In this document: positions 1-64,000 of the stretch, piece by piece
Numbering within the stretch: the stretch's first letter is position 1
How the letters are laid out: each line of letters begins with the position of its first letter
NCBI RefSeq assembly: GCF_030124325.1
Contig: NZ_JASKLR010000011.1
Location: 1 to 64,000, forward strand
DNA length: 64,000 nucleotides
Direction: 5' to 3'
Source of the DNA: Sinorhizobium sp. 8-89
GTDB taxonomy: Bacteria > Pseudomonadota > Alphaproteobacteria > Rhizobiales > Rhizobiaceae
The notes under the pieces: generated by a model
The model's input: the letters and a program-made list of their open reading frames with translations, nothing else
Told to the model about the DNA's origin: nothing
Databases searched by the model: none
Translations under genes and position numbers: made by a program

Positions 1-57
1 TAGCTCGTCAGGCTCATAACCTGAAGGCCGCAGGTTCAAATCCTGCCCCCGCAACCA
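1..57 (+). tRNA. Initiator tRNA-fMet (CAT), 5' end cut by window edge
   Basis: The 3' three-quarters of a tRNA with anticodon CAT is present: D-stem 3' strand, anticodon stem TCAGG/CCTGA with loop CTCATAA, variable loop AGGCC, T arm GCAGG-TTCAAAT-CCTGC, acceptor strand CCCCGCA, discriminator A and encoded CCA. Position 72 is A, the hallmark of a bacterial initiator, whose 1:72 pair is mismatched. The anticodon stem has pairs 29:41, 30:40 and 31:39 equal to A:U, G:C and G:C rather than the canonical three G:C pairs. The first bases, including position 1, lie outside the window, so the C1:A72 mismatch is inferred. Confidence 0.95.
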
Positions 58-66
58 ACAATCCAC

Positions 67-91
67 AAAAGGCGCCCTCCCGGGCGCCTTT
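67..91 (+). terminator. Intrinsic terminator after tRNA-fMet
   Basis: A 7-bp perfect GC stem, GGCGCCC (71-77) and GGGCGCC (82-88), has loop TCCC, is flanked by A-run AAAA before and TTT after, and starts ten bases past the CCA end. The flanking A and T runs extend the stem and would let it work on both strands. Confidence 0.8.
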
Positions 92-185
92 GCCGTTTCC
101 GGACATCGGTCCCCCATGTATCCGCAATGCCCGCCGCCTGTGGGGCGAAGCGGCGGGCTGCGAGCTCATGAATGGCCGCATCGCA

Positions 186-425
186 TCAGGATCTTGCGGC
201 CGCGGCCCGCTGACGGCGATACTGCGCTGTTGGAAGCCCGCCCCACCCCCAATTGTCGAGGTCGACCTCCTCGATCACCACGTAGGTCGATTCGAGCGGC
301 TTGTTCAGGACGTCGAAGAGCACCTCGCTGACGCCCTTGATGATGGCAGCCTTTTCCTCGGCGGTAACCGAATTGCGGTCTGGTGTCGTTCCTTCGCGGG
401 TAACCTGTACGGTGACGATAGGCAT
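186..425 (-). CDS. 4-oxalocrotonate tautomerase family protein
   Basis: 79-residue protein starting MPIVTVQVT; after removal of Met1, Pro is the N-terminal catalytic base of the tautomerase superfamily. The segment with NKPLESTYVVIEEVDLDNW matches the second strand and C-terminal part of small 4-OT-like tautomerases. It is longer than the 62-residue classical enzyme, with an insert near residues 10-20 and a basic tail. It lies 79 bp downstream of the SDR gene on the same strand, so a LysR-SDR-tautomerase transcription unit is plausible. The substrate is unknown. Confidence 0.85.
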   Translation of the reverse strand: MPIVTVQVTREGTTPDRNSVTAEEKAAIIKGVSEVLFDVLNKPLESTYVVIEEVDLDNWGWGGLPTAQYRRQRAAAARS

Positions 426-504
426 CGCAGTCTCCTTTCGGGAATTGCTTCTGTCGTTGATTGGATCGCGACCGGGGCCGTTTCGGCTTACGGGCGCTGT
501 CGTG

Positions 505-1218
505 CTACCAACGGCCAGCGTTCTGGCCGCCGTCGACGTGGAGAATTTCGCCGGTCACGAAGCCTGCGGTCTCGAGGTAGAGGACGGCATCGACGATGTC
601 GCGAATTTCGCCCATGCGGCCAACCGGATGCAGCGCGTGCAACGTCGCGTGTGTCTCAGGCGCATGCATCGGGGTCTTGATGATGCCCGGCGAGACCGCG
701 TTGACGCGAACGCCGCTCTTCGAGAATTCCATCGCCAGCGACCGGGTCGCCGCGTTCAGGCCGCCCTTGGTCAAGGAGGCGAGCGCGGAGGGCATGCCGG
801 CCATTGGCTGGTCGACGAGGCTGGTGGTGATGCTGACGATATGGCCCGAACCCTGCTTCAGCATCTCCGCCGCGGCGCGCTGTGTGATGTGGAAGAAGCC
901 GGCAACGTTGACTCCGAGGTTGTGGTCATAGTCCTCCTGGGTCATTTCGATGAACGGCTTGGCGAGGAAGACGCCGGCATTGTTGACCAGCGAGTCGATG
1001 CGGCCGAAGCGTTCGATCCCTTCGCGCACGATTCGCTCTGCGGTCTCGGGCCTGCTGATGTCGCCCGGCACCACGAGGATGTCCGGGTCGGCGCTCTCCT
1101 TGATCGACCTAGAACTGGCGATAACGCGGTAGTTCCGGTCACGGTAGGCGCGAACCAATCCGGCGCCGATCCCCTGCGATGCTCCGGTGATAATAACGAC
1201 TTTCTGTTGAGTGCTCAT
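505..1218 (-). CDS. SDR-family oxidoreductase lacking the catalytic Tyr
   Basis: 237 residues when started at the ATG at 1216-1218; the upstream extension in the same frame lies inside the LysR gene and is rejected. Features of a classical short-chain dehydrogenase are the cofactor loop TGASQGIG near residue 11, NNAG near residue 80, and the C-terminal GGQNAG region. The active-site segment reads ALASLTKGG: Lys151 is present, but the residue four before it, normally Tyr, is Ala147. The gene follows the LysR gene after 140 bp and precedes a tautomerase gene. NAD(P) binding is likely; redox catalysis by the usual mechanism is doubtful. Confidence 0.88.
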   Translation of the reverse strand: MSTQQKVVIITGASQGIGAGLVRAYRDRNYRVIASSRSIKESADPDILVVPGDISRPETAERIVREGIERFGRIDSLVNNAGVFLAKPFIEMTQEDYDHNLGVNVAGFFHITQRAAAEMLKQGSGHIVSITTSLVDQPMAGMPSALASLTKGGLNAATRSLAMEFSKSGVRVNAVSPGIIKTPMHAPETHATLHALHPVGRMGEIRDIVDAVLYLETAGFVTGEILHVDGGQNAGRW

Positions 1219-1358
1219 GGATGTGATCCTTTTCGATTGCAGCAGTCGCTTCAGCGACCTGCCCTCCGCCCTCGGCGTTGGTGCAACTGTTTTAGATCCA
1301 TCCGCTGATCGGGAGAATTGGCGCCGATTGACAGACAGTCGACCGTATCTCGGCATAA

Positions 1359-2291
1359 TTAACCGAGGGTACCGGCTTCCACCGCGAGGCGTGCAAATTC
1401 GGAGCGCAGACGCGGCGCGGCGAAATCGACAAAGGCGCGGACCTTCGGCACCGACATACGGCCTTGCGGTGCGATGAGATGAACAGGCAGCGGCGGATGC
1501 TCGGCGTCTGCGAGCACGATCTTCAGCCGCCCGTCCTTCACATATTCCGCGACGTGGTAGGAATAGAGCCTGGTCAGGCCGTGGCCGGCAACGGCGGAAG
1601 CAGCCGCGGCGCGCACGCTGTTGACGATGCACCGCGGCGTGAACTGGACCGTCCGGGGGATGGACGACCCGTCTGCCGGCGTGAAGTTCCACGAATCGAG
1701 ACCGAAATTGGTGAACGCGACGATCTGGTGCCTGGCAAGATCGGCCGGCTCCTCGATGCGGGGATGATTGGCAAGGTAGCGAGGTGAGGCGACCACGACA
1801 CGCCGCACATCGCCCCCGAGCCGCGTGGAGATCTGTGACGAATCGGCAAGATGGCCAATGCGCAACGCGATGTCGACGCCTTCGTCCACCAGGTTGACGA
1901 AACGATCGAGGAGGAGAAGCTGGGCGGAAACGGCCGGGTGGAGGTCAAGGAAATCGTCCAGAATGGGGCGCAGCACCTCTTCCCCAAGGATCGGCGGCAC
2001 CGAAATCGTCAGCATTCCACGAGGAGCCGAGCGCTCCCCGCCGGCGAGCATGTCGGCTTCCTCGAGATCGACGAGCACCCTCCGGCAGGCGGCTGCATAG
2101 CGTTGGCCGGCCTCGCTTAGCTTGAGCGTGCGGGTCGTTCGATGCAGCAGCTCGACGCCCACATGGGCTTCCAGAAAGCTCAGCGCCCGGCTGACCGCCG
2201 TTGGTGATCGCTTCAGCCGGCGTGCCGCACCGGCGAGGCTGCCCTCGTCGATCGCCGTGACGAAGACTTTCATTGCATCGATGCGATCCAT
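1359..2291 (-). CDS. LysR-family transcriptional regulator
   Basis: 310 residues. Residues 1-60 form the winged HTH typical of the family (AMKVFVTAIDEGSLAGAARR, then SPTAVSRALSFLE), followed by the linker helix and a periplasmic-binding-like effector domain. The sequence is closest in style to the DsdC/AaeR-like group that regulates adjacent oxidoreductases. It is divergent from the DJ-1/PfpI gene at 2531 and upstream of the SDR and tautomerase genes, so it may control both sides. The inducer is unknown. Confidence 0.92.
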   Translation of the reverse strand: MDRIDAMKVFVTAIDEGSLAGAARRLKRSPTAVSRALSFLEAHVGVELLHRTTRTLKLSEAGQRYAAACRRVLVDLEEADMLAGGERSAPRGMLTISVPPILGEEVLRPILDDFLDLHPAVSAQLLLLDRFVNLVDEGVDIALRIGHLADSSQISTRLGGDVRRVVVASPRYLANHPRIEEPADLARHQIVAFTNFGLDSWNFTPADGSSIPRTVQFTPRCIVNSVRAAAASAVAGHGLTRLYSYHVAEYVKDGRLKIVLADAEHPPLPVHLIAPQGRMSVPKVRAFVDFAAPRLRSEFARLAVEAGTLG

Positions 2292-2319
2292 CTATTCTAC
2301 CGATCCGCGGGAGAGTGAC

Positions 2320-2331
2320 TGCCGATCGGCA
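2320..2331. promoter_or_regulatory. Palindrome in the LysR/DJ-1 divergent region
   Basis: TGCCGATCGGCA is a perfect 12-bp palindrome, 29 bp upstream of the LysR start and about 200 bp upstream of the divergent gene. The position fits an autoregulatory LysR site, but no flanking half-sites were confirmed. Confidence 0.35.
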
Positions 2332-2530
2332 AGTATTCACCCGAAGATGGCATGAAGTAAATATAGCGACGGAGGCGGCAGTGGCCAACATACGGCCAAG
2401 CATCAGGAATAGGCTGCGAAGCGAAGGTCGGGCTGCGCCATCGAGGCATCCAAGCGGTCCAGTGCCCCGAGTTCGAGAATAATCCCGGCGATCCCGCATT
2501 TGGGCACGCCTCAACAGAGGGAGAATGACG

Positions 2531-3208
2531 ATGAAGATCCTGATGGTTTTGACGTCGCATGATCAGCTCGGCAATACCGGCGAGCCGACCGGTTTCTGGC
2601 TCGAGGAGTTCGCCGCGCCCTATTATGTGTTCAAGGACGCCGGGGCCGAGATCACCGTCGCGTCGCCCAAAGGCGGCCAGCCGCCGATCGATCCGAAGAG
2701 CGACGATCCGGCCAACCAGACCGAGGCGATGGCGCGCTTCAAGGAGGACACGGCAGCTCAGAAGGAACTGGCGAACACCGCAAAGCTCGGCGACGTCAAA
2801 GCGAACGGTTTCGACGCGGTCTTCTATCCCGGCGGCCACGGCCCGATGTGGGACCTCGTCAACGACAGGAACTCGATTGCCTTGATCGAGGACTTCTACA
2901 ACGCCGGCAAGCCGGTTGCCGCCGTCTGTCATGGCCCGGCTGTCCTGCGAAAGGTAACCTATCAGGGACAACCGATCGTCAAGGGAAAGCGCGTCACCGG
3001 CTTTACCAATTCCGAGGAGGAGGCGGTGCAACTGACCGACGTCGTGCCTTTCCTCGTCGAGGACGAGTTGAAACGCCTCGGCGGCCGCTACGAAAAGGCT
3101 GCCGACTGGGCGGATTTCACGATCGTGGACGGCCGGCTGATCACCGGGCAGAACCCGTCGTCGTCGACTTCTGCTGCCAGGGAATTGCTCAAGCTTCTGC
3201 AGGCGTAG
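2531..3208 (+). CDS. DJ-1/PfpI family protein (Hsp31-like type 1 glutamine amidotransferase domain)
   Basis: 225 residues beginning MKILMVLTSHDQLG. The nucleophile elbow AAVCHGPA places Cys133 before His, as in the DJ-1/PfpI superfamily, and the long insert with EIT-ASPKGGQPPIDPKS is typical of the Hsp31/glyoxalase III-like class. The likely role is a chaperone, deglycase or glyoxalase-type function in the cytoplasm; which one cannot be told. A second ATG six bases upstream (2525) is only one base from the GAGGGAG ribosome site, so 2531 with 7-base spacing is preferred. It is divergent from the LysR gene. Confidence 0.9.
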   Translation: MKILMVLTSHDQLGNTGEPTGFWLEEFAAPYYVFKDAGAEITVASPKGGQPPIDPKSDDPANQTEAMARFKEDTAAQKELANTAKLGDVKANGFDAVFYPGGHGPMWDLVNDRNSIALIEDFYNAGKPVAAVCHGPAVLRKVTYQGQPIVKGKRVTGFTNSEEEAVQLTDVVPFLVEDELKRLGGRYEKAADWADFTIVDGRLITGQNPSSSTSAARELLKLLQA

Positions 3209-3211
3209 CGC

Positions 3212-3280
3212 AATTCAAGTGCCTAACGGTTTTCCGCCCGGAGTTGGATAGTTTCAAAGCGTCAGATCATTTCGCTGGCT
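3212..3280 (+). repeat. Degenerate rhizobial intergenic mosaic repeat
   Basis: The stretch contains AACGGTTTTCCGCCCGGAGT and flanking sequence resembling the recurrent intergenic element seen inverted near 25436-25480 and at 35470-35530. It is assigned from the shared core GCGGTTTTCCGCCC and the intergenic position only. The remaining bases up to 3478 carry no convincing gene. Confidence 0.45.
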
Positions 3281-3478
3281 CAAGGAGACAATGAAATGAT
3301 CGAGTTCTGGTCCGGCGCGAGCCGCGGGGTCCGCGCCGGATCTGCCCTCGTCGGCACCTGCATTCCGATACAGATCCCCCTGAAACAGGACACATCCCGG
3401 ATACGTCCGGCTGATCCTCTGCAGTGAGCGTCAAGCGATCAACGCAAGAAGGCGTTGCTCCACTGCAGAGGAACGACA

Positions 3479-5245
3479 ATGATCCTTTTCACAATAGCCT
3501 TTCTCGCGGGCGTGCTGACCATTGTCAGCCCCTGCATCCTTCCGGTCTTGCCATTCGTCTTTTCTCGGGCCGGTCAGCCATTCGCCCGGAGCGTCCTGCC
3601 GATGCTCCTTGGCAAGGTCGTGACATTCGCCGGCGTGGCGACGCTTGCCGCGCTCGGCGGAGAGTGGGCGGTGCAGGCCAATGAGATCGGCCGATATGCG
3701 GCGATCGCGGTGCTGGCCGTCTTCGGGGTGACCTTGCTTTCGCCGCGGGTGGCGGCGGTGGTAACCCGTCCGGCGGTTGCGCTCGGCAACCGGCTTTCGC
3801 AAAGGGCGGCCGGGCAGAAGGGGAGTGTCGGAGCATCCTTTCTTCTCGGCGTCGCAACCGGACTTCTGTGGGCGCCCTGCGCCGGGCCGATTCTGGGACT
3901 GGTGCTGACAGGTGCCGCCCTCCACGGGGCCAACGTCGAAACGACGCTTCTGCTCACCGCCTATGCGGCGGGCGCGGCTACCTCGCTGGCGTTGGCGGTT
4001 GTGGTCGGAGGAAGGGTGTTTGCGGCGATGAAGCAATCGCTCGGTATCGGCGAGCGACTTCGACAGGGTCTCGGCGTCGCCGTGCTGGCGGGCGTCGCGG
4101 CCATTGCGCTCGGGCTCGATACCGGGCTGCTGGCGCGCCTGTCCTATGCGAGCACCACCAATCTTGAGCAGTCGCTGCTTGACCATCTGCGCGGCAACTC
4201 CGCGCGCGCGGAAGCGGTGGCAAGCAACCGCATCGCGCCGGCGACGAATGATGCGCGGAATGCATACCAGAGCAACCTGCCCGTGGAGGGCACGTTCCCG
4301 TCACTTGATGGTGCCGTTGAGTGGCTCAATTCCGAGCCGCTGACCACGGAGCAGCTTCGCGGCAAGGTCGTGCTCGTCGATTTCTGGACTTATTCCTGCA
4401 TCAACTGCATTCGAACAGTCCCCTATGTTCGCGCCTGGGCGGAGAAGTACCGGGATCAGGGCCTGATCGTGATCGGCGTGCATGCGCCCGAGTTCGCCTT
4501 CGAGAAGCGGATCGACAACGTCAAACGAGCGGTCCGGAATTTTGAGATCGGCTATCCCGTCGCGATCGACAACGATTTCGCGATCTGGCGCGCGTTCGGG
4601 AACAATTATTGGCCGGCTCATTATTTCATCGATGCAAAGGGGCGGATCAGGCACTCTCACTTCGGTGAGGGCGATTACGAGAGATCCGAGCGGGTCATTC
4701 AGGAACTGCTGGCGGAAGCGGCAGGTGACCGGAGGACTGGCGGCGGTCTTGTTACTCCGAATGCGCAGGGCGCCGAGGCCGCGCCGGACTTCGCCCGCCT
4801 TGGGTCTGGCGAGGACTATATCGGGTACATGCGCGCCTCCAACTTCATCTCGCCCGAAGGCATCGGGGTCGATGAAGCGCGCGACTACACGGTGGAGGAA
4901 CTGCGGCTCAATCAGTGGGGTCTCGCCGGCAACTGGACGATGGGGGCGGAGCAAGCAACGCTCAATCGGGCCGGCGGGGGGATCACGTATAGATTCAGCG
5001 CGCGGGACCTCCACCTCGTTCTCGGACCAGGAGCAAGCGGCAGGGAGGTGCGCTTCCAGGTGAAGGTCGACGGGGTGGCGCCGGGTGCGGACCACGGTTC
5101 GGACATCGACGCCGACGGCAACGGGACCGTCTCGGAAACGCGGCTCTATCAGCTCATACGCCAGTCGGGAGACGTGCGGGAGCGGACGTTCGAGATCCGC
5201 TTTCTTGATCGGGACGTCGAAGCCTTTGTTTTCACCTTTGGATGA
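3479..5245 (+). CDS. dipZ: DipZ-type thiol-disulfide protein (CcdA-like membrane domain fused to TlpA-like thioredoxin)
   Basis: 588 residues. Residues 1-230 are a CcdA/DsbD-beta-like membrane domain with redox Cys19 in SPCILPVLP and a second Cys near 133 in WAPCAGP. A periplasmic thioredoxin-like domain follows, with motif SCINC (Cys307/Cys310), and a C-terminal beta-rich domain (residues about 430-588) as in mycobacterial-type DipZ proteins. It would carry reducing power across the inner membrane. The start at 3479 has AGAGGAACGACA upstream; an in-frame start 24 bases earlier is less likely. It is followed by a small secreted ORF and a Tat-exported hydrolase. Confidence 0.92.
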   Translation: MILFTIAFLAGVLTIVSPCILPVLPFVFSRAGQPFARSVLPMLLGKVVTFAGVATLAALGGEWAVQANEIGRYAAIAVLAVFGVTLLSPRVAAVVTRPAVALGNRLSQRAAGQKGSVGASFLLGVATGLLWAPCAGPILGLVLTGAALHGANVETTLLLTAYAAGAATSLALAVVVGGRVFAAMKQSLGIGERLRQGLGVAVLAGVAAIALGLDTGLLARLSYASTTNLEQSLLDHLRGNSARAEAVASNRIAPATNDARNAYQSNLPVEGTFPSLDGAVEWLNSEPLTTEQLRGKVVLVDFWTYSCINCIRTVPYVRAWAEKYRDQGLIVIGVHAPEFAFEKRIDNVKRAVRNFEIGYPVAIDNDFAIWRAFGNNYWPAHYFIDAKGRIRHSHFGEGDYERSERVIQELLAEAAGDRRTGGGLVTPNAQGAEAAPDFARLGSGEDYIGYMRASNFISPEGIGVDEARDYTVEELRLNQWGLAGNWTMGAEQATLNRAGGGITYRFSARDLHLVLGPGASGREVRFQVKVDGVAPGADHGSDIDADGNGTVSETRLYQLIRQSGDVRERTFEIRFLDRDVEAFVFTFG

Positions 5246-5321
5246 GAGGACCCGGCTGCAGTGTCGGGGGCCCTGTGAGGATCTGGTGGATCGCGGGCGC
5301 GAGAAGAAAAAGGAGAGATCA

Positions 5322-5534
5322 ATGCGCATTTTCGTGACGTTCATCGGCGTAATCGCGCTGGCGGCAGCGCCATGCGCCTGGGATAGCGACCCGCGGGAGC
5401 CGCCGGCGATCGCAGCGCTTTTCGCGGTGCCCCCGGATGGCGGGCGCACAATCTTTGCTGCGCAGGTCCCGGCCGGGGCGGCCGTGCCGACGTCATCGGC
5501 CGTGAAGCCGATGGCCGAAATCTCAGACCGCTGA
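5322..5534 (+). CDS. Small putative secreted protein
   Basis: 70 residues with a strong AAGGAGAGA ribosome site five bases before the ATG. The N-terminus MRIFVTFIGVIALAAAPCAW looks like a signal peptide; there is a Cys at the likely cleavage site, but a Pro before it spoils a lipobox. The rest is Pro/Ala-rich without a recognised domain. It lies between dipZ and the hydrolase on the same strand and may be co-expressed. Support is the ribosome site, signal-like N-terminus and position only. Confidence 0.5.
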   Translation: MRIFVTFIGVIALAAAPCAWDSDPREPPAIAALFAVPPDGGRTIFAAQVPAGAAVPTSSAVKPMAEISDR

Positions 5535-5712
5535 GGCGCACCGCGATGCATGCATGTTGCGCCGGCGCGCGCGCCGGAAAGCCAAAAATGTAGCTCAATG
5601 TATCGCCTCGCTCGATTCCTACACGGGCTTTCAATTTCGGCTGCCACACACACAGTGGCGACACATGAGTACCGGCTTCTGCGGCTGTGTTTCATGTAGA
5701 GGGGAGAAATCG

Positions 5713-6768
5713 ATGACAGAGGAAATCAACCAGCCGCGTCGGCGGTTCATGGGCGTGGCGGCGCTCACCGTTGCGGCCGCTCAGTTCAATATGTTTGGCG
5801 TCGCCCGCGCGCAATCCGCCAGCAAGGCGGGGTCTAGCATTCCGGCGATCACGCCGGGAACGAACACGTCCTTCGCGTTGCTCAGGCAGATCGACGCGGG
5901 CGTCCTGAATATCGGCTACGCGGAAGTGGGGGCCAACGATGATGCGCCTGTGGTCATCCTTCTGCATGGCTGGCCCTACGACATCCACACCTATGTCGAT
6001 GTGGCGCCGCTGCTGGCGGCCGCCGGTTATCGGGTGATCGTTCCCTATCTGCGCGGCTATGGCACGACGCGTTTCCTGTCTGCCGACACGCCGCGCAATG
6101 GCCAGCAATCGGCGATCGCCGCCGACGTCATCGCCTTGATGGATGCGCTGAAGATCGAAAATGCCGTCATCGCCGGCTGCGATTGGGGCGCGCGAACCGC
6201 CAACATTATCGCCGCTCTCTGGCCGGAACGCTGCAAGGCCATGGTTTCCGTGAGCGGCTACCTGATCGGCAGCCGTGAACTCAACAAGATGCCGTTGCCG
6301 CCGAAGGCCGAGCTTGCCTGGTGGTATCAGTTCTATTTCGCCACGGAACGCGGACGGGCCGGCTACGAGCAGCACCGGAACGAATTCGCCAGGCTTATCT
6401 GGCAGCTCGCATCGCCGAAGTGGAACTTCGACGACGCCACCTTCAACCGCAGCGCGGCGGCATTCGAGAACCCGGATCACGTCGACATCACCATCCACAA
6501 CTACCGCTGGCGGATCGGTCTGGCTGACGGCGAGCGGAAGTATGACGGTCTGGAAGACCGGCTTGCCGGGTTTCCCCTCATAGGCGTACCGACAATCACG
6601 CTGGAGGGCGATGCCAATGGTGCCCCCCATCCGGAACCGAAGGCCTATGCGAAGAAGTTTTCGGGCAAGTACGAACATCGTCTGATCACCGGCGGCATCG
6701 GCCACAATCTGCCGCAGGAAGCGCCACAGGCCTTTGCTCAGGCCGTGCTGGACGTCGATCGTTTCTGA
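5713..6768 (+). CDS. Tat-exported alpha/beta hydrolase, epoxide hydrolase/dehalogenase type
   Basis: 351 residues. A twin-arginine signal RRRFMGVAALTVAA sits at residues 9-22. The hydrolase fold shows HGWP (His85) for the oxyanion hole, nucleophile elbow GCDWGA with Asp157 rather than Ser, and catalytic His331 in GGIGHNLPQEAP. An Asp nucleophile points to epoxide hydrolases, haloalkane or fluoroacetate dehalogenases instead of esterases. The start ATG has a GGGGAGAAAT site. Export by Tat implies a folded periplasmic enzyme, next to a periplasmic thiol system encoded by dipZ. The substrate is unknown. Confidence 0.88.
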   Translation: MTEEINQPRRRFMGVAALTVAAAQFNMFGVARAQSASKAGSSIPAITPGTNTSFALLRQIDAGVLNIGYAEVGANDDAPVVILLHGWPYDIHTYVDVAPLLAAAGYRVIVPYLRGYGTTRFLSADTPRNGQQSAIAADVIALMDALKIENAVIAGCDWGARTANIIAALWPERCKAMVSVSGYLIGSRELNKMPLPPKAELAWWYQFYFATERGRAGYEQHRNEFARLIWQLASPKWNFDDATFNRSAAAFENPDHVDITIHNYRWRIGLADGERKYDGLEDRLAGFPLIGVPTITLEGDANGAPHPEPKAYAKKFSGKYEHRLITGGIGHNLPQEAPQAFAQAVLDVDRF

Positions 6769-7127
6769 TCATCTTCATCCAAAAGGCTGGGCGGGCCGGG
6801 GCCCGGATCCGCCCAGCCCCGAACTCTGGCCGGCCGCGAACCCTGGCCAGATCCTCAAAGCTCCAAAACCGCCTGCCGCAACTCTGAAGCGGTCGAAATC
6901 TCGCTCCGATCGCGATTGCTGGTGCGTCAGTTGCTCGGGAGAACATCTCACCGGCAATGAGCGCTTCGTATCACAGTGTGTCCGCACGGCATTCTCTTGG
7001 GAGTCGATTACATTTCGGCGCCGGTTGCGAAACATTCGATACACGTGCGGAGCGTCAAATGTGTCCCGACAGTCGGACAAGGCACTCAAGCCTCGACGTC
7101 ATCAACTCTGTCGAAAAGAAGGACATC
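6769..7127. other. Non-coding stretch with a GC-rich hairpin
   Basis: No convincing gene. Bases 6785-6818 form a perfect 10-bp stem, GGCTGGGCGG and CCGCCCAGCC, that may end transcription of the hydrolase although no T-run follows. The rest presumably carries the ohr promoter; I could not place -35/-10 boxes with confidence. Confidence 0.5.
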
Positions 7128-7544
7128 ATGACCGAGATCGAGAAGGTACTTTACACTGGCAGGACCCATACCACCGGCGGTCGCGAGGGGGCATCCCTCA
7201 GTTCTGACGGGCGTCTGGACATCCAGCTCTCCTCGCCCGGCAGCTCAGGGCCTGGGACCAATCCGGAACAGCTCTTTGCCGCCGGCTGGTCGGCCTGTTT
7301 CATCGGTGCGATAGGAAAGGCGGCCGGCGAGCGGAAAGTTACGCTCCCGATCGATCTGGCCGTCGATGCCGAAGTCGATCTCGGCAGCGGTGCCGGCGGG
7401 TATTTCCTACAGGCGCGGCTCAATGTCAGCCTGCCGGGGATCGATCGCGACACTGCCCGGGCGCTGGTCGACAGGGCGCATCAGACCTGCCCCTATTCCA
7501 AGGCGACGCGCGGCAATATCAACGTTGCGATCAACATCGTCTGA
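7128..7544 (+). CDS. ohr: Organic hydroperoxide resistance protein (Ohr/OsmC family)
   Basis: 138 residues, the usual Ohr length. Both reactive cysteines are present: Cys57 in WSACFIGA and Cys121 in HQTCPYSKATRGN. NPEQLFAAGWSAC is the family signature. Ohr reduces organic and lipid hydroperoxides using lipoylated partners in the cytoplasm. The start at 7128 has AAAAGAAGGAC upstream. No adjacent OhrR-type MarR regulator gene is visible; the next genes are a two-component system on the other strand. Confidence 0.95.
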   Translation: MTEIEKVLYTGRTHTTGGREGASLSSDGRLDIQLSSPGSSGPGTNPEQLFAAGWSACFIGAIGKAAGERKVTLPIDLAVDAEVDLGSGAGGYFLQARLNVSLPGIDRDTARALVDRAHQTCPYSKATRGNINVAINIV

Positions 7545-7593
7545 CGTGATGAAAGGCCCTGTCTGGAGAACCAGGCAAGGCGCTTCTCGAAGA

Positions 7594-7622
7594 AGCGGTG
7601 GCTGTGAAGGCTGCCGCTTTTT
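7594..7622 (+). terminator. Intrinsic terminator after ohr
   Basis: The stem AGCGGTGGC (7594-7602) pairs with GCTGCCGCT (7610-7618) through two G-U wobbles, loop TGTGAAG, then a run of five T. It sits 49 bases after the ohr stop codon. Confidence 0.75.
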
Positions 7623-7701
7623 GTTTGGCTGCTGTCTTCGCCTTAAGACTGACCGTCTACTTTTTACGTTCGAACGCGGCGATGCAGCCTGCAATACTCC
7701 A

Positions 7702-9027
7702 TCAGGGGTGTATGGCAATTTCTGCGGAAAGGCCGCCGCCGTCGCGGTTGCGCAAGGTGAGTGAGGCGCCGATCGCCGTCGCGAGTTGTTGGGCGATGGC
7801 AAGACCAAGACCGGTTCCGCCCGTATCCCGGTTGCGGGATTGCTCCAATCGATAGAAGGGCTTCAGGACTGCTTCCAGCTGATTTTCCGGAATACCGGGG
7901 CCGCGGTCGAGTACCTTGATGACCACGGTTTCATCGGCGAGGCGTTGCATCTCTATTTCGGCGCTGCCGCCGAATTTGAGCGCATTGTCGATCAGGTTGG
8001 TGAGAATCCGTCTGAGTGCGTGTGGGCGGGTCAAGATCGTGCCGCCCGTCACTTCGGTGATCGTGACCGCCTTGCCGGTATCCTGGTAATCATAGGCCAA
8101 GCTTTCGGTGAATGAGGCCAGATCGATGCGGGAGGCCTTTTCGACCTTGCCATGGGCACTCTTTGCATAGTCGACACCTTCCTTGACGAGGCGCTCTATT
8201 TCGCCAAGGTCCTGGATCAGCTTGTCCCTCTCGATGAAGTCCTCCGCCATTTCCGTCCGCAGCTTCATGCGCGTGATCGGCGTTTGCAGGTCATGTGAGA
8301 TTGCAGCGAGGATCTGCACGCGTTCTTCGAGATACTGCGCGATGCGATCCCGCATCGCATTGAAGGCCGTTGCCGCATAGGCGACCTCACTCGGTCCCGC
8401 TTCGCTGAGCCGGGGCGTCTGCCTGTTTGGGTCGAGCGTGTCTGCGGCCGTCGCGAGATTGACGAGAGGGCGGATTGCCTGACGCACGGCAAACCAGCAG
8501 CACAACACCAGGAGCCCAAGCTGCACGACGAGCACATAAGGCAGCCAGTCTGCCAGGGGCATTACGCCTCTCGGCTTGACGTCTATTGTCAGCGGTGCGC
8601 CGTCGCTCAAGCGCAGATGCGCCTGCAGCCGCCTGCTTTCACCGGGAATGGATTCCACTTCGATCGGATAGCGCGCGCCGATCGTCGCCTGAATCTTGGA
8701 AGCAATCTCGGCGCTGCGTGCGTCGAGCGCGGGATCGCCCGGCATGCCTTGCCCGAGAATGAAACTGTAGCTCCCGCGATCGAGCCGATCCAGCCAGTCG
8801 GCACGTTCGGCAGCGGGCAGCCGGTCGAGAATGGCGATCGACGTGGCGACGTCGCTTTCAAGCGTATTGAACATCACCGACCTGGCGGCCATGTAGCGCT
8901 CGAAAAACAGCACGGTGAACGACATGGCATGCGCGAGCGCCAGTCCGGCAAGGAGAATGACGAACAACCGCACCCTGAGAGTGCGTGGCCATAGGCGAAA
9001 TCCATTGAGAACGGCGCGCGCCACCAT
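7702..9027 (-). CDS. Two-component sensor histidine kinase
   Basis: 441 residues starting at the ATG that overlaps the response-regulator stop by one base. Order: transmembrane helix about 15-37, periplasmic sensor region, second transmembrane helix about 155-180, HAMP, dimerisation box AISHDLQTPITRMK (phospho-His near 244), then the ATPase core with N box NLIDNALKFG, G1 box DRGPGIP and G2 box GTGLGLAI. The periplasmic loop is about 110 residues. It is co-transcribed with the OmpR-type regulator at 9027-9764; an upstream extension of the frame lies inside that gene and is rejected. The signal is unknown. Confidence 0.93.
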   Translation of the reverse strand: MVARAVLNGFRLWPRTLRVRLFVILLAGLALAHAMSFTVLFFERYMAARSVMFNTLESDVATSIAILDRLPAAERADWLDRLDRGSYSFILGQGMPGDPALDARSAEIASKIQATIGARYPIEVESIPGESRRLQAHLRLSDGAPLTIDVKPRGVMPLADWLPYVLVVQLGLLVLCCWFAVRQAIRPLVNLATAADTLDPNRQTPRLSEAGPSEVAYAATAFNAMRDRIAQYLEERVQILAAISHDLQTPITRMKLRTEMAEDFIERDKLIQDLGEIERLVKEGVDYAKSAHGKVEKASRIDLASFTESLAYDYQDTGKAVTITEVTGGTILTRPHALRRILTNLIDNALKFGGSAEIEMQRLADETVVIKVLDRGPGIPENQLEAVLKPFYRLEQSRNRDTGGTGLGLAIAQQLATAIGASLTLRNRDGGGLSAEIAIHP

Positions 9028-9764
9028 CAGCGGGCCTCGACGATCTCGACCGGCATGGAAAAGACATAGCCTTCGCTGCGGACGGTCTTGATGTAAGTCG
9101 GCTCCCTCGCATCGTCGCCAAGCCGCTGGCGAACCCGGCTGACCAGGAGATCGATCGACCGGTCGAAGAGTTCGGCCTCGCGCCCCTGGGTAAGATTGAG
9201 CAGCTGATCGCGGTTGAGTACGCGCTGTGGGTGGTCGATGAAGACGCGCAGAAGGCGGTATTCGGCGCCGCTGAGCGCAATCACCGTGCCATCGGAATCG
9301 ACGAGATGCCTTGCCGTCGTGTCCAGTCTCCATTTGCCGAAGCGCAGCAACTGGCCGGCCTCGGAGACCTGCAGGTTCGGAGGCAGCATCCGCGTGCGCC
9401 GCAGGACCGCCTTGATGCGCGCCAGCAGCTCGCGTGCCGAAAAAGGCTTGGCGAGATAGTCGTCAGCGCCCATTTCGAGACCGAGAATGCGATCCATCTC
9501 GTCGGTGCGCGCAGTCAGCATGACGATGGGCGTCGCTTTGTGCCTGCCCGCGCGCAGCTCGCGGCTGAGCACGAGGCCGTCATCTCCCGGCATCATCACG
9601 TCGAGGATGACGAGATCGACGGTATTCGCATCGAGAAATGCGCGCATATGCCGGCCGTCGGCGACCGCGGTGACGCGCAGGCCGTTCTTCTTCAGGTAAC
9701 TCGAGACAAGCTCTCTGATTTCGCGATCGTCATCGACGATCAGAATATGGTCGATGTGCTCCAT
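9027..9764 (-). CDS. OmpR/PhoB-family response regulator
   Basis: 245 residues. The receiver domain has the acidic pocket DDD near 11-13, phospho-acceptor Asp55 in VILDVMMPG, conserved Thr in MLTART and Lys in LAKPFSA. The C-terminal winged helix (about 145-235) includes LSGAEYRLLRVFIDHP and RQRLGDDAREPTYIKTVR. It is paired with the kinase encoded immediately downstream, with a one-base overlap. Targets cannot be read from the sequence. Confidence 0.95.
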   Translation of the reverse strand: MEHIDHILIVDDDREIRELVSSYLKKNGLRVTAVADGRHMRAFLDANTVDLVILDVMMPGDDGLVLSRELRAGRHKATPIVMLTARTDEMDRILGLEMGADDYLAKPFSARELLARIKAVLRRTRMLPPNLQVSEAGQLLRFGKWRLDTTARHLVDSDGTVIALSGAEYRLLRVFIDHPQRVLNRDQLLNLTQGREAELFDRSIDLLVSRVRQRLGDDAREPTYIKTVRSEGYVFSMPVEIVEAR

Positions 9765-9790
9765 TGCACGATGTTCCTAATTGCCAACTC

Positions 9791-10048
9791 TTAGTGACCT
9801 TCCCGATGTATCCTTTGTGTGTTCACATCCTCGCAGGTCTGCGTCTTAATGTAACGCGCGGCCGTCGGATACATTCCGATACAATATCCGTTCGCCTTAC
9901 AAGCGTTGTAATCCTTCGCCGCGCTTCCAGCTTTGTCGGTCGGGTGGCTAAGGGAGCCCATCTCGGCGGTTTCTGCCCGGGAGGGACCTTGCTGAAGATC
10001 GCTAGCCTTGTTTGCAATAAGAAAGTCCGCCGCGCATGCGCTCAGCAT
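9791..10048 (-). CDS. Possible small Cys-containing protein
   Basis: Open frame of 85 residues from an ATG at 10048; a TTG start at 10088-10090 would add 14. The distal part contains ACKANGYCIGMYPTAARY followed by a third Cys, a spacing that could belong to a small exported protein, but I recognise no family and see no good ribosome site. It fills the 335-base gap between the response regulator and LacI genes on their strand. Treat it as a weak prediction. Confidence 0.3.
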   Translation of the reverse strand: MLSACAADFLIANKASDLQQGPSRAETAEMGSLSHPTDKAGSAAKDYNACKANGYCIGMYPTAARYIKTQTCEDVNTQRIHREGH

Positions 10049-10099
10049 GTCGGCCAAAACCACGTGACCGCATTGGAGTGTTTGAGCCAACCTCCGTTC

Positions 10100-11119
10100 T
10101 CACCCCGTCTGCTCGACGATCGGCGGGATCTGGATCAATTTCAGCTCGGATGCGCCGGAGTCGATGATCTCGAAGACCGCGTCGAGCATTCTCGGCACGT
10201 CCTGACGAACCATTTCGATGTGGTCTCCGAGCATCGCCACAAAGGGGTCCCAGTCGAAGCAGCCGAGCAGAGGCATGCGATCGGCATAGTGGCCGGAGCG
10301 ACGAATCCATCGCATGACGCCTTCAAGCGAAATGGTCGAGTTGACAAACATGCCCCGCGGCAGTGGTCCGACCTTGTCGGCGAGCGACTTCATTGCGTTC
10401 TCGGCCTTTTCGGGTGCATAGCCGCAGGTAAGCACGAGCGCCTCGTCGACCTCCACCCCCGCCTCGGCGTGGGCGGCACGAAACCCCCTCACGCGTTCCG
10501 ATGTGTTGTGGTCGGTTCCGCGTCCGCCGACGAAGAGCAGCGGTGTCTTTTCGCCGAACTCCCGCTCGGAGTTGGCGAGCACGCGCCGCGTAAGCTCGAG
10601 CGCGCCGCCGAAGTTGTCAGAGATGACCGAGGGGACACGCGAACCCGGCAGGTCGAGGTTCACGGTTCGAACGCCGGCGGCGGAACAAATGTCCGCGATG
10701 CGATCCGGATCGGTCGCGCCGGTCGCGATCAGGCAGTCCACCTGATACGAGAGCATTGCACGTGCGGCCTCGATCTCCAGTGCGGGGTCGCGGCGTGTGC
10801 AGGTGATGATCGGGAAGAGCCCTCTCTCGCGCGCTCTCGTCTCGAACTGTTCGACGATCGAGCCGAAATAGCGGTTGTCGTACTTCGGGACGAGCATGCC
10901 GATGATCTTCGATCGCTCGCGGCGCAGCACGCTTGCCTGCATGTTCAAGGCATAACCCTGTTCCTCGGCAAGGCGGGTGATCTTCTCCGCCAGCTGGCTG
11001 CTGATGCGGCGCTTTTTCCAGTTTCCGCTCAGCACGGCACTCACCGCACTCGCCGACGTCCCGGCCAATTCGGCCAGATCGTAGATCGTTGTCCTTTTCG
11101 TCTGAGTTCCGCGCTTCAC
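10100..11119 (-). CDS. LacI-family regulator of the ribitol locus
   Basis: 339 residues. The N-terminal HTH reads TIYDLAELAGTSASAVSAVL, with the hinge near ASVLRRERSKIIG, followed by a sugar-binding periplasmic-like domain. It is divergent from the sugar ABC transporter operon starting at 11433, the classical arrangement of a local LacI repressor. An inverted repeat at 11180-11217 in between is a candidate operator. The HTH-hinge region carries an insertion (SGNWKKRRISSQLAEKI), also seen in some rhizobial LacI proteins. The likely effector is ribitol or its catabolite, inferred from the operon only. Confidence 0.9.
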   Translation of the reverse strand: MKRGTQTKRTTIYDLAELAGTSASAVSAVLSGNWKKRRISSQLAEKITRLAEEQGYALNMQASVLRRERSKIIGMLVPKYDNRYFGSIVEQFETRARERGLFPIITCTRRDPALEIEAARAMLSYQVDCLIATGATDPDRIADICSAAGVRTVNLDLPGSRVPSVISDNFGGALELTRRVLANSEREFGEKTPLLFVGGRGTDHNTSERVRGFRAAHAEAGVEVDEALVLTCGYAPEKAENAMKSLADKVGPLPRGMFVNSTISLEGVMRWIRRSGHYADRMPLLGCFDWDPFVAMLGDHIEMVRQDVPRMLDAVFEIIDSGASELKLIQIPPIVEQTG

Positions 11120-11179
11120 GAATTTTGATCTCCACTTTCGTGCGTCACCTTGACATCAATAGAGTAAAGTGGCAATTCT

Positions 11180-11217
11180 GCTTCATCGATTGAGCAAGCG
11201 AGCGCAATCGATGAAGC
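11180..11217. promoter_or_regulatory. Inverted repeat, candidate LacI operator
   Basis: Arms GCTTCATCGATTG (11180-11192) and CAATCGATGAAGC (11205-11217) are perfect inverse complements across a 12-base spacer. Each arm holds an ATCGAT core; the two cores are centred 22 bp apart, about two helical turns. It lies between the divergent lacI-type gene and the transporter operon. TTGACA at 11150-11155 could be a -35 for the operon, but no good -10 was found. Confidence 0.6.
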
Positions 11218-11432
11218 TACCAGTTCAGCAAAAGCTGTCCCGGGGAGGAGTCTGACAGGAATCAATAAGCCCAGCGCTACAGTGCCTGCTGCAGCGAGCG
11301 ACTGGCCGCGCCCTGATTGGCCTAAAGAAGTCGCGGCGGAATTTGTCGCCGAAAGACTTCGCGATATCGTGGGGGTGTCGCCCTTCAAAAGCTTCAGAAC
11401 GCCGGCGCAAAAATCAACCGTGGAGGAAACTT

Positions 11433-12479
11433 ATGAAGACGATTTGTTACTTGCTTGCCTCGACCGGCCTTGCCGTGTCGCTCAACAGCGCGGCCGTCGC
11501 GCAGGACGCGGCCACCGTGGCCTTCCTGATGCCAGACCAGGCCTCTACCCGCTACGAAGAGCACGACTATCCTGGCTTCAAGGCGGAGATGGAGAAGCTC
11601 TGCCCGAGCTGCACCGTCATCTACCAGAATGCCAATGCGGACGTGGCGCTTCAGCAGCAGCAGTTTAACTCCGTGATCGCCCAGGGCGCCAAGGTCGTCG
11701 TGCTCGATCCGGTCGATTCTGCCGCGGCCGCAGCGCTCGTCGAAATAGCCCATTCCCAGGACGTCAAGGTGATCGCCTATGACCGTCCGATCCCGGATAC
11801 GCCGGCGGACTACTACGTTTCGTTCGACAATGAAGGCATTGGCCGCGCGATCGCGCAGTCGCTGGTCGATCATCTGAAGGCTACCGGCGTGGCCGAAGGT
11901 TCCGGCGTGCTGCAGATCAATGGTTCGCCGACTGACGCGGCAGCCGGTCTCATTCGCGACGGTATCGACTCTGCCCTCGACGCATCTGGCTACAAGACGC
12001 TCGCCGAATTCGACACGCCCGACTGGGCGCCGCCGAAGGCGCAGGAATGGGCAGCAGGCCAGATCACCCGTTTCGGCGACCAGATCAAGGGGATCGTTGC
12101 CGCCAACGATGGAACGGGCGGCGGTGCAATCGCGGCGCTCAAGGCAGCGGGCGTCAAGCCTGTTCCGCCCGTGACCGGCAACGATGCGACGATCGCGGCA
12201 TTGCAGCTGATCATCTCCGGTGACCAATACAACACGATTTCGAAGCCTTCCGAGATCGTAGCGGCGGCTGCGGCCAATGTCGCGGTGCAGCTGATCAAGG
12301 GCGAAACGCCTGAGGCGACGCACAAGCTCTACGAAACGCCCTCACAGCTCTTCACCCCGGCGGTGGTCACGGCCGAGAACATCAAGGCCGAGATCTTCGA
12401 CAAGAAGATCAACACGCCGGAAGAGATCTGCACCGGCGAATATGCTGAAGGTTGCCGCAAACTCGGCATCATCAACTAA
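11433..12479 (+). CDS. Sugar ABC transporter substrate-binding protein, XylF-like
   Basis: 348 residues with signal peptide MKTICYLLASTGLAVSLN, cleaved near AVAQD. The mature part is a type I periplasmic binding protein of the XylF/ribose class (DATVAFLMPDQASTRYEEHD-like start, VIYQNANADVALQQQQ, then VVVLDPVDS). The start ATG follows a GGAGGA site at good spacing. The ligand is inferred to be ribitol or another pentitol from the dehydrogenase and kinase downstream. It is first in the operon and separated from the ATPase gene by mosaic repeats, a common arrangement for the abundant binding protein. Confidence 0.92.
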   Translation: MKTICYLLASTGLAVSLNSAAVAQDAATVAFLMPDQASTRYEEHDYPGFKAEMEKLCPSCTVIYQNANADVALQQQQFNSVIAQGAKVVVLDPVDSAAAAALVEIAHSQDVKVIAYDRPIPDTPADYYVSFDNEGIGRAIAQSLVDHLKATGVAEGSGVLQINGSPTDAAAGLIRDGIDSALDASGYKTLAEFDTPDWAPPKAQEWAAGQITRFGDQIKGIVAANDGTGGGAIAALKAAGVKPVPPVTGNDATIAALQLIISGDQYNTISKPSEIVAAAAANVAVQLIKGETPEATHKLYETPSQLFTPAVVTAENIKAEIFDKKINTPEEICTGEYAEGCRKLGIIN

Positions 12480-12531
12480 GCTCCGACTGCCGCTGTGTTC
12501 GGCCGCATGACCGCGGCCGAGCACCTCTCCC

Positions 12532-12644
12532 GATCACGATGATTGTGGGTCGGATCGGCCCGAAATCGTGAAAGTAATCGATTCTGGTAAGTTAGGGCCG
12601 GATGCCGGCGAAAACCGCCACCAGGTTTCCGTGATCCCGCTCTA
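12532..12644 (+). repeat. Intergenic mosaic repeat, type 1
   Basis: Matches the element at 15577-15690 over about 110 bases: shared blocks are ATCACGATGATT, CGATTC, AAGTTAG, the GCGGAAAACCGC-like core and the end ATCCCGCTCT. Both copies contain two palindromes and sit inside the ribitol operon. The layout resembles rhizobial RIME-type elements. Confidence 0.75.
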
Positions 12645-12722
12645 TAGCGCCGCGCGTCTGATCAGACACGTAAGGGTCGCTGTAAAACTGTGAGTTTCTG
12701 CATGATTCTGTCCATGCAGTGG
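12643..12722 (-). repeat. Intergenic palindromic repeat, type 2 (inverted, degenerate)
   Basis: Read on the minus strand this is a divergent copy of the element at 32712-32814, with the blocks TACAGCG-CCTTACG-GTCTGATC-GACGCGCGGCGCT recognisable. It is fused directly to the type 1 repeat, a mosaic. It also encodes the spurious upstream extension of the next reading frame. Confidence 0.65.
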
Positions 12723-12740
12723 TCGAAAGGTCAAAAGGCG

Positions 12741-13562
12741 ATGACACGCGATATCCAGAGTGCTCCCGCAAAGGGTGAGCCTGTGCTGCGTCTTCGCGGC
12801 ATATCCAAGAATTTCGGAGCCGTTTCCGCTCTCACCGACATCGAACTCGACGTCAATGCCGGCGAAGTCGTCGCGTTGGTCGGAGACAACGGCGCCGGCA
12901 AGTCGACGCTCGTCAAGGTTCTCGCCGGAGTGCACCAACCATCCTCGGGCACGATCGAGTTCTGCGGCGAAGGTGTGACGCTCGATAATCCCGGAAAGGC
13001 ACTCGACCTGGGTATTGCGACCGTCTTCCAGGATCTGGCGCTGTGCGAAAATCTCGACGTCGTCGCAAATCTGTTCCTCGGCCAGGAGATGTCGCCCTGG
13101 CACCTGGATGAAGTTGCGATGGAAGTCCGAGCATGGACGCTTCTGCGGGAACTGGCCGCCCGCATCCCATCCGTTCGGGAGCCGATAGCGTCGCTTTCCG
13201 GCGGCCAGCGTCAGACGGTCGCGATCGCGCGTTCGCTGCTGCTGAACCCGAAGGTCATCATGCTCGATGAGCCGACCGCGGCGCTCGGCGTCGCCCAGAC
13301 CGCAGAAGTCCTCAACCTGATCGAGCGCGTCCGTGATCGCGGGCTCGGCGTCATCATCATCAGTCACAACATGGAAGACGTGCGCGCGGTGGCGGATCGA
13401 ATCGTCGTGCTTCGGCTTGGACGGAACAACGGCGTCTTCTCGCCGGATGCGTCCAACCACGAACTCGTCGCTGCAATCACCGGTGCGACGGAGAACGCCG
13501 TCTCGCGCCGTCTCGACCGCAAGGCCGGTCTCGCCAACGAGCAGAGCGGAGGAGCCGCATGA
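12741..13562 (+). CDS. Sugar ABC transporter ATP-binding protein
   Basis: 273 residues: a single nucleotide-binding domain, unlike the double-domain ATPases usual in ribose/xylose systems but like FrcA-type rhizobial ones. Walker A is GDNGAGKST, signature SLSGGQRQ, Walker B VIMLDEPTA, H-loop ISHNMED. The start is taken at 12741, because the in-frame ATG at 12690 lies within an inverted palindromic repeat. The stop overlaps the permease ATG by four bases. Confidence 0.92.
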   Translation: MTRDIQSAPAKGEPVLRLRGISKNFGAVSALTDIELDVNAGEVVALVGDNGAGKSTLVKVLAGVHQPSSGTIEFCGEGVTLDNPGKALDLGIATVFQDLALCENLDVVANLFLGQEMSPWHLDEVAMEVRAWTLLRELAARIPSVREPIASLSGGQRQTVAIARSLLLNPKVIMLDEPTAALGVAQTAEVLNLIERVRDRGLGVIIISHNMEDVRAVADRIVVLRLGRNNGVFSPDASNHELVAAITGATENAVSRRLDRKAGLANEQSGGAA

Positions 13563-14821
13563 GCCAGAACCCCTCGAACCAGGCCGTCCAGGGCCAGCAG
13601 AGGCTTGATCGCAGCGATGAACGCGTGCGCCACGACGAGGGAATCCTCGACATGGTATGGGGGTTCATTGACCGTGTCCGGTCCGGCGATCTCGGCATGC
13701 TGCCGGTGGCGGTCGGTCTCATCGTAATATCGATCATCTTCTCGGCCCTCAATCCGGTCTTCCTCGCGCCAAACAACCTTGTAAACCTGCTCTTCGATTG
13801 CGCAACCGTGGGCGTGATCTCGCTCGGCATCATCTGCGTGCTGGTGCTGGGCGAAATCGACCTTTCGGTGGGCTCGATGAGCGGACTGGCCTCGGCGATG
13901 GTCGGTGTGTTGTGGGTGAATTCCGGTTGGCCGATTGCTGCGGCGATATTTGTTGCACTGATGGTCGGTGCCGCAGTCGGGCTGCTCTACGCCACGCTCT
14001 ACAACCGCCTCGGAATGCCGAGCTTCATTGCCACGCTCGCCGGTCTTCTCGCGCTTCTCGGCATGCAGCTCTACATCCTCGGGCCGACTGGTTCGATCAA
14101 CCTGCCCTATGCTTCCTCGCTCGTCCGGTTCGGACAGATAATGATCATGCCGGACTGGCTCTCCCACCTGCTGGCGCTGGCGCCGGGCCTGGTAATGATC
14201 GGCAAGGGCATGCGGACGATGCGCCAGCGGCAGGCGGCGAACCTCTCCTCCCAGCCGCTCGGCGCGCTGATCATCAAGGCGCTGGTGCTCACGGTTCTCC
14301 TCGAAGTGGCTGTCTTCTACCTCAATCTCGGCCGCGGCGTGCCGTGGATGTTCGGGCTCTTCGTCGCCCTCGCGGTGATCCTCAACTACGCGCTGACGCG
14401 CACGAAGTGGGGCCGCTCGATGTTCGCGGTCGGTGGTAACCGGGAGGCCGCGCGGCGGTCGGGCATCAACGTGCGCCGGATCTACATGAGCGCCTTCGTG
14501 CTCTGCTCCACGCTCGCCACGCTCGGCGGCATCCTGTCGGCGTCGCGCCTTGCCTCATCGAGCCAGCAGGCCGGCACGGGTGACGTCAATCTCAACGCGA
14601 TCGCGGCGGCCGTCATCGGCGGCACCAGCCTCTTCGGTGGGCGTGGCAGCGCCTATTCGGCTCTGCTCGGCATCATCGTCATCCAGGCGATCTCGAACGG
14701 TCTGACGCTGCTCAATCTGAGCTCGTCGCTCCGCTATATGATCACAGGCGGCGTTCTGGCAATCGCTGTCATCGTCGACTCGTTGGCCCGTCGTTCCCGT
14801 GTCAGCCACGGACGCGCGTAA
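13559..14821 (+). CDS. Sugar ABC transporter permease, XylH-like
   Basis: 420 residues with about ten to twelve hydrophobic segments from residue 45 on, preceded by a hydrophilic N-terminal 40. The conserved loop GEIDLSVGSMSGL and the C-terminal AAVIGGTSLFGGRGS are signatures of the ribose/xylose-type permeases. Length and the extra mid-protein segments fit the XylH subgroup. It is translationally coupled to the ATPase gene by an ATGA overlap. Confidence 0.93.
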   Translation: MSQNPSNQAVQGQQRLDRSDERVRHDEGILDMVWGFIDRVRSGDLGMLPVAVGLIVISIIFSALNPVFLAPNNLVNLLFDCATVGVISLGIICVLVLGEIDLSVGSMSGLASAMVGVLWVNSGWPIAAAIFVALMVGAAVGLLYATLYNRLGMPSFIATLAGLLALLGMQLYILGPTGSINLPYASSLVRFGQIMIMPDWLSHLLALAPGLVMIGKGMRTMRQRQAANLSSQPLGALIIKALVLTVLLEVAVFYLNLGRGVPWMFGLFVALAVILNYALTRTKWGRSMFAVGGNREAARRSGINVRRIYMSAFVLCSTLATLGGILSASRLASSSQQAGTGDVNLNAIAAAVIGGTSLFGGRGSAYSALLGIIVIQAISNGLTLLNLSSSLRYMITGGVLAIAVIVDSLARRSRVSHGRA

Positions 14822-14848
14822 CCCAACCTCTCGTTATGGAGTTTTAAT

Positions 14849-15577
14849 ATGGCTGACCTCATGAAAGGCAAGGTTGCCGCCATCACCGGCGCAGCATCGG
14901 GGATCGGACTGGAATGCGCCCGCACGCTGCTTGCGGAAGGGGCGAAGGTCGTTCTCGTGGATCGTGCGCGGGACAAGCTGGAACAGCTCTGTGCCGAGCT
15001 CGGCGAAAACGCCCTGCCGCTGGTCGTCGACCTTCTGAAGCCCGCCGAAGTCTCCGGCATGCTTCCGAGAATCCTCGATCTCGCCGGGAAGCTGGATGTC
15101 TTCCACGCGAATGCCGGCGCCTATATCGGCGGTCCGGTGGCCGAGGGCGACCCGGATGCCTGGGACCGGATGCTCAACCTCAACATCAATGCGGCATTCC
15201 GCTCCGTGCATGCGGTGCTGCCCTACATGATCGAGCAGAAATCCGGCGACATCCTCTTCACCAGTTCGATTGCGGGTGTCGTCCCTGTCGTCTGGGAGCC
15301 GATCTACACGGCATCGAAATTCGCCGTGCAGGCTTTCGTGCACAGCACTCGTCGACAGGTGGCGCCGCATGGTGTGCGCGTCGGCGCCGTGTTGCCCGGG
15401 CCCGTGGTGACGGCGCTGCTCGACGACTGGCCCAAGGCGAAAATGGAAGAAGCGCTTGCCAATGGCAGCCTCATGCAGCCGAAGGAAGTGGCGGATGCGG
15501 TACTCTTTATGTTGACGCGTCCGCGCAACGTTACGATCCGCGATCTGGTGATCCTGCCTAACAGCGTCGATCTCTAG
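14849..15577 (+). CDS. rbtD: Ribitol 2-dehydrogenase (SDR)
   Basis: 242 residues. The cofactor motif is [16 protein letters not shown], and the active site has Ser near 140, Tyr153 and Lys157 in YTASK. Long stretches ([31 protein letters not shown], the C-terminus VILPNSVDL) match what I recall of Klebsiella RbtD, so the assignment is specific. It oxidises ribitol to D-ribulose with NAD in the cytoplasm. It follows the permease by 27 bases and precedes a sugar kinase gene that would phosphorylate the product. The stop codon overlaps the first base of a mosaic repeat. Confidence 0.93.
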
Positions 15578-15690
15578 ATCACGATGATTTTGGATCGAAT
15601 CGACCCAAAAATCATAAACGTGATCGATTCAAAGAAGTTAGAGCGGGATGCGGGCGGAAAACCGCGCACACTTTTCCTCATCCCGCTCTG
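15577..15690 (+). repeat. Intergenic mosaic repeat, type 1
   Basis: Second copy of the element at 12532-12644, with the same block order and a GCGGGATGCGGGCGGAAAAC core pairing with the distal ATCCCGCTCT. It separates the dehydrogenase and kinase genes and would form stable hairpins in the operon mRNA. Confidence 0.75.
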
Positions 15691-15756
15691 ATTGCCTCCG
15701 GCGGCGCGAGACTGCGGCCTCCGCCGATCCATGTTCCAGATTGCAGGCGGTAGACC

Positions 15757-17388
15757 ATGACCAACATTTCTTCCGCACGCCCCACGGGCGGCGAACGATA
15801 TCTCATCGGCGTTGACGTCGGGACCGGAAGCGCCAGATCGGGCATTTTCGACCTGACCGGCCAGCTGCTGGCTTCGGCCAAGCGCGATATCACGCTCTTT
15901 CGCGAGCCTGGTTCCATCGTCGAGCAATCGAGTGCCGAAATCTGGGCCGCCGTCTGCGAGGCCGTTCGAGAAGCGGTTTCCACGGCGGGCGTGAATCCTG
16001 TCCAGGTCGCAAGCATCGGATTCGACGCAACCTGTTCGCTGGTCGTCCTAGGTGAGCATGGGCGATCGCTTCCGGTGGGGCCTTCGGAGGACACTCAGCG
16101 CGATATCATCGTCTGGATGGATCACCGCGCCGTCGATCAGGCGGAACGCATCAATGCCAAGGGCCATAGTGTGCTGCGCTATGTCGGCGGGCGCATATCG
16201 CCGGAGATGGAGACGCCGAAGCTTCTCTGGTTGCGCGAGAATCGTCCCCACGTCTTCGATGCCGCCTGGCAGTTCTTCGACCTTGCGGACTTCCTGACCT
16301 GGCGCGCGACTGGCGACCTTGCCCGATCCACATGCACGGTGACGTGCAAGTGGACCTATCTCGCGCACGAAAGGCGCTGGGATCCGGACTATTTCCGTGA
16401 GATCGGCCTCGGCCAGCTCGCGGATGAAGACTTCATGCGCATAGGCCAGCGTGTCGTGGATCCGGGCACGCCGGTTGGAAATGGGCTGACCGAACGCGCC
16501 GCCGAGGAACTTGGCCTGGCACCCGGTACTCCGGTCGGAGCCGGCATGATCGACGCCCATGCCGGCGGGATCGGAACCGTCGGTGTTGACGGCCCCCCCG
16601 AGAGCAATCTTGCCTATGTCTTCGGCACCTCCTCCTGCACGATGACCTCGACGTCGGAACCGGTCTTTGTGCCGGGTGTGTGGGGACCCTACTATTCCGC
16701 CATGGTCCCGGGGATGTGGCTGAACGAGGGCGGGCAGTCCGCGGCGGGGGCTGCGATCGAGCAGCTTCTGTCGTTCCACCCGGCGGCCGGCGAGGCGCTG
16801 GAGCTCGCAGAGCGCCGCGGTCTCCCTCTGCCGGTCCTGCTGGCGGAGCTCGCGGCGACGAAGGCTCAGACGCTTTCGCAGTCCGTCGAACTGGCCGGCG
16901 GGCTGCATGTCGTTCCGGAATTCCTCGGCAACCGTGCGCCGTTTGCCGATCCGCATGCCCGCGCTGTTGTCGTGGGGCTTGGGATGGAAAGGGAGATCGA
17001 CAACCTCGTTTCGCTCTATGTGGCAGGGCTATGCGGCATCGGCTACGGGCTCCGGCAGATCATCGATACGCAGGCGTCGTCCGGCGCCATAATCGAGAAA
17101 ATCGTCATCAGCGGCGGCGCAGGCCAGCTCGATCTCGTCCGCCAGCTCCTTGCGGACGCGACGGGAAAGCCCGTGTTGGCGACGCGCTCGGAGGAGCCCG
17201 TGCTTCTCGGTGCAGCCATCCTCGGAAGCGTGGCGGCGGGCGAGTTCCCGGACGTTCGGTCAGCAATGGCAACGCTTTCCGGCACGGATCGCACCTACGC
17301 GCCCGCCGTCGGTGAAATCGCAGCCCTTCATGCGCTGAGATACGACGCCTTCAAGAGGCTCCAGTCACTGGCACGGGATATAAGGTAG
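15757..17388 (+). CDS. rbtK: FGGY-family carbohydrate kinase, probable D-ribulokinase
   Basis: 543 residues, the length of ribulokinase-like FGGY proteins. The N-terminal phosphate-binding loop is VDVGTGSARSG, and the second ATPase domain shows GISGGAGQ-like IVISGGAGQLDLV and the C-terminal EEPVLLGAAILG. GTGSARSG in place of GT(T)S is typical of the D-ribulokinase/FGGY subgroup rather than xylulokinase. Together with RbtD it would convert ribitol via D-ribulose to D-ribulose 5-phosphate, entering the pentose phosphate pathway. It ends five bases from the convergent LLM gene. Confidence 0.88.
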   Translation: MTNISSARPTGGERYLIGVDVGTGSARSGIFDLTGQLLASAKRDITLFREPGSIVEQSSAEIWAAVCEAVREAVSTAGVNPVQVASIGFDATCSLVVLGEHGRSLPVGPSEDTQRDIIVWMDHRAVDQAERINAKGHSVLRYVGGRISPEMETPKLLWLRENRPHVFDAAWQFFDLADFLTWRATGDLARSTCTVTCKWTYLAHERRWDPDYFREIGLGQLADEDFMRIGQRVVDPGTPVGNGLTERAAEELGLAPGTPVGAGMIDAHAGGIGTVGVDGPPESNLAYVFGTSSCTMTSTSEPVFVPGVWGPYYSAMVPGMWLNEGGQSAAGAAIEQLLSFHPAAGEALELAERRGLPLPVLLAELAATKAQTLSQSVELAGGLHVVPEFLGNRAPFADPHARAVVVGLGMEREIDNLVSLYVAGLCGIGYGLRQIIDTQASSGAIIEKIVISGGAGQLDLVRQLLADATGKPVLATRSEEPVLLGAAILGSVAAGEFPDVRSAMATLSGTDRTYAPAVGEIAALHALRYDAFKRLQSLARDIR

Positions 17389-17393
17389 GTGCC

Positions 17394-18416
17394 TCAGCGC
17401 CACCCGAGAGCGGGGGCAACGTGGGTGAGACTCGCCTCGATGACATGCGCGTTGTAGTCGACGCCAAGCTGGTTGGGGACGGTCAAGAGCAGCGTGTCGG
17501 CCTCCGCGATCGCCTCGTCCTTCGCCAGCTGTTCGATAAGGACGTCCGGCTCGGCCGCATAGCTTCGACCGAAAATTGCCCGGGTCTTCTCGTCGATGAA
17601 TCCAATCTTGTCTTCATCCTGGCTGCCTCGGCCGAAATAGGCGCGGTCGCGGTCGTCGACCAACGCAAAGATGCTGCGGCTGACCGACACTCTCGGCTCG
17701 CGTTCGTGGCCTGCCGCCCTCCATGCCTCGCGAAACGCCCGGATCTGATCGGCCTGTTGGACATGGAACGGAAGCCCGCTCTCGTCGTCCTTGAGCGTGG
17801 AACTTTGCAAATTCATTCCCATCTTGGCCGCCCAAACTGCGGTGGCGTTGGAACTGGCGCCCCACCAGATCCGCTCGCGCAGGCCCTCCGAATGCGGCTC
17901 GATGCGTAGCAAGCCGGGAGGATTGGGAAACATCGGCCGCGGGTTGGGCTCAGCGAAGCCTTCGCCGCGCAGCACATCGAGCAGAACTTCCGCATGGCGT
18001 CGGGCCATGTCCACGTCGGTCCCACCTTCGGGCGGCTGGTAGCCGAAGTAGCGCCATCCATCGATCACCTGCTCGGGCGAGCCGCGGCTGATGCCGAGCT
18101 GCAGGCGCCCGCCGGCGATGATGTCGGCCGCGCCCGCGTCTTCGGCCATGTACATCGGGTTCTCGTACCGCATGTCGATCACGGCGGTGCCGATCTCGAT
18201 GCGGTTGGTCTTGGCGCCGACGGCCGCAAGCAGCGGAAACGGCGAGCCCAGTTGGCGGGCGAAGTGATGCACACGAAAATAGGCCCCGTCCGCGCCCAGC
18301 TCCTCGGCAGCGACGGCCAGGTCGATGGACTGCAGAAGCGCGTCGGATGCCGACCGCGTTTGCGATTGCGGCGAGGGTGCCCAGTGCCCGAACGATAGGA
18401 AGCCGATCTTCTTCAT
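17394..18416 (-). CDS. LLM class flavin-dependent oxidoreductase
   Basis: 340 residues of the luciferase-like monooxygenase fold: ELGADGAYFRVHHFA near residue 40, IEIGTAVIDMRYENPMYMAED, then GGRLQLGISRGSPEQ. It resembles the bacterial luciferase-like subgroup of unknown substrate, using reduced FMN from a separate reductase. It is convergent with the kinase gene and stands alone on its strand; no flavin reductase is adjacent. Confidence 0.9.
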   Translation of the reverse strand: MKKIGFLSFGHWAPSPQSQTRSASDALLQSIDLAVAAEELGADGAYFRVHHFARQLGSPFPLLAAVGAKTNRIEIGTAVIDMRYENPMYMAEDAGAADIIAGGRLQLGISRGSPEQVIDGWRYFGYQPPEGGTDVDMARRHAEVLLDVLRGEGFAEPNPRPMFPNPPGLLRIEPHSEGLRERIWWGASSNATAVWAAKMGMNLQSSTLKDDESGLPFHVQQADQIRAFREAWRAAGHEREPRVSVSRSIFALVDDRDRAYFGRGSQDEDKIGFIDEKTRAIFGRSYAAEPDVLIEQLAKDEAIAEADTLLLTVPNQLGVDYNAHVIEASLTHVAPALGWR

Positions 18417-18558
18417 GGTTATGCCGCTTGCAAGTGTGGTGTTCTACGCTTCATGGCATGATTCCGGCTTGAGTTACAGGCATGACCATCATTGCAGCGC
18501 GTTTGCGCAAGGCGACCGGCGTTGAGCTCGCCAAAGCGATCCAGCGACGTCGAACCGC

Positions 18559-19617
18559 TCACGCATCCGGCAGAGTGAAGACGGTGCAGGGCGCCGCGAT
18601 GCCGCGCAGCACGTGTTCGCCGAGCGGCACCAGCGGCGTGGTGATTTCGGCGGCGACCGCGCCCGAGATCAGCACCGACCGGCCGAGCGGCCGGCACAGC
18701 CCTTCCAGCCGGCTGACCAGGTTGACCGCGGGACCGATGGCGGTGAAGTCCAGCCGGTCTGCCGCGCCGATATTGCCCCACAATATCTCGCCGAGATGCA
18801 GCGCCACGCCGAAGGGCAGCGGCGGCAGCCCCTGCGCTTCACGCGCGGCATCGAGATGGGCCATGCCAGCGCGGGCAGCGACCACCGCGCGCAACGCCGC
18901 TCCGCTTGCCTCGGCTGGTGTACCGGCAACCGGAAAGATCGCCAGCAGGCCATCGCCCATGAACTTCAGCACTTCGCCCCCGAAGACGTGTATCGCGCCG
19001 GCGACGCGGTCGAACCAGGCGTCGAGGGTAGCGATCATCGCCTGAGGCTCCGTCGCCTCGGACAGGGCGGTGAAGTTGCGCAGATCGGTACAAAGCAGCA
19101 CGGCACGGATGGTCTCTCCGGTGCCCCGGCCGAGGGCGCCGGCCTGTACCCGGGCGGCACTGCGCCGGCCGAGATAGGCCTCCAGCAGCGTTGCAAGTGC
19201 CGTCCGTTCAGCTAAGACAGCCAAAGGCGCGGCGGCGAAGCGCGCGGCCTGGCGCAGCCGGCCGGTCTCGGCGGGGCCGAATGCCCGGCTGCCGGCCCAG
19301 CCCAGCACCAGTCTGTCCGCCGCCGGTCCGACCGTGCTCTCCTCAACCGGACCAAGCCCGGCGAGCCAGTCGCGTCCAGCATGGTCGGCTGCACCGCCCG
19401 CGAAGCCCAAGGCCTCGATCACCGCTCCGGTCTCCGCCCGCCACAGCCATGTGCGGTGGGCGACGATCGGATGCGGCACTGCCAGCGTCAGGGCACCGCC
19501 GGCGAGCGGAAGGCCGTCGTCCACCAGCCGGCCGCCGAGATCGGCCAGGAACCGATCAGGGCCGGGCGAAGTGCCGGCCTCGTCCACCAGCCAGGCAAGG
19601 GGTCCGGGAAGGTCCAT
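18559..19617 (-). CDS. Class III adenylate/guanylate cyclase domain protein
   Basis: 352 residues. The N-terminal half (1-165) is an unassigned sensory-like region. The cyclase domain runs from about 168 to 345 with both metal Asp residues (LLCTDLRNF and FMGDGLLAIF), a Lys just before FMGDG for base recognition, and the FTAIGPAVNLVSRLE segment with Asn and Arg of the transition-state pair. The catalytic set looks complete. Rhizobia carry many such cyclases. No transmembrane segment is seen, so it is probably cytosolic. Confidence 0.9.
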   Translation of the reverse strand: MDLPGPLAWLVDEAGTSPGPDRFLADLGGRLVDDGLPLAGGALTLAVPHPIVAHRTWLWRAETGAVIEALGFAGGAADHAGRDWLAGLGPVEESTVGPAADRLVLGWAGSRAFGPAETGRLRQAARFAAAPLAVLAERTALATLLEAYLGRRSAARVQAGALGRGTGETIRAVLLCTDLRNFTALSEATEPQAMIATLDAWFDRVAGAIHVFGGEVLKFMGDGLLAIFPVAGTPAEASGAALRAVVAARAGMAHLDAAREAQGLPPLPFGVALHLGEILWGNIGAADRLDFTAIGPAVNLVSRLEGLCRPLGRSVLISGAVAAEITTPLVPLGEHVLRGIAAPCTVFTLPDA

Positions 19618-19661
19618 GCCGAGATCATAACGTTACGTCCCCTGACCTGTCATCCGCGCTA

Positions 19662-19766
19662 CTGCATTTTTCCTTAAATCGGGACCGACTTGAGGATGAA
19701 AAAACGCGGCAAATTCAAAGCGTTACAGCGACCCTTGTATGCCTGAAATAACGCTTGGCGCTGTAA
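19662..19766 (+). repeat. Intergenic palindromic repeat, type 2
   Basis: A 105-base element beginning CTGCATTTTTCCTTAAATCG, with the internal block AATTCAAAG and ending at GCGCTGTAA. It aligns with copies at 23291-23393 and 32712-32814 and with inverted copies at 21841-21925 and 12643-12722. It has two dyads: CCTTAAATCGGNNCCGATTT at the start and the CAGCG...CGCTG pair at the end. Confidence 0.75.
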
Positions 19767-19872
19767 GTGGTGGCGCAGCCGACCCCAGCGGTCTATCATC
19801 GGCTCGCCCCGATCCGGCGCTTGTCCCTTTCGCCGTAGTCGGGCAGGCCATCGCAACTTTTGGGGGAGACCG

Positions 19873-20322
19873 ATGCAAGAGGCCCTCGTCGTCCGCCGTG
19901 AAACGCATATCCCGGCGCCGCCCGCCGCAGTATTCGCCCTGCTCACCGATCCTGAAAAGATCCTGCGCTGGATGGGAACGGAAGCCGAGGTCGAGCCGGA
20001 GGCCGGCGGGCTTTATCTCGTCAACGTCACCGGGGCTCGCTTCGCCCGCGGCTCCTTCCGCGAGGTCGTACCGGTGCACCGCCTGGTATACAGCTTCGGC
20101 TGGGACGACAGCGAGATCGTGCCGCCGGCGTCGAGCCTTGTCGAGATCGACCTCATTGAGCAGCCGGACGGAACGCTGTTGCGCCTGACCCATAGCGGCC
20201 TGCCCAATGCCGAGCAGTGCGCCGGCCATGCGGAAGGTTGGGCCCATTACCTCGACCGGTTGGCCGAGGTTGCGGCGGGGCGCGATCCGGGGCCGGATCC
20301 CTGGCACGGCCGCACCGGCTGA
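19873..20322 (+). CDS. SRPBCC-domain protein (AHSA1/START-like)
   Basis: 149 residues. The opening VVRRETHIPAPPAAVFALLT, then DPEKILRWMGTEAEVEPEAG, is the canonical start of Activator of Hsp90 ATPase-like SRPBCC proteins, ending with GHAEGWAHYLDRLAEV. It forms a hydrophobic ligand cavity; the ligand is unknown. In other bacteria these often neighbour ArsR regulators, but none is here. It is convergent with the S8 protease gene (30-base gap). Confidence 0.9.
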   Translation: MQEALVVRRETHIPAPPAAVFALLTDPEKILRWMGTEAEVEPEAGGLYLVNVTGARFARGSFREVVPVHRLVYSFGWDDSEIVPPASSLVEIDLIEQPDGTLLRLTHSGLPNAEQCAGHAEGWAHYLDRLAEVAAGRDPGPDPWHGRTG

Positions 20323-20351
20323 CCTCTCGGTCGTCGAGTAGGTGCTGGACC

Positions 20352-21725
20352 TCAAGGCGCCGTTTCGCAGATGGCCCGCGCGTTCAACAGACCCCAGCCG
20401 AAGACCGGATCCTTGCCCGGATCCCCGAGATCCTCGACGCTCCCGGTCAGCGTCTCGCGGATGTGTGTGGGTGCGAGTTCCGGTTTCGACGCCTTCAACA
20501 GTGCCAGCGCGGCGGTCACGAAAGGTGCTGCAAAAGACGTGCCCGTTTTCAGACGAGCCCCGCTGACAGAGGCCGCGGTCCAGACCGCGACGCCCGGAGC
20601 GGCGAAGTCGATGTGCTCGCCGCGGCCGGCGCGCCTGTAGGGCCGCTTGCGCCTGTCGGTCGCGGTTACCGCAACCACCTCTTCGTAGGCCGCAGGATAG
20701 GCTGGCTCGGCCTTGGGCCCGTCATTGCCGGCGGCAGCAACCGTGATGATCCCGCGTTCGCCCACTTTCTCCACGGTCCTTTCAAGCAGCAGATTGGGCG
20801 GGCCGGAGAGGCTCAGATTGATGACCTGCACCTGGCGGTCGGCGAGCAGGTCAATGGCGCGAACAAGATCGAAGGCGCCGGAGCGATCGTCCTGGCGCCC
20901 GGCGCGGTGAAACGCGTCCACCGCGATGAGCTTGCCGCCCGGTATCAGGCCCGGCGTACGGCTCGTCGCCGATCCCACGAGCAGTGCCGCGACAGCGGTG
21001 CCGTGCTGCCGGCCGGATTCCGGCAACTCTTTGTCGGCGAGGCGGATGATCTCGATGTTCCCGTGTTCGAAGGCGTCGTGTTCAGGGTTGATCGCCGTAT
21101 CGACAAGACCGATCCGCACCCCGCCCGCGCAAGCGCCGGGCCAGTCTCGGGCCGACGGCCAGCCAATGACGCTGCGCGCCAGGCAGTCGGTGGCGGCACA
21201 TGGCCGCTCGGCCCGTTGCTCCGGCCGGAAAAAATGATTGAAGTCGACGACCGCTTGAGGCGCGAGAGTCCGGGCTTGCTCCCGGGCGGCGTCAAGCGTC
21301 AGCCCCGAGGGAATGCGAAGCTTGATTACCGTGGTGTCGAACGTCGACATCGCAGCCCGTTCGAGGACCTGGAAGCCGGACGCCGTCAACTGCTCGAGTT
21401 GAGCCGGGCTGAAGCCAAGCGCGACGATTTCGTTCGGCGCCTGTATAGCGGGCGCGGGCGGCTGTGAGCGTCGCGAACTGCCTCGCCTTGGCAGCAGGCC
21501 GCGGAACGGGAACTTTCCGCCACTCCATCCTGCACCGGCGCGGAAGGAGCCGGAGCCTCGGGAGCCGCCGCCGTCGTCGTCATCGTCGTCGTCGGCGAGC
21601 GCCTCATTGGTCCCGAGCATTTGAAACACCATCGCATCCCGGGGAACCATGATGTCGCCTGCCACCAGTGCGATTGCTGTAAATGGGGCGATCAGTGCAA
21701 CTTTGAGCGCGAGACTGGTCAGCAT
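20352..21725 (-). CDS. Secreted S8 (subtilisin-like) serine protease
   Basis: 457 residues from the ATG at 21723-21725, which has GAGG seven bases upstream. Signal-like segment: LALKVALIAPFTAIALVAGD. Next come an acidic run of Asp near residue 45, a Gly/Arg/Pro-rich linker and an inhibitor-like region, then the S8 domain with Asp in IGLVDTAINPEHD, His in GRQHGTAVAALLVG, oxyanion Asn in AAAGNDGP and Ser in GTSFAAPFVTAAL. All catalytic residues are present. Longer starts in frame fall inside a palindromic repeat and are rejected. It is divergent from the ECF sigma gene, suggesting a functional link. Confidence 0.9.
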   Translation of the reverse strand: MLTSLALKVALIAPFTAIALVAGDIMVPRDAMVFQMLGTNEALADDDDDDDGGGSRGSGSFRAGAGWSGGKFPFRGLLPRRGSSRRSQPPAPAIQAPNEIVALGFSPAQLEQLTASGFQVLERAAMSTFDTTVIKLRIPSGLTLDAAREQARTLAPQAVVDFNHFFRPEQRAERPCAATDCLARSVIGWPSARDWPGACAGGVRIGLVDTAINPEHDAFEHGNIEIIRLADKELPESGRQHGTAVAALLVGSATSRTPGLIPGGKLIAVDAFHRAGRQDDRSGAFDLVRAIDLLADRQVQVINLSLSGPPNLLLERTVEKVGERGIITVAAAGNDGPKAEPAYPAAYEEVVAVTATDRRKRPYRRAGRGEHIDFAAPGVAVWTAASVSGARLKTGTSFAAPFVTAALALLKASKPELAPTHIRETLTGSVEDLGDPGKDPVFGWGLLNARAICETAP

Positions 21726-21840
21726 CCGAGAACCTCGATCGGCTTGGCAGTGTTCAAACAGGCGGTGCATACCTTGTACGGCGGCGGCCGGTGCCGGCAG
21801 ATTGGAATGAAACGGTCGAGTTGTCGAACTATTCCCTCTT

Positions 21841-21925
21841 CTATAGCAATGCGTCTTCTCAGATGCACAAAGGTCGCTATAGACTTTGAATTGCCGCATG
21901 TTTTTATCGTCGGTACCGATTTAAG
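21841..21925 (-). repeat. Intergenic palindromic repeat, type 2 (inverted)
   Basis: Read on the minus strand it shows CTTAAATCGGTACCGA, then AAAACATGCGGCAATTCAAAG, then a degenerate AGCGACCTTTG...GACGC part. It occupies most of the divergent promoter region between the protease and the sigma-factor gene, ending 31 bases before the sigma ATG. Confidence 0.7.
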
Positions 21926-21955
21926 TAGCGGTAGCCAGAATTGCGGAGTTTCCGG

Positions 21956-22498
21956 ATGAGCGGTGCGGTGAAAGATGTCGGTGAACGCCTGATAGCGTTC
22001 CTGCCCAATCTCCGCCGCTTCGCCATCTCGCTTTGCGGCTCGCGTGATATCGCCGATGATCTGGTACAGGCGGCCTGTGAACGGGCGCTCGCCAGTGCCG
22101 AACGCTTCGAGCCGGGCACGCGGTTCGACGCCTGGATGTTTCGCATTCTCCGCAATCTCTGGATCGACCAGGTGCGCAAGCGGAAGACCATGGGCGTGCA
22201 GGACGATATTTCCGAACGCCAGGATATCGCGGGAGCGCACGGAGAACGCGAAGCCGAGGCGCGGCTGACTCTGAACACGGTGGCTGAGGCGATCGCCGAC
22301 TTGCCGAACGAGCAGCGCGAGGTGCTGCTTCTGGTCTGTGTCGAGGAGCTTTCCTACCGCGAAGCGGCTGACGTGCTCGGCGTTCCGATCGGAACGGTCA
22401 TGAGCCGATTGGCGAGGGCACGCAAGAATCTCGCCGAGGCCGCCGGAATAACGGCGACGACCACTCGTTCTCAGGTGATGAAGGACGTGAAGGAATGA
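21956..22498 (+). CDS. ECF (sigma-70 family) RNA polymerase sigma factor
   Basis: 180 residues from the ATG at 21956, chosen for GGAG seven bases upstream over a TTG 15 bases earlier. Region 2 is visible as DIADDLVQAACERALASAER through FDAWMFRILRNLWIDQVRKR, and region 4 as AIADLPNEQREVLLLVCVEE with the HTH SYREAADVLGVPIGTVMSRL. The stop overlaps the anti-sigma ATG (ATGA). Its own target promoters were not identified; the neighbouring protease and Asn/Ser-repeat gene are candidates. Confidence 0.94.
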   Translation: MSGAVKDVGERLIAFLPNLRRFAISLCGSRDIADDLVQAACERALASAERFEPGTRFDAWMFRILRNLWIDQVRKRKTMGVQDDISERQDIAGAHGEREAEARLTLNTVAEAIADLPNEQREVLLLVCVEELSYREAADVLGVPIGTVMSRLARARKNLAEAAGITATTTRSQVMKDVKE

Positions 22499-23277
22499 CC
22501 AAAACGGATTTTTCCGACGAAATACTCATGCGCTACGCCGACGGCGAGCTCGATGCCGACACTTCCGCTGCGCTCGAGCGGGCGATGGAGCTGGACGACG
22601 AACTCGTCTCGCGGGTGGCGCTCTTCATCGAAACGCGCGCGGCGGCACAGACGACTATGAAGCCGCTTCTCGACGAGCCGCTGCCGGCCGAACTCTCGGC
22701 TGCCGTCGAAAAAATGGTCAAAGAGAAGACGCAGGGTGCTTCCGAAGCCAGCGTTCTGCCTTTCCCGCCGCGCGCTGCAAATAACCGTCGGGCGAACCGC
22801 TGGCTCGCCCCCATAGCCGCCTCTCTTGTGGTCGTCGTTGCCGGCATCGGCGGATATTGGCTGCGGGGCGGCGGGGAAGCGGTGCTCGATGGCGGTTTGC
22901 ACGTCGCCGGCATCAGCGGCTCCGCGCTTGACGACGCGCTGGCGACGGTCGCCACAGGCGAGGAAAGACAATTGCCGGATTCCAATCAGCGCTTCCGTGC
23001 GATAGCGACGTTCCGCGATAATGCACAGGCCTTGTGCCGGGAGTTCGAAGTGGACTCGGCCGACCGCTCGACCGTGGTATCGGTTGCGTGCCGCACCGGA
23101 GCCGAATGGCGCGTGACCTTCGCCGTCGTTGCGCCCGGCGTCAGTGGCGGTTACGCGCCGGCATCGTCCACCGAGACCCTCGACGCCTATCTCATGGCGA
23201 TCGATGCCGGGCCGCCGCTTGAGGCAGCGGAAGAGGCTCAGGTTCTCAGCCATCTCCGCGAGAGCACGCCAAGGTGA
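22495..23277 (+). CDS. Anti-sigma factor (membrane-anchored)
   Basis: 260 residues. The N-terminal 40 (EILMRYADGELDADTSAALE) is the typical anti-sigma helical start but has no HxxxCxxC zinc motif. One transmembrane helix lies at about residues 102-122 (APIAASLVVVVAGIGGYWL), followed by a periplasmic domain of about 140 residues. Translational coupling to the sigma gene supports the call. The periplasmic domain could sense envelope conditions, possibly via regulated proteolysis. Confidence 0.88.
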   Translation: MTKTDFSDEILMRYADGELDADTSAALERAMELDDELVSRVALFIETRAAAQTTMKPLLDEPLPAELSAAVEKMVKEKTQGASEASVLPFPPRAANNRRANRWLAPIAASLVVVVAGIGGYWLRGGGEAVLDGGLHVAGISGSALDDALATVATGEERQLPDSNQRFRAIATFRDNAQALCREFEVDSADRSTVVSVACRTGAEWRVTFAVVAPGVSGGYAPASSTETLDAYLMAIDAGPPLEAAEEAQVLSHLRESTPR

Positions 23278-23290
23278 GGCTCCCAATGCC

Positions 23291-23393
23291 GCTGCCTGTT
23301 TTCTTAAATCGGCGCCGATTGAAGGGCAAACGTGCAGCAAATCCAAAGTGCTGCAGCAACCTTTGCGCGTCTGATGAGACACGCGCGCTGTAG
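23291..23393 (+). repeat. Intergenic palindromic repeat, type 2
   Basis: Begins GCTGCCTGTTTTCTTAAATC, 13 bases after the anti-sigma stop, and ends GCGCGCTGTAG. It aligns with the copies at 19662-19766 and 32712-32814 throughout, including AATCCAAAGTGCTGCAGC in the middle. Confidence 0.75.
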
Positions 23394-23427
23394 TGATGGA
23401 ATAGAGGTGTCGATCGCCCGTTACTCC

Positions 23428-23454
23428 ACCGGACCGAAAGAACGGTCCGGTTTT
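23428..23454 (+). terminator. Hairpin with T-run just upstream of the Asn/Ser-repeat gene
   Basis: The stem ACCGGACCG (23428-23436) pairs perfectly with CGGTCCGGT (23443-23451), loop AAAGAA, then further T for a run of four. Its T-run ends three bases before the AAGGAG ribosome site of the next gene, so it either terminates the sigma operon or acts as an attenuator in the leader of the downstream gene. Confidence 0.65.
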
Positions 23455-23470
23455 CAGAAGGAGTAATGGC

Positions 23471-23851
23471 ATGAAAAGGCATTGGAAGCTGAGCACCGCG
23501 CTCCTCGCCAGCCTCGCAGCATTTGCAGGTTCCGCGGCCGAGGCGAGGGAACATCCGTTGATCTATCCTGACGTCGAGAATTCGCCCAGGCAAACCGCGC
23601 ACACGGCTGGCCGGAGTGACGGCGAGATCATCGTGGCCGGCAACAGTTCGTCCAATTCGAGTTCGAATTCGTCGAGCAATTCAAGTTCCAACTCGTCTTC
23701 CAACAGTTCCTCGAACTCGAGCGCCAATTCGTCCTCGAACAGTTCTTCGAACTCCAGCTCGAATTCGTCCTCCAACAGTTCGTCCAACTCGAGTTCGAAC
23801 GGGTCCGACCGGTCGTATCGTCCGGGCAAACTTTGGCGCGTATGGCGCTGA
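23471..23851 (+). CDS. Secreted Asn/Ser-tetrad repeat protein
   Basis: 126 residues. The signal peptide STALLASLAAFAGSAAEA is cleaved near residue 25. A short unique segment (about 26-57) ends EIIVAG; then come 13 tandem NSSS tetrads (the seventh is NSSA) and a basic tail SDRSYRPGKLWRVWR. The ribosome site AAGGAG is seven bases before the ATG. No enzymatic domain is seen; the repeat should be disordered and hydrophilic, suited to a surface, spacer or matrix role, which is inference. It follows the sigma/anti-sigma pair. Confidence 0.82.
   Translation: MKRHWKLSTALLASLAAFAGSAAEAREHPLIYPDVENSPRQTAHTAGRSDGEIIVAGNSSSNSSSNSSSNSSSNSSSNSSSNSSANSSSNSSSNSSSNSSSNSSSNSSSNGSDRSYRPGKLWRVWR
23642..23797 (+). 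repeat. Tandem 12-base codon array with a 36-base higher-order unit
   Basis: Thirteen 12-base units encode NSSS. Codons distinguish three unit types: A = AAC AGT TCN TCN (units 1, 6, 9, 12), B = AAY TCN AGY NNN (2, 4, 7, 10, 13), C = AAY TCG TCN NNN (3, 5, 8, 11). The order is ABC-BC-ABC-ABC-AB, which points to amplification of a 36-base block with one missing A unit. Confidence 0.85.
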
Positions 23852-23853
23852 GA

Positions 23854-23885
23854 TCTTAGATCGGTACCGATTTAACGATAAAACC
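23854..23885 (+). repeat. Partial type 2 palindromic repeat
   Basis: Only the first dyad of the repeat family is present, CTTAGATCGGTACCGATTTA, followed by ACGATAAAAC. It abuts the terminator at 23884. Confidence 0.5.
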
Positions 23886-23928
23886 AAAGAGCGGGGGCCG
23901 GATGAACGATCCGGCCCCCGCTCTTTGG
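23884..23928. terminator. Strong bidirectional terminator
   Basis: A perfect 20-bp stem (23884-23903 with 23909-23928), loop GAACG, has A-rich sequence on the left arm and CTTTGG on the right. It lies between the convergent Asn/Ser-repeat gene and the minus-strand gene ending at 23941. Confidence 0.85.
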
Positions 23929-23940
23929 TCTCAGGAAGGA

Positions 23941-24654
23941 TCAGCGGGCAGTGCGCGCCGTTTTTCGATACCAGGCGGCGCTGGAGATCGTGTTTCGGTA
24001 GATTGTCTCACGCTCTTCGGCTTCCTTGCGAGTCTCCGCACGGATGTCTGCCGTGACGGCCGCATCAGCGCGGCGGAACGGTATGACCTGCACGAGCGGC
24101 GTCCCCTTTTCGATGGCATAAAGTCCATCGGGTGCCGTCGCGAAGAACGGAAAATGGATATGAGCGGCGTAGGTGTCGGTATCGACGACGCCGGCGACGC
24201 ATTCGAACGGTTGCCCCGGCCGGTTGAGGGGCGGCAGAAACAGGCAGCTCCAGCCGGGCGGCGTGCGGATGGACCAGTAGTTGTGAAACTTGCACGGCGG
24301 CGACGGCTCTCTCGGGTTTCCCGCTACCTGATGGGCACCGTGATTGCTGACCATGACCCGGTCGAACTCCCAGCCTGCCTCGACGCTGCGGCCGCCATCC
24401 TTGATTTCCAACCTGACGGTCGCCGCGAGCGGCAGGACCCAGCCGGTGGCCATGGCATCGAGAAAGGGCATGCAGCGTTTGACCGTCAGACCATTGTTGG
24501 TCGTCGACAGATGCTTTTGATCGACTGCCGGCAGCTTACGGAACCAGTCCGGTAGAACCGATTTGGCAGGGAGCGGCGCCGCGATAACGCCGTTGTCCTC
24601 CGGACGGCAGAGAAAGCGGATCACCCGCGGTTCTTTCTTCGGTAAGTGAAACAT
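23941..24654 (-). CDS. Conserved-looking protein of unknown function
   Basis: 237 residues from the ATG at 24652-24654 (MFHLPKKEPRVIRFLC). Features are PDWFRKLP near residue 40, KRCMPFLDAMATGWVLPL near 60-77, a central KFHNYWSIRTPPGWSCLF with several aromatics, and a charged helical C-terminus. There is no signal peptide or membrane helix. I do not recognise the family; the compact aromatic-rich beta character is reminiscent of uncharacterised phage proteins, but that is an impression. It is divergent from the alkyltransferase gene, with 204 bases between. Confidence 0.75.
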   Translation of the reverse strand: MFHLPKKEPRVIRFLCRPEDNGVIAAPLPAKSVLPDWFRKLPAVDQKHLSTTNNGLTVKRCMPFLDAMATGWVLPLAATVRLEIKDGGRSVEAGWEFDRVMVSNHGAHQVAGNPREPSPPCKFHNYWSIRTPPGWSCLFLPPLNRPGQPFECVAGVVDTDTYAAHIHFPFFATAPDGLYAIEKGTPLVQVIPFRRADAAVTADIRAETRKEAEERETIYRNTISSAAWYRKTARTAR

Positions 24655-24858
24655 CCCGGTTCTCCAGTTGAATAGGATGGGAGAAACGGAACTGCGCGAC
24701 TTGTATTCCGCCGCGATTGCATGAGACCTTACAAACCTTTGCGGGTTCGACAAGCCCGCCTGAAAAGCGCCGCGCACGGCCGCCGACGCTGGAAACGGGT
24801 TGAAGTCGCCGGCCGGACACACGATTCTTATGTCATCGGAAATGCGGAGGCTCACGCG

Positions 24859-25422
24859 ATGGCACCGACAGTGCACCATTACCACATCTTCGAAACGGCA
24901 GGTGGTTTCTGCGGCATCGCCTGGAGCGACCATGGCATTACACGCTTCCAGCTGCCGACCAAAAGCGCCGGCACGACGGAGCGAATTCTGCTGCGTCGCC
25001 TGCCTGGTGCCGAACCCGGTACCCCTACGCCGGACGTGCTTGAAGCAGTCTCGGCTGCAAAGCGCTACTTCGAGGGGCAAGAAACGGATTTCTCCGGCTT
25101 CAGGCTCGATCTTGCCGGGCAGGACACGTTCTTCGGGGAGGTTTATGCAGCAGCGCGGCGCGTCCAGTGGGGGCAGACGACCACCTATGGTTCGTTGGCG
25201 AAGGAACTCGGAGCCGGACCGGAGGCGGCGCGAGACGTTGGCCAAGCCATGGCGAAAAATCCAGTTCCGCTGATCATTCCCTGCCACCGCGTCTTGGCCG
25301 CTGGGGGCAAGATCGGTGGTTTCTCGGCGCCGGGCGGCGCATCGACCAAGACGCACATGCTCGAACTGGAGGGCGTCCATGTCGGCGCTCCAGAGCCTGT
25401 GCAACATTCGTTTGGCTTTTAG
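24859..25422 (+). CDS. ogt: Methylated-DNA-[protein]-cysteine S-methyltransferase
   Basis: 187 residues. An N-terminal ribonuclease-like domain is followed by the conserved DNA-binding/active-site domain with VQWGQTTTYGSLA, AMAKNPVPLIIPCHRV (acceptor Cys142) and GGFSAPGG. It removes alkyl groups from O6-alkylguanine in a suicide reaction. It stands alone, without the Ada regulatory domain or an AlkA gene. The start at 24859 is preceded by GGAGGCTCACGCG. Confidence 0.93.
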   Translation: MAPTVHHYHIFETAGGFCGIAWSDHGITRFQLPTKSAGTTERILLRRLPGAEPGTPTPDVLEAVSAAKRYFEGQETDFSGFRLDLAGQDTFFGEVYAAARRVQWGQTTTYGSLAKELGAGPEAARDVGQAMAKNPVPLIIPCHRVLAAGGKIGGFSAPGGASTKTHMLELEGVHVGAPEPVQHSFGF

Positions 25423-25899
25423 AAATGACGTGATTCGGGGCGGAAAACCGCCACAGGCTTTCCTGGAATTGCTCTAGCCCTCAACACCGCTCTAGGGCTT
25501 CACATCGATCGGTATCGAAGGCAGCACGCGCCGCGAATCGAGCGGCACGCAGCGTTAACCACAAATCCAGGTTATCCGCGTGTGGGTGTCGCCGAAGCTG
25601 TTAAAAAGTCATTAATGATAATAGAAATCGAGCAAGGGACAGAGTTTGGGGCGCTCGAACCTCGCTTGTCCATGTTGTTTCGCTGGTTTCGGAAATAAAC
25701 ATTAATTGAGAAATTGTGTAAAATTTTAAGAAAGGACCGAAGAGTCGAGTTTGTATTGTTGGACCGCATGAGAGCTGCATTCTTTCTTTGGTCCTGAATA
25801 ATTTACCATCCCAATGAAAACACTCGACAGTTAAACTCTTGCTGTCGAGACCCGGTCTATGTTTTGCGCTGTTGTCAGCGGGCGTGAGAGTGTCTCGTC
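25423..25899. other. AT-rich leader of the polysaccharide cluster
   Basis: Bases 25436-25480 hold an inverted remnant of the rhizobial mosaic repeat (GGGCGGAAAACCGCC core, then TTCCTGGAATTGCTCTA). Bases 25600-25850 are markedly AT-rich for this genome, with runs such as TAAAAAGTCATTAATGATAA. A TTAACCAC occurs at 25555-25562. I find no convincing gene; the region probably carries promoter and regulator sites for the asnB-like gene. Confidence 0.5.
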
Positions 25900-27837
25900 A
25901 TGTGCGGTTTTGGTGGCTATTTCGGTTCTGTTCCGGATGGAAGGGTTCTTCTCGAAAAGATGACGGCCGCGATCGCCCATCGCGGGCCTGATGAAGAAGG
26001 CGTGTTTACCGCGCCGCAAGCCGGTCTCGGCCACGTCAGGTTGTCGATCGTCGGGCTCGGAGATGGCCAGCAGCCCATGTCCGACGCCACCGGCGAACTG
26101 ACGATCGCCTTCAACGGCGAAATCTTCAACTATGTCGAACTGCGCGACGAGCTTCGCGCCAAGGGCCGCCGCTTCCGCACGTCCAGCGACACGGAGGTCA
26201 TTCTCCACCTTTACGATGAAATGGGCGAGGACTGCGTCTCCCGCCTAAACGGCGACTTTGCCTTCGCCCTATGGGACAATCGCCGCCGGCGGATGATGCT
26301 GGCGCGCGACCGCATGGGGGTCCGGCCCCTGTTTTATACGACGCAGGGGGGAACGTTCTATTTCGCCTCCGAGGTCAAGGCGCTTCTTCAAGTCCCCGGC
26401 CTGTCCGCAGAGATCGACCCCATCGCCCTCGATCAGATCTTCACGCTGTGGGCGCCGATCGCGCCGCGCACGCCTTTCCGGGACATATGGGAACTGGAGC
26501 CCGCGACCCTGATGATCGCCGATGAGCGGGGCGCGGCGGCGCGTGCCTATTGGAGGCTCGAGTTTCCGGATCGGGATGCGCCGCCTCGGCATAAGGACGA
26601 AGGTCAGGCTGCCGAGGAATTGCGCGCACTCCTGACCGACGCGACGCGCATCCGCATGCGGGCCGACGTGCCGGTCGGCTCCTACCTGTCGGGCGGTCTC
26701 GATTCGTCCATCGTCTCGGCGCTCGCCGCCGGCATGGCCCCGCAGGGCCTTCGAACCTTTTCCGTGACCTTCGACAGCGCCGAGCATGACGAAAGCGCGT
26801 TTCAGAACGAAATGGCCGCCGCTCTCGGCACCGACCACAGGGCGATTGCCTGCCGTGCAGGGGATATCGCCAAGATTTTTCCGGATGTCATCCGTTTTGC
26901 CGAAAGGCCGGTGCTTCGAACGGCGCCGGCACCCTTGTACCAACTCTCCGGCCTGGTGCGCGATTCCGGCCTGAAGGTGGTGCTCACAGGGGAGGGGGCG
27001 GACGAAGTTTTCGCGGGCTACGACATCTTCAAGGAATCGCGCGTGCGCCGCTTCTGCGGCCGGCAGCCAGGTTCGCGCATGCGGCCGCACCTTTTCCGCA
27101 AGCTCTATCCCTACCTGCCGGGCCTCAAGCAGCAGTCGCCCGAATACCTGGCGGCGTTTTTCGGCGCCGGGGACGACCCGCTTGACGACCCGCTCTTTTC
27201 GCATCGTCCACGGCTCAAGGGGACGGCAGCGACGAAGATGTTCTTCTCCGGCGATTTGCGCGCCGAGCTGGCGGGTTACGCCGCCGCCAATGAACTCGTC
27301 AGCCGGTTGCCTGAAGCCTTCGGCCGCTGGCATCCGCTGCATCAGGCGCAATATCTCGAGAGCCGCTTCCTCCTGCCCGGCTACATTCTTTCGAGCCAGG
27401 GCGACCGAATGGCGATGGCCCATGGGGTAGAAGGCCGTTTCCCCTTCCTCGACCACCGTCTGGTGGAGTTCGCCGCCGGGCTGCCGCCGGAAATGAAGCT
27501 CAAGGGTCTGGTCGAGAAGCACATTTTGCGTGAAGCGACGAAGGATCTTTTGCCGCCCTCGATCGGCAAGCGGACGAAGCAGCCTTATCGCGCGCCGGAC
27601 AGCCATTCCTTCAGCGGCACGGGCGAGCTCGACTACGTTCGCACCGCGATGGGCGAAGAGGCGATTGCCACCGGCGGTCTCTTCAACGCAAAGGCCGTCG
27701 CGAAACTTTGCGAGAAGTGCCGGGCGCGCCCGGCCTCGGGCTTCCGCGACAACGCGGCTTTCGTCGGCATCCTGTCGACGCAACTGTGGCTGCAGACATT
27801 CACCGGCACCAACATCCGCGCGGCGCAAGCCGCCTGA
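25900..27837 (+). CDS. Asparagine synthetase-like glutamine amidotransferase (AsnB family)
   Basis: 645 residues. The N-terminal class II glutaminase domain starts MCGFGGYFG (Cys2 nucleophile after Met removal) with AHRGPDEEG; the C-terminal synthetase domain has the PP-loop SGGLDSS at residues 264-270 and GEGADEVFAGYD. Both active sites appear intact. As first gene of a polysaccharide cluster and next to an ACP and an AMP ligase, it more likely amidates a sugar or acyl intermediate than makes asparagine; similar enzymes occur in exosortase-associated polysaccharide clusters. Confidence 0.92.
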   Translation: MCGFGGYFGSVPDGRVLLEKMTAAIAHRGPDEEGVFTAPQAGLGHVRLSIVGLGDGQQPMSDATGELTIAFNGEIFNYVELRDELRAKGRRFRTSSDTEVILHLYDEMGEDCVSRLNGDFAFALWDNRRRRMMLARDRMGVRPLFYTTQGGTFYFASEVKALLQVPGLSAEIDPIALDQIFTLWAPIAPRTPFRDIWELEPATLMIADERGAAARAYWRLEFPDRDAPPRHKDEGQAAEELRALLTDATRIRMRADVPVGSYLSGGLDSSIVSALAAGMAPQGLRTFSVTFDSAEHDESAFQNEMAAALGTDHRAIACRAGDIAKIFPDVIRFAERPVLRTAPAPLYQLSGLVRDSGLKVVLTGEGADEVFAGYDIFKESRVRRFCGRQPGSRMRPHLFRKLYPYLPGLKQQSPEYLAAFFGAGDDPLDDPLFSHRPRLKGTAATKMFFSGDLRAELAGYAAANELVSRLPEAFGRWHPLHQAQYLESRFLLPGYILSSQGDRMAMAHGVEGRFPFLDHRLVEFAAGLPPEMKLKGLVEKHILREATKDLLPPSIGKRTKQPYRAPDSHSFSGTGELDYVRTAMGEEAIATGGLFNAKAVAKLCEKCRARPASGFRDNAAFVGILSTQLWLQTFTGTNIRAAQAA

Positions 27838-27859
27838 AACCAGACGGAAAGGACGAGAC

Positions 27860-28126
27860 ATGACAGAGACGATCAAGGACAGCATCAAGGCGTTCATCGT
27901 CGAGAATTTTCTCTTCGGCGACACGTCTTATGAACTCGCCGACACCGCATCGCTGATCGAAAACGACATCATCGATTCGACCGGGGTTCTGGAGCTCGTG
28001 GCCTTCATTGAGGACCGTTTCGGTATCGCCATGGCCGACGCCGATATCGTCCCGGCAAACCTCGATTCTTTGGCACGCATTTCCGCATTCATCGCGGCGA
28101 AGAGCGCCGTGCCGGTTTCGGCATAG
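27860..28126 (+). CDS. Acyl carrier protein
   Basis: 88 residues. The phosphopantetheine site is Ser40 in NDIIDSTGVLELVAFIEDRF, with the usual helix II following; the acidic composition fits. It is placed 22 bases after the amidotransferase gene and 28 before the AMP ligase gene, implying a dedicated carrier loaded by that ligase. A phosphopantetheinyl transferase is not encoded nearby. Confidence 0.92.
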   Translation: MTETIKDSIKAFIVENFLFGDTSYELADTASLIENDIIDSTGVLELVAFIEDRFGIAMADADIVPANLDSLARISAFIAAKSAVPVSA

Positions 28127-28154
28127 ACGGCGGCTGGTTGGGAGCGTCACGCGC

Positions 28155-29702
28155 ATGCGGTTCGAGCAATTTCTTATCAGGAACGCCGGAGCAAACGGAG
28201 GCAAAGCGGCGCTCGTCACCGAGCGTAAACGGCTGCGGTACGACGAGCTCGATGAGCTCTCGACCCGTCTCGCCGCCGCCCTTCATGCAAATGGCGTCAA
28301 GCGGAACGACCGGGTCCTTGTTTTCATGGACAATTGCTGGGAGGCGGCGGTTTCGATTTTCGCGGCCCTCAAGGCCGGCGCCACCTTCAGTCCGATTAAC
28401 GCCTCGACCAAGGCCGACAAGCTCGGCTATATCATCGGCGATTGCGATGCAGCGGCGATCCTGACCCAGGCCAAGCTGATGCCGATCGTCACGGAGGCGC
28501 GCACGCTTCACGCTGCTGCGCCGCTCTTTGTCGCCGCCACGGCGGCCGGGAATGGCCGCACACCCGAAGGAGCCGCGTCGTTCGAGGGATGCCTGGCGTC
28601 CGAACCTCTGCCGGTTCTTCATGGCGGCATCGATATCGACCTCGCTATGCTGATCTATACCTCCGGCTCGACCGGCAGGCCCAAGGGAGTGATGATGACG
28701 CATCGCAATATCGATGCGGCTTCGGAGTCGATCACCACCTATCTTCGCAACACGCCGGACGACGTCATCCTCAACGTCCTGCCGCTTGCCTTCGATTACG
28801 GCCTTTATCAGCTCCTGATGGCCATCAGGCTTGGCGCGACGCTGGTTCTCGAAAAGTCCTTCGCATTTCCGCAGGCTATCTTCGAGCGGATCCGTGCCGA
28901 GGGCGTAACCGGCTTTCCGCTGGTGCCGACCATGGCCGCGATGATCTTGCAGATGCGCGATATCGAACCCGGGTTCCTGCCCAGCCTTCGCTATATTTCC
29001 AATACCGCTGCGGCCTTGCCGCCGGCGCATATCGCCAGGCTCCGGGAGCTCTTTCCCAGCGCGCGGCTTTATTCCATGTACGGCCTGACGGAATGCAAGC
29101 GCTGCACCTATCTGCCGCCTGAAGAGTTGGATCGCCGACCCGGATCTGTCGGCATCGCCATTCCCTACCCCGAAGCCTTCGTCGTCGATGACGAGGGAAA
29201 CCGTGTGCCGCCGGGCGTTCCGGGTGAACTGGTGATCCGCGGTCCGCATGTGATGCAAGGATACTGGCGCAACGACGCAGCGACCGAGCGCATGCTGCGC
29301 TCCGGCCCGAACCCCTGGGAAAAGGTGCTTCATACAGGTGATCTCTTCCGCGCGGATGAGGCGGGTTTCCTCTATTTCGTCGGCCGAAAGGACGACATCA
29401 TCAAGACGCGCGGCGAAAAGGTCGCGCCGAAGGAAGTCGAAATGGTGCTGCATGCCCATCCGGGAATCGCGGAAGCCGTCGTCATCGGCGTCCCCGATCC
29501 GGTGCTTGGCGCTGCGATCGGCGCGCTCGTCGTTCTTTCAGACCCGGCACTGAGCGAGAAAGACATCATCCGTCACTGCACTCGCCACCTTGAGGATTTC
29601 ATGGTGCCGAAGATCGTCGAATTCCGCGCCGAACTCCCGAAGACCGACACAGGCAAGGTCAGCCGCAGACTGGCGGCGGAAACATTGGAGCTTGCAGAAT
29701 GA
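28155..29702 (+). CDS. AMP-dependent acyl/aryl ligase (ANL superfamily)
   Basis: 515 residues. The P-loop-like motif YTSGSTGRPKGV lies near 170, A5 motif YSMYGLTECKR, A7 HTGDLFRADEAGF, A8 YFVGRKDDIIKTRGEKVAP and A10 PKTDTGKVSRR, so the adenylation machinery is complete. It should activate a carboxylate and load it on the neighbouring ACP. The substrate is unknown. Its stop overlaps the NAD-synthetase-like start by four bases. It resembles ligases in exosortase-type polysaccharide clusters. Confidence 0.9.
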   Translation: MRFEQFLIRNAGANGGKAALVTERKRLRYDELDELSTRLAAALHANGVKRNDRVLVFMDNCWEAAVSIFAALKAGATFSPINASTKADKLGYIIGDCDAAAILTQAKLMPIVTEARTLHAAAPLFVAATAAGNGRTPEGAASFEGCLASEPLPVLHGGIDIDLAMLIYTSGSTGRPKGVMMTHRNIDAASESITTYLRNTPDDVILNVLPLAFDYGLYQLLMAIRLGATLVLEKSFAFPQAIFERIRAEGVTGFPLVPTMAAMILQMRDIEPGFLPSLRYISNTAAALPPAHIARLRELFPSARLYSMYGLTECKRCTYLPPEELDRRPGSVGIAIPYPEAFVVDDEGNRVPPGVPGELVIRGPHVMQGYWRNDAATERMLRSGPNPWEKVLHTGDLFRADEAGFLYFVGRKDDIIKTRGEKVAPKEVEMVLHAHPGIAEAVVIGVPDPVLGAAIGALVVLSDPALSEKDIIRHCTRHLEDFMVPKIVEFRAELPKTDTGKVSRRLAAETLELAE

Positions 29703-30709
29703 ACATCCGCCCGGATCAGGATAAATTTGTCTTCTCGGCCGACAGCTTGAAGATCGACGCGGCCGCAGAGACGGACCGCATCGTCGCGGGGCTGCGTGCG
29801 CAACTGCGCGGCATGCGCAAGCGCGGTCTCGTGCTCGGCCTTTCCGGCGGCATCGACTCGAGTGTCTCGGTGGCACTGGCCGTACGCGCCGTCGGTGCCA
29901 GAAACGTCTTCTGTCTGTTCATGCCGGAAAACGACTCCGATCCCGAGAGCCTTCGCCTCGGCCGGCTGGTGGCGGAAACCTTCGGCGTCGAGGCGATCGT
30001 CGAGGATATCGGACCACCACTCGCGGCGATGGGCTGCTACGAACGCCGCGACGCCTTCATTCGAGAGCTTGTTCCCGACTATGGGCCGGGCTGGGCATCG
30101 AAGATCGTGATAGCCAATGCGCTCGAAGGCGACGGCTACAACATCTCCTCGCTGGTCGTGCAGGATCCGGAGGGAAGGCAGACGAAATTGCGCATGCCGC
30201 CCTCCGTCTACCTCGGCATCGTCGCCGCGACGAACATGAAGCAGCGCACCCGCAAGCAGATCGAGTATTATCATGCCGACCGGCTGAATTTCGCCGTTCT
30301 AGGAACGCCGAACAGGCTGGAATACGACCAGGGTTTCTTCGTCAAGAACGGCGACGGAGCGGCGGACGTCAAGCCGATCGCACATCTTTACAAGTCACAA
30401 GTCTATGCGCTCGCCGCCCATCTCGGCGTCCCTGAGGAAATCCGGCGCAGGCCGCCGACGACGGATACCTATTCGCTCGAGCAGACGCAGGAGGAGTTCT
30501 ATTTCTCGCTCCCCTACGACCGCATGGACCTCTGCCTCTACGGTCTCAACAACGGCGTCAGCGCCGAGGAGGTCGCCCGCGCGGCGCAACTGACAGCGAT
30601 CCAGGTCGAACGCGTCTGGGCGGATATCGCCGCCAAGCGCAAGGCGACACGTTACCTTCACCTGAGCCCGCAGCTCGTTCACGCGGTCGAGGAAATCTGC
30701 CACGAATAG
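29699..30709 (+). CDS. NAD synthetase-like PP-loop enzyme of the polysaccharide cluster
   Basis: 336 residues, longer than ammonia-dependent NadE (about 250-275). The PP motif is LGLSGGIDSSVSVALA; GTPNRLEYDQGFFVKNGDGA and DVKPIAHLYKSQVYALAAHL follow, as in NadE. There is no nitrilase-type glutaminase domain, so ammonia would have to come free or from the AsnB-like partner. The C-terminus (EEFYFSLPYDRMDLCLY) differs from housekeeping NadE. Position inside the operon suggests an adenylation-amidation step rather than NAD synthesis. Confidence 0.85.
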   Translation: MNIRPDQDKFVFSADSLKIDAAAETDRIVAGLRAQLRGMRKRGLVLGLSGGIDSSVSVALAVRAVGARNVFCLFMPENDSDPESLRLGRLVAETFGVEAIVEDIGPPLAAMGCYERRDAFIRELVPDYGPGWASKIVIANALEGDGYNISSLVVQDPEGRQTKLRMPPSVYLGIVAATNMKQRTRKQIEYYHADRLNFAVLGTPNRLEYDQGFFVKNGDGAADVKPIAHLYKSQVYALAAHLGVPEEIRRRPPTTDTYSLEQTQEEFYFSLPYDRMDLCLYGLNNGVSAEEVARAAQLTAIQVERVWADIAAKRKATRYLHLSPQLVHAVEEICHE

Positions 30710-30739
30710 GGCCAAGTCGTGAGGCATGCGGCTGCCGCT

Positions 30740-30848
30740 TGATCTAGAGCGCCGTGCCTTCAAATGAAGGCACAAAGGACGCTCTGGCACTTGATTCTAG
30801 AGTATCTTATCCGCTTTCGATGATTCCACCCGAAAACGGGATGCTCTA
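30740..30848 (+). repeat. Rhizobial intergenic repeat remnant
   Basis: Contains CCTTCAAATGAAGG, the repeated AGAGC/GCTCT boxes and the terminal block CACCCGAAAACGGGATGCTC, a combination I recall as recurring in rhizobial intergenic regions. It lies between the convergent NAD-synthetase-like and GNAT genes; its last bases supply the GNAT stop codon. Confidence 0.5.
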
Positions 30849-31958
30849 GTCGAAGCGTCCTCCGATCAGCCGGCTCCAGTGCTCGCCCGCCAGCCCGTTC
30901 ATGAAGCCTTGCGCATTGCGGAAGGCTTCGACGAGTTCCCCGTCGCGGGAATGGATGACGGTCGAGGCGGCATGGACGAAGCCGATGCGACGGCCGAGCA
31001 TCGCTTCCAGCAGGGCTGGCTGGATTCGGCCACGCAGACCTGCGGCGCCGCGCGCGGCGGCGTGTTCGATAAGGCAGTCGATCACGGTACCGGCTTGCCC
31101 CGGCGCGGCCAGGACCTGGAGCACCCGGGCGATGCCGCCAGCGCGCCCATGGTAGAAAAACGCACCCACCGGCGTTCCGCCACGGGCGGTAACGGCGGCG
31201 AAGACGGGCTCGCCATAATCCGGCTTGTCGACGGCATCCGCCAATACACGATCGAGCTGACCCGCAGCCCAGTCGGGCCGGAGCGCGAACTGCCCCGTCA
31301 GCCGCTCGAAGAGGCCGGCGAAGGCGTGCCGATCGATGTCGGCGGCCTGCAATGTTCCGCGGATCGGGGGGCTTTCCGGCAGTCCGGACCAGCGCAGGTC
31401 ATCGCGGTCCATCCTGCTGCGATAAATTTGATCGATCGAGCGTGCCAGCGGGCTCAGCAGACGGGCCGGACGGATGCGGCTTGCAACGAGGTCGAGCGCG
31501 AAAGCCGAGGGCCGCACGACCCGCACCCAATCGAGGCTGTATTGCGGCAGGGCAATGCCGCGCAGTTTCGTCCACATTTGCGCGGAAACCTCGCTTGCGG
31601 TTTCGCTGAAGGAAAGATCCTGCGGTCCGGCGAGGAAAGCCTTGAGAAGTCTCGCGCCGGCCAGCGGGTCGCTCTCGCGCCCTTCGACCATCAGCGAACC
31701 GCAGATCGCGGCGCGCAATCGCCTGCCATTGAAGGTCATCGGCAGGACGTTCACGCCGACGAAGCCGGAAATGCGTCCTTCGCTGTTGACGTATACGAGC
31801 GGCGAGATCTCCGGGTCGCATCCGGGCGATTCCAGGTAGAGCTGGCGAAGATAGTCGATGAAGGCAGGCGACGCGGTGTCGCCGTTGCGGAATATCCTCT
31901 GGAACAGCCCGGCGACGGCCGGAATGTCGGCCGTCTCCAGAGGACGGATATCGCTCAT
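30846..31958 (-). CDS. GNAT-like acyltransferase domain protein
   Basis: 370 residues. The opening IRPLETADIPAVAGLFQRIF and later ISGFVGVNVLPMTFNGRRLR look like a GNAT fold; the C-terminal half is unassigned. It is paralogous to the protein at 34321-35469: both share the D-I-P start, an AICGSLMVEGR/LLCAFMADGR-type strand, and a C-terminal GLAGEHWSRLI / GLASESWSRLL ending. It overlaps the methyltransferase stop by four bases. The substrate is unknown; modification of a sugar or acyl group is a guess from context. Confidence 0.75.
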   Translation of the reverse strand: MSDIRPLETADIPAVAGLFQRIFRNGDTASPAFIDYLRQLYLESPGCDPEISPLVYVNSEGRISGFVGVNVLPMTFNGRRLRAAICGSLMVEGRESDPLAGARLLKAFLAGPQDLSFSETASEVSAQMWTKLRGIALPQYSLDWVRVVRPSAFALDLVASRIRPARLLSPLARSIDQIYRSRMDRDDLRWSGLPESPPIRGTLQAADIDRHAFAGLFERLTGQFALRPDWAAGQLDRVLADAVDKPDYGEPVFAAVTARGGTPVGAFFYHGRAGGIARVLQVLAAPGQAGTVIDCLIEHAAARGAAGLRGRIQPALLEAMLGRRIGFVHAASTVIHSRDGELVEAFRNAQGFMNGLAGEHWSRLIGGRFD

Positions 31959-32692
31959 CTGCCACGTCCTTCGCCTGCGGACCCGTCGGCGGGGCTTTCG
32001 AGTTTCTGCACCAGCGCGACGCGCGGCTTGCCTGTCGCGTCCATGGCAAATGTGACGGCGCGATAAGCCTTTGTCCGGGCGAGGAGCGCGGTCGCCTGCC
32101 GCTCCTGTCCCTCTCCGAACTCGAACAGCAGCCAGCCACCGGGCTTCAGAAAGGCGATGGCCTCGCGCACCAGCCGCTGATGGATGGATATGCCGTAGGG
32201 GCCGCCGTCGAAGGCTTCCCGCGGTTCGGTTGCCAGAAGATGGGCGCTGTCGCTTTCGAGACGCGATGTCGAGATGTAAGGAGGGTTACAGACGATCAGA
32301 TCGACCGCACCTTCCAGACCCTCGCCTTCGAGCGCCGCGAAAAGATCGCCTTGCCGAATGGTTACGCGTTCCTGAAGCGCCAGACGCTCGACGTTTCGGC
32401 GGGCAAGCGCCACGGTGCTGTCCGTCAGGTCCGCGCCCCATACCCGTGCGGAGGGAATGTCCGCCGCGATACCCAAAGCAAGATTGCCCGAGCCGCAGCA
32501 CATGTCGATGACTGTGGCTTCTGCGCCGAGATTGCGAAGGACGGCCGCGGCGCGGCGTCCGAGGAGCTCGGTTTCCTCTCTGGGCACCAGGACGTCGGGT
32601 CCCAGTTCGAGCTCGACGTCCATGAACCGAACGAGCCGAGCCGAAGGGCCGCCTGCGTGATTGCCGCGCAAATGATCATGGGCCTGCTGCAC
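31955..32692 (-). CDS. PrmC/HemK-like N5-glutamine or small-molecule methyltransferase
   Basis: 245 residues. SAM-binding motif I is VIDMCCGSGNLALGIA and the catalytic NPPY is in LIVCNPPYIST, with VPREETELL before them as in PrmC. It lacks the N-terminal helical domain of PrmC that binds release factors, so it is probably a paralog acting on another substrate. It is first gene of the two-gene minus-strand unit with the GNAT-like gene. Confidence 0.85.
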   Translation of the reverse strand: MQQAHDHLRGNHAGGPSARLVRFMDVELELGPDVLVPREETELLGRRAAAVLRNLGAEATVIDMCCGSGNLALGIAADIPSARVWGADLTDSTVALARRNVERLALQERVTIRQGDLFAALEGEGLEGAVDLIVCNPPYISTSRLESDSAHLLATEPREAFDGGPYGISIHQRLVREAIAFLKPGGWLLFEFGEGQERQATALLARTKAYRAVTFAMDATGKPRVALVQKLESPADGSAGEGRGR

Positions 32693-32711
32693 GAACGCTC
32701 CTTCGATTGCT

Positions 32712-32814
32712 GCTGCATGTTTCCTTAGATCGGAGCCGATTTAAGGACAAAAACATACAGAAATTCAAAGCACTACAGCGTCCTTTACGCGTCTTAGGAC
32801 GCGCGGCGCTGTAG
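32712..32814 (+). repeat. Intergenic palindromic repeat, type 2
   Basis: The best-preserved copy: GCTGCATGTTTCCTTAGATC, then the dyad CGGAGCCGATTTAAGG, AAATTCAAAGCACTACAGCG, then TTAGGACGCGCGGCGCTGTAG. It sits in the divergent region between methyltransferase and flippase genes. Confidence 0.8.
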
Positions 32815-33008
32815 ATGGAAAATCAGATCGTCGCGACACTATCGCATTCAGGTAAACGGAAGCTGAAATGCAATTGAAGCGAGTATGTTAACCGCCCAAT
32901 CATTTCTGCTTGATAGTGTTCGCGGCGGTCGATGCCGGCGACCGCGCGGACCACGCGTCCGCCCGAATGCCGCGCACAACGTCAGGTAGTTGTCAAAGGC
33001 AGATCGTA

Positions 33009-34331
33009 ATGGCTTCGGAATGCGCAACGGAACCGGGCAGGTACAAGCCATTTCTGCCGATGCTGCTGTCCTATATCGCATCGGGCGGCAGTCTCGTCAT
33101 CGGGTCCGCTGCGCAGCTTCTGACCTTCGCCATTCTCGCTCGCTGGCTCGGCGTTCATGAATTCAGCGTCTTCGTGGCGATTACCGCGGTCGCCAACATT
33201 GCCGTTCATTTGTGCGGGCTCGGTGCCATGGAGTGCCTCGTGCGCCGGGTCGCGCGCGACCGCACTATGTATCCGCAAATGCTTGGCCACAACGTCATCC
33301 TGACGGCGGCAAGCGGCACGGCGCTGGTTCTGATCGGCGCCGTGGTCTTGCCGTTCTTCCTTACGCTTTCCGCCGACCCGCTAATGAATTTCGCGGCGAT
33401 CACGCTGATGCTCGTGACCAACGTGGTGCTGGTTCGGATCATCGTTCTGGTGGAGCAGATCTTTCTTGCCCACTCCGATTTCGCTTCGGCGAACATGGTC
33501 GTGGTTGGGTTCGCGGTTGCACGCACGGCCGCGGCCGCGCTCGCCTGTCTTGCCTTCGGTGTCGCCACGGTCGCGTCCTGGGCTGTCTGGCAGTTCATAT
33601 GCCACGTTCTGGTGGCTTTGGCCTGCATGTGGGCCATCAGAGGGTTGGGCAAGCCGCGCTATTGCATCGTTCGGGAGGAAATGCCGCAAGGCCTCTATTT
33701 CAGCATTCCGTTTATCCTGCGCGCGGTACGCCAGAACGCTGACCTGCTCGTCTTGAGTCTCGTTGCGACGGCCGAGATAGTTTCGAGCTACAGCGTTGCA
33801 CGCCGGATACTGGAGAGCAGCTACCTTTCCGTCGAGGCGCTCCATCGCCTCATCTATCCCGGTTCAGCCAGGATTTCCGCGGCTGGGCTGCACCATGCGC
33901 TGGAGCGGGTGCGAAAGGTACTCCTCGCCGCCACCGGCATAAGCATCGCGGCGGCGGTGGCGGTTTTCGTGTTGGCGCCAATCCTGCCCTATCTGTTCGG
34001 CAAGGATTACATTTCTCTCGTCGCTTTCGTCAGGACTCTTTGCTGGGTCGTCGTGCCGATGGCGATTTGGTCGGTTGCGGTGGAAGCACTCGGCGCCTCA
34101 GGGTACCACGCTGGCCGCGCAACAGTCATGGGACTTGGCAGTGTGGCAGGGGCCGCACTGGCCGCCTGGGCGAGCTGGTATGCACCGCCTCTCGGCACAT
34201 TCGTTTCGTTCTATGTGATCGAGATTGCGATGGTTGTTTCCGCATGGAGCGTGTTCCTGCATTTCGTGCGCCGTGACAGGGAGCAGGCCGGTCCGCCGGA
34301 ACTTCCGACAAGGATGGTGCATGAAGGCTGA
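33009..34331 (+). CDS. Wzx-type polysaccharide flippase (oligosaccharide translocase family)
   Basis: 440 residues with about twelve hydrophobic helices from residue 16 on, an MATE/MOP-like pattern with basic loops (RRVARDRTMYPQ; ARRILESSYLS). It would move lipid-linked repeat units across the inner membrane. The start at 33009 (MASECATEPGRY) is chosen because it precedes the first helix and has AAAGGCAG upstream. The stop overlaps the following GNAT gene by 11 bases. Confidence 0.88.
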   Translation: MASECATEPGRYKPFLPMLLSYIASGGSLVIGSAAQLLTFAILARWLGVHEFSVFVAITAVANIAVHLCGLGAMECLVRRVARDRTMYPQMLGHNVILTAASGTALVLIGAVVLPFFLTLSADPLMNFAAITLMLVTNVVLVRIIVLVEQIFLAHSDFASANMVVVGFAVARTAAAALACLAFGVATVASWAVWQFICHVLVALACMWAIRGLGKPRYCIVREEMPQGLYFSIPFILRAVRQNADLLVLSLVATAEIVSSYSVARRILESSYLSVEALHRLIYPGSARISAAGLHHALERVRKVLLAATGISIAAAVAVFVLAPILPYLFGKDYISLVAFVRTLCWVVVPMAIWSVAVEALGASGYHAGRATVMGLGSVAGAALAAWASWYAPPLGTFVSFYVIEIAMVVSAWSVFLHFVRRDREQAGPPELPTRMVHEG

Positions 34332-35469
34332 AGCACGGGACGTCCAGACCTTCACGACCGCTGAAACCGACCTGTGCCGCTCGGCCGGCATCAGGGCCAT
34401 GGAGCGCGGCGATATCCCCACGATCGGCAAAATGTTCAACAAGATCTTCCGCGAGAGCGACTGCGAGACGGGGGAAGATCTCGGGCGATACCTGGAGACC
34501 GTCTTCTTCGGCAGTCCCCATTACACTCCGGAGTGCGGGAGTGTCGTGCACGAGAATGGTGCGGGCGACATCGACAGTGCGATCCTTTCCGTTCCGATCG
34601 GGTTCGTGGTTCACGGCCGTCCCACTGTGGCCCGGCTCCTCTGCGCCTTCATGGCGGACGGCAGAGCCGGAGCAGTCGGCGCGGCGCGGCTTGCCCGCAT
34701 GATGCGCGCAGCGCGCCAGGAGATGTGCTTTTCGGACAACTCCTCTCCGGTGAGTGCCGATCACTGGGTTGCTGGCGGAGGCGTCGTTCTGCCCATCCAG
34801 AGTCTCGAATGGCGACGCTCGTTTCGGCCGTTCGTCGCGGGCGCCGTCCTTGCGAGCCGGCGAGTTCCGCTATTGCGGTCGCGCGCCGTCATTGGTGCTC
34901 TCTTATTGGCCGATCGCGCGCTGCGCTGGCGAAAGCCGTCGACGAAACCGGCTTCGGTGCCGGGATATGAGACGCGGGCGGCAAGTATCGAGGAGTTTCG
35001 TCAATGCGCAGGACCGATGCTGGAGCGTTTCTCGGTCCGGCCCAGCTGGTCGAGGTCGGAGTTTGATTGGCTCGCCGGCGTCGCCTCGTTGAACAGAAGC
35101 CTCGGCACGCTGCAATGCAGGAAAGTGATTTGTGAGGGCGGACGGACCGTTGGTGCATTCCTCTTTTTCGGCAACGAGAACGGCATTGCCAATGTCCTGA
35201 ACGTGTTATGCGAGGAGGGCCGCGAATTCGACGTCACCGCCGAATTGTTTGCCTGCCTCGATCGCGAAGGTTACGCCGCTGCCGTCGGGATGGCACAGCC
35301 CTTCCTGATGAACGCCATATCGCGCCAGCGGTGGCTGTCCTTCCGCCACAGGGGTTATTTCTGCATGGTGACGCGCCATGCCGATCTCAAGGAGGCGGCA
35401 TTGCGCAATGACATCTATATCGGCGGCCTCGCTTCGGAGAGCTGGAGCAGGCTGCTTACGGATTTCTAA
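34321..35469 (+). CDS. GNAT-like acyltransferase domain protein, paralog
   Basis: 382 residues. IRAMERGDIPTIGKMFNKIF aligns with the start of the protein at 30846-31958, and LLCAFMADGRAGAVGAARLA and GGLASESWSRLLTDF match its middle and end. It carries a Gly-rich stretch where that protein has the acceptor-like segment. It is translationally linked to the flippase gene, so it probably acts on the lipid-linked or precursor glycan. Function is inferred from context only. Confidence 0.72.
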   Translation: MKAEARDVQTFTTAETDLCRSAGIRAMERGDIPTIGKMFNKIFRESDCETGEDLGRYLETVFFGSPHYTPECGSVVHENGAGDIDSAILSVPIGFVVHGRPTVARLLCAFMADGRAGAVGAARLARMMRAARQEMCFSDNSSPVSADHWVAGGGVVLPIQSLEWRRSFRPFVAGAVLASRRVPLLRSRAVIGALLLADRALRWRKPSTKPASVPGYETRAASIEEFRQCAGPMLERFSVRPSWSRSEFDWLAGVASLNRSLGTLQCRKVICEGGRTVGAFLFFGNENGIANVLNVLCEEGREFDVTAELFACLDREGYAAAVGMAQPFLMNAISRQRWLSFRHRGYFCMVTRHADLKEAALRNDIYIGGLASESWSRLLTDF

Positions 35470-35530
35470 AGCAATCCAGGAAAGGTGCGCAGCGGTTTTC
35501 CGTCCGATTTCAAGCTCGATGAGCCCTAGA
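35470..35530 (+). repeat. Rhizobial intergenic mosaic repeat remnant
   Basis: AGCAATCCAGGAAAGGTGCG followed by CAGCGGTTTTCCGTCCG is the same element as at 25436-25480, in the opposite direction. It begins at the GNAT stop codon. Confidence 0.55.
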
Positions 35531-35653
35531 AGGTTACCGACCACAAGTAGCACTTAACGGAATATTCACCGTGCGGCCCTAATTCTTAACAATCGATGCG
35601 GGGTACGCAGGACGCTCTTTGGTGGCTTCAAGGGCACGCGTGGGGAAAAACGG

Positions 35654-37249
35654 ATGTATCGGCGGAGCGAGCCCGAAGAACAAGGATTACGCCTTGAGAC
35701 ACGCTATCGGCGGCTTCGCTCTGGTGGAGGCTCGCTGCTTGATCTCGTTCCAACACCGGAGGAGGAAGAGGCGACCGTTCTCGAAGAACGCAGGACTTCT
35801 TCCCGGGCAGTGGATCTTCCACCGTCGCCGCCGGTCTCGCAGCCGCGCCCGTCGGCCGTTGGCGAATGGCTCCCCGGCCTTCAACTGCTCGGCGAGATCG
35901 GCGTGGATGACGTCATCCTGTGGCTGCGTGACGGCGTGCGATGGATCGTCATCGCCGTCGTCCTTTGCGTCGCGGCCGCTCTTGCCTATGCGCTGACGGC
36001 ATCACCGCGCTACACCGTCTATACCGATATCGTCGTCGACCCATCCAACCTCAACGTCGTCAGCGACGACGTCTTCACGTCGAATCCTCAGCGCGACGCG
36101 CAGTTGCTCGAAGTCGAAAGCAAGCTCAGGGTTCTCACGTCGCGGAACGTTTTGGCGCGCGTCATCGACAAGCTGCAACTGACGAAAGATGCTGAGTTCG
36201 TCAGACCGTCCCCTTTGGATTTTCTGAAGAACCTGTTCCTGTCTGATGCGGACGAAGACGCCGACAAGCACCTGGCAGTGATGCGCGCCCTTACGGAGCG
36301 GGTCGAGGCACGGCGGGAGGAGCGCTCCTTCGTCGTTGTCATGAAGGTCTGGAGCGAAGAACCGGAGAAGGCCGTCGTCCTCTCGGATGCGATCGTCGAC
36401 GCCTTTGAAACCGAGCTTTTCCAATCGGCTGCGGAAAGCGCCGGCCGTGTCGCCCAGAACCTGAACGCCCGTCTCGACGAACTGCGCCGCAACGTGACGG
36501 CGGCCGAGAAGAAGGTAGAGGATTTCCGGCGCGCGAGTGGCTTGCAGTCCAGCAACGGCGAGCTCGTCAGCAACCAGCTTTCCAGCGAGCTCAACACCCA
36601 GGTTTTGGCCGCCCAGCAGGGCTTCATCCAGGCGGAAACGCGCTACAAGCAGATGCGCGCCGCAATCGCCCAAAAGCAGACCGCGAGCGCTTCGGTTTTC
36701 GAATCCGCCAATATGACAAGTCTGCGGCAGCAGTATAATGCGCTCCAGCAGCAGGTCGGTTCGATGCGGCTCACCTATGGCGACAGGCACCCGCGCCTCG
36801 TTTCCGCGCGGTCCGAACAAACCACACTCGAAACCGCCATGAACGAGGAGGCCCGCCGCATACTGGAGCGCGCGAAGGCCGAGTTCGACCGGGAGCAAGC
36901 GGCGCTCGACGCGTTGCGTAACAAGGCACGCGCCGAGAAGTCGAACGTCTTCACCGACAATGACGCCCAGGTCGAACTGCGAGATCTCGAGCGCGACGCC
37001 CGCGCAAAGGCGGCGATTTACGAGACGCACCTGGCCCGTGCGCAACAGGTCGCCGAGCGCCAGCAGATCGACGCGACGAATGTCCGTGTCATCTCGCGCG
37101 CGATGCCACCGAACTCCCGAACTTGGCCACCCCGGACGGTCATCCTCCTGATCGCGGGCGGGATCTTGGGGCTCATCATGGGTGTGGCCGCGGCGCTGGC
37201 CCTTGGCGCATGGAAGTATGTTCGCGCCCCGCGGCCGACGGCCGAATAA
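35654..37249 (+). CDS. Wzz/GumC-type polysaccharide chain-length determinant
   Basis: 531 residues. A hydrophilic N-terminal region of about 90 residues precedes the first membrane helix (IVIAVVLCVAAALAYALTA, about 97-115); then come the Wzz domain (YTVYTDIVVDPSN), a long coiled-coil (about 250-460) and a Pro-rich PNSRTWPPRT before the second helix (about 495-515). No C-terminal tyrosine-kinase domain is fused, unlike ExoP-type PCP2a proteins. It would set polymer length with the Wzy protein encoded next. Confidence 0.9.
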   Translation: MYRRSEPEEQGLRLETRYRRLRSGGGSLLDLVPTPEEEEATVLEERRTSSRAVDLPPSPPVSQPRPSAVGEWLPGLQLLGEIGVDDVILWLRDGVRWIVIAVVLCVAAALAYALTASPRYTVYTDIVVDPSNLNVVSDDVFTSNPQRDAQLLEVESKLRVLTSRNVLARVIDKLQLTKDAEFVRPSPLDFLKNLFLSDADEDADKHLAVMRALTERVEARREERSFVVVMKVWSEEPEKAVVLSDAIVDAFETELFQSAAESAGRVAQNLNARLDELRRNVTAAEKKVEDFRRASGLQSSNGELVSNQLSSELNTQVLAAQQGFIQAETRYKQMRAAIAQKQTASASVFESANMTSLRQQYNALQQQVGSMRLTYGDRHPRLVSARSEQTTLETAMNEEARRILERAKAEFDREQAALDALRNKARAEKSNVFTDNDAQVELRDLERDARAKAAIYETHLARAQQVAERQQIDATNVRVISRAMPPNSRTWPPRTVILLIAGGILGLIMGVAAALALGAWKYVRAPRPTAE

Positions 37250-37263
37250 AGGGAGCCGCAGGC

Positions 37264-38595
37264 ATGAGCAGTGCCACCTACAGCGAGCACCGTTCCACGG
37301 AAACCCTGATGGCACCTGCCGGGACCGTGCTGTTTATGGCGATCTTCCTGTTCCTATGGATTTCCATCGATCCGTTTGTCGATTTGACGGGCGAGGCGAT
37401 CCTGGACCCTTCCGCCGGCAACTCCAATCGACTGAACCAGATTATATCGTTGGCTCTCTTCGCCGGCACGCTTTGCTACGGCGTGCTTCATCCGATGCGG
37501 AATACGATCTTGCAGCCGCGCGTCCTTTTGGCTGTCCTGTTCACCTGGTTTCTTCTCGTCTCGGTCATTTCCGCCCATCCGACCCTTGGCATCAAGGGCG
37601 TCGTTCTCAGCGTGATGATGGCGGTGAATGCGAGTATCTATCTGCTGATGCCGGCCTCGGAACGGCATTTCGCCAAGATGCTCGGGATAGGCACACTCGT
37701 CATGCTGGCGGTTGCCTATTACGGCATCCTCTTCAAGCCGCTGCTTGCCATCCACCAGGCGTCAGAACTGCGCGAACCGATGAACGCCGGATTGTGGCGG
37801 GGCCATTTTCCGCACAAGAACAGCGCCGCCGCCGCGATGGTGATCGGCGCCTTCTTCGGTCTCTTCGTCATGAACACCTGGTCGCGCCTCGCCGGTATCG
37901 CGATCGTTGTGCTGTCCTTCACCTTTCTCGTCAACACCGGCGGGAAGACGTCGACGGCAATGCTTCCTGCGATACTGATCCTCGCGTGGATTTTCGAGAA
38001 AGTGCGGTTCCTGCGCATCCCGATTGCCGTCGGCGGTGTCGGGCTCTTCAATCTCTTCGCCGTCGGGTCGGCTGTCTTCGTTCCGCTCGGCGAGTTCATT
38101 AGCCAGCTTGGCATCGATGCCACCTTCACAAACCGGGCCGACATCTGGCGTTTCGCCTTCTCGGCGTTGGCGGAGCGTCCGTTGCTTGGATATGGCTTCA
38201 GGGCGTTCTGGCAGACGGAAGAATTGGTTTACAGCGGCGGCTCGGTGGAGACGTGGGCCGTCGCCGCTGCCAACGGGCACAATTCCTATCTGGACATCGC
38301 ATTGATGACCGGATTTCCCGGATTGATCCTGACCGTGATCTGGGTCGTTCTACTGCCGCTACGCGACATCTCCCGGATTGCTCCAGACCGCGAGCACGCC
38401 CACCTCACGCGGCTATTCATCCGCATCTGGCTTTACACAATCTTCCATGCTGGCCTCGAGACACTGTTCTTCGAAGGCGGAAACCTTATCTGGTTCACGT
38501 TCATGCTCGCGCTCTACGGTCTGCATCTCCAGTCCTCCGCGGTGTTGACGATCGATCGGCAGCCGTTGAAAAGGAGCACCGTCGCGCATGCCTGA
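37264..38595 (+). CDS. Wzy/O-antigen ligase-like polysaccharide polymerase
   Basis: 443 residues, about ten to eleven membrane helices, with a large periplasmic loop of the Wzy_C/WaaL type holding GLWRGHFPHKNSAAA and later TNRADIWRFAF, LLGYGFRAFW and NGHNSYLDIALMTG. H-x(n)-NSYLDI is typical of O-antigen ligase/polymerase proteins. Its place between chain-length and deacetylase genes fits the polymerase role. It overlaps the deacetylase gene by eight bases. Confidence 0.88.
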   Translation: MSSATYSEHRSTETLMAPAGTVLFMAIFLFLWISIDPFVDLTGEAILDPSAGNSNRLNQIISLALFAGTLCYGVLHPMRNTILQPRVLLAVLFTWFLLVSVISAHPTLGIKGVVLSVMMAVNASIYLLMPASERHFAKMLGIGTLVMLAVAYYGILFKPLLAIHQASELREPMNAGLWRGHFPHKNSAAAAMVIGAFFGLFVMNTWSRLAGIAIVVLSFTFLVNTGGKTSTAMLPAILILAWIFEKVRFLRIPIAVGGVGLFNLFAVGSAVFVPLGEFISQLGIDATFTNRADIWRFAFSALAERPLLGYGFRAFWQTEELVYSGGSVETWAVAAANGHNSYLDIALMTGFPGLILTVIWVVLLPLRDISRIAPDREHAHLTRLFIRIWLYTIFHAGLETLFFEGGNLIWFTFMLALYGLHLQSSAVLTIDRQPLKRSTVAHA

Positions 38596-39349
38596 GATCG
38601 CACGCAAAATCGACGGGCTGGTCGATCGCTTGGCAAACCGGTTGATCTGGCGCTTTGCCCGGCAACGGCGCAGATTGGAAACGGAAACGCCGCTCGTCTC
38701 CTTCACCTTCGACGACGTTCCCGACAGCGCGCTCGATCATGGTGCGGCCATTCTCGAACGGTACGGCGCGCGCGGCACTTTCTACATCGCCGGCGGGCTT
38801 GCCGGTCAGGTGGAGCCGGACCGAACGCTTATTTCGCCGGCTGGCTGCGGAGAGCTATTCGTTCGAGGGCACGAAATCGGCTGCCACACCTTTTCGCATC
38901 GCAGGATACGCGACATGTCCGTGGCCGCTCTCGGCCGGGATCTCGACCGCAACGCGGACTATCTCCAAAATGTCGGCGTCACGCCGGCCGCGGTAAACTT
39001 CGCCTTTCCGTACAATGCCGCCTGGCCTTGGACGCGTGCGGAGCTTCGCAGGCGTTATTGCACGTGCCGCGGCGGCGGCGAGGCCATCAATCGTGGACCG
39101 GTCGATCCGTTGATGCTCAAGGCGGTCGAGATCCGCCAGCCCGAGCAGCATGCACGCGCGCTGACCCGGTGGATAGACGAGGTTGTCGAACGCCCCGGCT
39201 GGCTCGTCTTTTTCACCCATGACATAGCGCCACGTCCGACGCCCTACGGCTGCAGCCCCGAAACCTTCGATCATCTGGTCCGCTATGCGGTCGACAAGGG
39301 ATGCCAAGTGCTTCCGGTCGACCGGGTGCTGAACCGGATCAACTGGTGA
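38588..39349 (+). CDS. Polysaccharide deacetylase (NodB-homology domain)
   Basis: 253 residues. NodB motifs: VSFTFDDVPDSA (catalytic and metal Asp near 41-42), GCHTFSHRRI (metal His pair) and FAFPYN. The metal site is intact. No signal peptide is seen, so action on a cytoplasmic lipid-linked or free precursor is likely, unlike most export-linked deacetylases. It is coupled to the polymerase gene and followed after seven bases by a glycosyltransferase gene. Confidence 0.9.
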   Translation: MPEIARKIDGLVDRLANRLIWRFARQRRRLETETPLVSFTFDDVPDSALDHGAAILERYGARGTFYIAGGLAGQVEPDRTLISPAGCGELFVRGHEIGCHTFSHRRIRDMSVAALGRDLDRNADYLQNVGVTPAAVNFAFPYNAAWPWTRAELRRRYCTCRGGGEAINRGPVDPLMLKAVEIRQPEQHARALTRWIDEVVERPGWLVFFTHDIAPRPTPYGCSPETFDHLVRYAVDKGCQVLPVDRVLNRINW

Positions 39350-39356
39350 GGCGCGT

Positions 39357-40601
39357 ATGAAGGCGTTCGAAAGCACCGGAAAGAGGCTGCTGGCGATCAA
39401 CAATTACTTCTATCGTCGCGGTGGCGCGGAGACGGTCTTTTTCGACCACATGGCGATGTTCGGAGAGATCGGCTGGGACGTCGTGCCGTTCGCGATGCGG
39501 CACGACAGCAACGAAGCGTCGCCGTGGTCGGAATATTTCGTATCCGAGATCGAATACGGCCGGCAAACGGGCTTGCTGCGGAAAGTCTCCCAGGCGGCGA
39601 GCGTCATCTATTCCGTCGAGGCTCAACGCAATATCGCCCGGCTGATCGAGCGCGTGCGTCCGTCTATCGCCCACGCACACAATGTCTATCACCACCTGTC
39701 GCCGGCAATCTTCTCGACGCTCAAATCCGCGGGCATTCCGGTGGTTATGACCGTTCACGACCTCAAGCTCGCCTGTCCGTCCTACAAGATGCTCCGTGAC
39801 GGAAAAGTATGCGAGGATTGCAGCGGCGGGCGAATCCACAACGTCCTGCGCCACCGTTGCGTCAAGGACTCCGCATCGCTTAGCGCCGTCGTCCTCGCCG
39901 AAACCATGCTGCATCGGCTGCTCGGGCTCTATCGCGAAAAGGTGGACCGCCTCGTCGTGCCGAGCCGGTTTTACCTGGAAAAGCTGGTCGAATGGAACTG
40001 GCCGCGCGAAAAGATGATCCATATCCCGAACTTCGTCGATGTCGAGGACTATCGCGGCGATTGGCAGGAGGGTGGTTACTTCGTTTTTGCCGGCCGACTC
40101 GCTCCGGAAAAGGGGCTTGCGACGCTGATCCGGGCCGTCGCCCGCTCGAAACAACGGCTGATCGTCGCCGGTACCGGGCCGGAAGAAGCAGCCCTGAGGC
40201 AGCTTGCGGACGAACTTAATGCGAATGTGACCTTCGCCGGCTATCTTTCAGGCCAGGATCTGCATCGGCTTATCGGCGAGTCTCTCGCGCTCGTGCTCCC
40301 CTCCGAATGGTACGAGAACGCTCCGGTCAGCATTCTGGAGACCTACGCGCTGCGGCGTCCGGTCATCGGCGCGGCGATCGGCGGTATTCCTGAGATGGTG
40401 AAGGAAGGCGAAACCGGCCTGATGGCGACGTCCGGCGAGGTCGAAGACCTCGCGAGAGCCTTGAACGCCATGGCTGCTCTTACACCTGCCGTTCGCGCGC
40501 AAATGGGTGCCGCGGGCCGGACCTGGATCGCCAGCGAGTTCTCCGCGGCGGCCTATCGCGCCAGGACGCTCGACCTCTACGCAACATTCGGGGCTGCCTG
40601 A
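39357..40601 (+). CDS. Glycosyltransferase family 4
   Basis: 414 residues, GT-B fold. N-terminal INNYFYRRGGAETVFFDHM, middle SIAHAHNVYHHLSPAI, and C-terminal donor-binding FAGRLAPEKGL with the EX7E motif ENAPVSILE. A small Cys cluster (CPSYKMLRDGKVCEDC) occurs around residue 140-155, as in several GT4 enzymes of polysaccharide clusters. It is retaining; sugar and acceptor are unknown. Confidence 0.9.
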   Translation: MKAFESTGKRLLAINNYFYRRGGAETVFFDHMAMFGEIGWDVVPFAMRHDSNEASPWSEYFVSEIEYGRQTGLLRKVSQAASVIYSVEAQRNIARLIERVRPSIAHAHNVYHHLSPAIFSTLKSAGIPVVMTVHDLKLACPSYKMLRDGKVCEDCSGGRIHNVLRHRCVKDSASLSAVVLAETMLHRLLGLYREKVDRLVVPSRFYLEKLVEWNWPREKMIHIPNFVDVEDYRGDWQEGGYFVFAGRLAPEKGLATLIRAVARSKQRLIVAGTGPEEAALRQLADELNANVTFAGYLSGQDLHRLIGESLALVLPSEWYENAPVSILETYALRRPVIGAAIGGIPEMVKEGETGLMATSGEVEDLARALNAMAALTPAVRAQMGAAGRTWIASEFSAAAYRARTLDLYATFGAA

Positions 40602-40782
40602 AACACCTGAAACAGGTTCCGCGATATCAGAAAGCGGCTGGCGCGTTTGGAAATCCGTCCGCCCGCGTCGCGCAGACGTTTGATTTTCGAGCATTTCCTT
40701 CGGAGTTTACCGAATTTCTTACCGCGATAGTAAGTGCTCCGGATGCATAAGCCATCGAGGGAAATCCCTGGGGCTGACAACC

Positions 40783-42090
40783 ATGAGCAGAAATTCCGAA
40801 GTCTCGCGAAATCGGATGACGCCGCCGAGCGTCCTGCCGCGCCCGCAGGCCGTGGCCGCCGACCAAGTTTCGCCGAGTTCGGTGGGTGATTTGAGGGCGT
40901 CCGGTAACGGCCTGCTTGGCGGCGCCGGTGTACCGGAAGAAATCTCCACCGTCCGGCCTGCGAGCAGCGGACGCGCGCGGCGGCGCGTGATGATGCTCGG
41001 CTTGCGCGGCATCCCGAACGTCCAGGGCGGCGTCGAGAAGCATGTCGAAATGCTCGCGGGCAAGCTCGTGGAGCATGGTTGGGATGCGGAGGTCATCGGA
41101 CGCCGCCATTATCTTCAGAGGCCGTCGTCGTTTTCCTGGAACGGGATTTGGGTGTTTCCGCTCTGGGCCCCGCGACGGATGGCGTTGGAAGCCTTCGTTC
41201 ATACCTTCGTCGGTGTCTGTTTCGCGGCTTTGCGTCGGCCCGACATCCTGCATATTCACGCCATTGGACCAGCGCTCCTGGTACCCCTTGCCAGGCTTCT
41301 CGGCATGAAGGTGGTCGTCACACACCACGGCTACGACTACGATCGGCAGAAATGGGGCGCCTTCGCCAGACTCATGCTGCGAGTCGGGGAGTTCATGGGC
41401 ATGCGCCTCTCTCACGGCCGCATCGCGATCTCGAAGGAAATCGTTCAAGCCATGAGCGAGAGGCACAAGGCAGCGGTAACCTTCGTTCCAAACGGGGTTG
41501 CTGTTTCACCCTTCCGCGGCGCCACCGGCATTCTCGAGGAGTTCGGACTGCAGCCGCGACGATATATTCTCCTTGCAGCGCGGCTTGTCCCGGAGAAGCG
41601 CCAGACGGACCTGATCCAGGCGTTCGCGAAGCTGGGCAAGGCCGAATACAAACTCGTGCTCGCCGGTGACGCGGAATTCGAGACACCCTACGTTCAGCAG
41701 GTGAAGGCGATGGCCGCGAACGTCAGGGGCGTCGTTTTGGCGGGCTTCCAGACCGGGGACCGGCTGGCGGAACTCTTCGCCAACGCGGCCCTCTTCGTGC
41801 TGCCTTCCAGTCATGAGGGCATGCCGATCGCACTCCTGGAGGCAATCGCTCATGGCCTGCCGGTGCTAGCAAGCGACATCGTCGCCAACCGCGAGCTGGA
41901 ACGTCCTTCCGACGACTATTTTCCGCTGGGGGATATAGACGCCCTGGCAGCGGCGATCGGCAGCAAGATTGCCAATCCTCCGAGCGAGGAGCAGGTGCTT
42001 TCCCAGGTAAGGCACGCGGAGCTCACCTATAGCTGGGCGGGCGTGGCTGCAAAGACGCTGGCGGTCTATGGGGCGCTGCTGGTGAAATGA
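40783..42090 (+). CDS. Glycosyltransferase family 4
   Basis: 435 residues from the ATG at 40783. The first 65 are low-complexity and the GT-B domain begins at MLGLRGIPNVQGGVEKHVEM, so a later start near 40990 is possible, although no ribosome site is seen there. Donor domain: LAARLVPEKRQTDLI and the EX7E motif EGMPIALLE. The sequence style (RGIPNVQGGVEKH) is of rhamnosyl/mannosyl-type GT4s. The 180-base gap before it holds no gene. Confidence 0.88.
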   Translation: MSRNSEVSRNRMTPPSVLPRPQAVAADQVSPSSVGDLRASGNGLLGGAGVPEEISTVRPASSGRARRRVMMLGLRGIPNVQGGVEKHVEMLAGKLVEHGWDAEVIGRRHYLQRPSSFSWNGIWVFPLWAPRRMALEAFVHTFVGVCFAALRRPDILHIHAIGPALLVPLARLLGMKVVVTHHGYDYDRQKWGAFARLMLRVGEFMGMRLSHGRIAISKEIVQAMSERHKAAVTFVPNGVAVSPFRGATGILEEFGLQPRRYILLAARLVPEKRQTDLIQAFAKLGKAEYKLVLAGDAEFETPYVQQVKAMAANVRGVVLAGFQTGDRLAELFANAALFVLPSSHEGMPIALLEAIAHGLPVLASDIVANRELERPSDDYFPLGDIDALAAAIGSKIANPPSEEQVLSQVRHAELTYSWAGVAAKTLAVYGALLVK

Positions 42091-42204
42091 GCCCCGTCCT
42101 CTTTCGGAAGCGGGTTTCGCCGTAACGCTTTGAAGGAATGCATATTTGTCCTCGGGTCCGCTCCGATCTGAGGAAAAGCAGGTCACGACGATTTGGACCA
42201 GGTC

Positions 42205-42594
42205 ATGAATTTCAAACGCATCGCATCGCTACTCGCATGGCTCCTGTTCGCCGTGATCGCCTATTCGACGCTGTCTCCGATCGGCATGCGCCCGCATGTC
42301 GGCACATGGGTGCATGTCGAAAGGTTCGGCGCCTTCGGGCTGCTCGGCCTTCTGTTCGCTGGCGCCTATCCGGGACGTTTGCCGCTCGTCGTTGCAATCG
42401 TGCTCGCGACGGCGGTCGGATTCGAATTGCTGCAAATGCTGTCCATGGACCGCCATGCGCGCTGGGAAGATTTTGCGGTCAAGCTTGCCGGCGGCGGGTG
42501 CGGCGTTGCGGCCGGATCGTTCATGGCGCGGCGCTGGCCGCGCTTCGCGCACCGGCCGCCGCAAATAAACCAAAACTCAAATTTTCCGGGCTAG
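42205..42594 (+). CDS. VanZ-like small membrane protein
   Basis: 129 residues with three to four hydrophobic helices. VHVERFGAFGLLGLLFAGAY, GFELLQMLSMDRHARWEDF and AVKLAGGGCGVAAG correspond to the VanZ-like pattern with H...E and D residues. The start ATG at 42205 is preferred over a TTG 12 bases upstream. VanZ-like proteins often accompany polysaccharide clusters, including exosortase ones; their function there is unknown. Confidence 0.75.
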   Translation: MNFKRIASLLAWLLFAVIAYSTLSPIGMRPHVGTWVHVERFGAFGLLGLLFAGAYPGRLPLVVAIVLATAVGFELLQMLSMDRHARWEDFAVKLAGGGCGVAAGSFMARRWPRFAHRPPQINQNSNFPG

Positions 42595-42653
42595 AAACGG
42601 TGCTGTCACGCTCTTGCGCGGTCGCGAAACCCTGCCGGCATCTGGGGGCTCCT

Positions 42654-43652
42654 TTGACAATATCCGTCATCATCAAGACCTTGAATGAAGAAAAGCGGAT
42701 TGCCGCGACGATCGAAAGCGTCATTGCGGCGCTGGAAGGCAAGCAGGGCGAAATCATTATTGCCGATAGCGGATCGTCCGATCGGACCGTGGAGATCGCT
42801 TTAAAATATCCTGTCACCATAGCGCAGATCATACCGCCGGCTCTTCCGAGCTGCGGCATCGGCCCGCAACTCGGTTTTCAATATTCCCGATACGACTACA
42901 TCTGCCTGCTCGACGGCGACATGCTGCTCGATCCCGGTTTTCTCGACGCGGCGATCGGTTGTCTTGCGGACAACCCCTCCGTTGCCGGCGTCACCGGCCA
43001 CGTGGAGGAGATGCTCGTTTCGAACCTGGAATTCGCACGGCGCGTCAAACGCAACGCGCCCGAGAACAGAATCGGCCCGATCGACCGCATGAATGGAGGC
43101 GGCCTTTACCGACGCACCGCCATCGAGAACGTCGGCTATCTTTCGGACCGGAATCTTCACGGCTACGAAGAGTTCGACCTCGGTGTCCGCCTGCGAAGCG
43201 CCGGATGGGGGCTCCATCGTCTCGACCGTCGTTTCGTCCGGCATTTCGGTCACACCGTCAATTCCTACCGGCTGCTCGTCCGCCGCTGGAAGAGCAAATA
43301 CCTCTACGGCATCGGCGAATTGCTGCGCGCTTCCCTCGGCAAGCCTTATTTCATCCAAGTGCTGCGGGAATTGCCGGAATTGAAGCTGTGGGCCTTCGTC
43401 TATCTCTGGTGGACGTTGTCTCTCGGCCTGATCCTGTTCCTGCCCGACAAGAGCGTGGCGATTGCCTCGGTCTCAGCCATGCTTGCGGCCGTTGTCCTGC
43501 TGGTCAGCCTGAAGAAGGGCGGCCTTGGCATGGGCCTCTATACGGTCGTTGCCTGGTTCTTTCACGCCGCTGCGCTGCCCGTTGGATTGTTCAGGTCGCG
43601 GAAGAAGCCAGGCGCCCCCATCGAGAGCAGAATTCTCGGTAAGCCTGCATGA
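42654..43652 (+). CDS. Glycosyltransferase family 2, TTG start
   Basis: 332 residues from TTG at 42654, preceded by GGGGGCT. GT-A motifs: SVIIKTLNEEKRIAATIESV, IIIADSGSSDRTVEIA and the metal-binding CLLDGDMLL; GYEEFDLGVRLRSAGW is the ED-type catalytic segment. Two C-terminal membrane helices (LWWTLSLGLILFLP and AMLAAVVLLVSL) plus a third near the end tether it. There is no ATG near the conserved start; a GTG 54 bases upstream is the alternative. It overlaps the hydrolase gene by four bases. Confidence 0.87.
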   Translation: MTISVIIKTLNEEKRIAATIESVIAALEGKQGEIIIADSGSSDRTVEIALKYPVTIAQIIPPALPSCGIGPQLGFQYSRYDYICLLDGDMLLDPGFLDAAIGCLADNPSVAGVTGHVEEMLVSNLEFARRVKRNAPENRIGPIDRMNGGGLYRRTAIENVGYLSDRNLHGYEEFDLGVRLRSAGWGLHRLDRRFVRHFGHTVNSYRLLVRRWKSKYLYGIGELLRASLGKPYFIQVLRELPELKLWAFVYLWWTLSLGLILFLPDKSVAIASVSAMLAAVVLLVSLKKGGLGMGLYTVVAWFFHAAALPVGLFRSRKKPGAPIESRILGKPA

Positions 43653-45817
43653 GAGGCCGCTTACTGCTTTTCGCAGCAACGATATTTTTCGGCTGTCTGC
43701 CCGCCCACGCCTCCGACCAATGGCTGCCGGTCCGGGAAACCTCGCTTGAGGTTCGCGCGGGCAGCCCGCTCGACTTCTCTTCCTTCTTGCCGAACCGGCC
43801 CATCGATGCGGGCCATCGGCTGACTACCGGTCCTAAGGGTCAGTTAGCCTACGCCGAAGCACCGGAAAAGCCGGTCAGGATGCTCTGCGCCTCGCTCGCC
43901 TGGAGCCCGGCTTCCGGCGGCTTTCCGGATCACGACGGCGCGGACCGGTACGCCCGGCAACTGGCGCTGCACGGTTACAACATCGCGCGGCTGCATTTCA
44001 CCGATGCGAGCCTGATGTTCGGCCGCCAGCAGGATTTCGACTTCGATCCGGAGACGCTGGACCGCATCCAGTATCTGCTTGCCGCGCTCAAGCGCAACGG
44101 CATCCACTGGATCATCGACGGCCTGTCGTCGCCGCGCGGCGCTTACGGCGGCTATGATGATCGCTGGGACGCCAACGGAAATCTGAAGCTCCTGCTTCAT
44201 CTCGATGAGGAAGCCTTCGTCCATTGGAAAAAACTGCAGGAGAAATTCCTGGCCCAGGTCAATCCCTATACGGGGATTGCGCCGATCCACGACGATGCTC
44301 TGGCTCTGGTGATCCTCGCCAACGAGAACGGCATTGAGTTCGACGGCGTCGTGCATGATCGCCCGGGCAAGCCGCCCTATGATCCGGTGCTCGCTGCCCC
44401 CTTCAATCGTTGGCTTGCGCAGCGCTACACGTCGACGGAGATGCTCTCCAAAGCCTGGGGCGGTGTCGAGGACGACGAGCGGCTTGAAGCAGGATCGGTG
44501 AAATTGCCCGCCGATCGCTATGCCGATAGTCCCCGTATGCGCGATCTCCAAGCCTTCATCGTGGACGTCGAGCGATCATCGGCGGCACGGATGAGCAAAG
44601 CCCTGCGGGACCTCGGATATAGAGGGTTGATCAGCACCTACAACAACTGGCCGACGGTACAGACGGCGCTGAGCAGGCGCGACCTCGAGGCCGTGACCAT
44701 GAATACCTATCACGACTGGGTCGGCGGCTATTCTCCAGGCAGTGCGCTCCTGCAGACAAGCGCCATCGCCGACAGCGCCAACTATATGCGGATGATCGCG
44801 GCTGCGCGCTGGCTCGGAAAGCCCTTCGTCGTCAGCGAATACGATCACCTTTTCTGGAACCGGTATCGTTACGAGGCGGGCCTCATGATGCCGGCCTATG
44901 CGGCACTGCAGGGCTGGGATGTGCTCTGCCGGCATGGGCATGGGCCGATCGCGCTCGCCTACGGCGAGCCCTATCCCCACAAGAAGGCGATGCTTCCCTA
45001 TGCGATTGCGCTCGATCCGGTCGCCCGTGCGGGCGAGACGCTTGCAGCGCTCCTTTATAGACGGGGAGATATCGCGACCTCTGGCATCACGATTCCTTTC
45101 GCGGTTCGTGGCGAGGAAGATCTTGGCGAGGACATGCAGGCGCGCGAACCGGAGCGATTGACCGATCTGGCTCTGGTCGGCCGTATAGGGCTGAAACGCT
45201 CGGATCCGTCGCGCCTCGACACCGGCGTTGCACAACCACGGGCCCAAGCCAGCGCGGACATTCTCGCTGACCTTCGCGACATCGGCATCCTGCCCGCCGC
45301 CAATGGCGCGGACGTCGAGCGGGGGCTCTATCAGAGCGACACCGGAGAAATCGTGCTGGATCGCACGGTCGGGCAGCTGCGCGTCTCGACGCCGTCGACC
45401 GAAGCCGCGGCATTCTCCTCGCTTCGCGAGCCGGTGGACCTTGGTCTGCTCCGGATAGAGCGTGCGGACGGCAACGGTCTCGTGGCGCTCTCGGCGCTCG
45501 AGGGGCCCGGCACGCTTGCCGACGCCCGGCGTTTTCTGCTGACCTTTGCGACCGATGCCCAGAATACCGGCATGATCTTTCGCGACAGCGAGGAAAAGGT
45601 CATCGAAGACTTCGGCAGATTGCCCGTCCTGATCCGAAAAGGGGAGGTCGACCTGACGCTGTCGAGAACGGCGGTAAAATGGAAGCTCTCGCCCGTTGGT
45701 CTCGACGGCACCGTTCATTCGCCGGTTAAAAGCGGAACGGGGCCGATCTCATTCCGCCTTTCGAACGAGACTCCCAACGGGCCGACGACCTATTTTCTCC
45801 TGGAACTTGAAGGCTGA
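43649..45817 (+). CDS. Secreted clan GH-A glycoside hydrolase
   Basis: 722 residues. The signal peptide (LLLFAATIFFGCLPAHA) is followed by a TIM-barrel of the cellulase-like clan GH-A: acid/base in LANENGIEF (Glu near 226) and nucleophile in FVVSEYDHLFW (Glu near 396). The C-terminal 250 residues are beta-rich. It may trim or release the polysaccharide made by the cluster, comparable in role to ExoK or ExsH-type depolymerases, but the family is different. It is the last gene of the cluster. Confidence 0.85.
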   Translation: MRGRLLLFAATIFFGCLPAHASDQWLPVRETSLEVRAGSPLDFSSFLPNRPIDAGHRLTTGPKGQLAYAEAPEKPVRMLCASLAWSPASGGFPDHDGADRYARQLALHGYNIARLHFTDASLMFGRQQDFDFDPETLDRIQYLLAALKRNGIHWIIDGLSSPRGAYGGYDDRWDANGNLKLLLHLDEEAFVHWKKLQEKFLAQVNPYTGIAPIHDDALALVILANENGIEFDGVVHDRPGKPPYDPVLAAPFNRWLAQRYTSTEMLSKAWGGVEDDERLEAGSVKLPADRYADSPRMRDLQAFIVDVERSSAARMSKALRDLGYRGLISTYNNWPTVQTALSRRDLEAVTMNTYHDWVGGYSPGSALLQTSAIADSANYMRMIAAARWLGKPFVVSEYDHLFWNRYRYEAGLMMPAYAALQGWDVLCRHGHGPIALAYGEPYPHKKAMLPYAIALDPVARAGETLAALLYRRGDIATSGITIPFAVRGEEDLGEDMQAREPERLTDLALVGRIGLKRSDPSRLDTGVAQPRAQASADILADLRDIGILPAANGADVERGLYQSDTGEIVLDRTVGQLRVSTPSTEAAAFSSLREPVDLGLLRIERADGNGLVALSALEGPGTLADARRFLLTFATDAQNTGMIFRDSEEKVIEDFGRLPVLIRKGEVDLTLSRTAVKWKLSPVGLDGTVHSPVKSGTGPISFRLSNETPNGPTTYFLLELEG

Positions 45818-45855
45818 TCCGCGGACGGCATCCAAAGCGAAATCCAATTTCTGCC

Positions 45856-45886
45856 TTGCACCTCTAGTGGCTAGAGGTCGTAGCCT
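45856..45886 (+). promoter_or_regulatory. MerR-type promoter/operator of zntA
   Basis: -35 TTGCAC (45856-45861) and -10 TAGCCT (45881-45886) are separated by 19 bp, the over-long spacer used by MerR-family activators. Centred in it is a perfect dyad ACCTCTAG-TGG-CTAGAGGT (45860-45878). This is the layout of ZntR/CueR/PbrR operators. The regulator gene is not in the window. Confidence 0.88.
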
Positions 45887-45912
45887 GTTCTCGATTTCAC
45901 AAGGAGCAAGGC

Positions 45913-48162
45913 ATGACGGGCAGCGTTCAGGAAAGCAGATACCGGGTCGAAGGCATGGATTGTGCGTCCTGCGCAGCAAAGATCGATACTGCCGTGCGGC
46001 GCATCTCCGGCGTGGAAGACGTCAGGGTTTCGGTGACCGCGGGCACCGTGACGGTTCGTCACGCAGACGGACACGAGATCGGCCCGGTGATCACGCGCAA
46101 GATTGGCGGTCTCGGCTACAAGCTTTCGCCGCTCGCCGGCACGACTGCCGTCGAAGCGCCTGGCGGCGATCATTCCTGTCGCGACCACGCGCATGGGCAC
46201 GATCGCTCCACGTCAGGGGATAAGCAGGTCAATGCCCGTTCCACCGAGGCGCGCCCCGCGGTCACCGCAAGCCATGGCCACGATCATGGATCCGCCGGTC
46301 CCTGGTGGAGAACCGTCAAGGGCAAGCTCGTGATCGCTTGCGGCCTCGCGCTCGCTGTCGCCTATGGCGCGGGTCAATTTCTTCCCGCAGCCGAGCCTTG
46401 GATCTTCACGCTCGCCATGCTTGTCGGCCTGGCGCCGATCGCAAGACGCGCGCTGATGGCGGGGCTTGCCGGCACGCCCTTTTCCATCGAGACGCTGATG
46501 ACCGTCGCAGCTACCGGAGCCGTCTTCATCGGCGCCACCGAGGAAGCGGCGATGGTCGTCTTCCTCTTCCTGATCGGTGAACTTCTGGAAGGCGTCGCCG
46601 CGAACAAGGCGCGGGCGAGCATTCAGTCGCTGACGGCGCTCGTGCCGAAATCGGCGCTCGTCGAGATTGACGGGCGGACAAGCGAAGTTCCGGCCGAGAG
46701 CCTGTCGATCGGAGCGATGATCCTGGTGCGCCCGGGAGAAAGGATTGCCGCTGACGGCATGATCATCTCCGGCGAAAGCACGGTCGACGAGGCGCCGGTA
46801 ACAGGTGAAAGCACGCCCGTTCGCAAGGAAGCAGGCGACAGGGTCTTTGCGGGAACGGTCAATGGCGACGGGGCGCTGCGTGTGCGGGTCACCGCCGTTT
46901 CTGCCGACAATACCATTGCGCGTGTCATCCGGTTGGTCGAGGAGGCGCAGGAAAGCAAGGCGCCGACCGAGCGTTTCATCGACCGCTTCTCCCGCTACTA
47001 CACGCCGGCCGTCGTCATCGTCGCCGCTCTGGTTGCGTCGGTGCCGCCGCTCTTTTGGGGTGCCGCCTGGGGCGAATGGATCTACAAGGGGCTTGCGATC
47101 CTGCTGATCGGTTGCCCCTGCGCGCTCGTGATCTCGACACCGGCGGCTATCGCCGCGAGCCTTTCGGCCGGCGCGCGACGGGGTCTCTTAATGAAGGGCG
47201 GCGCCGTCCTCGAAAGCATCGGCCGGATCACCGCTGCTGCCTTCGACAAGACGGGGACACTCACCGAAGGCAAGCCGAAGGTCACCGATCTCGTCGGCTT
47301 TGGGCTGCCGGAGGCGGAGATCCTCCGCCATGCGGCGGCGCTCGAGCAGGGCTCCAGCCATCCGCTGGCGCTGGCTATACGGACGCGCGCCGATGCGGAC
47401 GGGCTAGTGCTGCCACCGGTGGCAAGCGCCAAGGCAATCGGCGGCAAGGGTCTCGAGGGATCGGTCGACGGCGTAGGGCTTTTCGTCGGCTCGCCGCAGG
47501 CAGCCGATCAACGTGCACCGCTGACCACGGCACAGAAGGAGCGCATCGCCGCCCTTCATGATCAAGGAAAGACCGTTTCCGTACTGGTCGTCGATGGCCG
47601 GGTCGCCGGCGCTCTGGCTATGCGCGACGAGCCGCGCGCCGATGCGGCGGAGGGGGTGCAGGCGCTGAGCGACGCCGGTATCCGCGTCGTGATGCTGACG
47701 GGCGACAACCGCCGCACGGCCCACGCGATCGGTCGCCCGTTCGCAATGGAGATCCATGCCGGACTGCTGCCGGAGGACAAGCAGCGCATCATTCGTCAGC
47801 TGAAGGCCGAGGGTCTTCATGTGGCCAAGATCGGTGACGGTATCAATGACGCTCCGGCGCTGGCGGCAGCCGATGTCGGCATTGCCATGGGCGGTGGAAC
47901 GGATGTTGCCCTCGAAACCGCCGACGCTGCCTCATTGCATGCGCGTGTTTCCGACATCGCCGCCATGGTCAAGCTTTCACAGGCGACGATGCGCAATATT
48001 TACCAGAATATCGGCATGGCGCTTGGCCTGAAAGCCGTCTTCCTTGCAACAACCATCGCCGGCATCACCGGTCTGTGGCCGGCGATCCTGGCGGATACGG
48101 GCGCCACAGTCCTGGTCACGATGAACGCCTTGCGACTTTTGCGACCGCCGGGTTCCGCCTGA
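45913..48162 (+). CDS. zntA: P1B-type heavy-metal ATPase (Zn/Cd/Pb export)
   Basis: 749 residues. An N-terminal heavy-metal domain with GMDCASC (about 14-20) is followed by a His-rich linker (HSCRDHAHGHD and SHGHDHG). Membrane CPC in IGCPCALVIST (near 400), phosphorylation DKTGTLTEG, and hinge GDGINDAPALAAADVGIAMG follow. CPC plus the His-rich extension fit the ZntA/CadA (P1B-2) group rather than copper pumps; rhizobial ZntA is known for Zn, Cd and Pb. It is preceded by a MerR-type promoter and a GGAG ribosome site. Confidence 0.92.
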   Translation: MTGSVQESRYRVEGMDCASCAAKIDTAVRRISGVEDVRVSVTAGTVTVRHADGHEIGPVITRKIGGLGYKLSPLAGTTAVEAPGGDHSCRDHAHGHDRSTSGDKQVNARSTEARPAVTASHGHDHGSAGPWWRTVKGKLVIACGLALAVAYGAGQFLPAAEPWIFTLAMLVGLAPIARRALMAGLAGTPFSIETLMTVAATGAVFIGATEEAAMVVFLFLIGELLEGVAANKARASIQSLTALVPKSALVEIDGRTSEVPAESLSIGAMILVRPGERIAADGMIISGESTVDEAPVTGESTPVRKEAGDRVFAGTVNGDGALRVRVTAVSADNTIARVIRLVEEAQESKAPTERFIDRFSRYYTPAVVIVAALVASVPPLFWGAAWGEWIYKGLAILLIGCPCALVISTPAAIAASLSAGARRGLLMKGGAVLESIGRITAAAFDKTGTLTEGKPKVTDLVGFGLPEAEILRHAAALEQGSSHPLALAIRTRADADGLVLPPVASAKAIGGKGLEGSVDGVGLFVGSPQAADQRAPLTTAQKERIAALHDQGKTVSVLVVDGRVAGALAMRDEPRADAAEGVQALSDAGIRVVMLTGDNRRTAHAIGRPFAMEIHAGLLPEDKQRIIRQLKAEGLHVAKIGDGINDAPALAAADVGIAMGGGTDVALETADAASLHARVSDIAAMVKLSQATMRNIYQNIGMALGLKAVFLATTIAGITGLWPAILADTGATVLVTMNALRLLRPPGSA

Positions 48163-48386
48163 AGAAATCGAGCCCCGCTGCCGTTTGGCGCCGGAAAATC
48201 GCCCGATCTGGCTGTGTATATTCACGCTGGACTCTCACCAGCGATCCGGGGAGAGTATAAGGAGATCGCGATTGAGGGCTTTCGCGCCCGAAAATCGATG
48301 ATAAACCTATACCAGATGGTAAAAAAATTGCCGGCACGGTTTGTAGAAAAACCGAAGCGGGCAAGATTGGGGATCGCAGGGCCAAT

Positions 48387-49922
48387 ATGGATAATATTGC
48401 CATCGAATTGCGTGGGATCGACAAGAGTTTCGGCCCCGTCCACGCCAATAAGAATATCAACCTCAAGGTTCGCAAGGGCACCATCCACGGCATCATCGGT
48501 GAGAACGGCGCCGGCAAATCGACCTTGATGTCGATCCTCTACGGCTTCTATCAGGCCGACAGCGGTGAGATCATCGTCGATGGGCGGCCGGTTACGATCC
48601 GCGACCCGAATGCGGCAATCGCCGCCGGCATCGGCATGGTGCATCAGCATTTCATGCTGGTCGAGAACTTCACCGTGCTCGAAAACGTCATGCTCGGCGC
48701 AGAAGACAGCCAGATCCTCAACAAGGGCATCGCCAAGGCACGCGTCGAGCTCAGGCGGCTCGAGAAGGAATATGCGCTCGAGGTCAATCCGGATGCGCTG
48801 ATCGAGGAACTGCCGGTTGGTCTCCAGCAGCGCGTTGAAATCCTGAAGGCGCTCTATCGCAAGGCCGACATCCTGATCCTCGACGAGCCGACCGGCGTGC
48901 TGACGCCGGCCGAAGCCGACCATCTCTTCCGCATTCTCGAACAGCTGAAGGACCAGGGAAAAACGATCATCCTCATCACGCACAAGCTTCGCGAGATCAT
49001 GGCGATCACGGACGAGGTTTCCGTGATGCGTCGCGGCGAAATGGTCGCAACCCGCACCACGAGCGAGACGTCGGTGGAAGAACTCGCGGAACTGATGGTG
49101 GGCCGCCGCGTGCTGCTGCGCGTCCAGAAGGGGGAGGGCACGCCCGGCGATGTGAAGCTCTCGGTTCAGGGCCTGACGGTCAAGGACAGCCGCGGCGTGA
49201 CCATGGTCGACAACGTCTCTTTCGACGTCCGGGCGGGCGAGATCGTCGGCATCGCCGGCGTCGCCGGCAATGGCCAGTCGGAACTGCTCGAGGCGATCGC
49301 CGGAATCCGCAAGGCAACGACGGGAACGGTGCTTCTGAACGGCAAGTCCGTCGATGTAACGGGCCATAGGGATCCCGCTGAACTCAGGGCTCGCGGGCTC
49401 GCGCATGTGCCGGAAGATCGGCATCATGTCGGCCTCGTGCTGAAGTTCGAGGAGAGCGAAAACGCGATCCTCGGCTACCATCATGACTCTAGCTACTCGA
49501 ACGGCGTCTTTCTGAATATCGACGCCATCCGCAAGGATGCCGAGGAGAAGATCGCAAAATACGACATTCGCCCACCGAACGCGCGGTTGAAGACGGCCAA
49601 TTTTTCCGGCGGCAATCAGCAGAAAATCGTGCTTGCGCGGGAAATGGAGCGCGGGCCGGACGTGCTGATCATCGGTCAGCCCACCCGCGGCGTCGACGTC
49701 GGCGCCATCGAATTCATTCACAAGCGGATCATCGAGATGCGCGACCAGGGCAAGGCCGTCCTGCTCGTCTCCGTCGAACTCGATGAGATCCGCGCGCTTT
49801 CCGACCGCATTCTCGTGATGTTTGCCGGACGTGTCGTCGGTGAACGCAGCCCCGATGCGACCGAAGGCGAACTCGGTCTGCTGATGGCCGGCGTCGAAGG
49901 CCGCAAGGAGGCCGCAGAATGA
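48387..49922 (+). CDS. Nucleoside-type ABC transporter ATP-binding protein
   Basis: 511 residues with two ATPase domains. First: Walker A GENGAGKST, degenerate signature ELPVGLQQR, Walker B ILILDEPTG. Second: degenerate Walker A (GVAGNGQSE) and good signature FSGGNQQK. This asymmetry is standard for the BMP/nucleoside (NupA/YufO-type) family. It is coupled to two permease genes and nucleoside salvage genes. No BMP-family binding-protein gene is found upstream. Confidence 0.92.
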   Translation: MDNIAIELRGIDKSFGPVHANKNINLKVRKGTIHGIIGENGAGKSTLMSILYGFYQADSGEIIVDGRPVTIRDPNAAIAAGIGMVHQHFMLVENFTVLENVMLGAEDSQILNKGIAKARVELRRLEKEYALEVNPDALIEELPVGLQQRVEILKALYRKADILILDEPTGVLTPAEADHLFRILEQLKDQGKTIILITHKLREIMAITDEVSVMRRGEMVATRTTSETSVEELAELMVGRRVLLRVQKGEGTPGDVKLSVQGLTVKDSRGVTMVDNVSFDVRAGEIVGIAGVAGNGQSELLEAIAGIRKATTGTVLLNGKSVDVTGHRDPAELRARGLAHVPEDRHHVGLVLKFEESENAILGYHHDSSYSNGVFLNIDAIRKDAEEKIAKYDIRPPNARLKTANFSGGNQQKIVLAREMERGPDVLIIGQPTRGVDVGAIEFIHKRIIEMRDQGKAVLLVSVELDEIRALSDRILVMFAGRVVGERSPDATEGELGLLMAGVEGRKEAAE

Positions 49923-51052
49923 GCACCCCGTACGCAAAGCTTCCGGGCTGGGTCGAATACGGTCTGGTCCCGCTGATCAATCTTGCCGTTGCCTTCGTCG
50001 TCGCCGGGCTGGTCGTTCTGCTCGTCGGTGAAAATCCGTTCGAGGCCGCCTATCATCTGATCAATGGCGCCTTCGGTCGCGGCGAATATATCGGCTTCAC
50101 GCTCTACTACGCGACAACCTTCATCTTTACCGGTCTTGCCGTCGCCGTTGCGTTCCACTGCGGGCTCTTCAATATCGGCGGCGAAGGACAGGCCTATGTC
50201 GGCGGCATCGGCGTAGCGCTTGCCTGCCTCTGGCTCGACCAGACCATGCCCTGGTACGTGGTCTTCCCGCTCGCGATCATCGGATCGGCTTTCTTCGGCG
50301 CGCTCTGGGCGTTCCTGCCCGGATGGCTGCAGGCGAAGCGCGGCAGCCACATCGTCATCACCACCATCATGTTCAATTTCATCGCTTCGAGCCTGATGGT
50401 CTATCTGCTGACGCGGGTCCTGAAGCCGCTCGGATCGATGGCGCCGCAGACGCGCACCTTCGCCGAAGGCGGGCAACTGCCGAAACTCGACTGGTTGCTG
50501 TCCATCTTCGGATTGAACATCGGCACGGCGCCGTTCAACATTTCCTTCCTGCTGGCGCTGGCTGCGGCCTTTGCCGTCTGGGTGCTGATCTGGCGTACGA
50601 AGCTCGGCTACGAGATGCGGACCATGGGCCACAGCCCGTCGGCCGCCCGCTATGCCGGCATTCGCGAAAGCCGGATCACCGTCATCGCCATGATGATTTC
50701 GGGTGGCCTTGCCGGCATGATGGCGCTGAACCCGATCATGGGTGAGCAGTTCCGCATGCAGCTCGATTTCGTCCAAGGCGCAGGCTTCGTCGGCATCGCC
50801 GTCGCGCTGATGGGGCGTTCGCATCCGGGCGGGATCATCCCGGCCGCGATCCTTTTCGGCGTGCTCTACCAGGGCGGGGCGGAAATCGCCTTCGAGATGC
50901 CGTCGATCTCGCGCGATATGATCGTCATCATCCAAGGCCTCGTCATCCTGTTTGCCGGCGCGCTCGAAAACATGTTCCGGCCTGCGATCACGCGCGCCTT
51001 TGCCATGCAGGGCCGGCGCGCGGCCGCCGTGGCGCAGACCAAGGGAGCTTGA
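49919..51052 (+). CDS. Nucleoside-type ABC transporter permease 1
   Basis: 377 residues, about nine helices. Motifs TGLAVAVAFHCGLFNIGGEG and AAEIAFEMPSISR-like ending match YufP/NupB permeases. Overlap with the ATPase gene is ATGA. Pairing with the next permease makes the heterodimer typical of this family. Confidence 0.92.
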   Translation: MSTPYAKLPGWVEYGLVPLINLAVAFVVAGLVVLLVGENPFEAAYHLINGAFGRGEYIGFTLYYATTFIFTGLAVAVAFHCGLFNIGGEGQAYVGGIGVALACLWLDQTMPWYVVFPLAIIGSAFFGALWAFLPGWLQAKRGSHIVITTIMFNFIASSLMVYLLTRVLKPLGSMAPQTRTFAEGGQLPKLDWLLSIFGLNIGTAPFNISFLLALAAAFAVWVLIWRTKLGYEMRTMGHSPSAARYAGIRESRITVIAMMISGGLAGMMALNPIMGEQFRMQLDFVQGAGFVGIAVALMGRSHPGGIIPAAILFGVLYQGGAEIAFEMPSISRDMIVIIQGLVILFAGALENMFRPAITRAFAMQGRRAAAVAQTKGA

Positions 51053-51056
51053 TGCC

Positions 51057-52028
51057 ATGGATTTCTTCCACGTCCTCGTCGTGCTCCTGGAATCGACGAT
51101 CCGGGTTTCCGTTCCGCTGGTCTTTGCTGCGCTCGCCGGGCTCTTCACCGAGAGGGCCGGCGTCTTCGACATCGGCCTCGAAGGCAAGATGCTGGGTGCC
51201 GCCTTTGCCGCCGGCGCGGTCGCCGCCGTGACCCAGTCGGTCTGGATCGGCCTGCTTGCCGCGATCCTCGTTTCGATACTGCTGTCGCTCGTCCACGGCT
51301 ATGCCTCGATCACCCAGCGCGGCAACCAGATCGTCTCGGGTGTTGCGATCAACTTCATCGTTGCCGGCTCCACCGTCATCCTCGGCGAAGCCTGGTTCCG
51401 CCAGGGCGGCCGCACACCGGCGCTTGCCGAAGGCGCACGCTTCCAGACGATCAACTTTCCCTTCGCGGATGCGGTGAGGGACGTGCCGATCCTCGGTCCG
51501 ATCTATGCGGACCTGCTTTCCGGCCATTTCCTGCTCACCTATCTTGCCTTCGCGATGGTGCCCGCTAGCTGGTGGATCCTCTATCGCACCCGCTTCGGCC
51601 TGAGGCTGCGCGCCGTCGGCGAGAATCCGGGCGCCGTCGACACCGCCGGTATCTCGGTGATCTGGCTGCGCTATCGCGCGGTCATCTGCTGCGGCATTCT
51701 CTGCGGCTTTGCCGGCGCGTATCTTTCGCTGGCGATGACGGCGGGCTTCGTCAAGGGCATGACCGCGGGCAAGGGTTATATTGCGCTTGCCGCCCTCATC
51801 TTCGCCAAATGGCGGCCGAAGAATGTCATGCTTGCCTGCTTGCTCTTCGGCTTCCTCGATGCCCTCGCCATACGTTTGCAGGGCACGCCGCTGCCGCTCG
51901 TCGGCCAGGTTCCGGTGCAGCTGATGCAGGCTCTGCCATATATTCTGACGGTCATCCTGCTTGCCGGCTTCATCGGCAAGGCCATTCCGCCCAAAGCGGG
52001 TGGCGTACCATACGTGAAGGAGCGCTAA
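51057..52028 (+). CDS. Nucleoside-type ABC transporter permease 2
   Basis: 323 residues from the ATG at 51057, with AAGGGAGC upstream. TERAGVFDIGLEGKMLGAAF and SITQRGNQIVSGVAINFIV are characteristic of YufQ/NupC permeases. It is followed after five bases by cdd, so uptake and deamination of (deoxy)cytidine are probably co-expressed. Confidence 0.92.
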   Translation: MDFFHVLVVLLESTIRVSVPLVFAALAGLFTERAGVFDIGLEGKMLGAAFAAGAVAAVTQSVWIGLLAAILVSILLSLVHGYASITQRGNQIVSGVAINFIVAGSTVILGEAWFRQGGRTPALAEGARFQTINFPFADAVRDVPILGPIYADLLSGHFLLTYLAFAMVPASWWILYRTRFGLRLRAVGENPGAVDTAGISVIWLRYRAVICCGILCGFAGAYLSLAMTAGFVKGMTAGKGYIALAALIFAKWRPKNVMLACLLFGFLDALAIRLQGTPLPLVGQVPVQLMQALPYILTVILLAGFIGKAIPPKAGGVPYVKER

Positions 52029-52033
52029 CCAAG

Positions 52034-52426
52034 ATGGAGAACGACCTGTTCGTAGCGGCGCGTGACGCCATGGCAAAGGCGCATGCGCCCTATTCCAAGT
52101 TCCCGGTGGGCGCCGCCATTCGCGCGGAGGACGGCAAGATCTATACCGGCGCAAATATCGAAAACCTGTCCTTCCCGGAAGGCTGGTGCGCCGAGACGAC
52201 CGCTATCAGCCACATGGTCATGGCCGGTCAGCGCAAGATCATGGAAGTTGCCGTTGTCGCCGAGAAGCTTGCGCTCTGCCCGCCTTGCGGCGGCTGTCGC
52301 CAGCGGCTGGCGGAGTTCTCCGGCGCAAGCACGCGCATCTATCTCTGCGACGAGACGGGCGTGAAGAAAACCCTGGCGCTCTCCGATCTTCTTCCGCACA
52401 GCTTCGAAACAGAGATCCTCGGATGA
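52034..52426 (+). CDS. cdd: Cytidine deaminase
   Basis: 130 residues, the tetrameric short form. Zinc and catalytic residues are in GWCAETTAI (Cys and Glu) and CPPCGGCRQRL. It converts (deoxy)cytidine to (deoxy)uridine in the cytoplasm. The stop overlaps the phosphorylase start by four bases. Confidence 0.95.
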   Translation: MENDLFVAARDAMAKAHAPYSKFPVGAAIRAEDGKIYTGANIENLSFPEGWCAETTAISHMVMAGQRKIMEVAVVAEKLALCPPCGGCRQRLAEFSGASTRIYLCDETGVKKTLALSDLLPHSFETEILG

Positions 52427-53220
52427 GTGATGCCGCGGAATTCCTGAAGACCAGACTTGGCGGGCTTTCTCCGCGCTACGGAATCGTGCTCGGCTCAGGG
52501 CTCGGGGCCTTGGTCGATGCGGTGGCTGAGCCGATCCGCGTGCCCTATGCGGAGATCCCGGGCTTTCCCTTGAGCAGCGTTTCCGGCCATGCCGGCGAAC
52601 TGGTGGCGGGCAAGCTTGGCGGCGTGCCCGTTGCGATGCTCTCCGGCCGCATGCATTATTACGAGCGCGGCGACGCAAATGCGATGCGCGTGCCGATCGA
52701 AATACTGAAGCAGTTCGGCGTCGAAAATCTCATCCTGACCAATTCGGCCGGATCGCTGCGGGAAGACATGCCACCGGGCTCGGTGATGCGCATTGCCGAT
52801 CACATCGGCTTTTCCGGCTTGAACCCGCTGATCGGCGTCGAAACTGACGATCGCTTCGTCGGCATGACGAATGCCTACGACGCGGAGCTTGCCGAACGGA
52901 TGCAAAAGGCTGCGGCCCGGCTCGGTATTCCCCTGCAGAGCGGCGTCTACATGTGGTTCTCGGGTCCGAGCTTCGAGACCCCGGCCGAGATCAGGATGGC
53001 GCGCATTCTCGGGGCAGATGCGGTCGGCATGTCCACGGTCCCCGAGGTCATCCTCGCGCGCTTTTTCGGATTGCGGGTTGCCGCTGCCTCCGTCATCACC
53101 AACTTCGGTGCGGGCATGACCGGCGCCGAGCTCAGCCATCACGAGACGAAGGATATGGCGCCCGTCGGCGGCAAGCGGCTGGCTGCGATCCTGAAAGAGA
53201 TGATCGCGAGCGAAGCCTGA
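52423..53220 (+). CDS. Purine-nucleoside phosphorylase, trimeric class
   Basis: 265 residues. VLGSGLGALVDA, SGHAGELVAGKLGG, SGRMHYYERGDA and GVYMWFSGPSFETPAEIRM are signatures of the trimeric PNP (PunA/XapA) class, not of hexameric DeoD. It cleaves purine (deoxy)nucleosides with phosphate, giving (deoxy)ribose 1-phosphate for the DeoB encoded at 56922-58142. It is coupled to cdd. Confidence 0.93.
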   Translation: MSDAAEFLKTRLGGLSPRYGIVLGSGLGALVDAVAEPIRVPYAEIPGFPLSSVSGHAGELVAGKLGGVPVAMLSGRMHYYERGDANAMRVPIEILKQFGVENLILTNSAGSLREDMPPGSVMRIADHIGFSGLNPLIGVETDDRFVGMTNAYDAELAERMQKAAARLGIPLQSGVYMWFSGPSFETPAEIRMARILGADAVGMSTVPEVILARFFGLRVAAASVITNFGAGMTGAELSHHETKDMAPVGGKRLAAILKEMIASEA

Positions 53221-53234
53221 ACGGCGGTCTGACC

Positions 53235-54545
53235 ATGCTCCCACAGGAAGTGATCCGACAGAAGAGGGACGGCGGCCAACTCAATGCAGCGGAGATCGCC
53301 GGCTTCGTCAAGGGCATTGCTGATGGCTCCATCTCGGAAGGCCAGGTCGCCGCCTTCGCGATGGCCGTGTGGTTTTCCGGGATGAGCCGCGATGAATGCG
53401 TGGCATTGACGCTGGCGATGCGCGATTCCGGCGACACGCTCGACTGGAGTGTCATCGGGCGCCCGATCGTCGACAAGCATTCGACGGGCGGCGTCGGCGA
53501 CAATGTCTCGCTGATGCTGGCGCCGATCGTTGCCGCCTGCGGTGCCGCGGTGCCGATGATTTCCGGAAGGGGCCTCGGTCATACCGGTGGCACCCTGGAC
53601 AAGCTCGAAGCCATTCCGGGCTATGATATCCAGCCTGCCCCGGCACTTTTTCGCAAAGTGGTCGATGAGGTCGGTTGCGCGATTATCGGCCAGACAGCGA
53701 ACCTTGCACCGGCCGATAAACGCCTCTACGCCATTCGTGACGTGACGGCGACCGTCGATTCGGTGCCGCTGATCACTGCCTCCATCCTCTCGAAAAAGCT
53801 TGCCGCCGGGCTCCAATCGCTCGTCCTCGATGTGAAGTTCGGCAACGGTTCGTTCCTGACCGACCCGGACGAGACGGAGATCCTTGCGCGCTCGCTCGTG
53901 GAGGTTGCCAACGGCGCCGGCGTCCGCACGTCGGCGCTGGTCACCGACATGAACGAGCCGCTCGCGGACGCCGCCGGCAACGCGCTCGAAATCGACAACT
54001 GCCTTGCTTATCTGCGTGGCGGGAAGAAAGGCACGCGCCTTGACGCCGTGGTCATGGCCTTTGCCGCGGAAATGCTGGTAGCCGCCGGACTGGCGGCTGA
54101 TTCGAAGCAAGGGGAAGCGATGGCGCGCCAGGCCGTTGACGGCGGTGCCGCGATGGAGCGTTTCGGCCGCATGGTCCATCGGCTCGGAGGGCCGGCCGAT
54201 TTTGTCGACCGGCCGCAGACCTATCTGCAAAAAGCGCCCGTGGTGGTGGCCGTGGAGACGCGCCGGGATGGCCATCTTGCGGCTTGCGAGACGCGCGAAC
54301 TGGGCATGGCGGTCATTGCACTCGGCGGCGGAAGAACCCGTCCCGACGAAAGGATCGACCATGGCGTCGGTCTTTCTGGTTTGCGCCCGCTTGGAACGAA
54401 GGTGAGCAAGGGCGAGCCGATTGCATTCGTTCATGCCACCGATCGGGACACGGCCGAAGACATCAGGAAAAAGGTGGCTGCGCTCTATACGATCGAAGAC
54501 CAGAGACCGGATCCGCGTCCGGTCATCGTCGCCCGCATCACCTGA
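53235..54545 (+). CDS. deoA: Thymidine phosphorylase
   Basis: 436 residues. DKHSTGGVGDNVSL phosphate/substrate motif, SGRGLGHTGGTLDKLEAIPG and LVLDVKFGNGSF are the family signatures. It phosphorolyses thymidine and deoxyuridine to the base and deoxyribose 1-phosphate. Last gene of the plus-strand salvage unit, 14 bases after pnp. Its 3' end overlaps the convergent aspartic-protease gene by eight bases. Confidence 0.96.
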   Translation: MLPQEVIRQKRDGGQLNAAEIAGFVKGIADGSISEGQVAAFAMAVWFSGMSRDECVALTLAMRDSGDTLDWSVIGRPIVDKHSTGGVGDNVSLMLAPIVAACGAAVPMISGRGLGHTGGTLDKLEAIPGYDIQPAPALFRKVVDEVGCAIIGQTANLAPADKRLYAIRDVTATVDSVPLITASILSKKLAAGLQSLVLDVKFGNGSFLTDPDETEILARSLVEVANGAGVRTSALVTDMNEPLADAAGNALEIDNCLAYLRGGKKGTRLDAVVMAFAAEMLVAAGLAADSKQGEAMARQAVDGGAAMERFGRMVHRLGGPADFVDRPQTYLQKAPVVVAVETRRDGHLAACETRELGMAVIALGGGRTRPDERIDHGVGLSGLRPLGTKVSKGEPIAFVHATDRDTAEDIRKKVAALYTIEDQRPDPRPVIVARIT

Positions 54546-55062
54546 CGAGATGCAGGGCGCCGTTCTCCGCACGGTAGGACGATAGCCGGCTTAAGAAACT
54601 CATGCCGACGAGCATCCCGGACAGTGCCTTGTCGGGCAGGACCATTGCGTCGACACCCTTGAGCGCGATGCTGCCGATCTCGACGCGATCCAGGCGGACG
54701 TAGGCCGCCTCGACAATCCCGTTGGCGGTCTGCGCCCGCGCATTGAACGCGAGGCTGCCGACGGAAATGCCGAAGCGACGCGCGGCTGAGACGTTGATCG
54801 CGATCGTGCTCGCGCCCGTATCGACGAGACCCCTCTCCGAGCGCCCATTGATGCGAAACGTGCCGAAGAAATGACCGGCGGCATCCGCTTCGAGAACGAT
54901 GCTTTTGCCGCTCGCATATTTGGCGGCGGTAACGGGCGCGGCACGCGGAACGCCCTGCGTCGTTGTCTCGTTCTGTCGTTCGAGGTAGCTGGAGGCGAGA
55001 TCGGAAACGACCAGCGCGACGAGGGCGAGGCCGCCGACAATGGCAAGCAGACGTGTGATCAT
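54538..55062 (-). CDS. Retropepsin-like aspartic protease (clan AA, TIGR02281 type)
   Basis: 174 residues from the ATG at 55060-55062. One N-terminal membrane helix (LLAIVGGLALVALVVSDLA), then a single-lobe protease domain with RGLVDTGASTIAI; a second region MLVGMSFL completes the fold. It is membrane-anchored facing the periplasm, likely a homodimer. Such proteins are widespread in alphaproteobacteria; the substrate is unknown. Confidence 0.88.
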   Translation of the reverse strand: MITRLLAIVGGLALVALVVSDLASSYLERQNETTTQGVPRAAPVTAAKYASGKSIVLEADAAGHFFGTFRINGRSERGLVDTGASTIAINVSAARRFGISVGSLAFNARAQTANGIVEAAYVRLDRVEIGSIALKGVDAMVLPDKALSGMLVGMSFLSRLSSYRAENGALHLVR

Positions 55063-55155
55063 TGCGCAGGCTCCCGCTTTCGTGCGGACCCGTGTTGTTG
55101 CGCACGCAAGGAGCCACACGCGATCTATCTGAGCAGCCGATCGCTAACGGGAGGC

Positions 55156-55181
55156 AAAAAAGCCGCCGGAAAGCCGGCGGC
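55156..55181 (-). terminator. Intrinsic terminator of upp
   Basis: The stem GCCGCCGG (55162-55169) with CCGGCGGC (55174-55181) has the A-run AAAAAA at 55156-55161, which is a T-run on the minus strand. It lies 38 bases past the upp stop. Confidence 0.85.
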
Positions 55182-55218
55182 CGCGCATATGCCTGATGAT
55201 GTGGTTAAGAAAAGGAAA

Positions 55219-55848
55219 CTATTTGGTCCCGTACATGCGATCACCGGCGTCACCCAGGCCGGGCATGATGTAGCCCTTTTCGTTGAGGTGGCTGTCGATC
55301 GAGGCGGTAAAGATCGGCACATCGGGATGCACGCCTTGAAAATTGCGGATGCCTTCCGGAGCCGCGAGCAGGCAGAGGAAGCGGATGTTCCTCGCACCGC
55401 GCTCCTTCAGCTTGTCGATCGCCGCAATCGAGGAATTGCCGGTGGCAAGCATCGGGTCGACGACGATGACGAGCCGCTCCGAGAGGCTTTCCGGCGCCTT
55501 GAAATAATACTCCACCGGCTGCAGCGTCTCGTGGTCGCGGTAGACGCCGATATGTGCGACGCGCGCCGAAGGCACGAGTTCGAGCATGCCTTCGAGCAGG
55601 CCGTTGCCGGCGCGCAGGATCGAGGCAAAGACAAGCTTCTTGCCTTCGAGAACGGGGGCATCGACCTCCTGCAGAGGCGTCTCGATCCGCTCCAGCGTGA
55701 GTTCGAGGTCGCGCGTCACCTCGTAGCAGAGCAGCGTCGAGATCTCGCGAAGCAACCGGCGAAAGCCTGCAGTCGACGTTTCCTTCTTACGCATGATGGT
55801 CAGCTTGTGCTGCACAAGCGGATGATCGATCACTGTAACGCCGTCCAT
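55219..55848 (-). CDS. upp: Uracil phosphoribosyltransferase
   Basis: 209 residues. PRPP-binding [15 protein letters not shown] and the family [17 protein letters not shown] start are clear; the C-terminus [13 protein letters not shown] is intact. It converts uracil and PRPP to UMP, taking the base released by uridine and deoxyuridine phosphorolysis. It is last in the deoB-add-upp minus-strand series, 108 bases after add. Confidence 0.97.
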
Positions 55849-55956
55849 GGCTCACCTTCCCGCAAAATTTCGATATCCGCCCTCTTTTCCATGGAAAGGG
55901 GCGAAGCTGCAAGGGTGTTGCAGCGCTCGGGCCGACCTTACCCCCGCAGGGGCGTG

Positions 55957-56925
55957 TCAGATCGCGGCCAACAGTCGCTGCCTTGTCGCCTCGTCGACGA
56001 AGGCAGCCTCGATCGCGGTTCTCGTCATCCGATTTATCTCCCTGTCCTCGAAGCCCATGACGTGAGAGGCGATCTCGTATTCCTGCGCCAGCGACGTGTG
56101 GAAGAAGGGCGGATCGTCGGAGTTGAGCGTGACGCGCACGCCGGCTGCGTGCAGGGCCTTGAGAGGATGCGCGGCGAAGTCCGGGAAGACTTGCAGCGAA
56201 ATATTGGAGCCGGGGCAGACTTCCAGAACGACGCCCTCGTCCGCGAGCCGTTTTACGAGGTCCGCGTCCTCGATCGCCCGCACACCATGGCTGATCCGCG
56301 ATGGCCGCACGTGATCCAACGCGTCGCGCACGCTGAAGGCGCCGGAAAGTTCGCCGGCGTGGATCGTAAGTCCGAGATCCGCGTCGCGGACGATATCGAA
56401 GGCGCGGGAAAATTCGGCGACGCTGTGCATCCTTTCCTCGCCCGCCAGATTGAAGCCCGTGACGAGCGGATGCCGCAGCCTGGCCGCATATTCCGCGGTC
56501 CTGATGACTGCCTCCGGTCCCAGATGGCGGATGCCGGTGATCAGCATGCGCGATTCGATGCCGGTCTTCGCCTTCGCCGCGTCCATACCGGCGGCAAGAC
56601 CTTCAATGTAGGCGTCGGCACCGAGGCCGATCGTATTGCCGTGGTCCGGCGAAACGATGATTTCGCTGTAGATCGTGCCGGCTTCGGCGAGCTCCGTCAG
56701 ATAGGCCTCGGCGAGAAGCGCGTAGTCGCCTTCAGTTCGAAACAGCGACGCGACGGCGTCGTAGCACCTGACGAAACTGGTGAAGTCCTCCCAGACATAG
56801 GCCTTGTCGCGGATGATCGCGCTGGTGTCGATTCCGTATTTCCTGGCCTGCCGCAATGCGAGTTCCGGCGGCGTCGCGCCCTCGATGTGGCAATGCAGTT
56901 CGGCTTTTTTCAAATGAAGGGTCAA
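55957..56925 (-). CDS. add: Adenosine deaminase
   Basis: 322 residues from a TTG start at 56923-56925, with GGAGAAG eight bases upstream; TTGA overlaps the deoB stop. Zinc His pair in [10 protein letters not shown], catalytic Glu/His in [12 protein letters not shown] and SRISHGVRA, and metal Asp pair in [12 protein letters not shown]. The conserved N-terminus leaves no room for a later ATG. It deaminates (deoxy)adenosine to (deoxy)inosine, which feeds the phosphorylase and DeoB steps. Confidence 0.94.
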
Positions 56926-58142
56926 ATAAGGCTTCTCCCATGCGGGCCGGGGGCGATACCGAGATGTCTGGCGACCGTCTCGCCGATATGTGCGAAAGTG
57001 TCGGCGACGCCAAAGGAGCGGCTGCGCAAGGACGGGCCGAACATCAGCACCGGCACGCGTTCGCGCGTGTGGTCGGTCCCGCGCCAAGTCGGGTCGCAGC
57101 CGTGATCGGCGGTCAGGATGACGATATCACCGGGTTTGAGGCGCCGGTCGAGGTCCGGTAGGCGTGCATCGAAGGCTTCCAGCGCCGCGGCGTAGCCCGG
57201 CACGTCGCGGCGATGACCGTAGAGCATGTCGAAATCGACGAAATTGGTGAAAACGAGATCGCCGTCCTCCGCCTCTTCGATTGCCGCGAGGCTTGCGTCG
57301 AAGAGTGCCATGTTTCCATTGGCCTTGGTGAGCTTCGTCACCCCCTGATGGGCGAAGATATCGCCGATCTTGCCGACGGCATGCACGCCGCGCCCGGCTT
57401 CTTTCAGTCGGTCGAGGACCGTCGGTTCCGGCGGTAACACCGAGTAGTCGCGGCGGTTGCCGGTGCGGGTGAAATTCTGCGGATCGTCGCCGACGAACGG
57501 GCGGGCAATGACGCGGCCGATATTGTAGTCGTCGACCAGCCGGCGGACCACCTGGCAAAGCTCCAGCAAGCGATCGAGCCCGAAGCTCTGTTCATGCGCG
57601 GCGATCTGGAAGACGGAATCGGAGGAGGTGTAGCAGATCGGTTTTCCGCTCCGCACATGCTCCTCGCCGTAGCGGGTGATGATATCGGTGCCGGACGCGT
57701 GGCAATTGCCGAGAATGCCCGGGATATTGCCCTCGCGGCAGATCGTCTCGACGAGCTCGGCGGGAAACGCATCTCCCTCAGATGGGAAATAGCCCCAGTC
57801 GAACATCACCGGCGTCCCGGCGATCTCCCAATGGCCGGACGGGGTGTCCTTGCCGCGCGAGGTTTCGCTGGCGGCGCCGTAGACGCCGTAGACCCGCTCC
57901 GGCAGCGGCATGCCGGCCGGCAGACGCCCGGTCGCGAGCTTCGCTGCATGCATCAGCCCGAGGGCGGACATGTTCGGCAGTTGCAGCGGCCCTTCGCGCA
58001 AACCCGCGCGATCGCCCGCGCCGGCGGCGCAAAATTCTGCGATATGGCCGAGCGTGTCAGCCCCAAGGTCGCCAAAGGCCTCCGCGTCCGGCGCATTGCC
58101 GATGCCGAAGGAGTCGAGGACGAAGAGGAATGCACGCGCCAT
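56922..58142 (-). CDS. deoB: Phosphopentomutase
   Basis: 406 residues. The metal site [11 protein letters not shown], catalytic DTPSGHWE (Thr), and [21 protein letters not shown] are those of alkaline-phosphatase-fold DeoB. It converts (deoxy)ribose 1-phosphate to the 5-phosphate. First gene of the minus-strand salvage unit, translationally coupled to add. No DeoR-type regulator gene is adjacent. Confidence 0.97.
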
Positions 58143-58276
58143 GGAACACCCGGTTATCCGGATGCGTCGTGGAGAACCGCGATCCGGTGCTGCCTGCTGC
58201 GCGAGAGCGGTCCCGCGCAATCCGGGAGGAATAGCGCGGCGAGGCGCGCATTGCAATTGAAGGAGTTAAGACAGCG

Positions 58277-58864
58277 TCAGCAGTCCGTGCACTTGATCGT
58301 CTCGCCAAAGCGCTGGCGATAGTAGGACGTCTTGGAAAGATCGATCGTCTTCAACGTGCTGTTTTCGAGCCCCGGTGCAAAGAGCAGGAGATCATGCGGG
58401 ACGACGAGTTCCGTACGCACCACGAAGGCGTTCACGGCGTCGAGTTCGGCGGGGACGGTGGCTATGGAGTCGACGGCATAGGGCATTGCGCCGTTCTGGT
58501 CGCGTGACCATACGACTTTTCCGCTGGTCGTGCCGGTGACCTGTATGCCCGTGATCTTCAGCGTGTAGCCCGTGCTGTTGTACGGGGCCATGATGCTCAG
58601 CGCGACATTCTTCATGTTGTCCAGCAGGGTTTTGTTGACGTCCGTCTGCTGCGAGACGATGTCCGAGACGGCGCTCGATGCGCGCGCAACCTTGCGGGCC
58701 ACGGTGAAGCCGAGAGAGATCTCGAAGGATCCGATATAGAGCATGATCAGCAACGGCGCGACGATCGCAAACTCCACGCCGCCGACGCCGCGCCGGTCGC
58801 GAATGAGCGCTGACAGCGATGCCGAAACGCGCCGGGCAAACGAAAATCCATGCAAGCGTCTCAT
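58277..58864 (-). CDS. TadE/TadG-family pseudopilin
   Basis: 195 residues. Processing-site-like RRGVGGVEFAIVAPLLIMLY, with a hydrophobic helix at about 25-45, then a periplasmic domain ending in a Cys pair (IKCTDC). It is a minor pseudopilin of the Flp/Tad apparatus. Third gene of the minus-strand pilus unit, seven bases after the preceding TadE-like gene. Confidence 0.88.
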   Translation of the reverse strand: MRRLHGFSFARRVSASLSALIRDRRGVGGVEFAIVAPLLIMLYIGSFEISLGFTVARKVARASSAVSDIVSQQTDVNKTLLDNMKNVALSIMAPYNSTGYTLKITGIQVTGTTSGKVVWSRDQNGAMPYAVDSIATVPAELDAVNAFVVRTELVVPHDLLLFAPGLENSTLKTIDLSKTSYYRQRFGETIKCTDC

Positions 58865-58871
58865 GGCGTCC

Positions 58872-59495
58872 TCAGTAATTTTCGTTGCGGAATGTGGCGG
58901 TTGCTATCATCAGGAAATCGCGAGGCATGCTGCTGCCGGCGGGGCGCAGGTCCGTGACATAGGGCCGGACCAGATCGGTAATGACCTCCCATCGATAGTA
59001 GGCGCGCACCATCGTAAAAGCGCCGGCGCCTCCCGGCGCGAATTTGAAGCCGCTGGTGTCAAGATCGGAGGATGAGGAAGAACCGACCCTTGGAACCGCG
59101 GGCGGAAACTGCGTGAGGTCGGTGATGTTGCGGACATCGATGTAGAGTTTGTCGCGCTCTGCCGCCTCGGTCGCCGAGCAGGGCATAAGGATAGCGATCT
59201 CGTCGCAGAAAGCCTGGCGGAATTCCGTCTCCGTCATGTAACCGGGCTTGCTGCTGTCCTCGAAGGTGATCTCACCGGTGCGGATTTTTCGCGCCAGCGT
59301 ATCCGTCGCGTTGGCGAGCAGTTGTTCGCCGGCAAAAGCGACGAACGTTTCGATCGACGCGAAGACGATCACGAAGAAAGGAAGGGCCAGGAGCGCGAAC
59401 TCGATCGCGGTCGCGCCCTTTCGGTCGCCGCAAAAACGGCGAAACAGGCCGCGACGCGCGCGGTTCCTCAAAGATGTCTTTCGCTCAGCCGCCAT
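58872..59495 (-). CDS. TadE-family pseudopilin
   Basis: 207 residues. The basic N-terminus GDRKGATAIEFALLALPFFV has the canonical Ala-x-x-Glu-Phe-Ala TadE motif, followed by a periplasmic domain with two Cys. It resembles Caulobacter CpaJ/CpaK-like TadE proteins. Second in the minus-strand unit, 112 bases after the gene at 59608-60033. Confidence 0.9.
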   Translation of the reverse strand: MAAERKTSLRNRARRGLFRRFCGDRKGATAIEFALLALPFFVIVFASIETFVAFAGEQLLANATDTLARKIRTGEITFEDSSKPGYMTETEFRQAFCDEIAILMPCSATEAAERDKLYIDVRNITDLTQFPPAVPRVGSSSSSDLDTSGFKFAPGGAGAFTMVRAYYRWEVITDLVRPYVTDLRPAGSSMPRDFLMIATATFRNENY

Positions 59496-59607
59496 TGCGC
59501 CGTTCCGTCATGCAACGTCCGATCGGCGAAAAATAAAGCGGGATTGTTGAAATTTCGTTTGCGACAACCGGAAGAATTTTAGCGATCTTGAATTCTTTTC
59601 CGTTGCA

Positions 59608-60033
59608 CTAGTTTGTGCTTGCCGCCGATGCCTGGCGTTCGGCATGGCGCTCGCAATTGGGCGTGCAGGAAAGGACCGTACGCGAGGTCTGCTTGTAGAC
59701 ACGCACCGTATTGCCTTCGTCGATCGACACCAGAATGCGTTCGTCGACAATGGCATTTCCATCCTGATCGAGGATGACGAGATTGGTCGTCCCGAAGTTG
59801 CGCCCCGTCAGCACGATCGTCTTTGCGTCCGCGACGGTGGCATCGGCAACTTCGGAGTTGCCGATGATCACCTTGCTCACCGGTCGGTCGAGCTTCAGCA
59901 CGCGCGCGTGATCCATATAGACGCGCATCATGTCGTCCTCAGCGCGCGCCGCGACCGGCACGGTGACCGCGAGGAGGGCAGCGCCTGCAAATGTGAGCGT
60001 AACGATCCGCTTCAGCGGTAGGGACGTGTTCAT
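59608..60033 (-). CDS. Pilus assembly protein with secretin N-terminal-like domain
   Basis: 141 residues with signal peptide (LPLKRIVTLTFAGAALLAVT, cleaved near AARAED). The domain VLKLDRPVSKVIIGNSEVAD, TVADAKTIVLTGRNFGTTNL matches the T2SS/T3SS pil_N domain that also starts CpaC at 62418. Two Cys lie near the C-terminus (SCTPNCERH). It probably acts at the secretin in the periplasm. Divergent from pilA. Confidence 0.9.
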   Translation of the reverse strand: MNTSLPLKRIVTLTFAGAALLAVTVPVAARAEDDMMRVYMDHARVLKLDRPVSKVIIGNSEVADATVADAKTIVLTGRNFGTTNLVILDQDGNAIVDERILVSIDEGNTVRVYKQTSRTVLSCTPNCERHAERQASAASTN

Positions 60034-60286
60034 GGCGCTTCCTGATGACGCTATCCGGCGCATCTTCGCTTCTTTTGGTGAATGAAACGTTACGCAGATG
60101 CGGGGCAATTTAAGGCGTCCCCTTCTTGAGCATTTACCCAAGAAATCGGGATGGCAGCTTAACTTCACGATAACCGGTTTCCTTAAGCCGATGGCAATTA
60201 GCCCCCGCTAATTTCAGGGCATCCGATCAACGGCAAACAGTTGGCGGAAGTGCTGAACAACAAACACGTGAAGTAGGAGAATCACC

Positions 60287-60469
60287 ATGAAGACGATTTT
60301 CGCACGCCTGCTGAAGGACGAATCCGGTGCGACGGCTATTGAATACGGCCTGATCGCAGCCCTGATCTCCGTTGCCCTGATTACCGGCGCGACGTCGCTC
60401 GGCGGAACGCTGAACACGCTCTTTGTCGATCTGGGCACCAAGATGACCACCGCGGAAGGCAAGTTCTAA
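60287..60469 (+). CDS. pilA: Flp/Fap pilin, copy 1
   Basis: 60 residues. Prepilin cleavage before the ESGATAIEYGLIAALISVAL helix with the conserved Glu-Tyr pair; the C-terminal part is LFVDLGTKMTTAEGKF. The ribosome site AGTAGGAGA is good. It is the major Flp pilin, processed by CpaA. It differs from copy 2 at only six positions. Confidence 0.96.
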   Translation: MKTIFARLLKDESGATAIEYGLIAALISVALITGATSLGGTLNTLFVDLGTKMTTAEGKF

Positions 60470-60593
60470 GCGGCAATAACCAGTCAGCTACGAATGCGGC
60501 GGGCCGCTTCGACTGGAATGGCTTCGTGTCATCTGACCAGCGGCAAGCGTTTGGTGGAAAATGCTGAACAACAAGTGAAGTAGGAGAATCACC

Positions 60594-60776
60594 ATGAAGA
60601 CGATTTTCGCTCGCCTGATGAAGGATGAATCCGGTGCAACAGCAATCGAGTATGGACTGATCGCAGCCCTCATCTCCGTTGCTCTGGTCGCCGGCGCGAC
60701 GACACTTGGCGGAACACTGAACACGCTCTTTGTCGATCTCGGCACCAAAATGACCACTGCCGAAGGTTCGTTCTAA
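60594..60776 (+). CDS. pilA: Flp/Fap pilin, copy 2
   Basis: 60 residues, tandem duplicate of copy 1 with changes at Leu9 to Met, Ile-Thr to Val-Ala, Ser to Thr and Lys59 to Ser. The 40 bases upstream are also duplicated (GCTGAACAACAA and GTGAAGTAGGAGAATCACC). A terminator follows at 60806-60841. Confidence 0.95.
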   Translation: MKTIFARLMKDESGATAIEYGLIAALISVALVAGATTLGGTLNTLFVDLGTKMTTAEGSF

Positions 60777-60805
60777 GCCACGGCAATCATTCCAGCTATG
60801 AGTGC

Positions 60806-60841
60806 GGAGAGTCGCTTCTTCTGGAGCGGCTCTCCTGTTTT
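60806..60841 (+). terminator. Intrinsic terminator after the pilin genes
   Basis: The 12-bp stem GGAGAGTCGCTT (60806-60817) with GAGCGGCTCTCC (60824-60835), two wobble pairs, is followed by TGTTTT. It would separate high-level pilin transcripts from cpaA. Confidence 0.8.
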
Positions 60842-60936
60842 ATGAAGGCCATGCTTGTCAGGGCTGTGCCGACTGCTGGTGATGAATTTGGAGCGAATGA
60901 ACAACAGTCTGCGTTCGTTCCGATGGAGATGACGTC

Positions 60937-61449
60937 ATGATAGCCGCATGCATATTGGTCATTTTTCCGTTTTGTCTCGCCTTTGCGGCCTTCACCGACC
61001 TCTTCACAATGACGATTCCAAACCGGGTGTCCGGTATTTTGTTTTGCGCTTTCGTTGCCGTTGCGCCGCTCGCCGGGCTCGGTATTGAGCAGATCGGAAT
61101 TCACATCATGGCGGCGACGTTGGTCTTCGCTGTGTGTTTCTGCTTATTTGCTGTCAAGGTTATGGGCGGTGGCGATGCCAAGCTTTTGACCGCAAGTGCC
61201 ATATGGTTCGGCCTCAACGCCTCGCTCGCGATGTTCCTTTTTTACGTATCCATTTTTGGTGCCATCTTGACGCTCGTCGTCCTGTTTCTGCGCAAGCAGG
61301 AGAATGCGATCCTCGCAACCGGCGTACCGGTTCCGCACCTGCTTCTGACAGCCAAGAAGATTCCCTACGGCATCGCCATCGCCCTCGGCGGCTTTGCGGC
61401 CTACCCTTCATCGCCGCTGATGCGGGTCATGTTCGCGCAGCTGTCGTGA
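60937..61449 (+). CDS. cpaA: Prepilin peptidase (CpaA/TadV type)
   Basis: 170 residues, five to six helices. The aspartyl protease residues are in AAFTDLFTMTIPN and VMGGGDAKLL (GxGD). No N-methyltransferase domain, as in TadV/CpaA. It cleaves PilA and the TadE-like pseudopilins. Confidence 0.94.
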   Translation: MIAACILVIFPFCLAFAAFTDLFTMTIPNRVSGILFCAFVAVAPLAGLGIEQIGIHIMAATLVFAVCFCLFAVKVMGGGDAKLLTASAIWFGLNASLAMFLFYVSIFGAILTLVVLFLRKQENAILATGVPVPHLLLTAKKIPYGIAIALGGFAAYPSSPLMRVMFAQLS

Positions 61450-61493
61450 GGATGTGGCTTGCGGCCAAATAAATCAGCCCCCGCAAGCATTCG

Positions 61494-61525
61494 TTAACCA
61501 CGTCCGTTCCCGGCTCGTTAACCAT
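61494..61525 (+). promoter_or_regulatory. Candidate CtrA-binding sites upstream of cpaB
   Basis: TTAACCA at 61494-61500 and TTAACCAT at 61518-61525 match the alphaproteobacterial CtrA half-site TTAACCAT, 24 bp apart and 61-92 bases before the cpaB ATG. CtrA is known to control pilus genes in Caulobacter and targets this motif in Sinorhizobium. Confidence 0.6.
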
Positions 61526-61585
61526 AATTACACCAATTCCTGATCAATCTCACCAAGGGGCATTTCTTGGGGCTTGGGGACGATC

Positions 61586-62398
61586 ATGAAACCGGTGCGC
61601 ATCATCATTCTGGCGGTGGCCGTGACCTCGGCTGCCATGGCCGGGCTGCTTGCGATGAAGCTGACCCGTGGTCCCGCGCCGCAGATGGCAGAACCCCTCA
61701 TCGAACAGGCGCCGACCGTCAACGTGCTCGTTGCCAGCAAAAGCCTGCCGGTCGGCTCGCGGCTTGCAGCCGACTCGATCCATTGGATGGCCTGGCCGAA
61801 GGACGGCATCGTCGATGGACTGATTACGGAAGAAAACCGACCGGGTGCGGTCGAAGACCTCTCCGGTGCCGTCGTGCGCCTGCCGATCTTTACCGGCGAG
61901 CCGGTCCGCCAGGAAAAAATCGCCGACTCGTCGAGCCGCATCATGTCGTCGCTGCTGCCCGCCGGCAAACGGGCCGTCGCGACGGAAATCACCGTTGCTA
62001 CCGGCGCCGGCGGCTTCATCCTGCCGAACGATCGCGTCGACGTCATCATGGTCCGCAAATCCGAAGGCGACGACATCTATCTGACCGAGACTGTGCTGAG
62101 CAATGTCCGCGTGCTGGCGATCGATCAGCAGGTGGCGGAGAATGAAGACGGTTCGAAATCGGTCGTCGGCACGACCGCCACACTCGAACTGACGCCGGAT
62201 CAATCCAAGGTCATGACCGTCGCGCAGCAGATGGCCGAGCGCATTTCGTTGGCGCTTCGCAGCGTCGCCGATGCGCAGGAAGCCGATACGAACGCTGCGG
62301 ACTACCTTTTGAGCGGCGACGGTCAGCCGAGCATTCAGGTCATCAAGTCAGGCTCCATCGTCAAGAGCGATGCTGCCGCCGTCCAGAACCAGAAGTGA
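61586..62398 (+). CDS. cpaB: Flp pilus assembly protein CpaB (RcpC)
   Basis: 270 residues from the ATG at 61586; the N-terminal helix is IIILAVAVTSAAMAGLLAM. The SAF domain (VNVLVASKSLPVGSRLAADS) and RcpC region (GFILPNDRVDVIMVRKSEGD) are typical. Periplasmic, it works with the CpaC secretin encoded 19 bases downstream. Confidence 0.95.
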   Translation: MKPVRIIILAVAVTSAAMAGLLAMKLTRGPAPQMAEPLIEQAPTVNVLVASKSLPVGSRLAADSIHWMAWPKDGIVDGLITEENRPGAVEDLSGAVVRLPIFTGEPVRQEKIADSSSRIMSSLLPAGKRAVATEITVATGAGGFILPNDRVDVIMVRKSEGDDIYLTETVLSNVRVLAIDQQVAENEDGSKSVVGTTATLELTPDQSKVMTVAQQMAERISLALRSVADAQEADTNAADYLLSGDGQPSIQVIKSGSIVKSDAAAVQNQK

Positions 62399-62417
62399 AG
62401 ATCGAACGGGGCGCAAG

Positions 62418-63965
62418 GTGAAGCGGAACGGAAACATATTTCGGACGTCGATCGCAGCCGGTCTGTCGTTCTGCCTGACGTTCTCGGGCATGGCGCTGCC
62501 GGTGATGCCCGCGGCCGAGGCGGCCGCATCGTCGGTCGTCAGAATCGCGGATAGCGGTCCGGGCGTCAAGAAAACGATCAGTCTCGGCCTCAACAAGGCC
62601 GTCGTCGTCGATCTCCCGACGGATGCCCATGACATTCTGGTGGCCGATCCGTCGCTTGCCGACGCCGTCACCCGCACCTCCCGGCGCATCTACCTATTCG
62701 GCAAGGCGGTCGGCCAGACGAATATTTTCGTCTTTGGGCCGAATGGCGAGGAAATCGTCAGTCTCGAGGTCGCGGTCGAGCGCGATGTCGCCGGCCTCGA
62801 AACGAACCTGCGGCGCTTCATTCCCGATGCGGACATCAAGGTCGAAATCATCTCCGATAACGTCGTCCTCACCGGCACCGTCCGCACGCCGCTCGACTCC
62901 ACCAAGGCCGTCGATCTGGCGCGGGCCTTTCTGAAAGGCGGTGAGGCCACGACCCGCAACATCACCGCCCAGGGCAACAACGGCGATGCCGACATTTTCG
63001 CCGAGGACCGGCAAACCTCGCAGATCGTCAACTTGCTCACGATCGAGGGTGAGGACCAGGTAACCTTGAAGGTCACCGTCGCCGAGGTCAGTCGGCAAGT
63101 GCTGAAGCAGCTGGGATTCAATACCGCCGGAGCCGGCAGTTGGGGCTCCATTGACTTCCGCAATCCAGCTAATCTCGGCAATGCCATCGGCATCGACCCG
63201 ACGGCCACCATCGGCAAGACGATCGGCAGCACTATCATTGAAACCTACGTCAACGCGATGGAGCAAGCGGGCGTCATGCGCACGCTGGCCGAGCCGAGTC
63301 TGACGGCGATTTCCGGTCAGGAGGCCAAATTCTACGTGGGCGGCGACTTCCGCCTTGCCAGCGGACAGGAGACCTCACGGGAAATAGACGAGGATACCGG
63401 AAGGCCAAAGACGACCGTCGAGCGCGAGGTCACGGACGTCGAGTACGGTATCCGGCTGAACTTCAAGCCCGTCGTTCTCGGCCCCGGCCGCATAAGCCTC
63501 GCGGTTGAGACGGAAGTATCGGAACCGACCTTTGAGGGCGCTGTCGTAAGCGGCGACAAGCTCACCGACATTCCGGGTCAAACCTTCCTCGGCATCCGTC
63601 GGCGTGAAGCCTCGACCAGTGTCGAACTGCCGTCGGGCGGGTCGATCGTCATAGCCGGCCTCGTCCAGGATAACATCCGTCAAGCGATGTCCGGCCTGCC
63701 GGCCGCGTCGAAGATCCCGATTCTAGGGACTCTGTTTCGAAGCAAGGATTTCGTACGCAACGAGACGGAACTCGTCATCATCGCCACACCCTATCTGGTG
63801 CGCCCCGTCGCGCGCGCAGCACTCTCGCGTCCCGACGACAACTTCAACCCGGCCAACGATCTCGAGAGCTTCTTCCTCGGTCGCGTCAACCGGATTTACG
63901 GACACCCGGAGGTGGCGGCACCGGTCGGTCGTTATCACGGCAATGTCGGCTTCATCTACAAATAG
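62418..63965 (+). CDS. cpaC: Type II/III secretion-family secretin CpaC (RcpA)
   Basis: 515 residues from a GTG at 62418, preceded by GGGGCGCA; the signal peptide is cleaved near AAEAAAS. The N-terminal pil_N domain (LGLNKAVVVDLPTDAHDILV) is followed by a BON-like region and the secretin domain with VMRTLAEPSLTAISGQEAKF and VPLLG-type ILGTLFRSKDFVRNETELVI. It forms the outer-membrane channel of the Flp pilus. Confidence 0.95.
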   Translation: MKRNGNIFRTSIAAGLSFCLTFSGMALPVMPAAEAAASSVVRIADSGPGVKKTISLGLNKAVVVDLPTDAHDILVADPSLADAVTRTSRRIYLFGKAVGQTNIFVFGPNGEEIVSLEVAVERDVAGLETNLRRFIPDADIKVEIISDNVVLTGTVRTPLDSTKAVDLARAFLKGGEATTRNITAQGNNGDADIFAEDRQTSQIVNLLTIEGEDQVTLKVTVAEVSRQVLKQLGFNTAGAGSWGSIDFRNPANLGNAIGIDPTATIGKTIGSTIIETYVNAMEQAGVMRTLAEPSLTAISGQEAKFYVGGDFRLASGQETSREIDEDTGRPKTTVEREVTDVEYGIRLNFKPVVLGPGRISLAVETEVSEPTFEGAVVSGDKLTDIPGQTFLGIRRREASTSVELPSGGSIVIAGLVQDNIRQAMSGLPAASKIPILGTLFRSKDFVRNETELVIIATPYLVRPVARAALSRPDDNFNPANDLESFFLGRVNRIYGHPEVAAPVGRYHGNVGFIYK

Positions 63966-63973
63966 GTCGGGTC

Positions 63974-64000
63974 ATGAAAAACCGAAGCGCAGCGCAGAAC
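63974..64000 (+). CDS. cpaD: Start of next pilus gene, cut by window edge (probably cpaD)
   Basis: Nine codons, ATG then KNRSAAQN, begin eight bases after the cpaC stop. CpaD follows CpaC in rhizobial and Caulobacter clusters, so the name rests on gene order alone. Confidence 0.5.

Follow-up and report, generated by a model that had tools for sequence, protein, structure and literature searches.

What is made by a gene cluster that carries the companions of exosortase/PEP-CTERM exopolysaccharide (EPS) genes and lacks an exosortase among its proteins? This question is raised by a Wzx/Wzy-type polysaccharide cluster of Sinorhizobium/Ensifer at positions 25900-45817 of the window, i.e., the whole stretch of 64,000 nucleotides that was analysed. 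The preliminary description had listed an AsnB-like amidotransferase, an acyl carrier protein (ACP), an AMP ligase, a GNAT protein, a chain-length protein, a deacetylase, GT4 glycosyltransferases and a VanZ-like protein. All of these were confirmed (Table 1), but the list had omitted the NadE-like ligase, the PrmC-like methyltransferase, a second GNAT and the glycoside-hydrolase-like (GH-like) protein, as well as Wzx and GT2. The locus consists of two separable modules: (i) module A, a carrier-protein cassette (asnB-ACP-AMP ligase-nadE, in most cases joined by a tandem-GNAT gene); and (ii) module B, a polysaccharide cluster (wzx, gnatB, pcp, wzy, deacetylase, two GT4, vanZ, GT2 and GH). A rhizobial polysaccharide with a carrier-made decoration had also been proposed; its cluster genes stand and, since the modules are separable, a polysaccharide bearing this inferred decoration becomes one reading only.

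Table 1. Genes of modules A and B in the window and the basis of each assignment.
Gene product	Module	Position	Strand	Basis
AsnB-like glutamine-dependent amidotransferase, 645 aa	A	25900..27837	+	Pfam Asn_synthase and GATase_7
Acyl carrier protein, 88 aa	A	27860..28126	+	Phosphopantetheine motif DSTG (DSTGVLEL); relatives' annotation
AMP-forming acyl/amino-acyl ligase, 515 aa from ATG 28155	A	28155..29702	+	AMP-binding, 312 bits
NadE-like ammonia-dependent amide ligase, 336 aa	A	29699..30709	+	NF002048/PRK00876, 536 bits (cut-off 313)
GnatA, tandem-GNAT N-acyltransferase-like, 370 aa	A	30846..31958	-	Predicted fold
HemK/PrmC-like methyltransferase, NPPY motif, about 245 aa	A (accessory)	31955..32692	-	TIGR03534, 179 bits (cut-off 199.1)
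Wzx-type flippase	B	32910..34331	+	Polysacc_synt, 43.9 bits; 10 hydrophobic segments
GnatB, GNAT paralogue of GnatA, 382 aa	B	34321..35469	+	Likeness to GnatA
Polysaccharide co-polymerase (PCP, chain-length protein), 531 aa	B	35654..37249	+	Wzz and GNVR
Wzy/O-antigen-ligase-type polymerase	B	37264..38595	+	Wzy_C, 46.5 bits
HfsH/CE4-type polysaccharide deacetylase	B	38588..39349	+	Polysacc_deac_1, 62 bits
GT4 glycosyltransferase	B	39357..40601	+	Profile matches
GT4 glycosyltransferase	B	40783..42090	+	Profile matches
VanZ-like membrane protein	B	about 42205..42597	+	27.9 bits (cut-off 30.1); relative's annotation
GT2 glycosyltransferase (approximate start)	B	42650..43652	+	Glycos_transf_2, 61.9 bits from residue 176 of a long ORF
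Secreted-looking glycoside-hydrolase-like protein, 722 aa	B	43649..45817	+	Weak Cellulase match (E 0.012), below cut-off

Module B holds the flippase, polymerase, co-polymerase and glycosyltransferases of a Wzx/Wzy-dependent system (Polysacc_synt, Wzy_C, Wzz plus GNVR, GT2 and two GT4); among the cluster proteins scanned, no Pfam match to an initiating phosphoglycosyltransferase or an outer-membrane exporter was obtained. The true start of wzx lies downstream of the ORF start. A profile scan found no kinase domain in the PCP, which scores below cut-off with TIGR01005 (155 bits against 412) and TIGR03007 (64 against 279). The top NCBIfam model of the deacetylase is HfsH (NF050820, 168.4 bits, missing the cut-off of 400); it scores low with TIGR03006 (24.5 bits, cut-off 276) and the NodB model (24 bits, cut-off 240). 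Its FTFDD and HxxxH motifs are invariant in a 14-row alignment, the metal and catalytic motifs being intact. GnatB has no Pfam match on its own and is 28% identical to GnatA. The GH-like protein has weak PDB matches to GH5 and beta-galactosidase (E 0.05-1) and a fold prediction too poor for use (pLDDT 42.6), and an N-E pair and a later E are invariant in six homologues.

As for module A, AsnB exceeds the cut-off of TIGR01536 (509 bits against 267), its second-best NCBIfam model is TIGR03108 (446 bits, below the cut-off of 817), its closest PDB entry is the hydroxyamidotransferase 7ylz, and its (M/V/L)CG motif is present in 70 of 79 loci. The ACP gave no Pfam match at E<=0.01; the motif DST(G/A) occurs in all 71 loci printed out of 79, and the counterpart gene in relatives is annotated as acyl carrier protein. 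The top family of the ligase is TIGR03098 (451 bits, below the cut-off of 592) and its nearest PDB structures are NRPS adenylation domains. At the position aligned with the amino-acid-binding Asp in the usual pocket numbering, 57 of the 75 cassette ligases printed (of 79) have D and 18 have N, T or G; because of these 18, an alpha-amino acid was not concluded to be the substrate despite the adenylation-domain likeness. The NadE-like protein matches NF002048 above cut-off at the family level, any catalysis on deamido-NAD would be putative, and its SGGIDS-type loop is kept in 80 of 80 loci; a second, weaker NadE-type match in the same genome, a 591-aa frame at G000:C2:293870, is probably the housekeeping enzyme. 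GnatA matches Pfam Acetyltransf_9 only below cut-off. Its AlphaFold2 model (pLDDT 93.2) has the N-myristoyltransferase 5npq as top Foldseek match (E 3e-13, TM about 0.5), a predicted tandem-GNAT, N-myristoyltransferase-like fold, and the gnatA profile matches in 69 of 80 cassette loci. The methyltransferase accompanies 36 of the 80, with NPPY in all 36; it misses the PrmC equivalog cut-off, which is exceeded by another protein of the same genome (G000:C27, 257 bits).

Both modules are conserved in the genus. Of 33 Sinorhizobium/Ensifer genomes, 32 encode the NadE-like protein at full length, the model S. meliloti among them; G030, which lacks it, is 70% complete. A Wzy orthologue occurs in 33 of 33, and nadE and wzy lie 7.4-23.7 kb apart in 30 of the 32 genus genomes with both. 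S. meliloti ml21 has the same genes in the same order, with a VanZ family annotation at the place of the VanZ-like gene, and the same was found by profile in strains 2011 and 1021 (the GH gene of 1021 falls outside the stretch taken); the S. meliloti pSymB cluster differs from the window in that about 10 kb, including minCDE, separate nadE from gnatA.

Beyond the genus, NadE-like relatives occur in at least 583 genome stretches, and nearly all of the best 80 of these 583, which were examined, carry the cassette, with order and strand kept in 77 of the 80 named loci. Two of the 80 appear to be contaminated or misbinned records, namely L092 (its title says Bacillus subtilis) and L116 (Methylococcaceae); both are included in the counts. 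All four cassette genes are present in 20 of 22 further loci; L135 ends before the ACP gene, and L165 has ACP, ligase and nadE with no asnB match. The Azospirillum loci L038 and L039 are arranged as ACP-ligase-asnB-nadE, and the gnatA profile does not match the GNAT annotated in L038. Parts of the cassette in relatives are annotated as housekeeping enzymes (e.g., asparagine synthase, NAD synthase).

Within about 10 kb, 33 of the 80 cassette loci have two or more kinds of module B gene, against 0 of 20 control regions (Fisher p 1.3e-4); the other 47 have fewer than two. The HMMs behind these counts were derived from the window together with some of the counted loci, so that they favour this polysaccharide type and undercount others. 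On an AsnB tree obtained as a quick search, linkage to module B is clustered (13 changes versus a shuffled mean of 25.7), so the 33 linked loci are not independent. Other polysaccharide genes also accompany module A: in Azospirillum, a Wzy-type gene, glycosyltransferases and a deacetylase adjoin ACP-ligase-AsnB-NadE-GNAT, and in Shinella a flippase, glycosyltransferases and a PIG-L deacetylase stand alongside it. In Mesorhizobium WSM1271, Nitratireductor and Rhizobium ACO-34A the cassette is plasmid-borne and has no module B genes beside it. Fifty loci lacking a strong adjacent wzy were submitted, and in the 49 searchable genomes (L116 was left out) a Wzy match of at least 300 bits was found in 11 (for three, this is the cluster of the genus itself at a greater distance), a weaker one in 19, and none at E<=1e-20 in 19. 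Genome G230 (99% complete, 9% contamination) has module B with gnatB, at L132, and no cassette match at E<=1e-60. Outside the genus, module A is often found without B, and B can be found without A. In an order-wide sample of 248 genomes besides that of the window, three had both NadE and Wzy (close together only in G259), 12 NadE only and 18 Wzy only (p 0.12); genome-wide co-occurrence across the order is weak.

The absence of exosortase and PEP-CTERM proteins claimed for the window extends to the whole genome. Exosortase (PF09721) gave no match in it, with M. jannaschii matching among 14 control genomes, and none in the 33 genus genomes; three of 24 other module A genomes have one (G122, G548 and G695). 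In a first PEP-CTERM search (PF07589) all controls were silent; it was repeated with the positive genome G548, which gave two matches beside its exosortases, so that the zero obtained for the window's genome in the same search is meaningful. The likeness to exosortase-type EPS clusters also held: besides the TIGR03098 and TIGR03108 matches, at L163, in a genome outside the order, asnB-ACP-ligase-nadE comes immediately after an EPS locus of the XrtA (exosortase A) type, in which the chain-length protein passes TIGR03007 and the deacetylase passes TIGR03006. A search of that genome found no exosortase either. Given this junction, the resemblance is real.

The best explanation, to which we give a probability of roughly 0.45, is that module B is a Wzx/Wzy locus for a surface polysaccharide, present across the genus, and that module A, the carrier-protein cassette linked to it and separable from it, would add an acyl-amide decoration. 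Gene content, order, conservation and separability, as well as the empty exosortase searches, are observations, whereas the chemistry is inferred. Most likely, an amidated acyl group is built by module A on its carrier protein, and the GNATs then transfer it to an amino sugar that the deacetylase has exposed. In such a pathway, the AMP ligase would load a carboxylic acid onto the ACP; glutamine-fed AsnB and/or the NadE-like ligase would convert the carboxylate of the loaded acid, or that of a uronic acid, into an amide, whose nitrogen the PrmC-like protein may methylate. The deacetylase would bare an amine on an N-acetylhexosamine, to which the GNAT proteins would move the acyl group from the ACP. 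Glycosyltransferases would assemble the repeat unit, Wzx would flip it, Wzy and the kinase-less PCP would polymerise it and the hydrolase would trim the product; the initiating transferase and the exporter would come from elsewhere in the genome. The steps of de-N-acetylation and then acyl transfer from a carrier protein are those of Nod-factor acylation by NodB, NodA and NodF, although the window has a GNAT-fold transferase instead of NodA, plus amide-forming enzymes. Counted for this explanation were the cassette order, the linkage excess over controls, the Azospirillum, Shinella and L163 links, the paralogy of gnatB and gnatA across modules, the tandem-GNAT fold, the deacetylase motifs, nadE-wzy proximity and the floc paper cited below; counted against it were the 47 loci poor in module B genes, the Wzy-poor cassette genomes, G230, the order-wide p value, the S. 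meliloti minCDE gap and the clustered linkage.

In the main rival reading, possible but doubtful, the product of module A is a separate small molecule, either an acyl-amide metabolite or a compatible solute, and the polysaccharide cluster is no more than its neighbour. The known pathway that this recalls is synthesis of the dipeptide N-acetylglutaminylglutamine amide (NAGGN), which pairs an amidotransferase with an acyltransferase, and AsnB does match TIGR03104, the NAGGN amidotransferase (380.7 bits), yet below its cut-off (570.1), and the window adds ACP, ligase and NadE-like protein. Module A looks self-contained: in 54 loci picked for lacking a strong adjacent module B wzy, a GNAT recurs in 43 and a methyltransferase in 15, and no other family is recurrent (the next ones occur in 8). 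This list, however, includes Sinorhizobium/Ensifer L042, L045 and L048, whose genus cluster lies further off, and Mesorhizobium L059-L061, with a PCP nearby. The plasmids without module B and the weak co-occurrence with Wzy agree with a separate product, but the genes for a polysaccharide on which module A acts may lie elsewhere (WSM1271 has a GT2 gene about 3 kb away), and its links to several unlike polysaccharide loci, over a control count of zero, argue against mere neighbourhood.

Descent from an XrtA/PEP-CTERM EPS locus through loss of the exosortase and its substrates is improbable. Such clusters share the AsnB-like protein, AMP ligase, ACP, deacetylase, chain-length protein, GT4s and a Wzy-like protein with the window, and the sub-cut-off matches to TIGR03108, TIGR03007, TIGR03006, TIGR03088 (73 and 74.5 bits, cut-off 409) and TIGR03097 (36, cut-off 188), the top ligase family and L163 fit such a descent. 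Nevertheless, no scanned cluster protein reaches an XrtA equivalog cut-off, so the locus does not look like an XrtA locus simply minus its exosortase; the 33 genus genomes gave no exosortase, no remnant was found, few other module A genomes have an exosortase, and the NadE-like ligase and PrmC-like methyltransferase are additions. Equally improbable is an adhesin locus of the holdfast or UPP kind, its polysaccharide deacetylated by an HfsH-type enzyme and modified with acyl groups, which would explain the top family of the deacetylase and a GNAT-deacetylase pairing that recalls HfsK/HfsH; the HfsH cut-off is missed, initiating and export genes gave no Pfam match in the cluster, and to our knowledge its gene order is unlike that of hfs or upp loci.

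In this group of root-nodule bacteria, a small, widely shared gene set beside a genus-wide polysaccharide cluster is probably responsible for making an unusual chemical group and attaching it. Should a surface polysaccharide be what the cassette decorates, one set of S. meliloti mutants could be enough to identify the group, and the answer could carry over to those exosortase-type EPS loci whose AsnB and AMP ligase are not known to have a product. More speculatively, and with doubtful odds, asnB-ACP-ligase-nadE-GNAT (plus the PrmC-like gene) might be an unnamed, mobile and general proteobacterial pathway that puts an amide-capped, perhaps N-methylated, acyl group from a carrier protein onto envelope polysaccharides. 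It would have been inserted independently into the loci of rhizobia, Azospirillum and Shinella and into those of the XrtA type, and would do for bulk polysaccharide what acylation does for Nod factors.

Judging by gene order, the window PCP is presumably the counterpart of SMb21506 on S. meliloti pSymB. The title of an article by Jofre and Becker from 2009 names SMb21506 and concerns succinoglycan polymer production. In the papers matched by the tags SMb21497-SMb21510, SMb21512-SMb21519 and SMb21522, SMb21506 occurs once each, as that title in the reference list (Jofre and Becker, 2009). A literature search found no paper on the cassette, though some may be in print. A Janthinobacterium paper on a PEP-CTERM floc cluster, other than this cassette, cites another study in which glutamine-dependent asparagine synthases were needed for flocs to form (PMC7662799), a tie between AsnB-like enzymes and exosortase-type EPS. 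SMb2124x was rejected as the S. meliloti counterpart: the pSymB clusters nodP2-smb21248 (about 0.81 Mb) and PPP smb21252-smb21271 differ by tag or position from the S. meliloti locus, which lies at about 1.42-1.45 Mb.

The stretch at 25900-45817 combines a polysaccharide locus of ordinary rhizobial type with a widespread cassette, and in the searches made no product was found for this cassette. It lies within contig C3 of a Sinorhizobium/Ensifer-type genome of 7.06 Mb (99.97% complete). Gene calls, Pfam and NCBIfam bore out the gene list of the preliminary description and added five members: (i) a NadE-like ligase; (ii) a PrmC-like methyltransferase; (iii) a Wzx flippase; (iv) a second GNAT; and (v) a glycoside-hydrolase-like protein. 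The resulting anatomy, in which module A (the cassette) is followed by module B (the Wzx/Wzy polysaccharide cluster), is held with high confidence.

Genes of the locus and of its surroundings in the window
Feature	Position	Strand	Remark
subtilase-family gene	20352-21899		adjoins the next pair, on the opposite strand
ECF sigma factor and anti-sigma-like gene	21941-23277		upstream of the locus
long frame	23941-25407	-	upstream of asnB, opposite strand; DUF6065 match (35 bits) in its C-terminal part; actual start possibly more internal
asnB-ACP-AMP ligase-nadE	opening genes of locus	+	
gnatA, then methyltransferase	after nadE	-	
wzx-gnatB-pcp-wzy-deacetylase-GT4-GT4-vanZ-GT2-GH	after methyltransferase	+	
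Zn/Cd/Pb-type P-type ATPase	45913-48162		TIGR01525 over cut-off; immediately past the locus end
Flp/Tad pilus genes	58277-63965		TadE-like, prepilin peptidase, CpaB/RcpC, secretin

Within the genus, both modules are conserved. Of 33 genomes, 32 encode the NadE-like protein with at least 89% identity (the exception, G030, is 70% complete), and all 33 have the Wzy orthologue. Among the 32 that have both, 30 keep the two genes on a single contig at a distance of 7.4-23.7 kb; they are far apart in G017 and on different contigs in G019. The 20 top-ranking plasmid records among the matches listed are replicons of Sinorhizobium and Ensifer. Sinorhizobium meliloti ml21 keeps the gene order of the window on pSymB, with some 10 kb, including minCDE, separating nadE from gnatA and the methyltransferase gene; gnatB is followed there by a DHDPS-family gene before the PCP (polysaccharide co-polymerase) gene, and where the window has the P-type ATPase after the locus, this strain has an RND efflux pair. 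The full set was also recovered by profile in S. meliloti 2011 and 1021, except for the GH gene of 1021, which falls outside the stretch taken. Furthermore, minCDE adjoins the cassette in S. meliloti pSymB (L032, 16870-18792) and in a plasmid of Rhizobium sp. ACO-34A (L037, 14113-15956) and, according to frame clustering, also does so in two other loci (L042 and L045).

A 2009 paper by Jofre and Becker is reportedly on SMb21506, which by gene order would probably be the PCP of this cluster. A citing paper mentions that work (Jofre & Becker, 2009) in relation to ExoP paralogues controlling EPS I size. The pSymB cluster treated in papers on Clr and PhaR is different from this locus, as is, by its tags, the PPP cluster smb21252-smb21271 named in other papers. 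As for the cassette, no paper describing it was found in the literature searched; a Janthinobacterium paper (PMC7662799) states that floc formation needed asparagine synthases in another study.

The cassette itself is found well beyond the genus. A search of GTDB genomes with the NadE alignment (A1) returned at least 583 relatives, of which the best 80 were kept. In 77 of these 80, asnB-ACP-ligase-nadE has constant order and strand. The exceptions are: (i) L089, with all four genes, probably mis-sorted owing to a long frame; (ii) L094, with ligase-nadE only, near a contig end; and (iii) L112, in which the ligase was not found. In the same 80 loci, gnatA occurs in 69 and the methyltransferase in 36. 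When 22 further loci were scanned, 20 had the four cassette genes; L135 ends before the ACP gene, and L165 (genome G566) gave no asnB match in a 20 kb stretch containing ACP-ligase-nadE and a GNAT, so that asnB may be dispensable or located elsewhere. Elsewhere in the order, four genomes (L135, L137-L139) have a rearranged module A, with nadE before asnB and the methyltransferase nearby; a fifth (L167) shares this arrangement but gave no methyltransferase match. On a Nitratireductor plasmid (L036, 11301-14676), a cassette that lacks module B genes is closely preceded by transposition genes (Mu-type transposase, TniB, TniQ). In Mesorhizobium ciceri WSM1271, too, the cassette has no adjacent module B. 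On the AsnB tree, the cassettes of records titled Bacillus subtilis (L092) and Methylococcaceae (L116) fall among alphaproteobacterial sequences, which suggests contamination or misbinning of these records.

Regarding protein features, AsnB retains its N-terminal CG motif in 70 of 79 loci, the remainder being possibly truncated frames, and among solved structures it is closest to the hydroxyamidotransferase 7ylz. The NadE-like protein has an SGGIDS-type loop in all of the best 80 loci and resembles ammonia-dependent NAD synthetases; a longer NadE-type frame exists elsewhere in the genome. The ligase resembles both stand-alone and NRPS adenylation enzymes. The methyltransferase carries NPPY in 36 of 36 cases and scores under the PrmC cut-off, an over-cut-off PrmC being encoded elsewhere in the genome. 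The gnatA product is confidently predicted to be a tandem GNAT (pLDDT 93), its model being closest to N-myristoyltransferase (TM about 0.5), and the deacetylase has intact TFDD and HxxxH motifs. Judging from these features, an acid would be loaded onto the ACP, an amide would be made by AsnB and/or NadE, with possible N-methylation, and the group could then be transferred to an amine exposed by the deacetylase. Confidence in the exact group made is low.

Does the cassette serve the polysaccharide, or does it make a small molecule of its own and merely neighbour the cluster? Near the cassette, 33 of the best 80 loci have pcp, 28 have wzy and 26 have the deacetylase. When E-values were set to a common database size, two or more kinds of module B gene were present in 33 of the 80 versus none of 20 control regions (fixed positions in 20 genomes, half from the genus; p = 1.3e-4). 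In such counts other polysaccharide loci are underrepresented, because the window and part of these same loci served to build the module B profiles. The loci are not independent: mapped on the AsnB tree, linkage takes 13 changes, compared with a mean of 25.7 after shuffling (as low in 0 of 500 shuffles), and is thus largely inherited. Other polysaccharide genes also accompany the cassette: in Azospirillum thermophilum, genes for a sugar transferase, an O-antigen-ligase-type Wzy, GTs and a deacetylase immediately precede ACP-ligase-AsnB-NadE-GNAT, and in Shinella PSBB067 the neighbours are a flippase, GTs and a PIG-L deacetylase.

The small-molecule alternative finds room in the separability of both modules. 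Fifty loci without a strong adjacent wzy were submitted to a Wzy profile search; the 49 genomes searched gave 11 matches of at least 300 bits, 19 weaker ones and, in 19 genomes, nothing at E<=1e-20. Across 249 genomes of the order, including that of the window, the NadE-like protein (E<=1e-60) was found in 16, Wzy (E<=1e-75) in 22 and both in 4; leaving out that of the window, the split is 3 with both genes, 12 with NadE alone, 18 with Wzy alone and 215 with neither (p = 0.12). Among those 3, nadE and wzy are close only in G259. Conversely, G230 has module B, including gnatB, and no cassette match in the NadE-like search at E<=1e-60. In 54 loci chosen for having no strong adjacent wzy, a GNAT occurs in 43 and a methyltransferase in 15, and beyond these and module A no family is present in more than 8. 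On balance, that the cassette serves surface polysaccharides is held with moderate confidence.

The preliminary description had compared the locus to exosortase clusters, while stating that exosortase features and PEP-CTERM tails were lacking from the window proteins. This absence extends to the whole genome. The exosortase profile PF09721 had no match there (14 control genomes, Methanocaldococcus positive), and all 33 genus genomes were negative as well. The PEP-CTERM profile PF07589 also gave none in the genome, every control being silent in that first search; repeated with four other genomes, it was again negative for the window's genome, found nothing in G122, G583 and G695, and gave two matches in G548 beside its two exosortases, a positive that makes the negative sound. 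Among 24 genomes with module A that were searched, exosortase was found in 3. In G548, asnB-ligase-ACP-nadE has a TIGR03015-type ATPase fusion (275 bits against a cut-off of 324.5) within a few genes of it and is more than 1 Mb away from the exosortases. The likeness itself holds for parts of the locus and not at the level of the XrtA (exosortase A) cut-offs, which none of the window cluster proteins scanned passes. It extends to one whole locus, in G583 (outside the order, no exosortase match in its genome): directly before asnB-ACP-ligase-nadE stand XrtA-type genes for a chain-length protein that narrowly passes TIGR03007 (279.8, cut-off 278.85), a deacetylase scoring 390.6 on TIGR03006 (cut-off 276.2), and a kinase, an outer-membrane protein and an ATPase, all three below cut-off.
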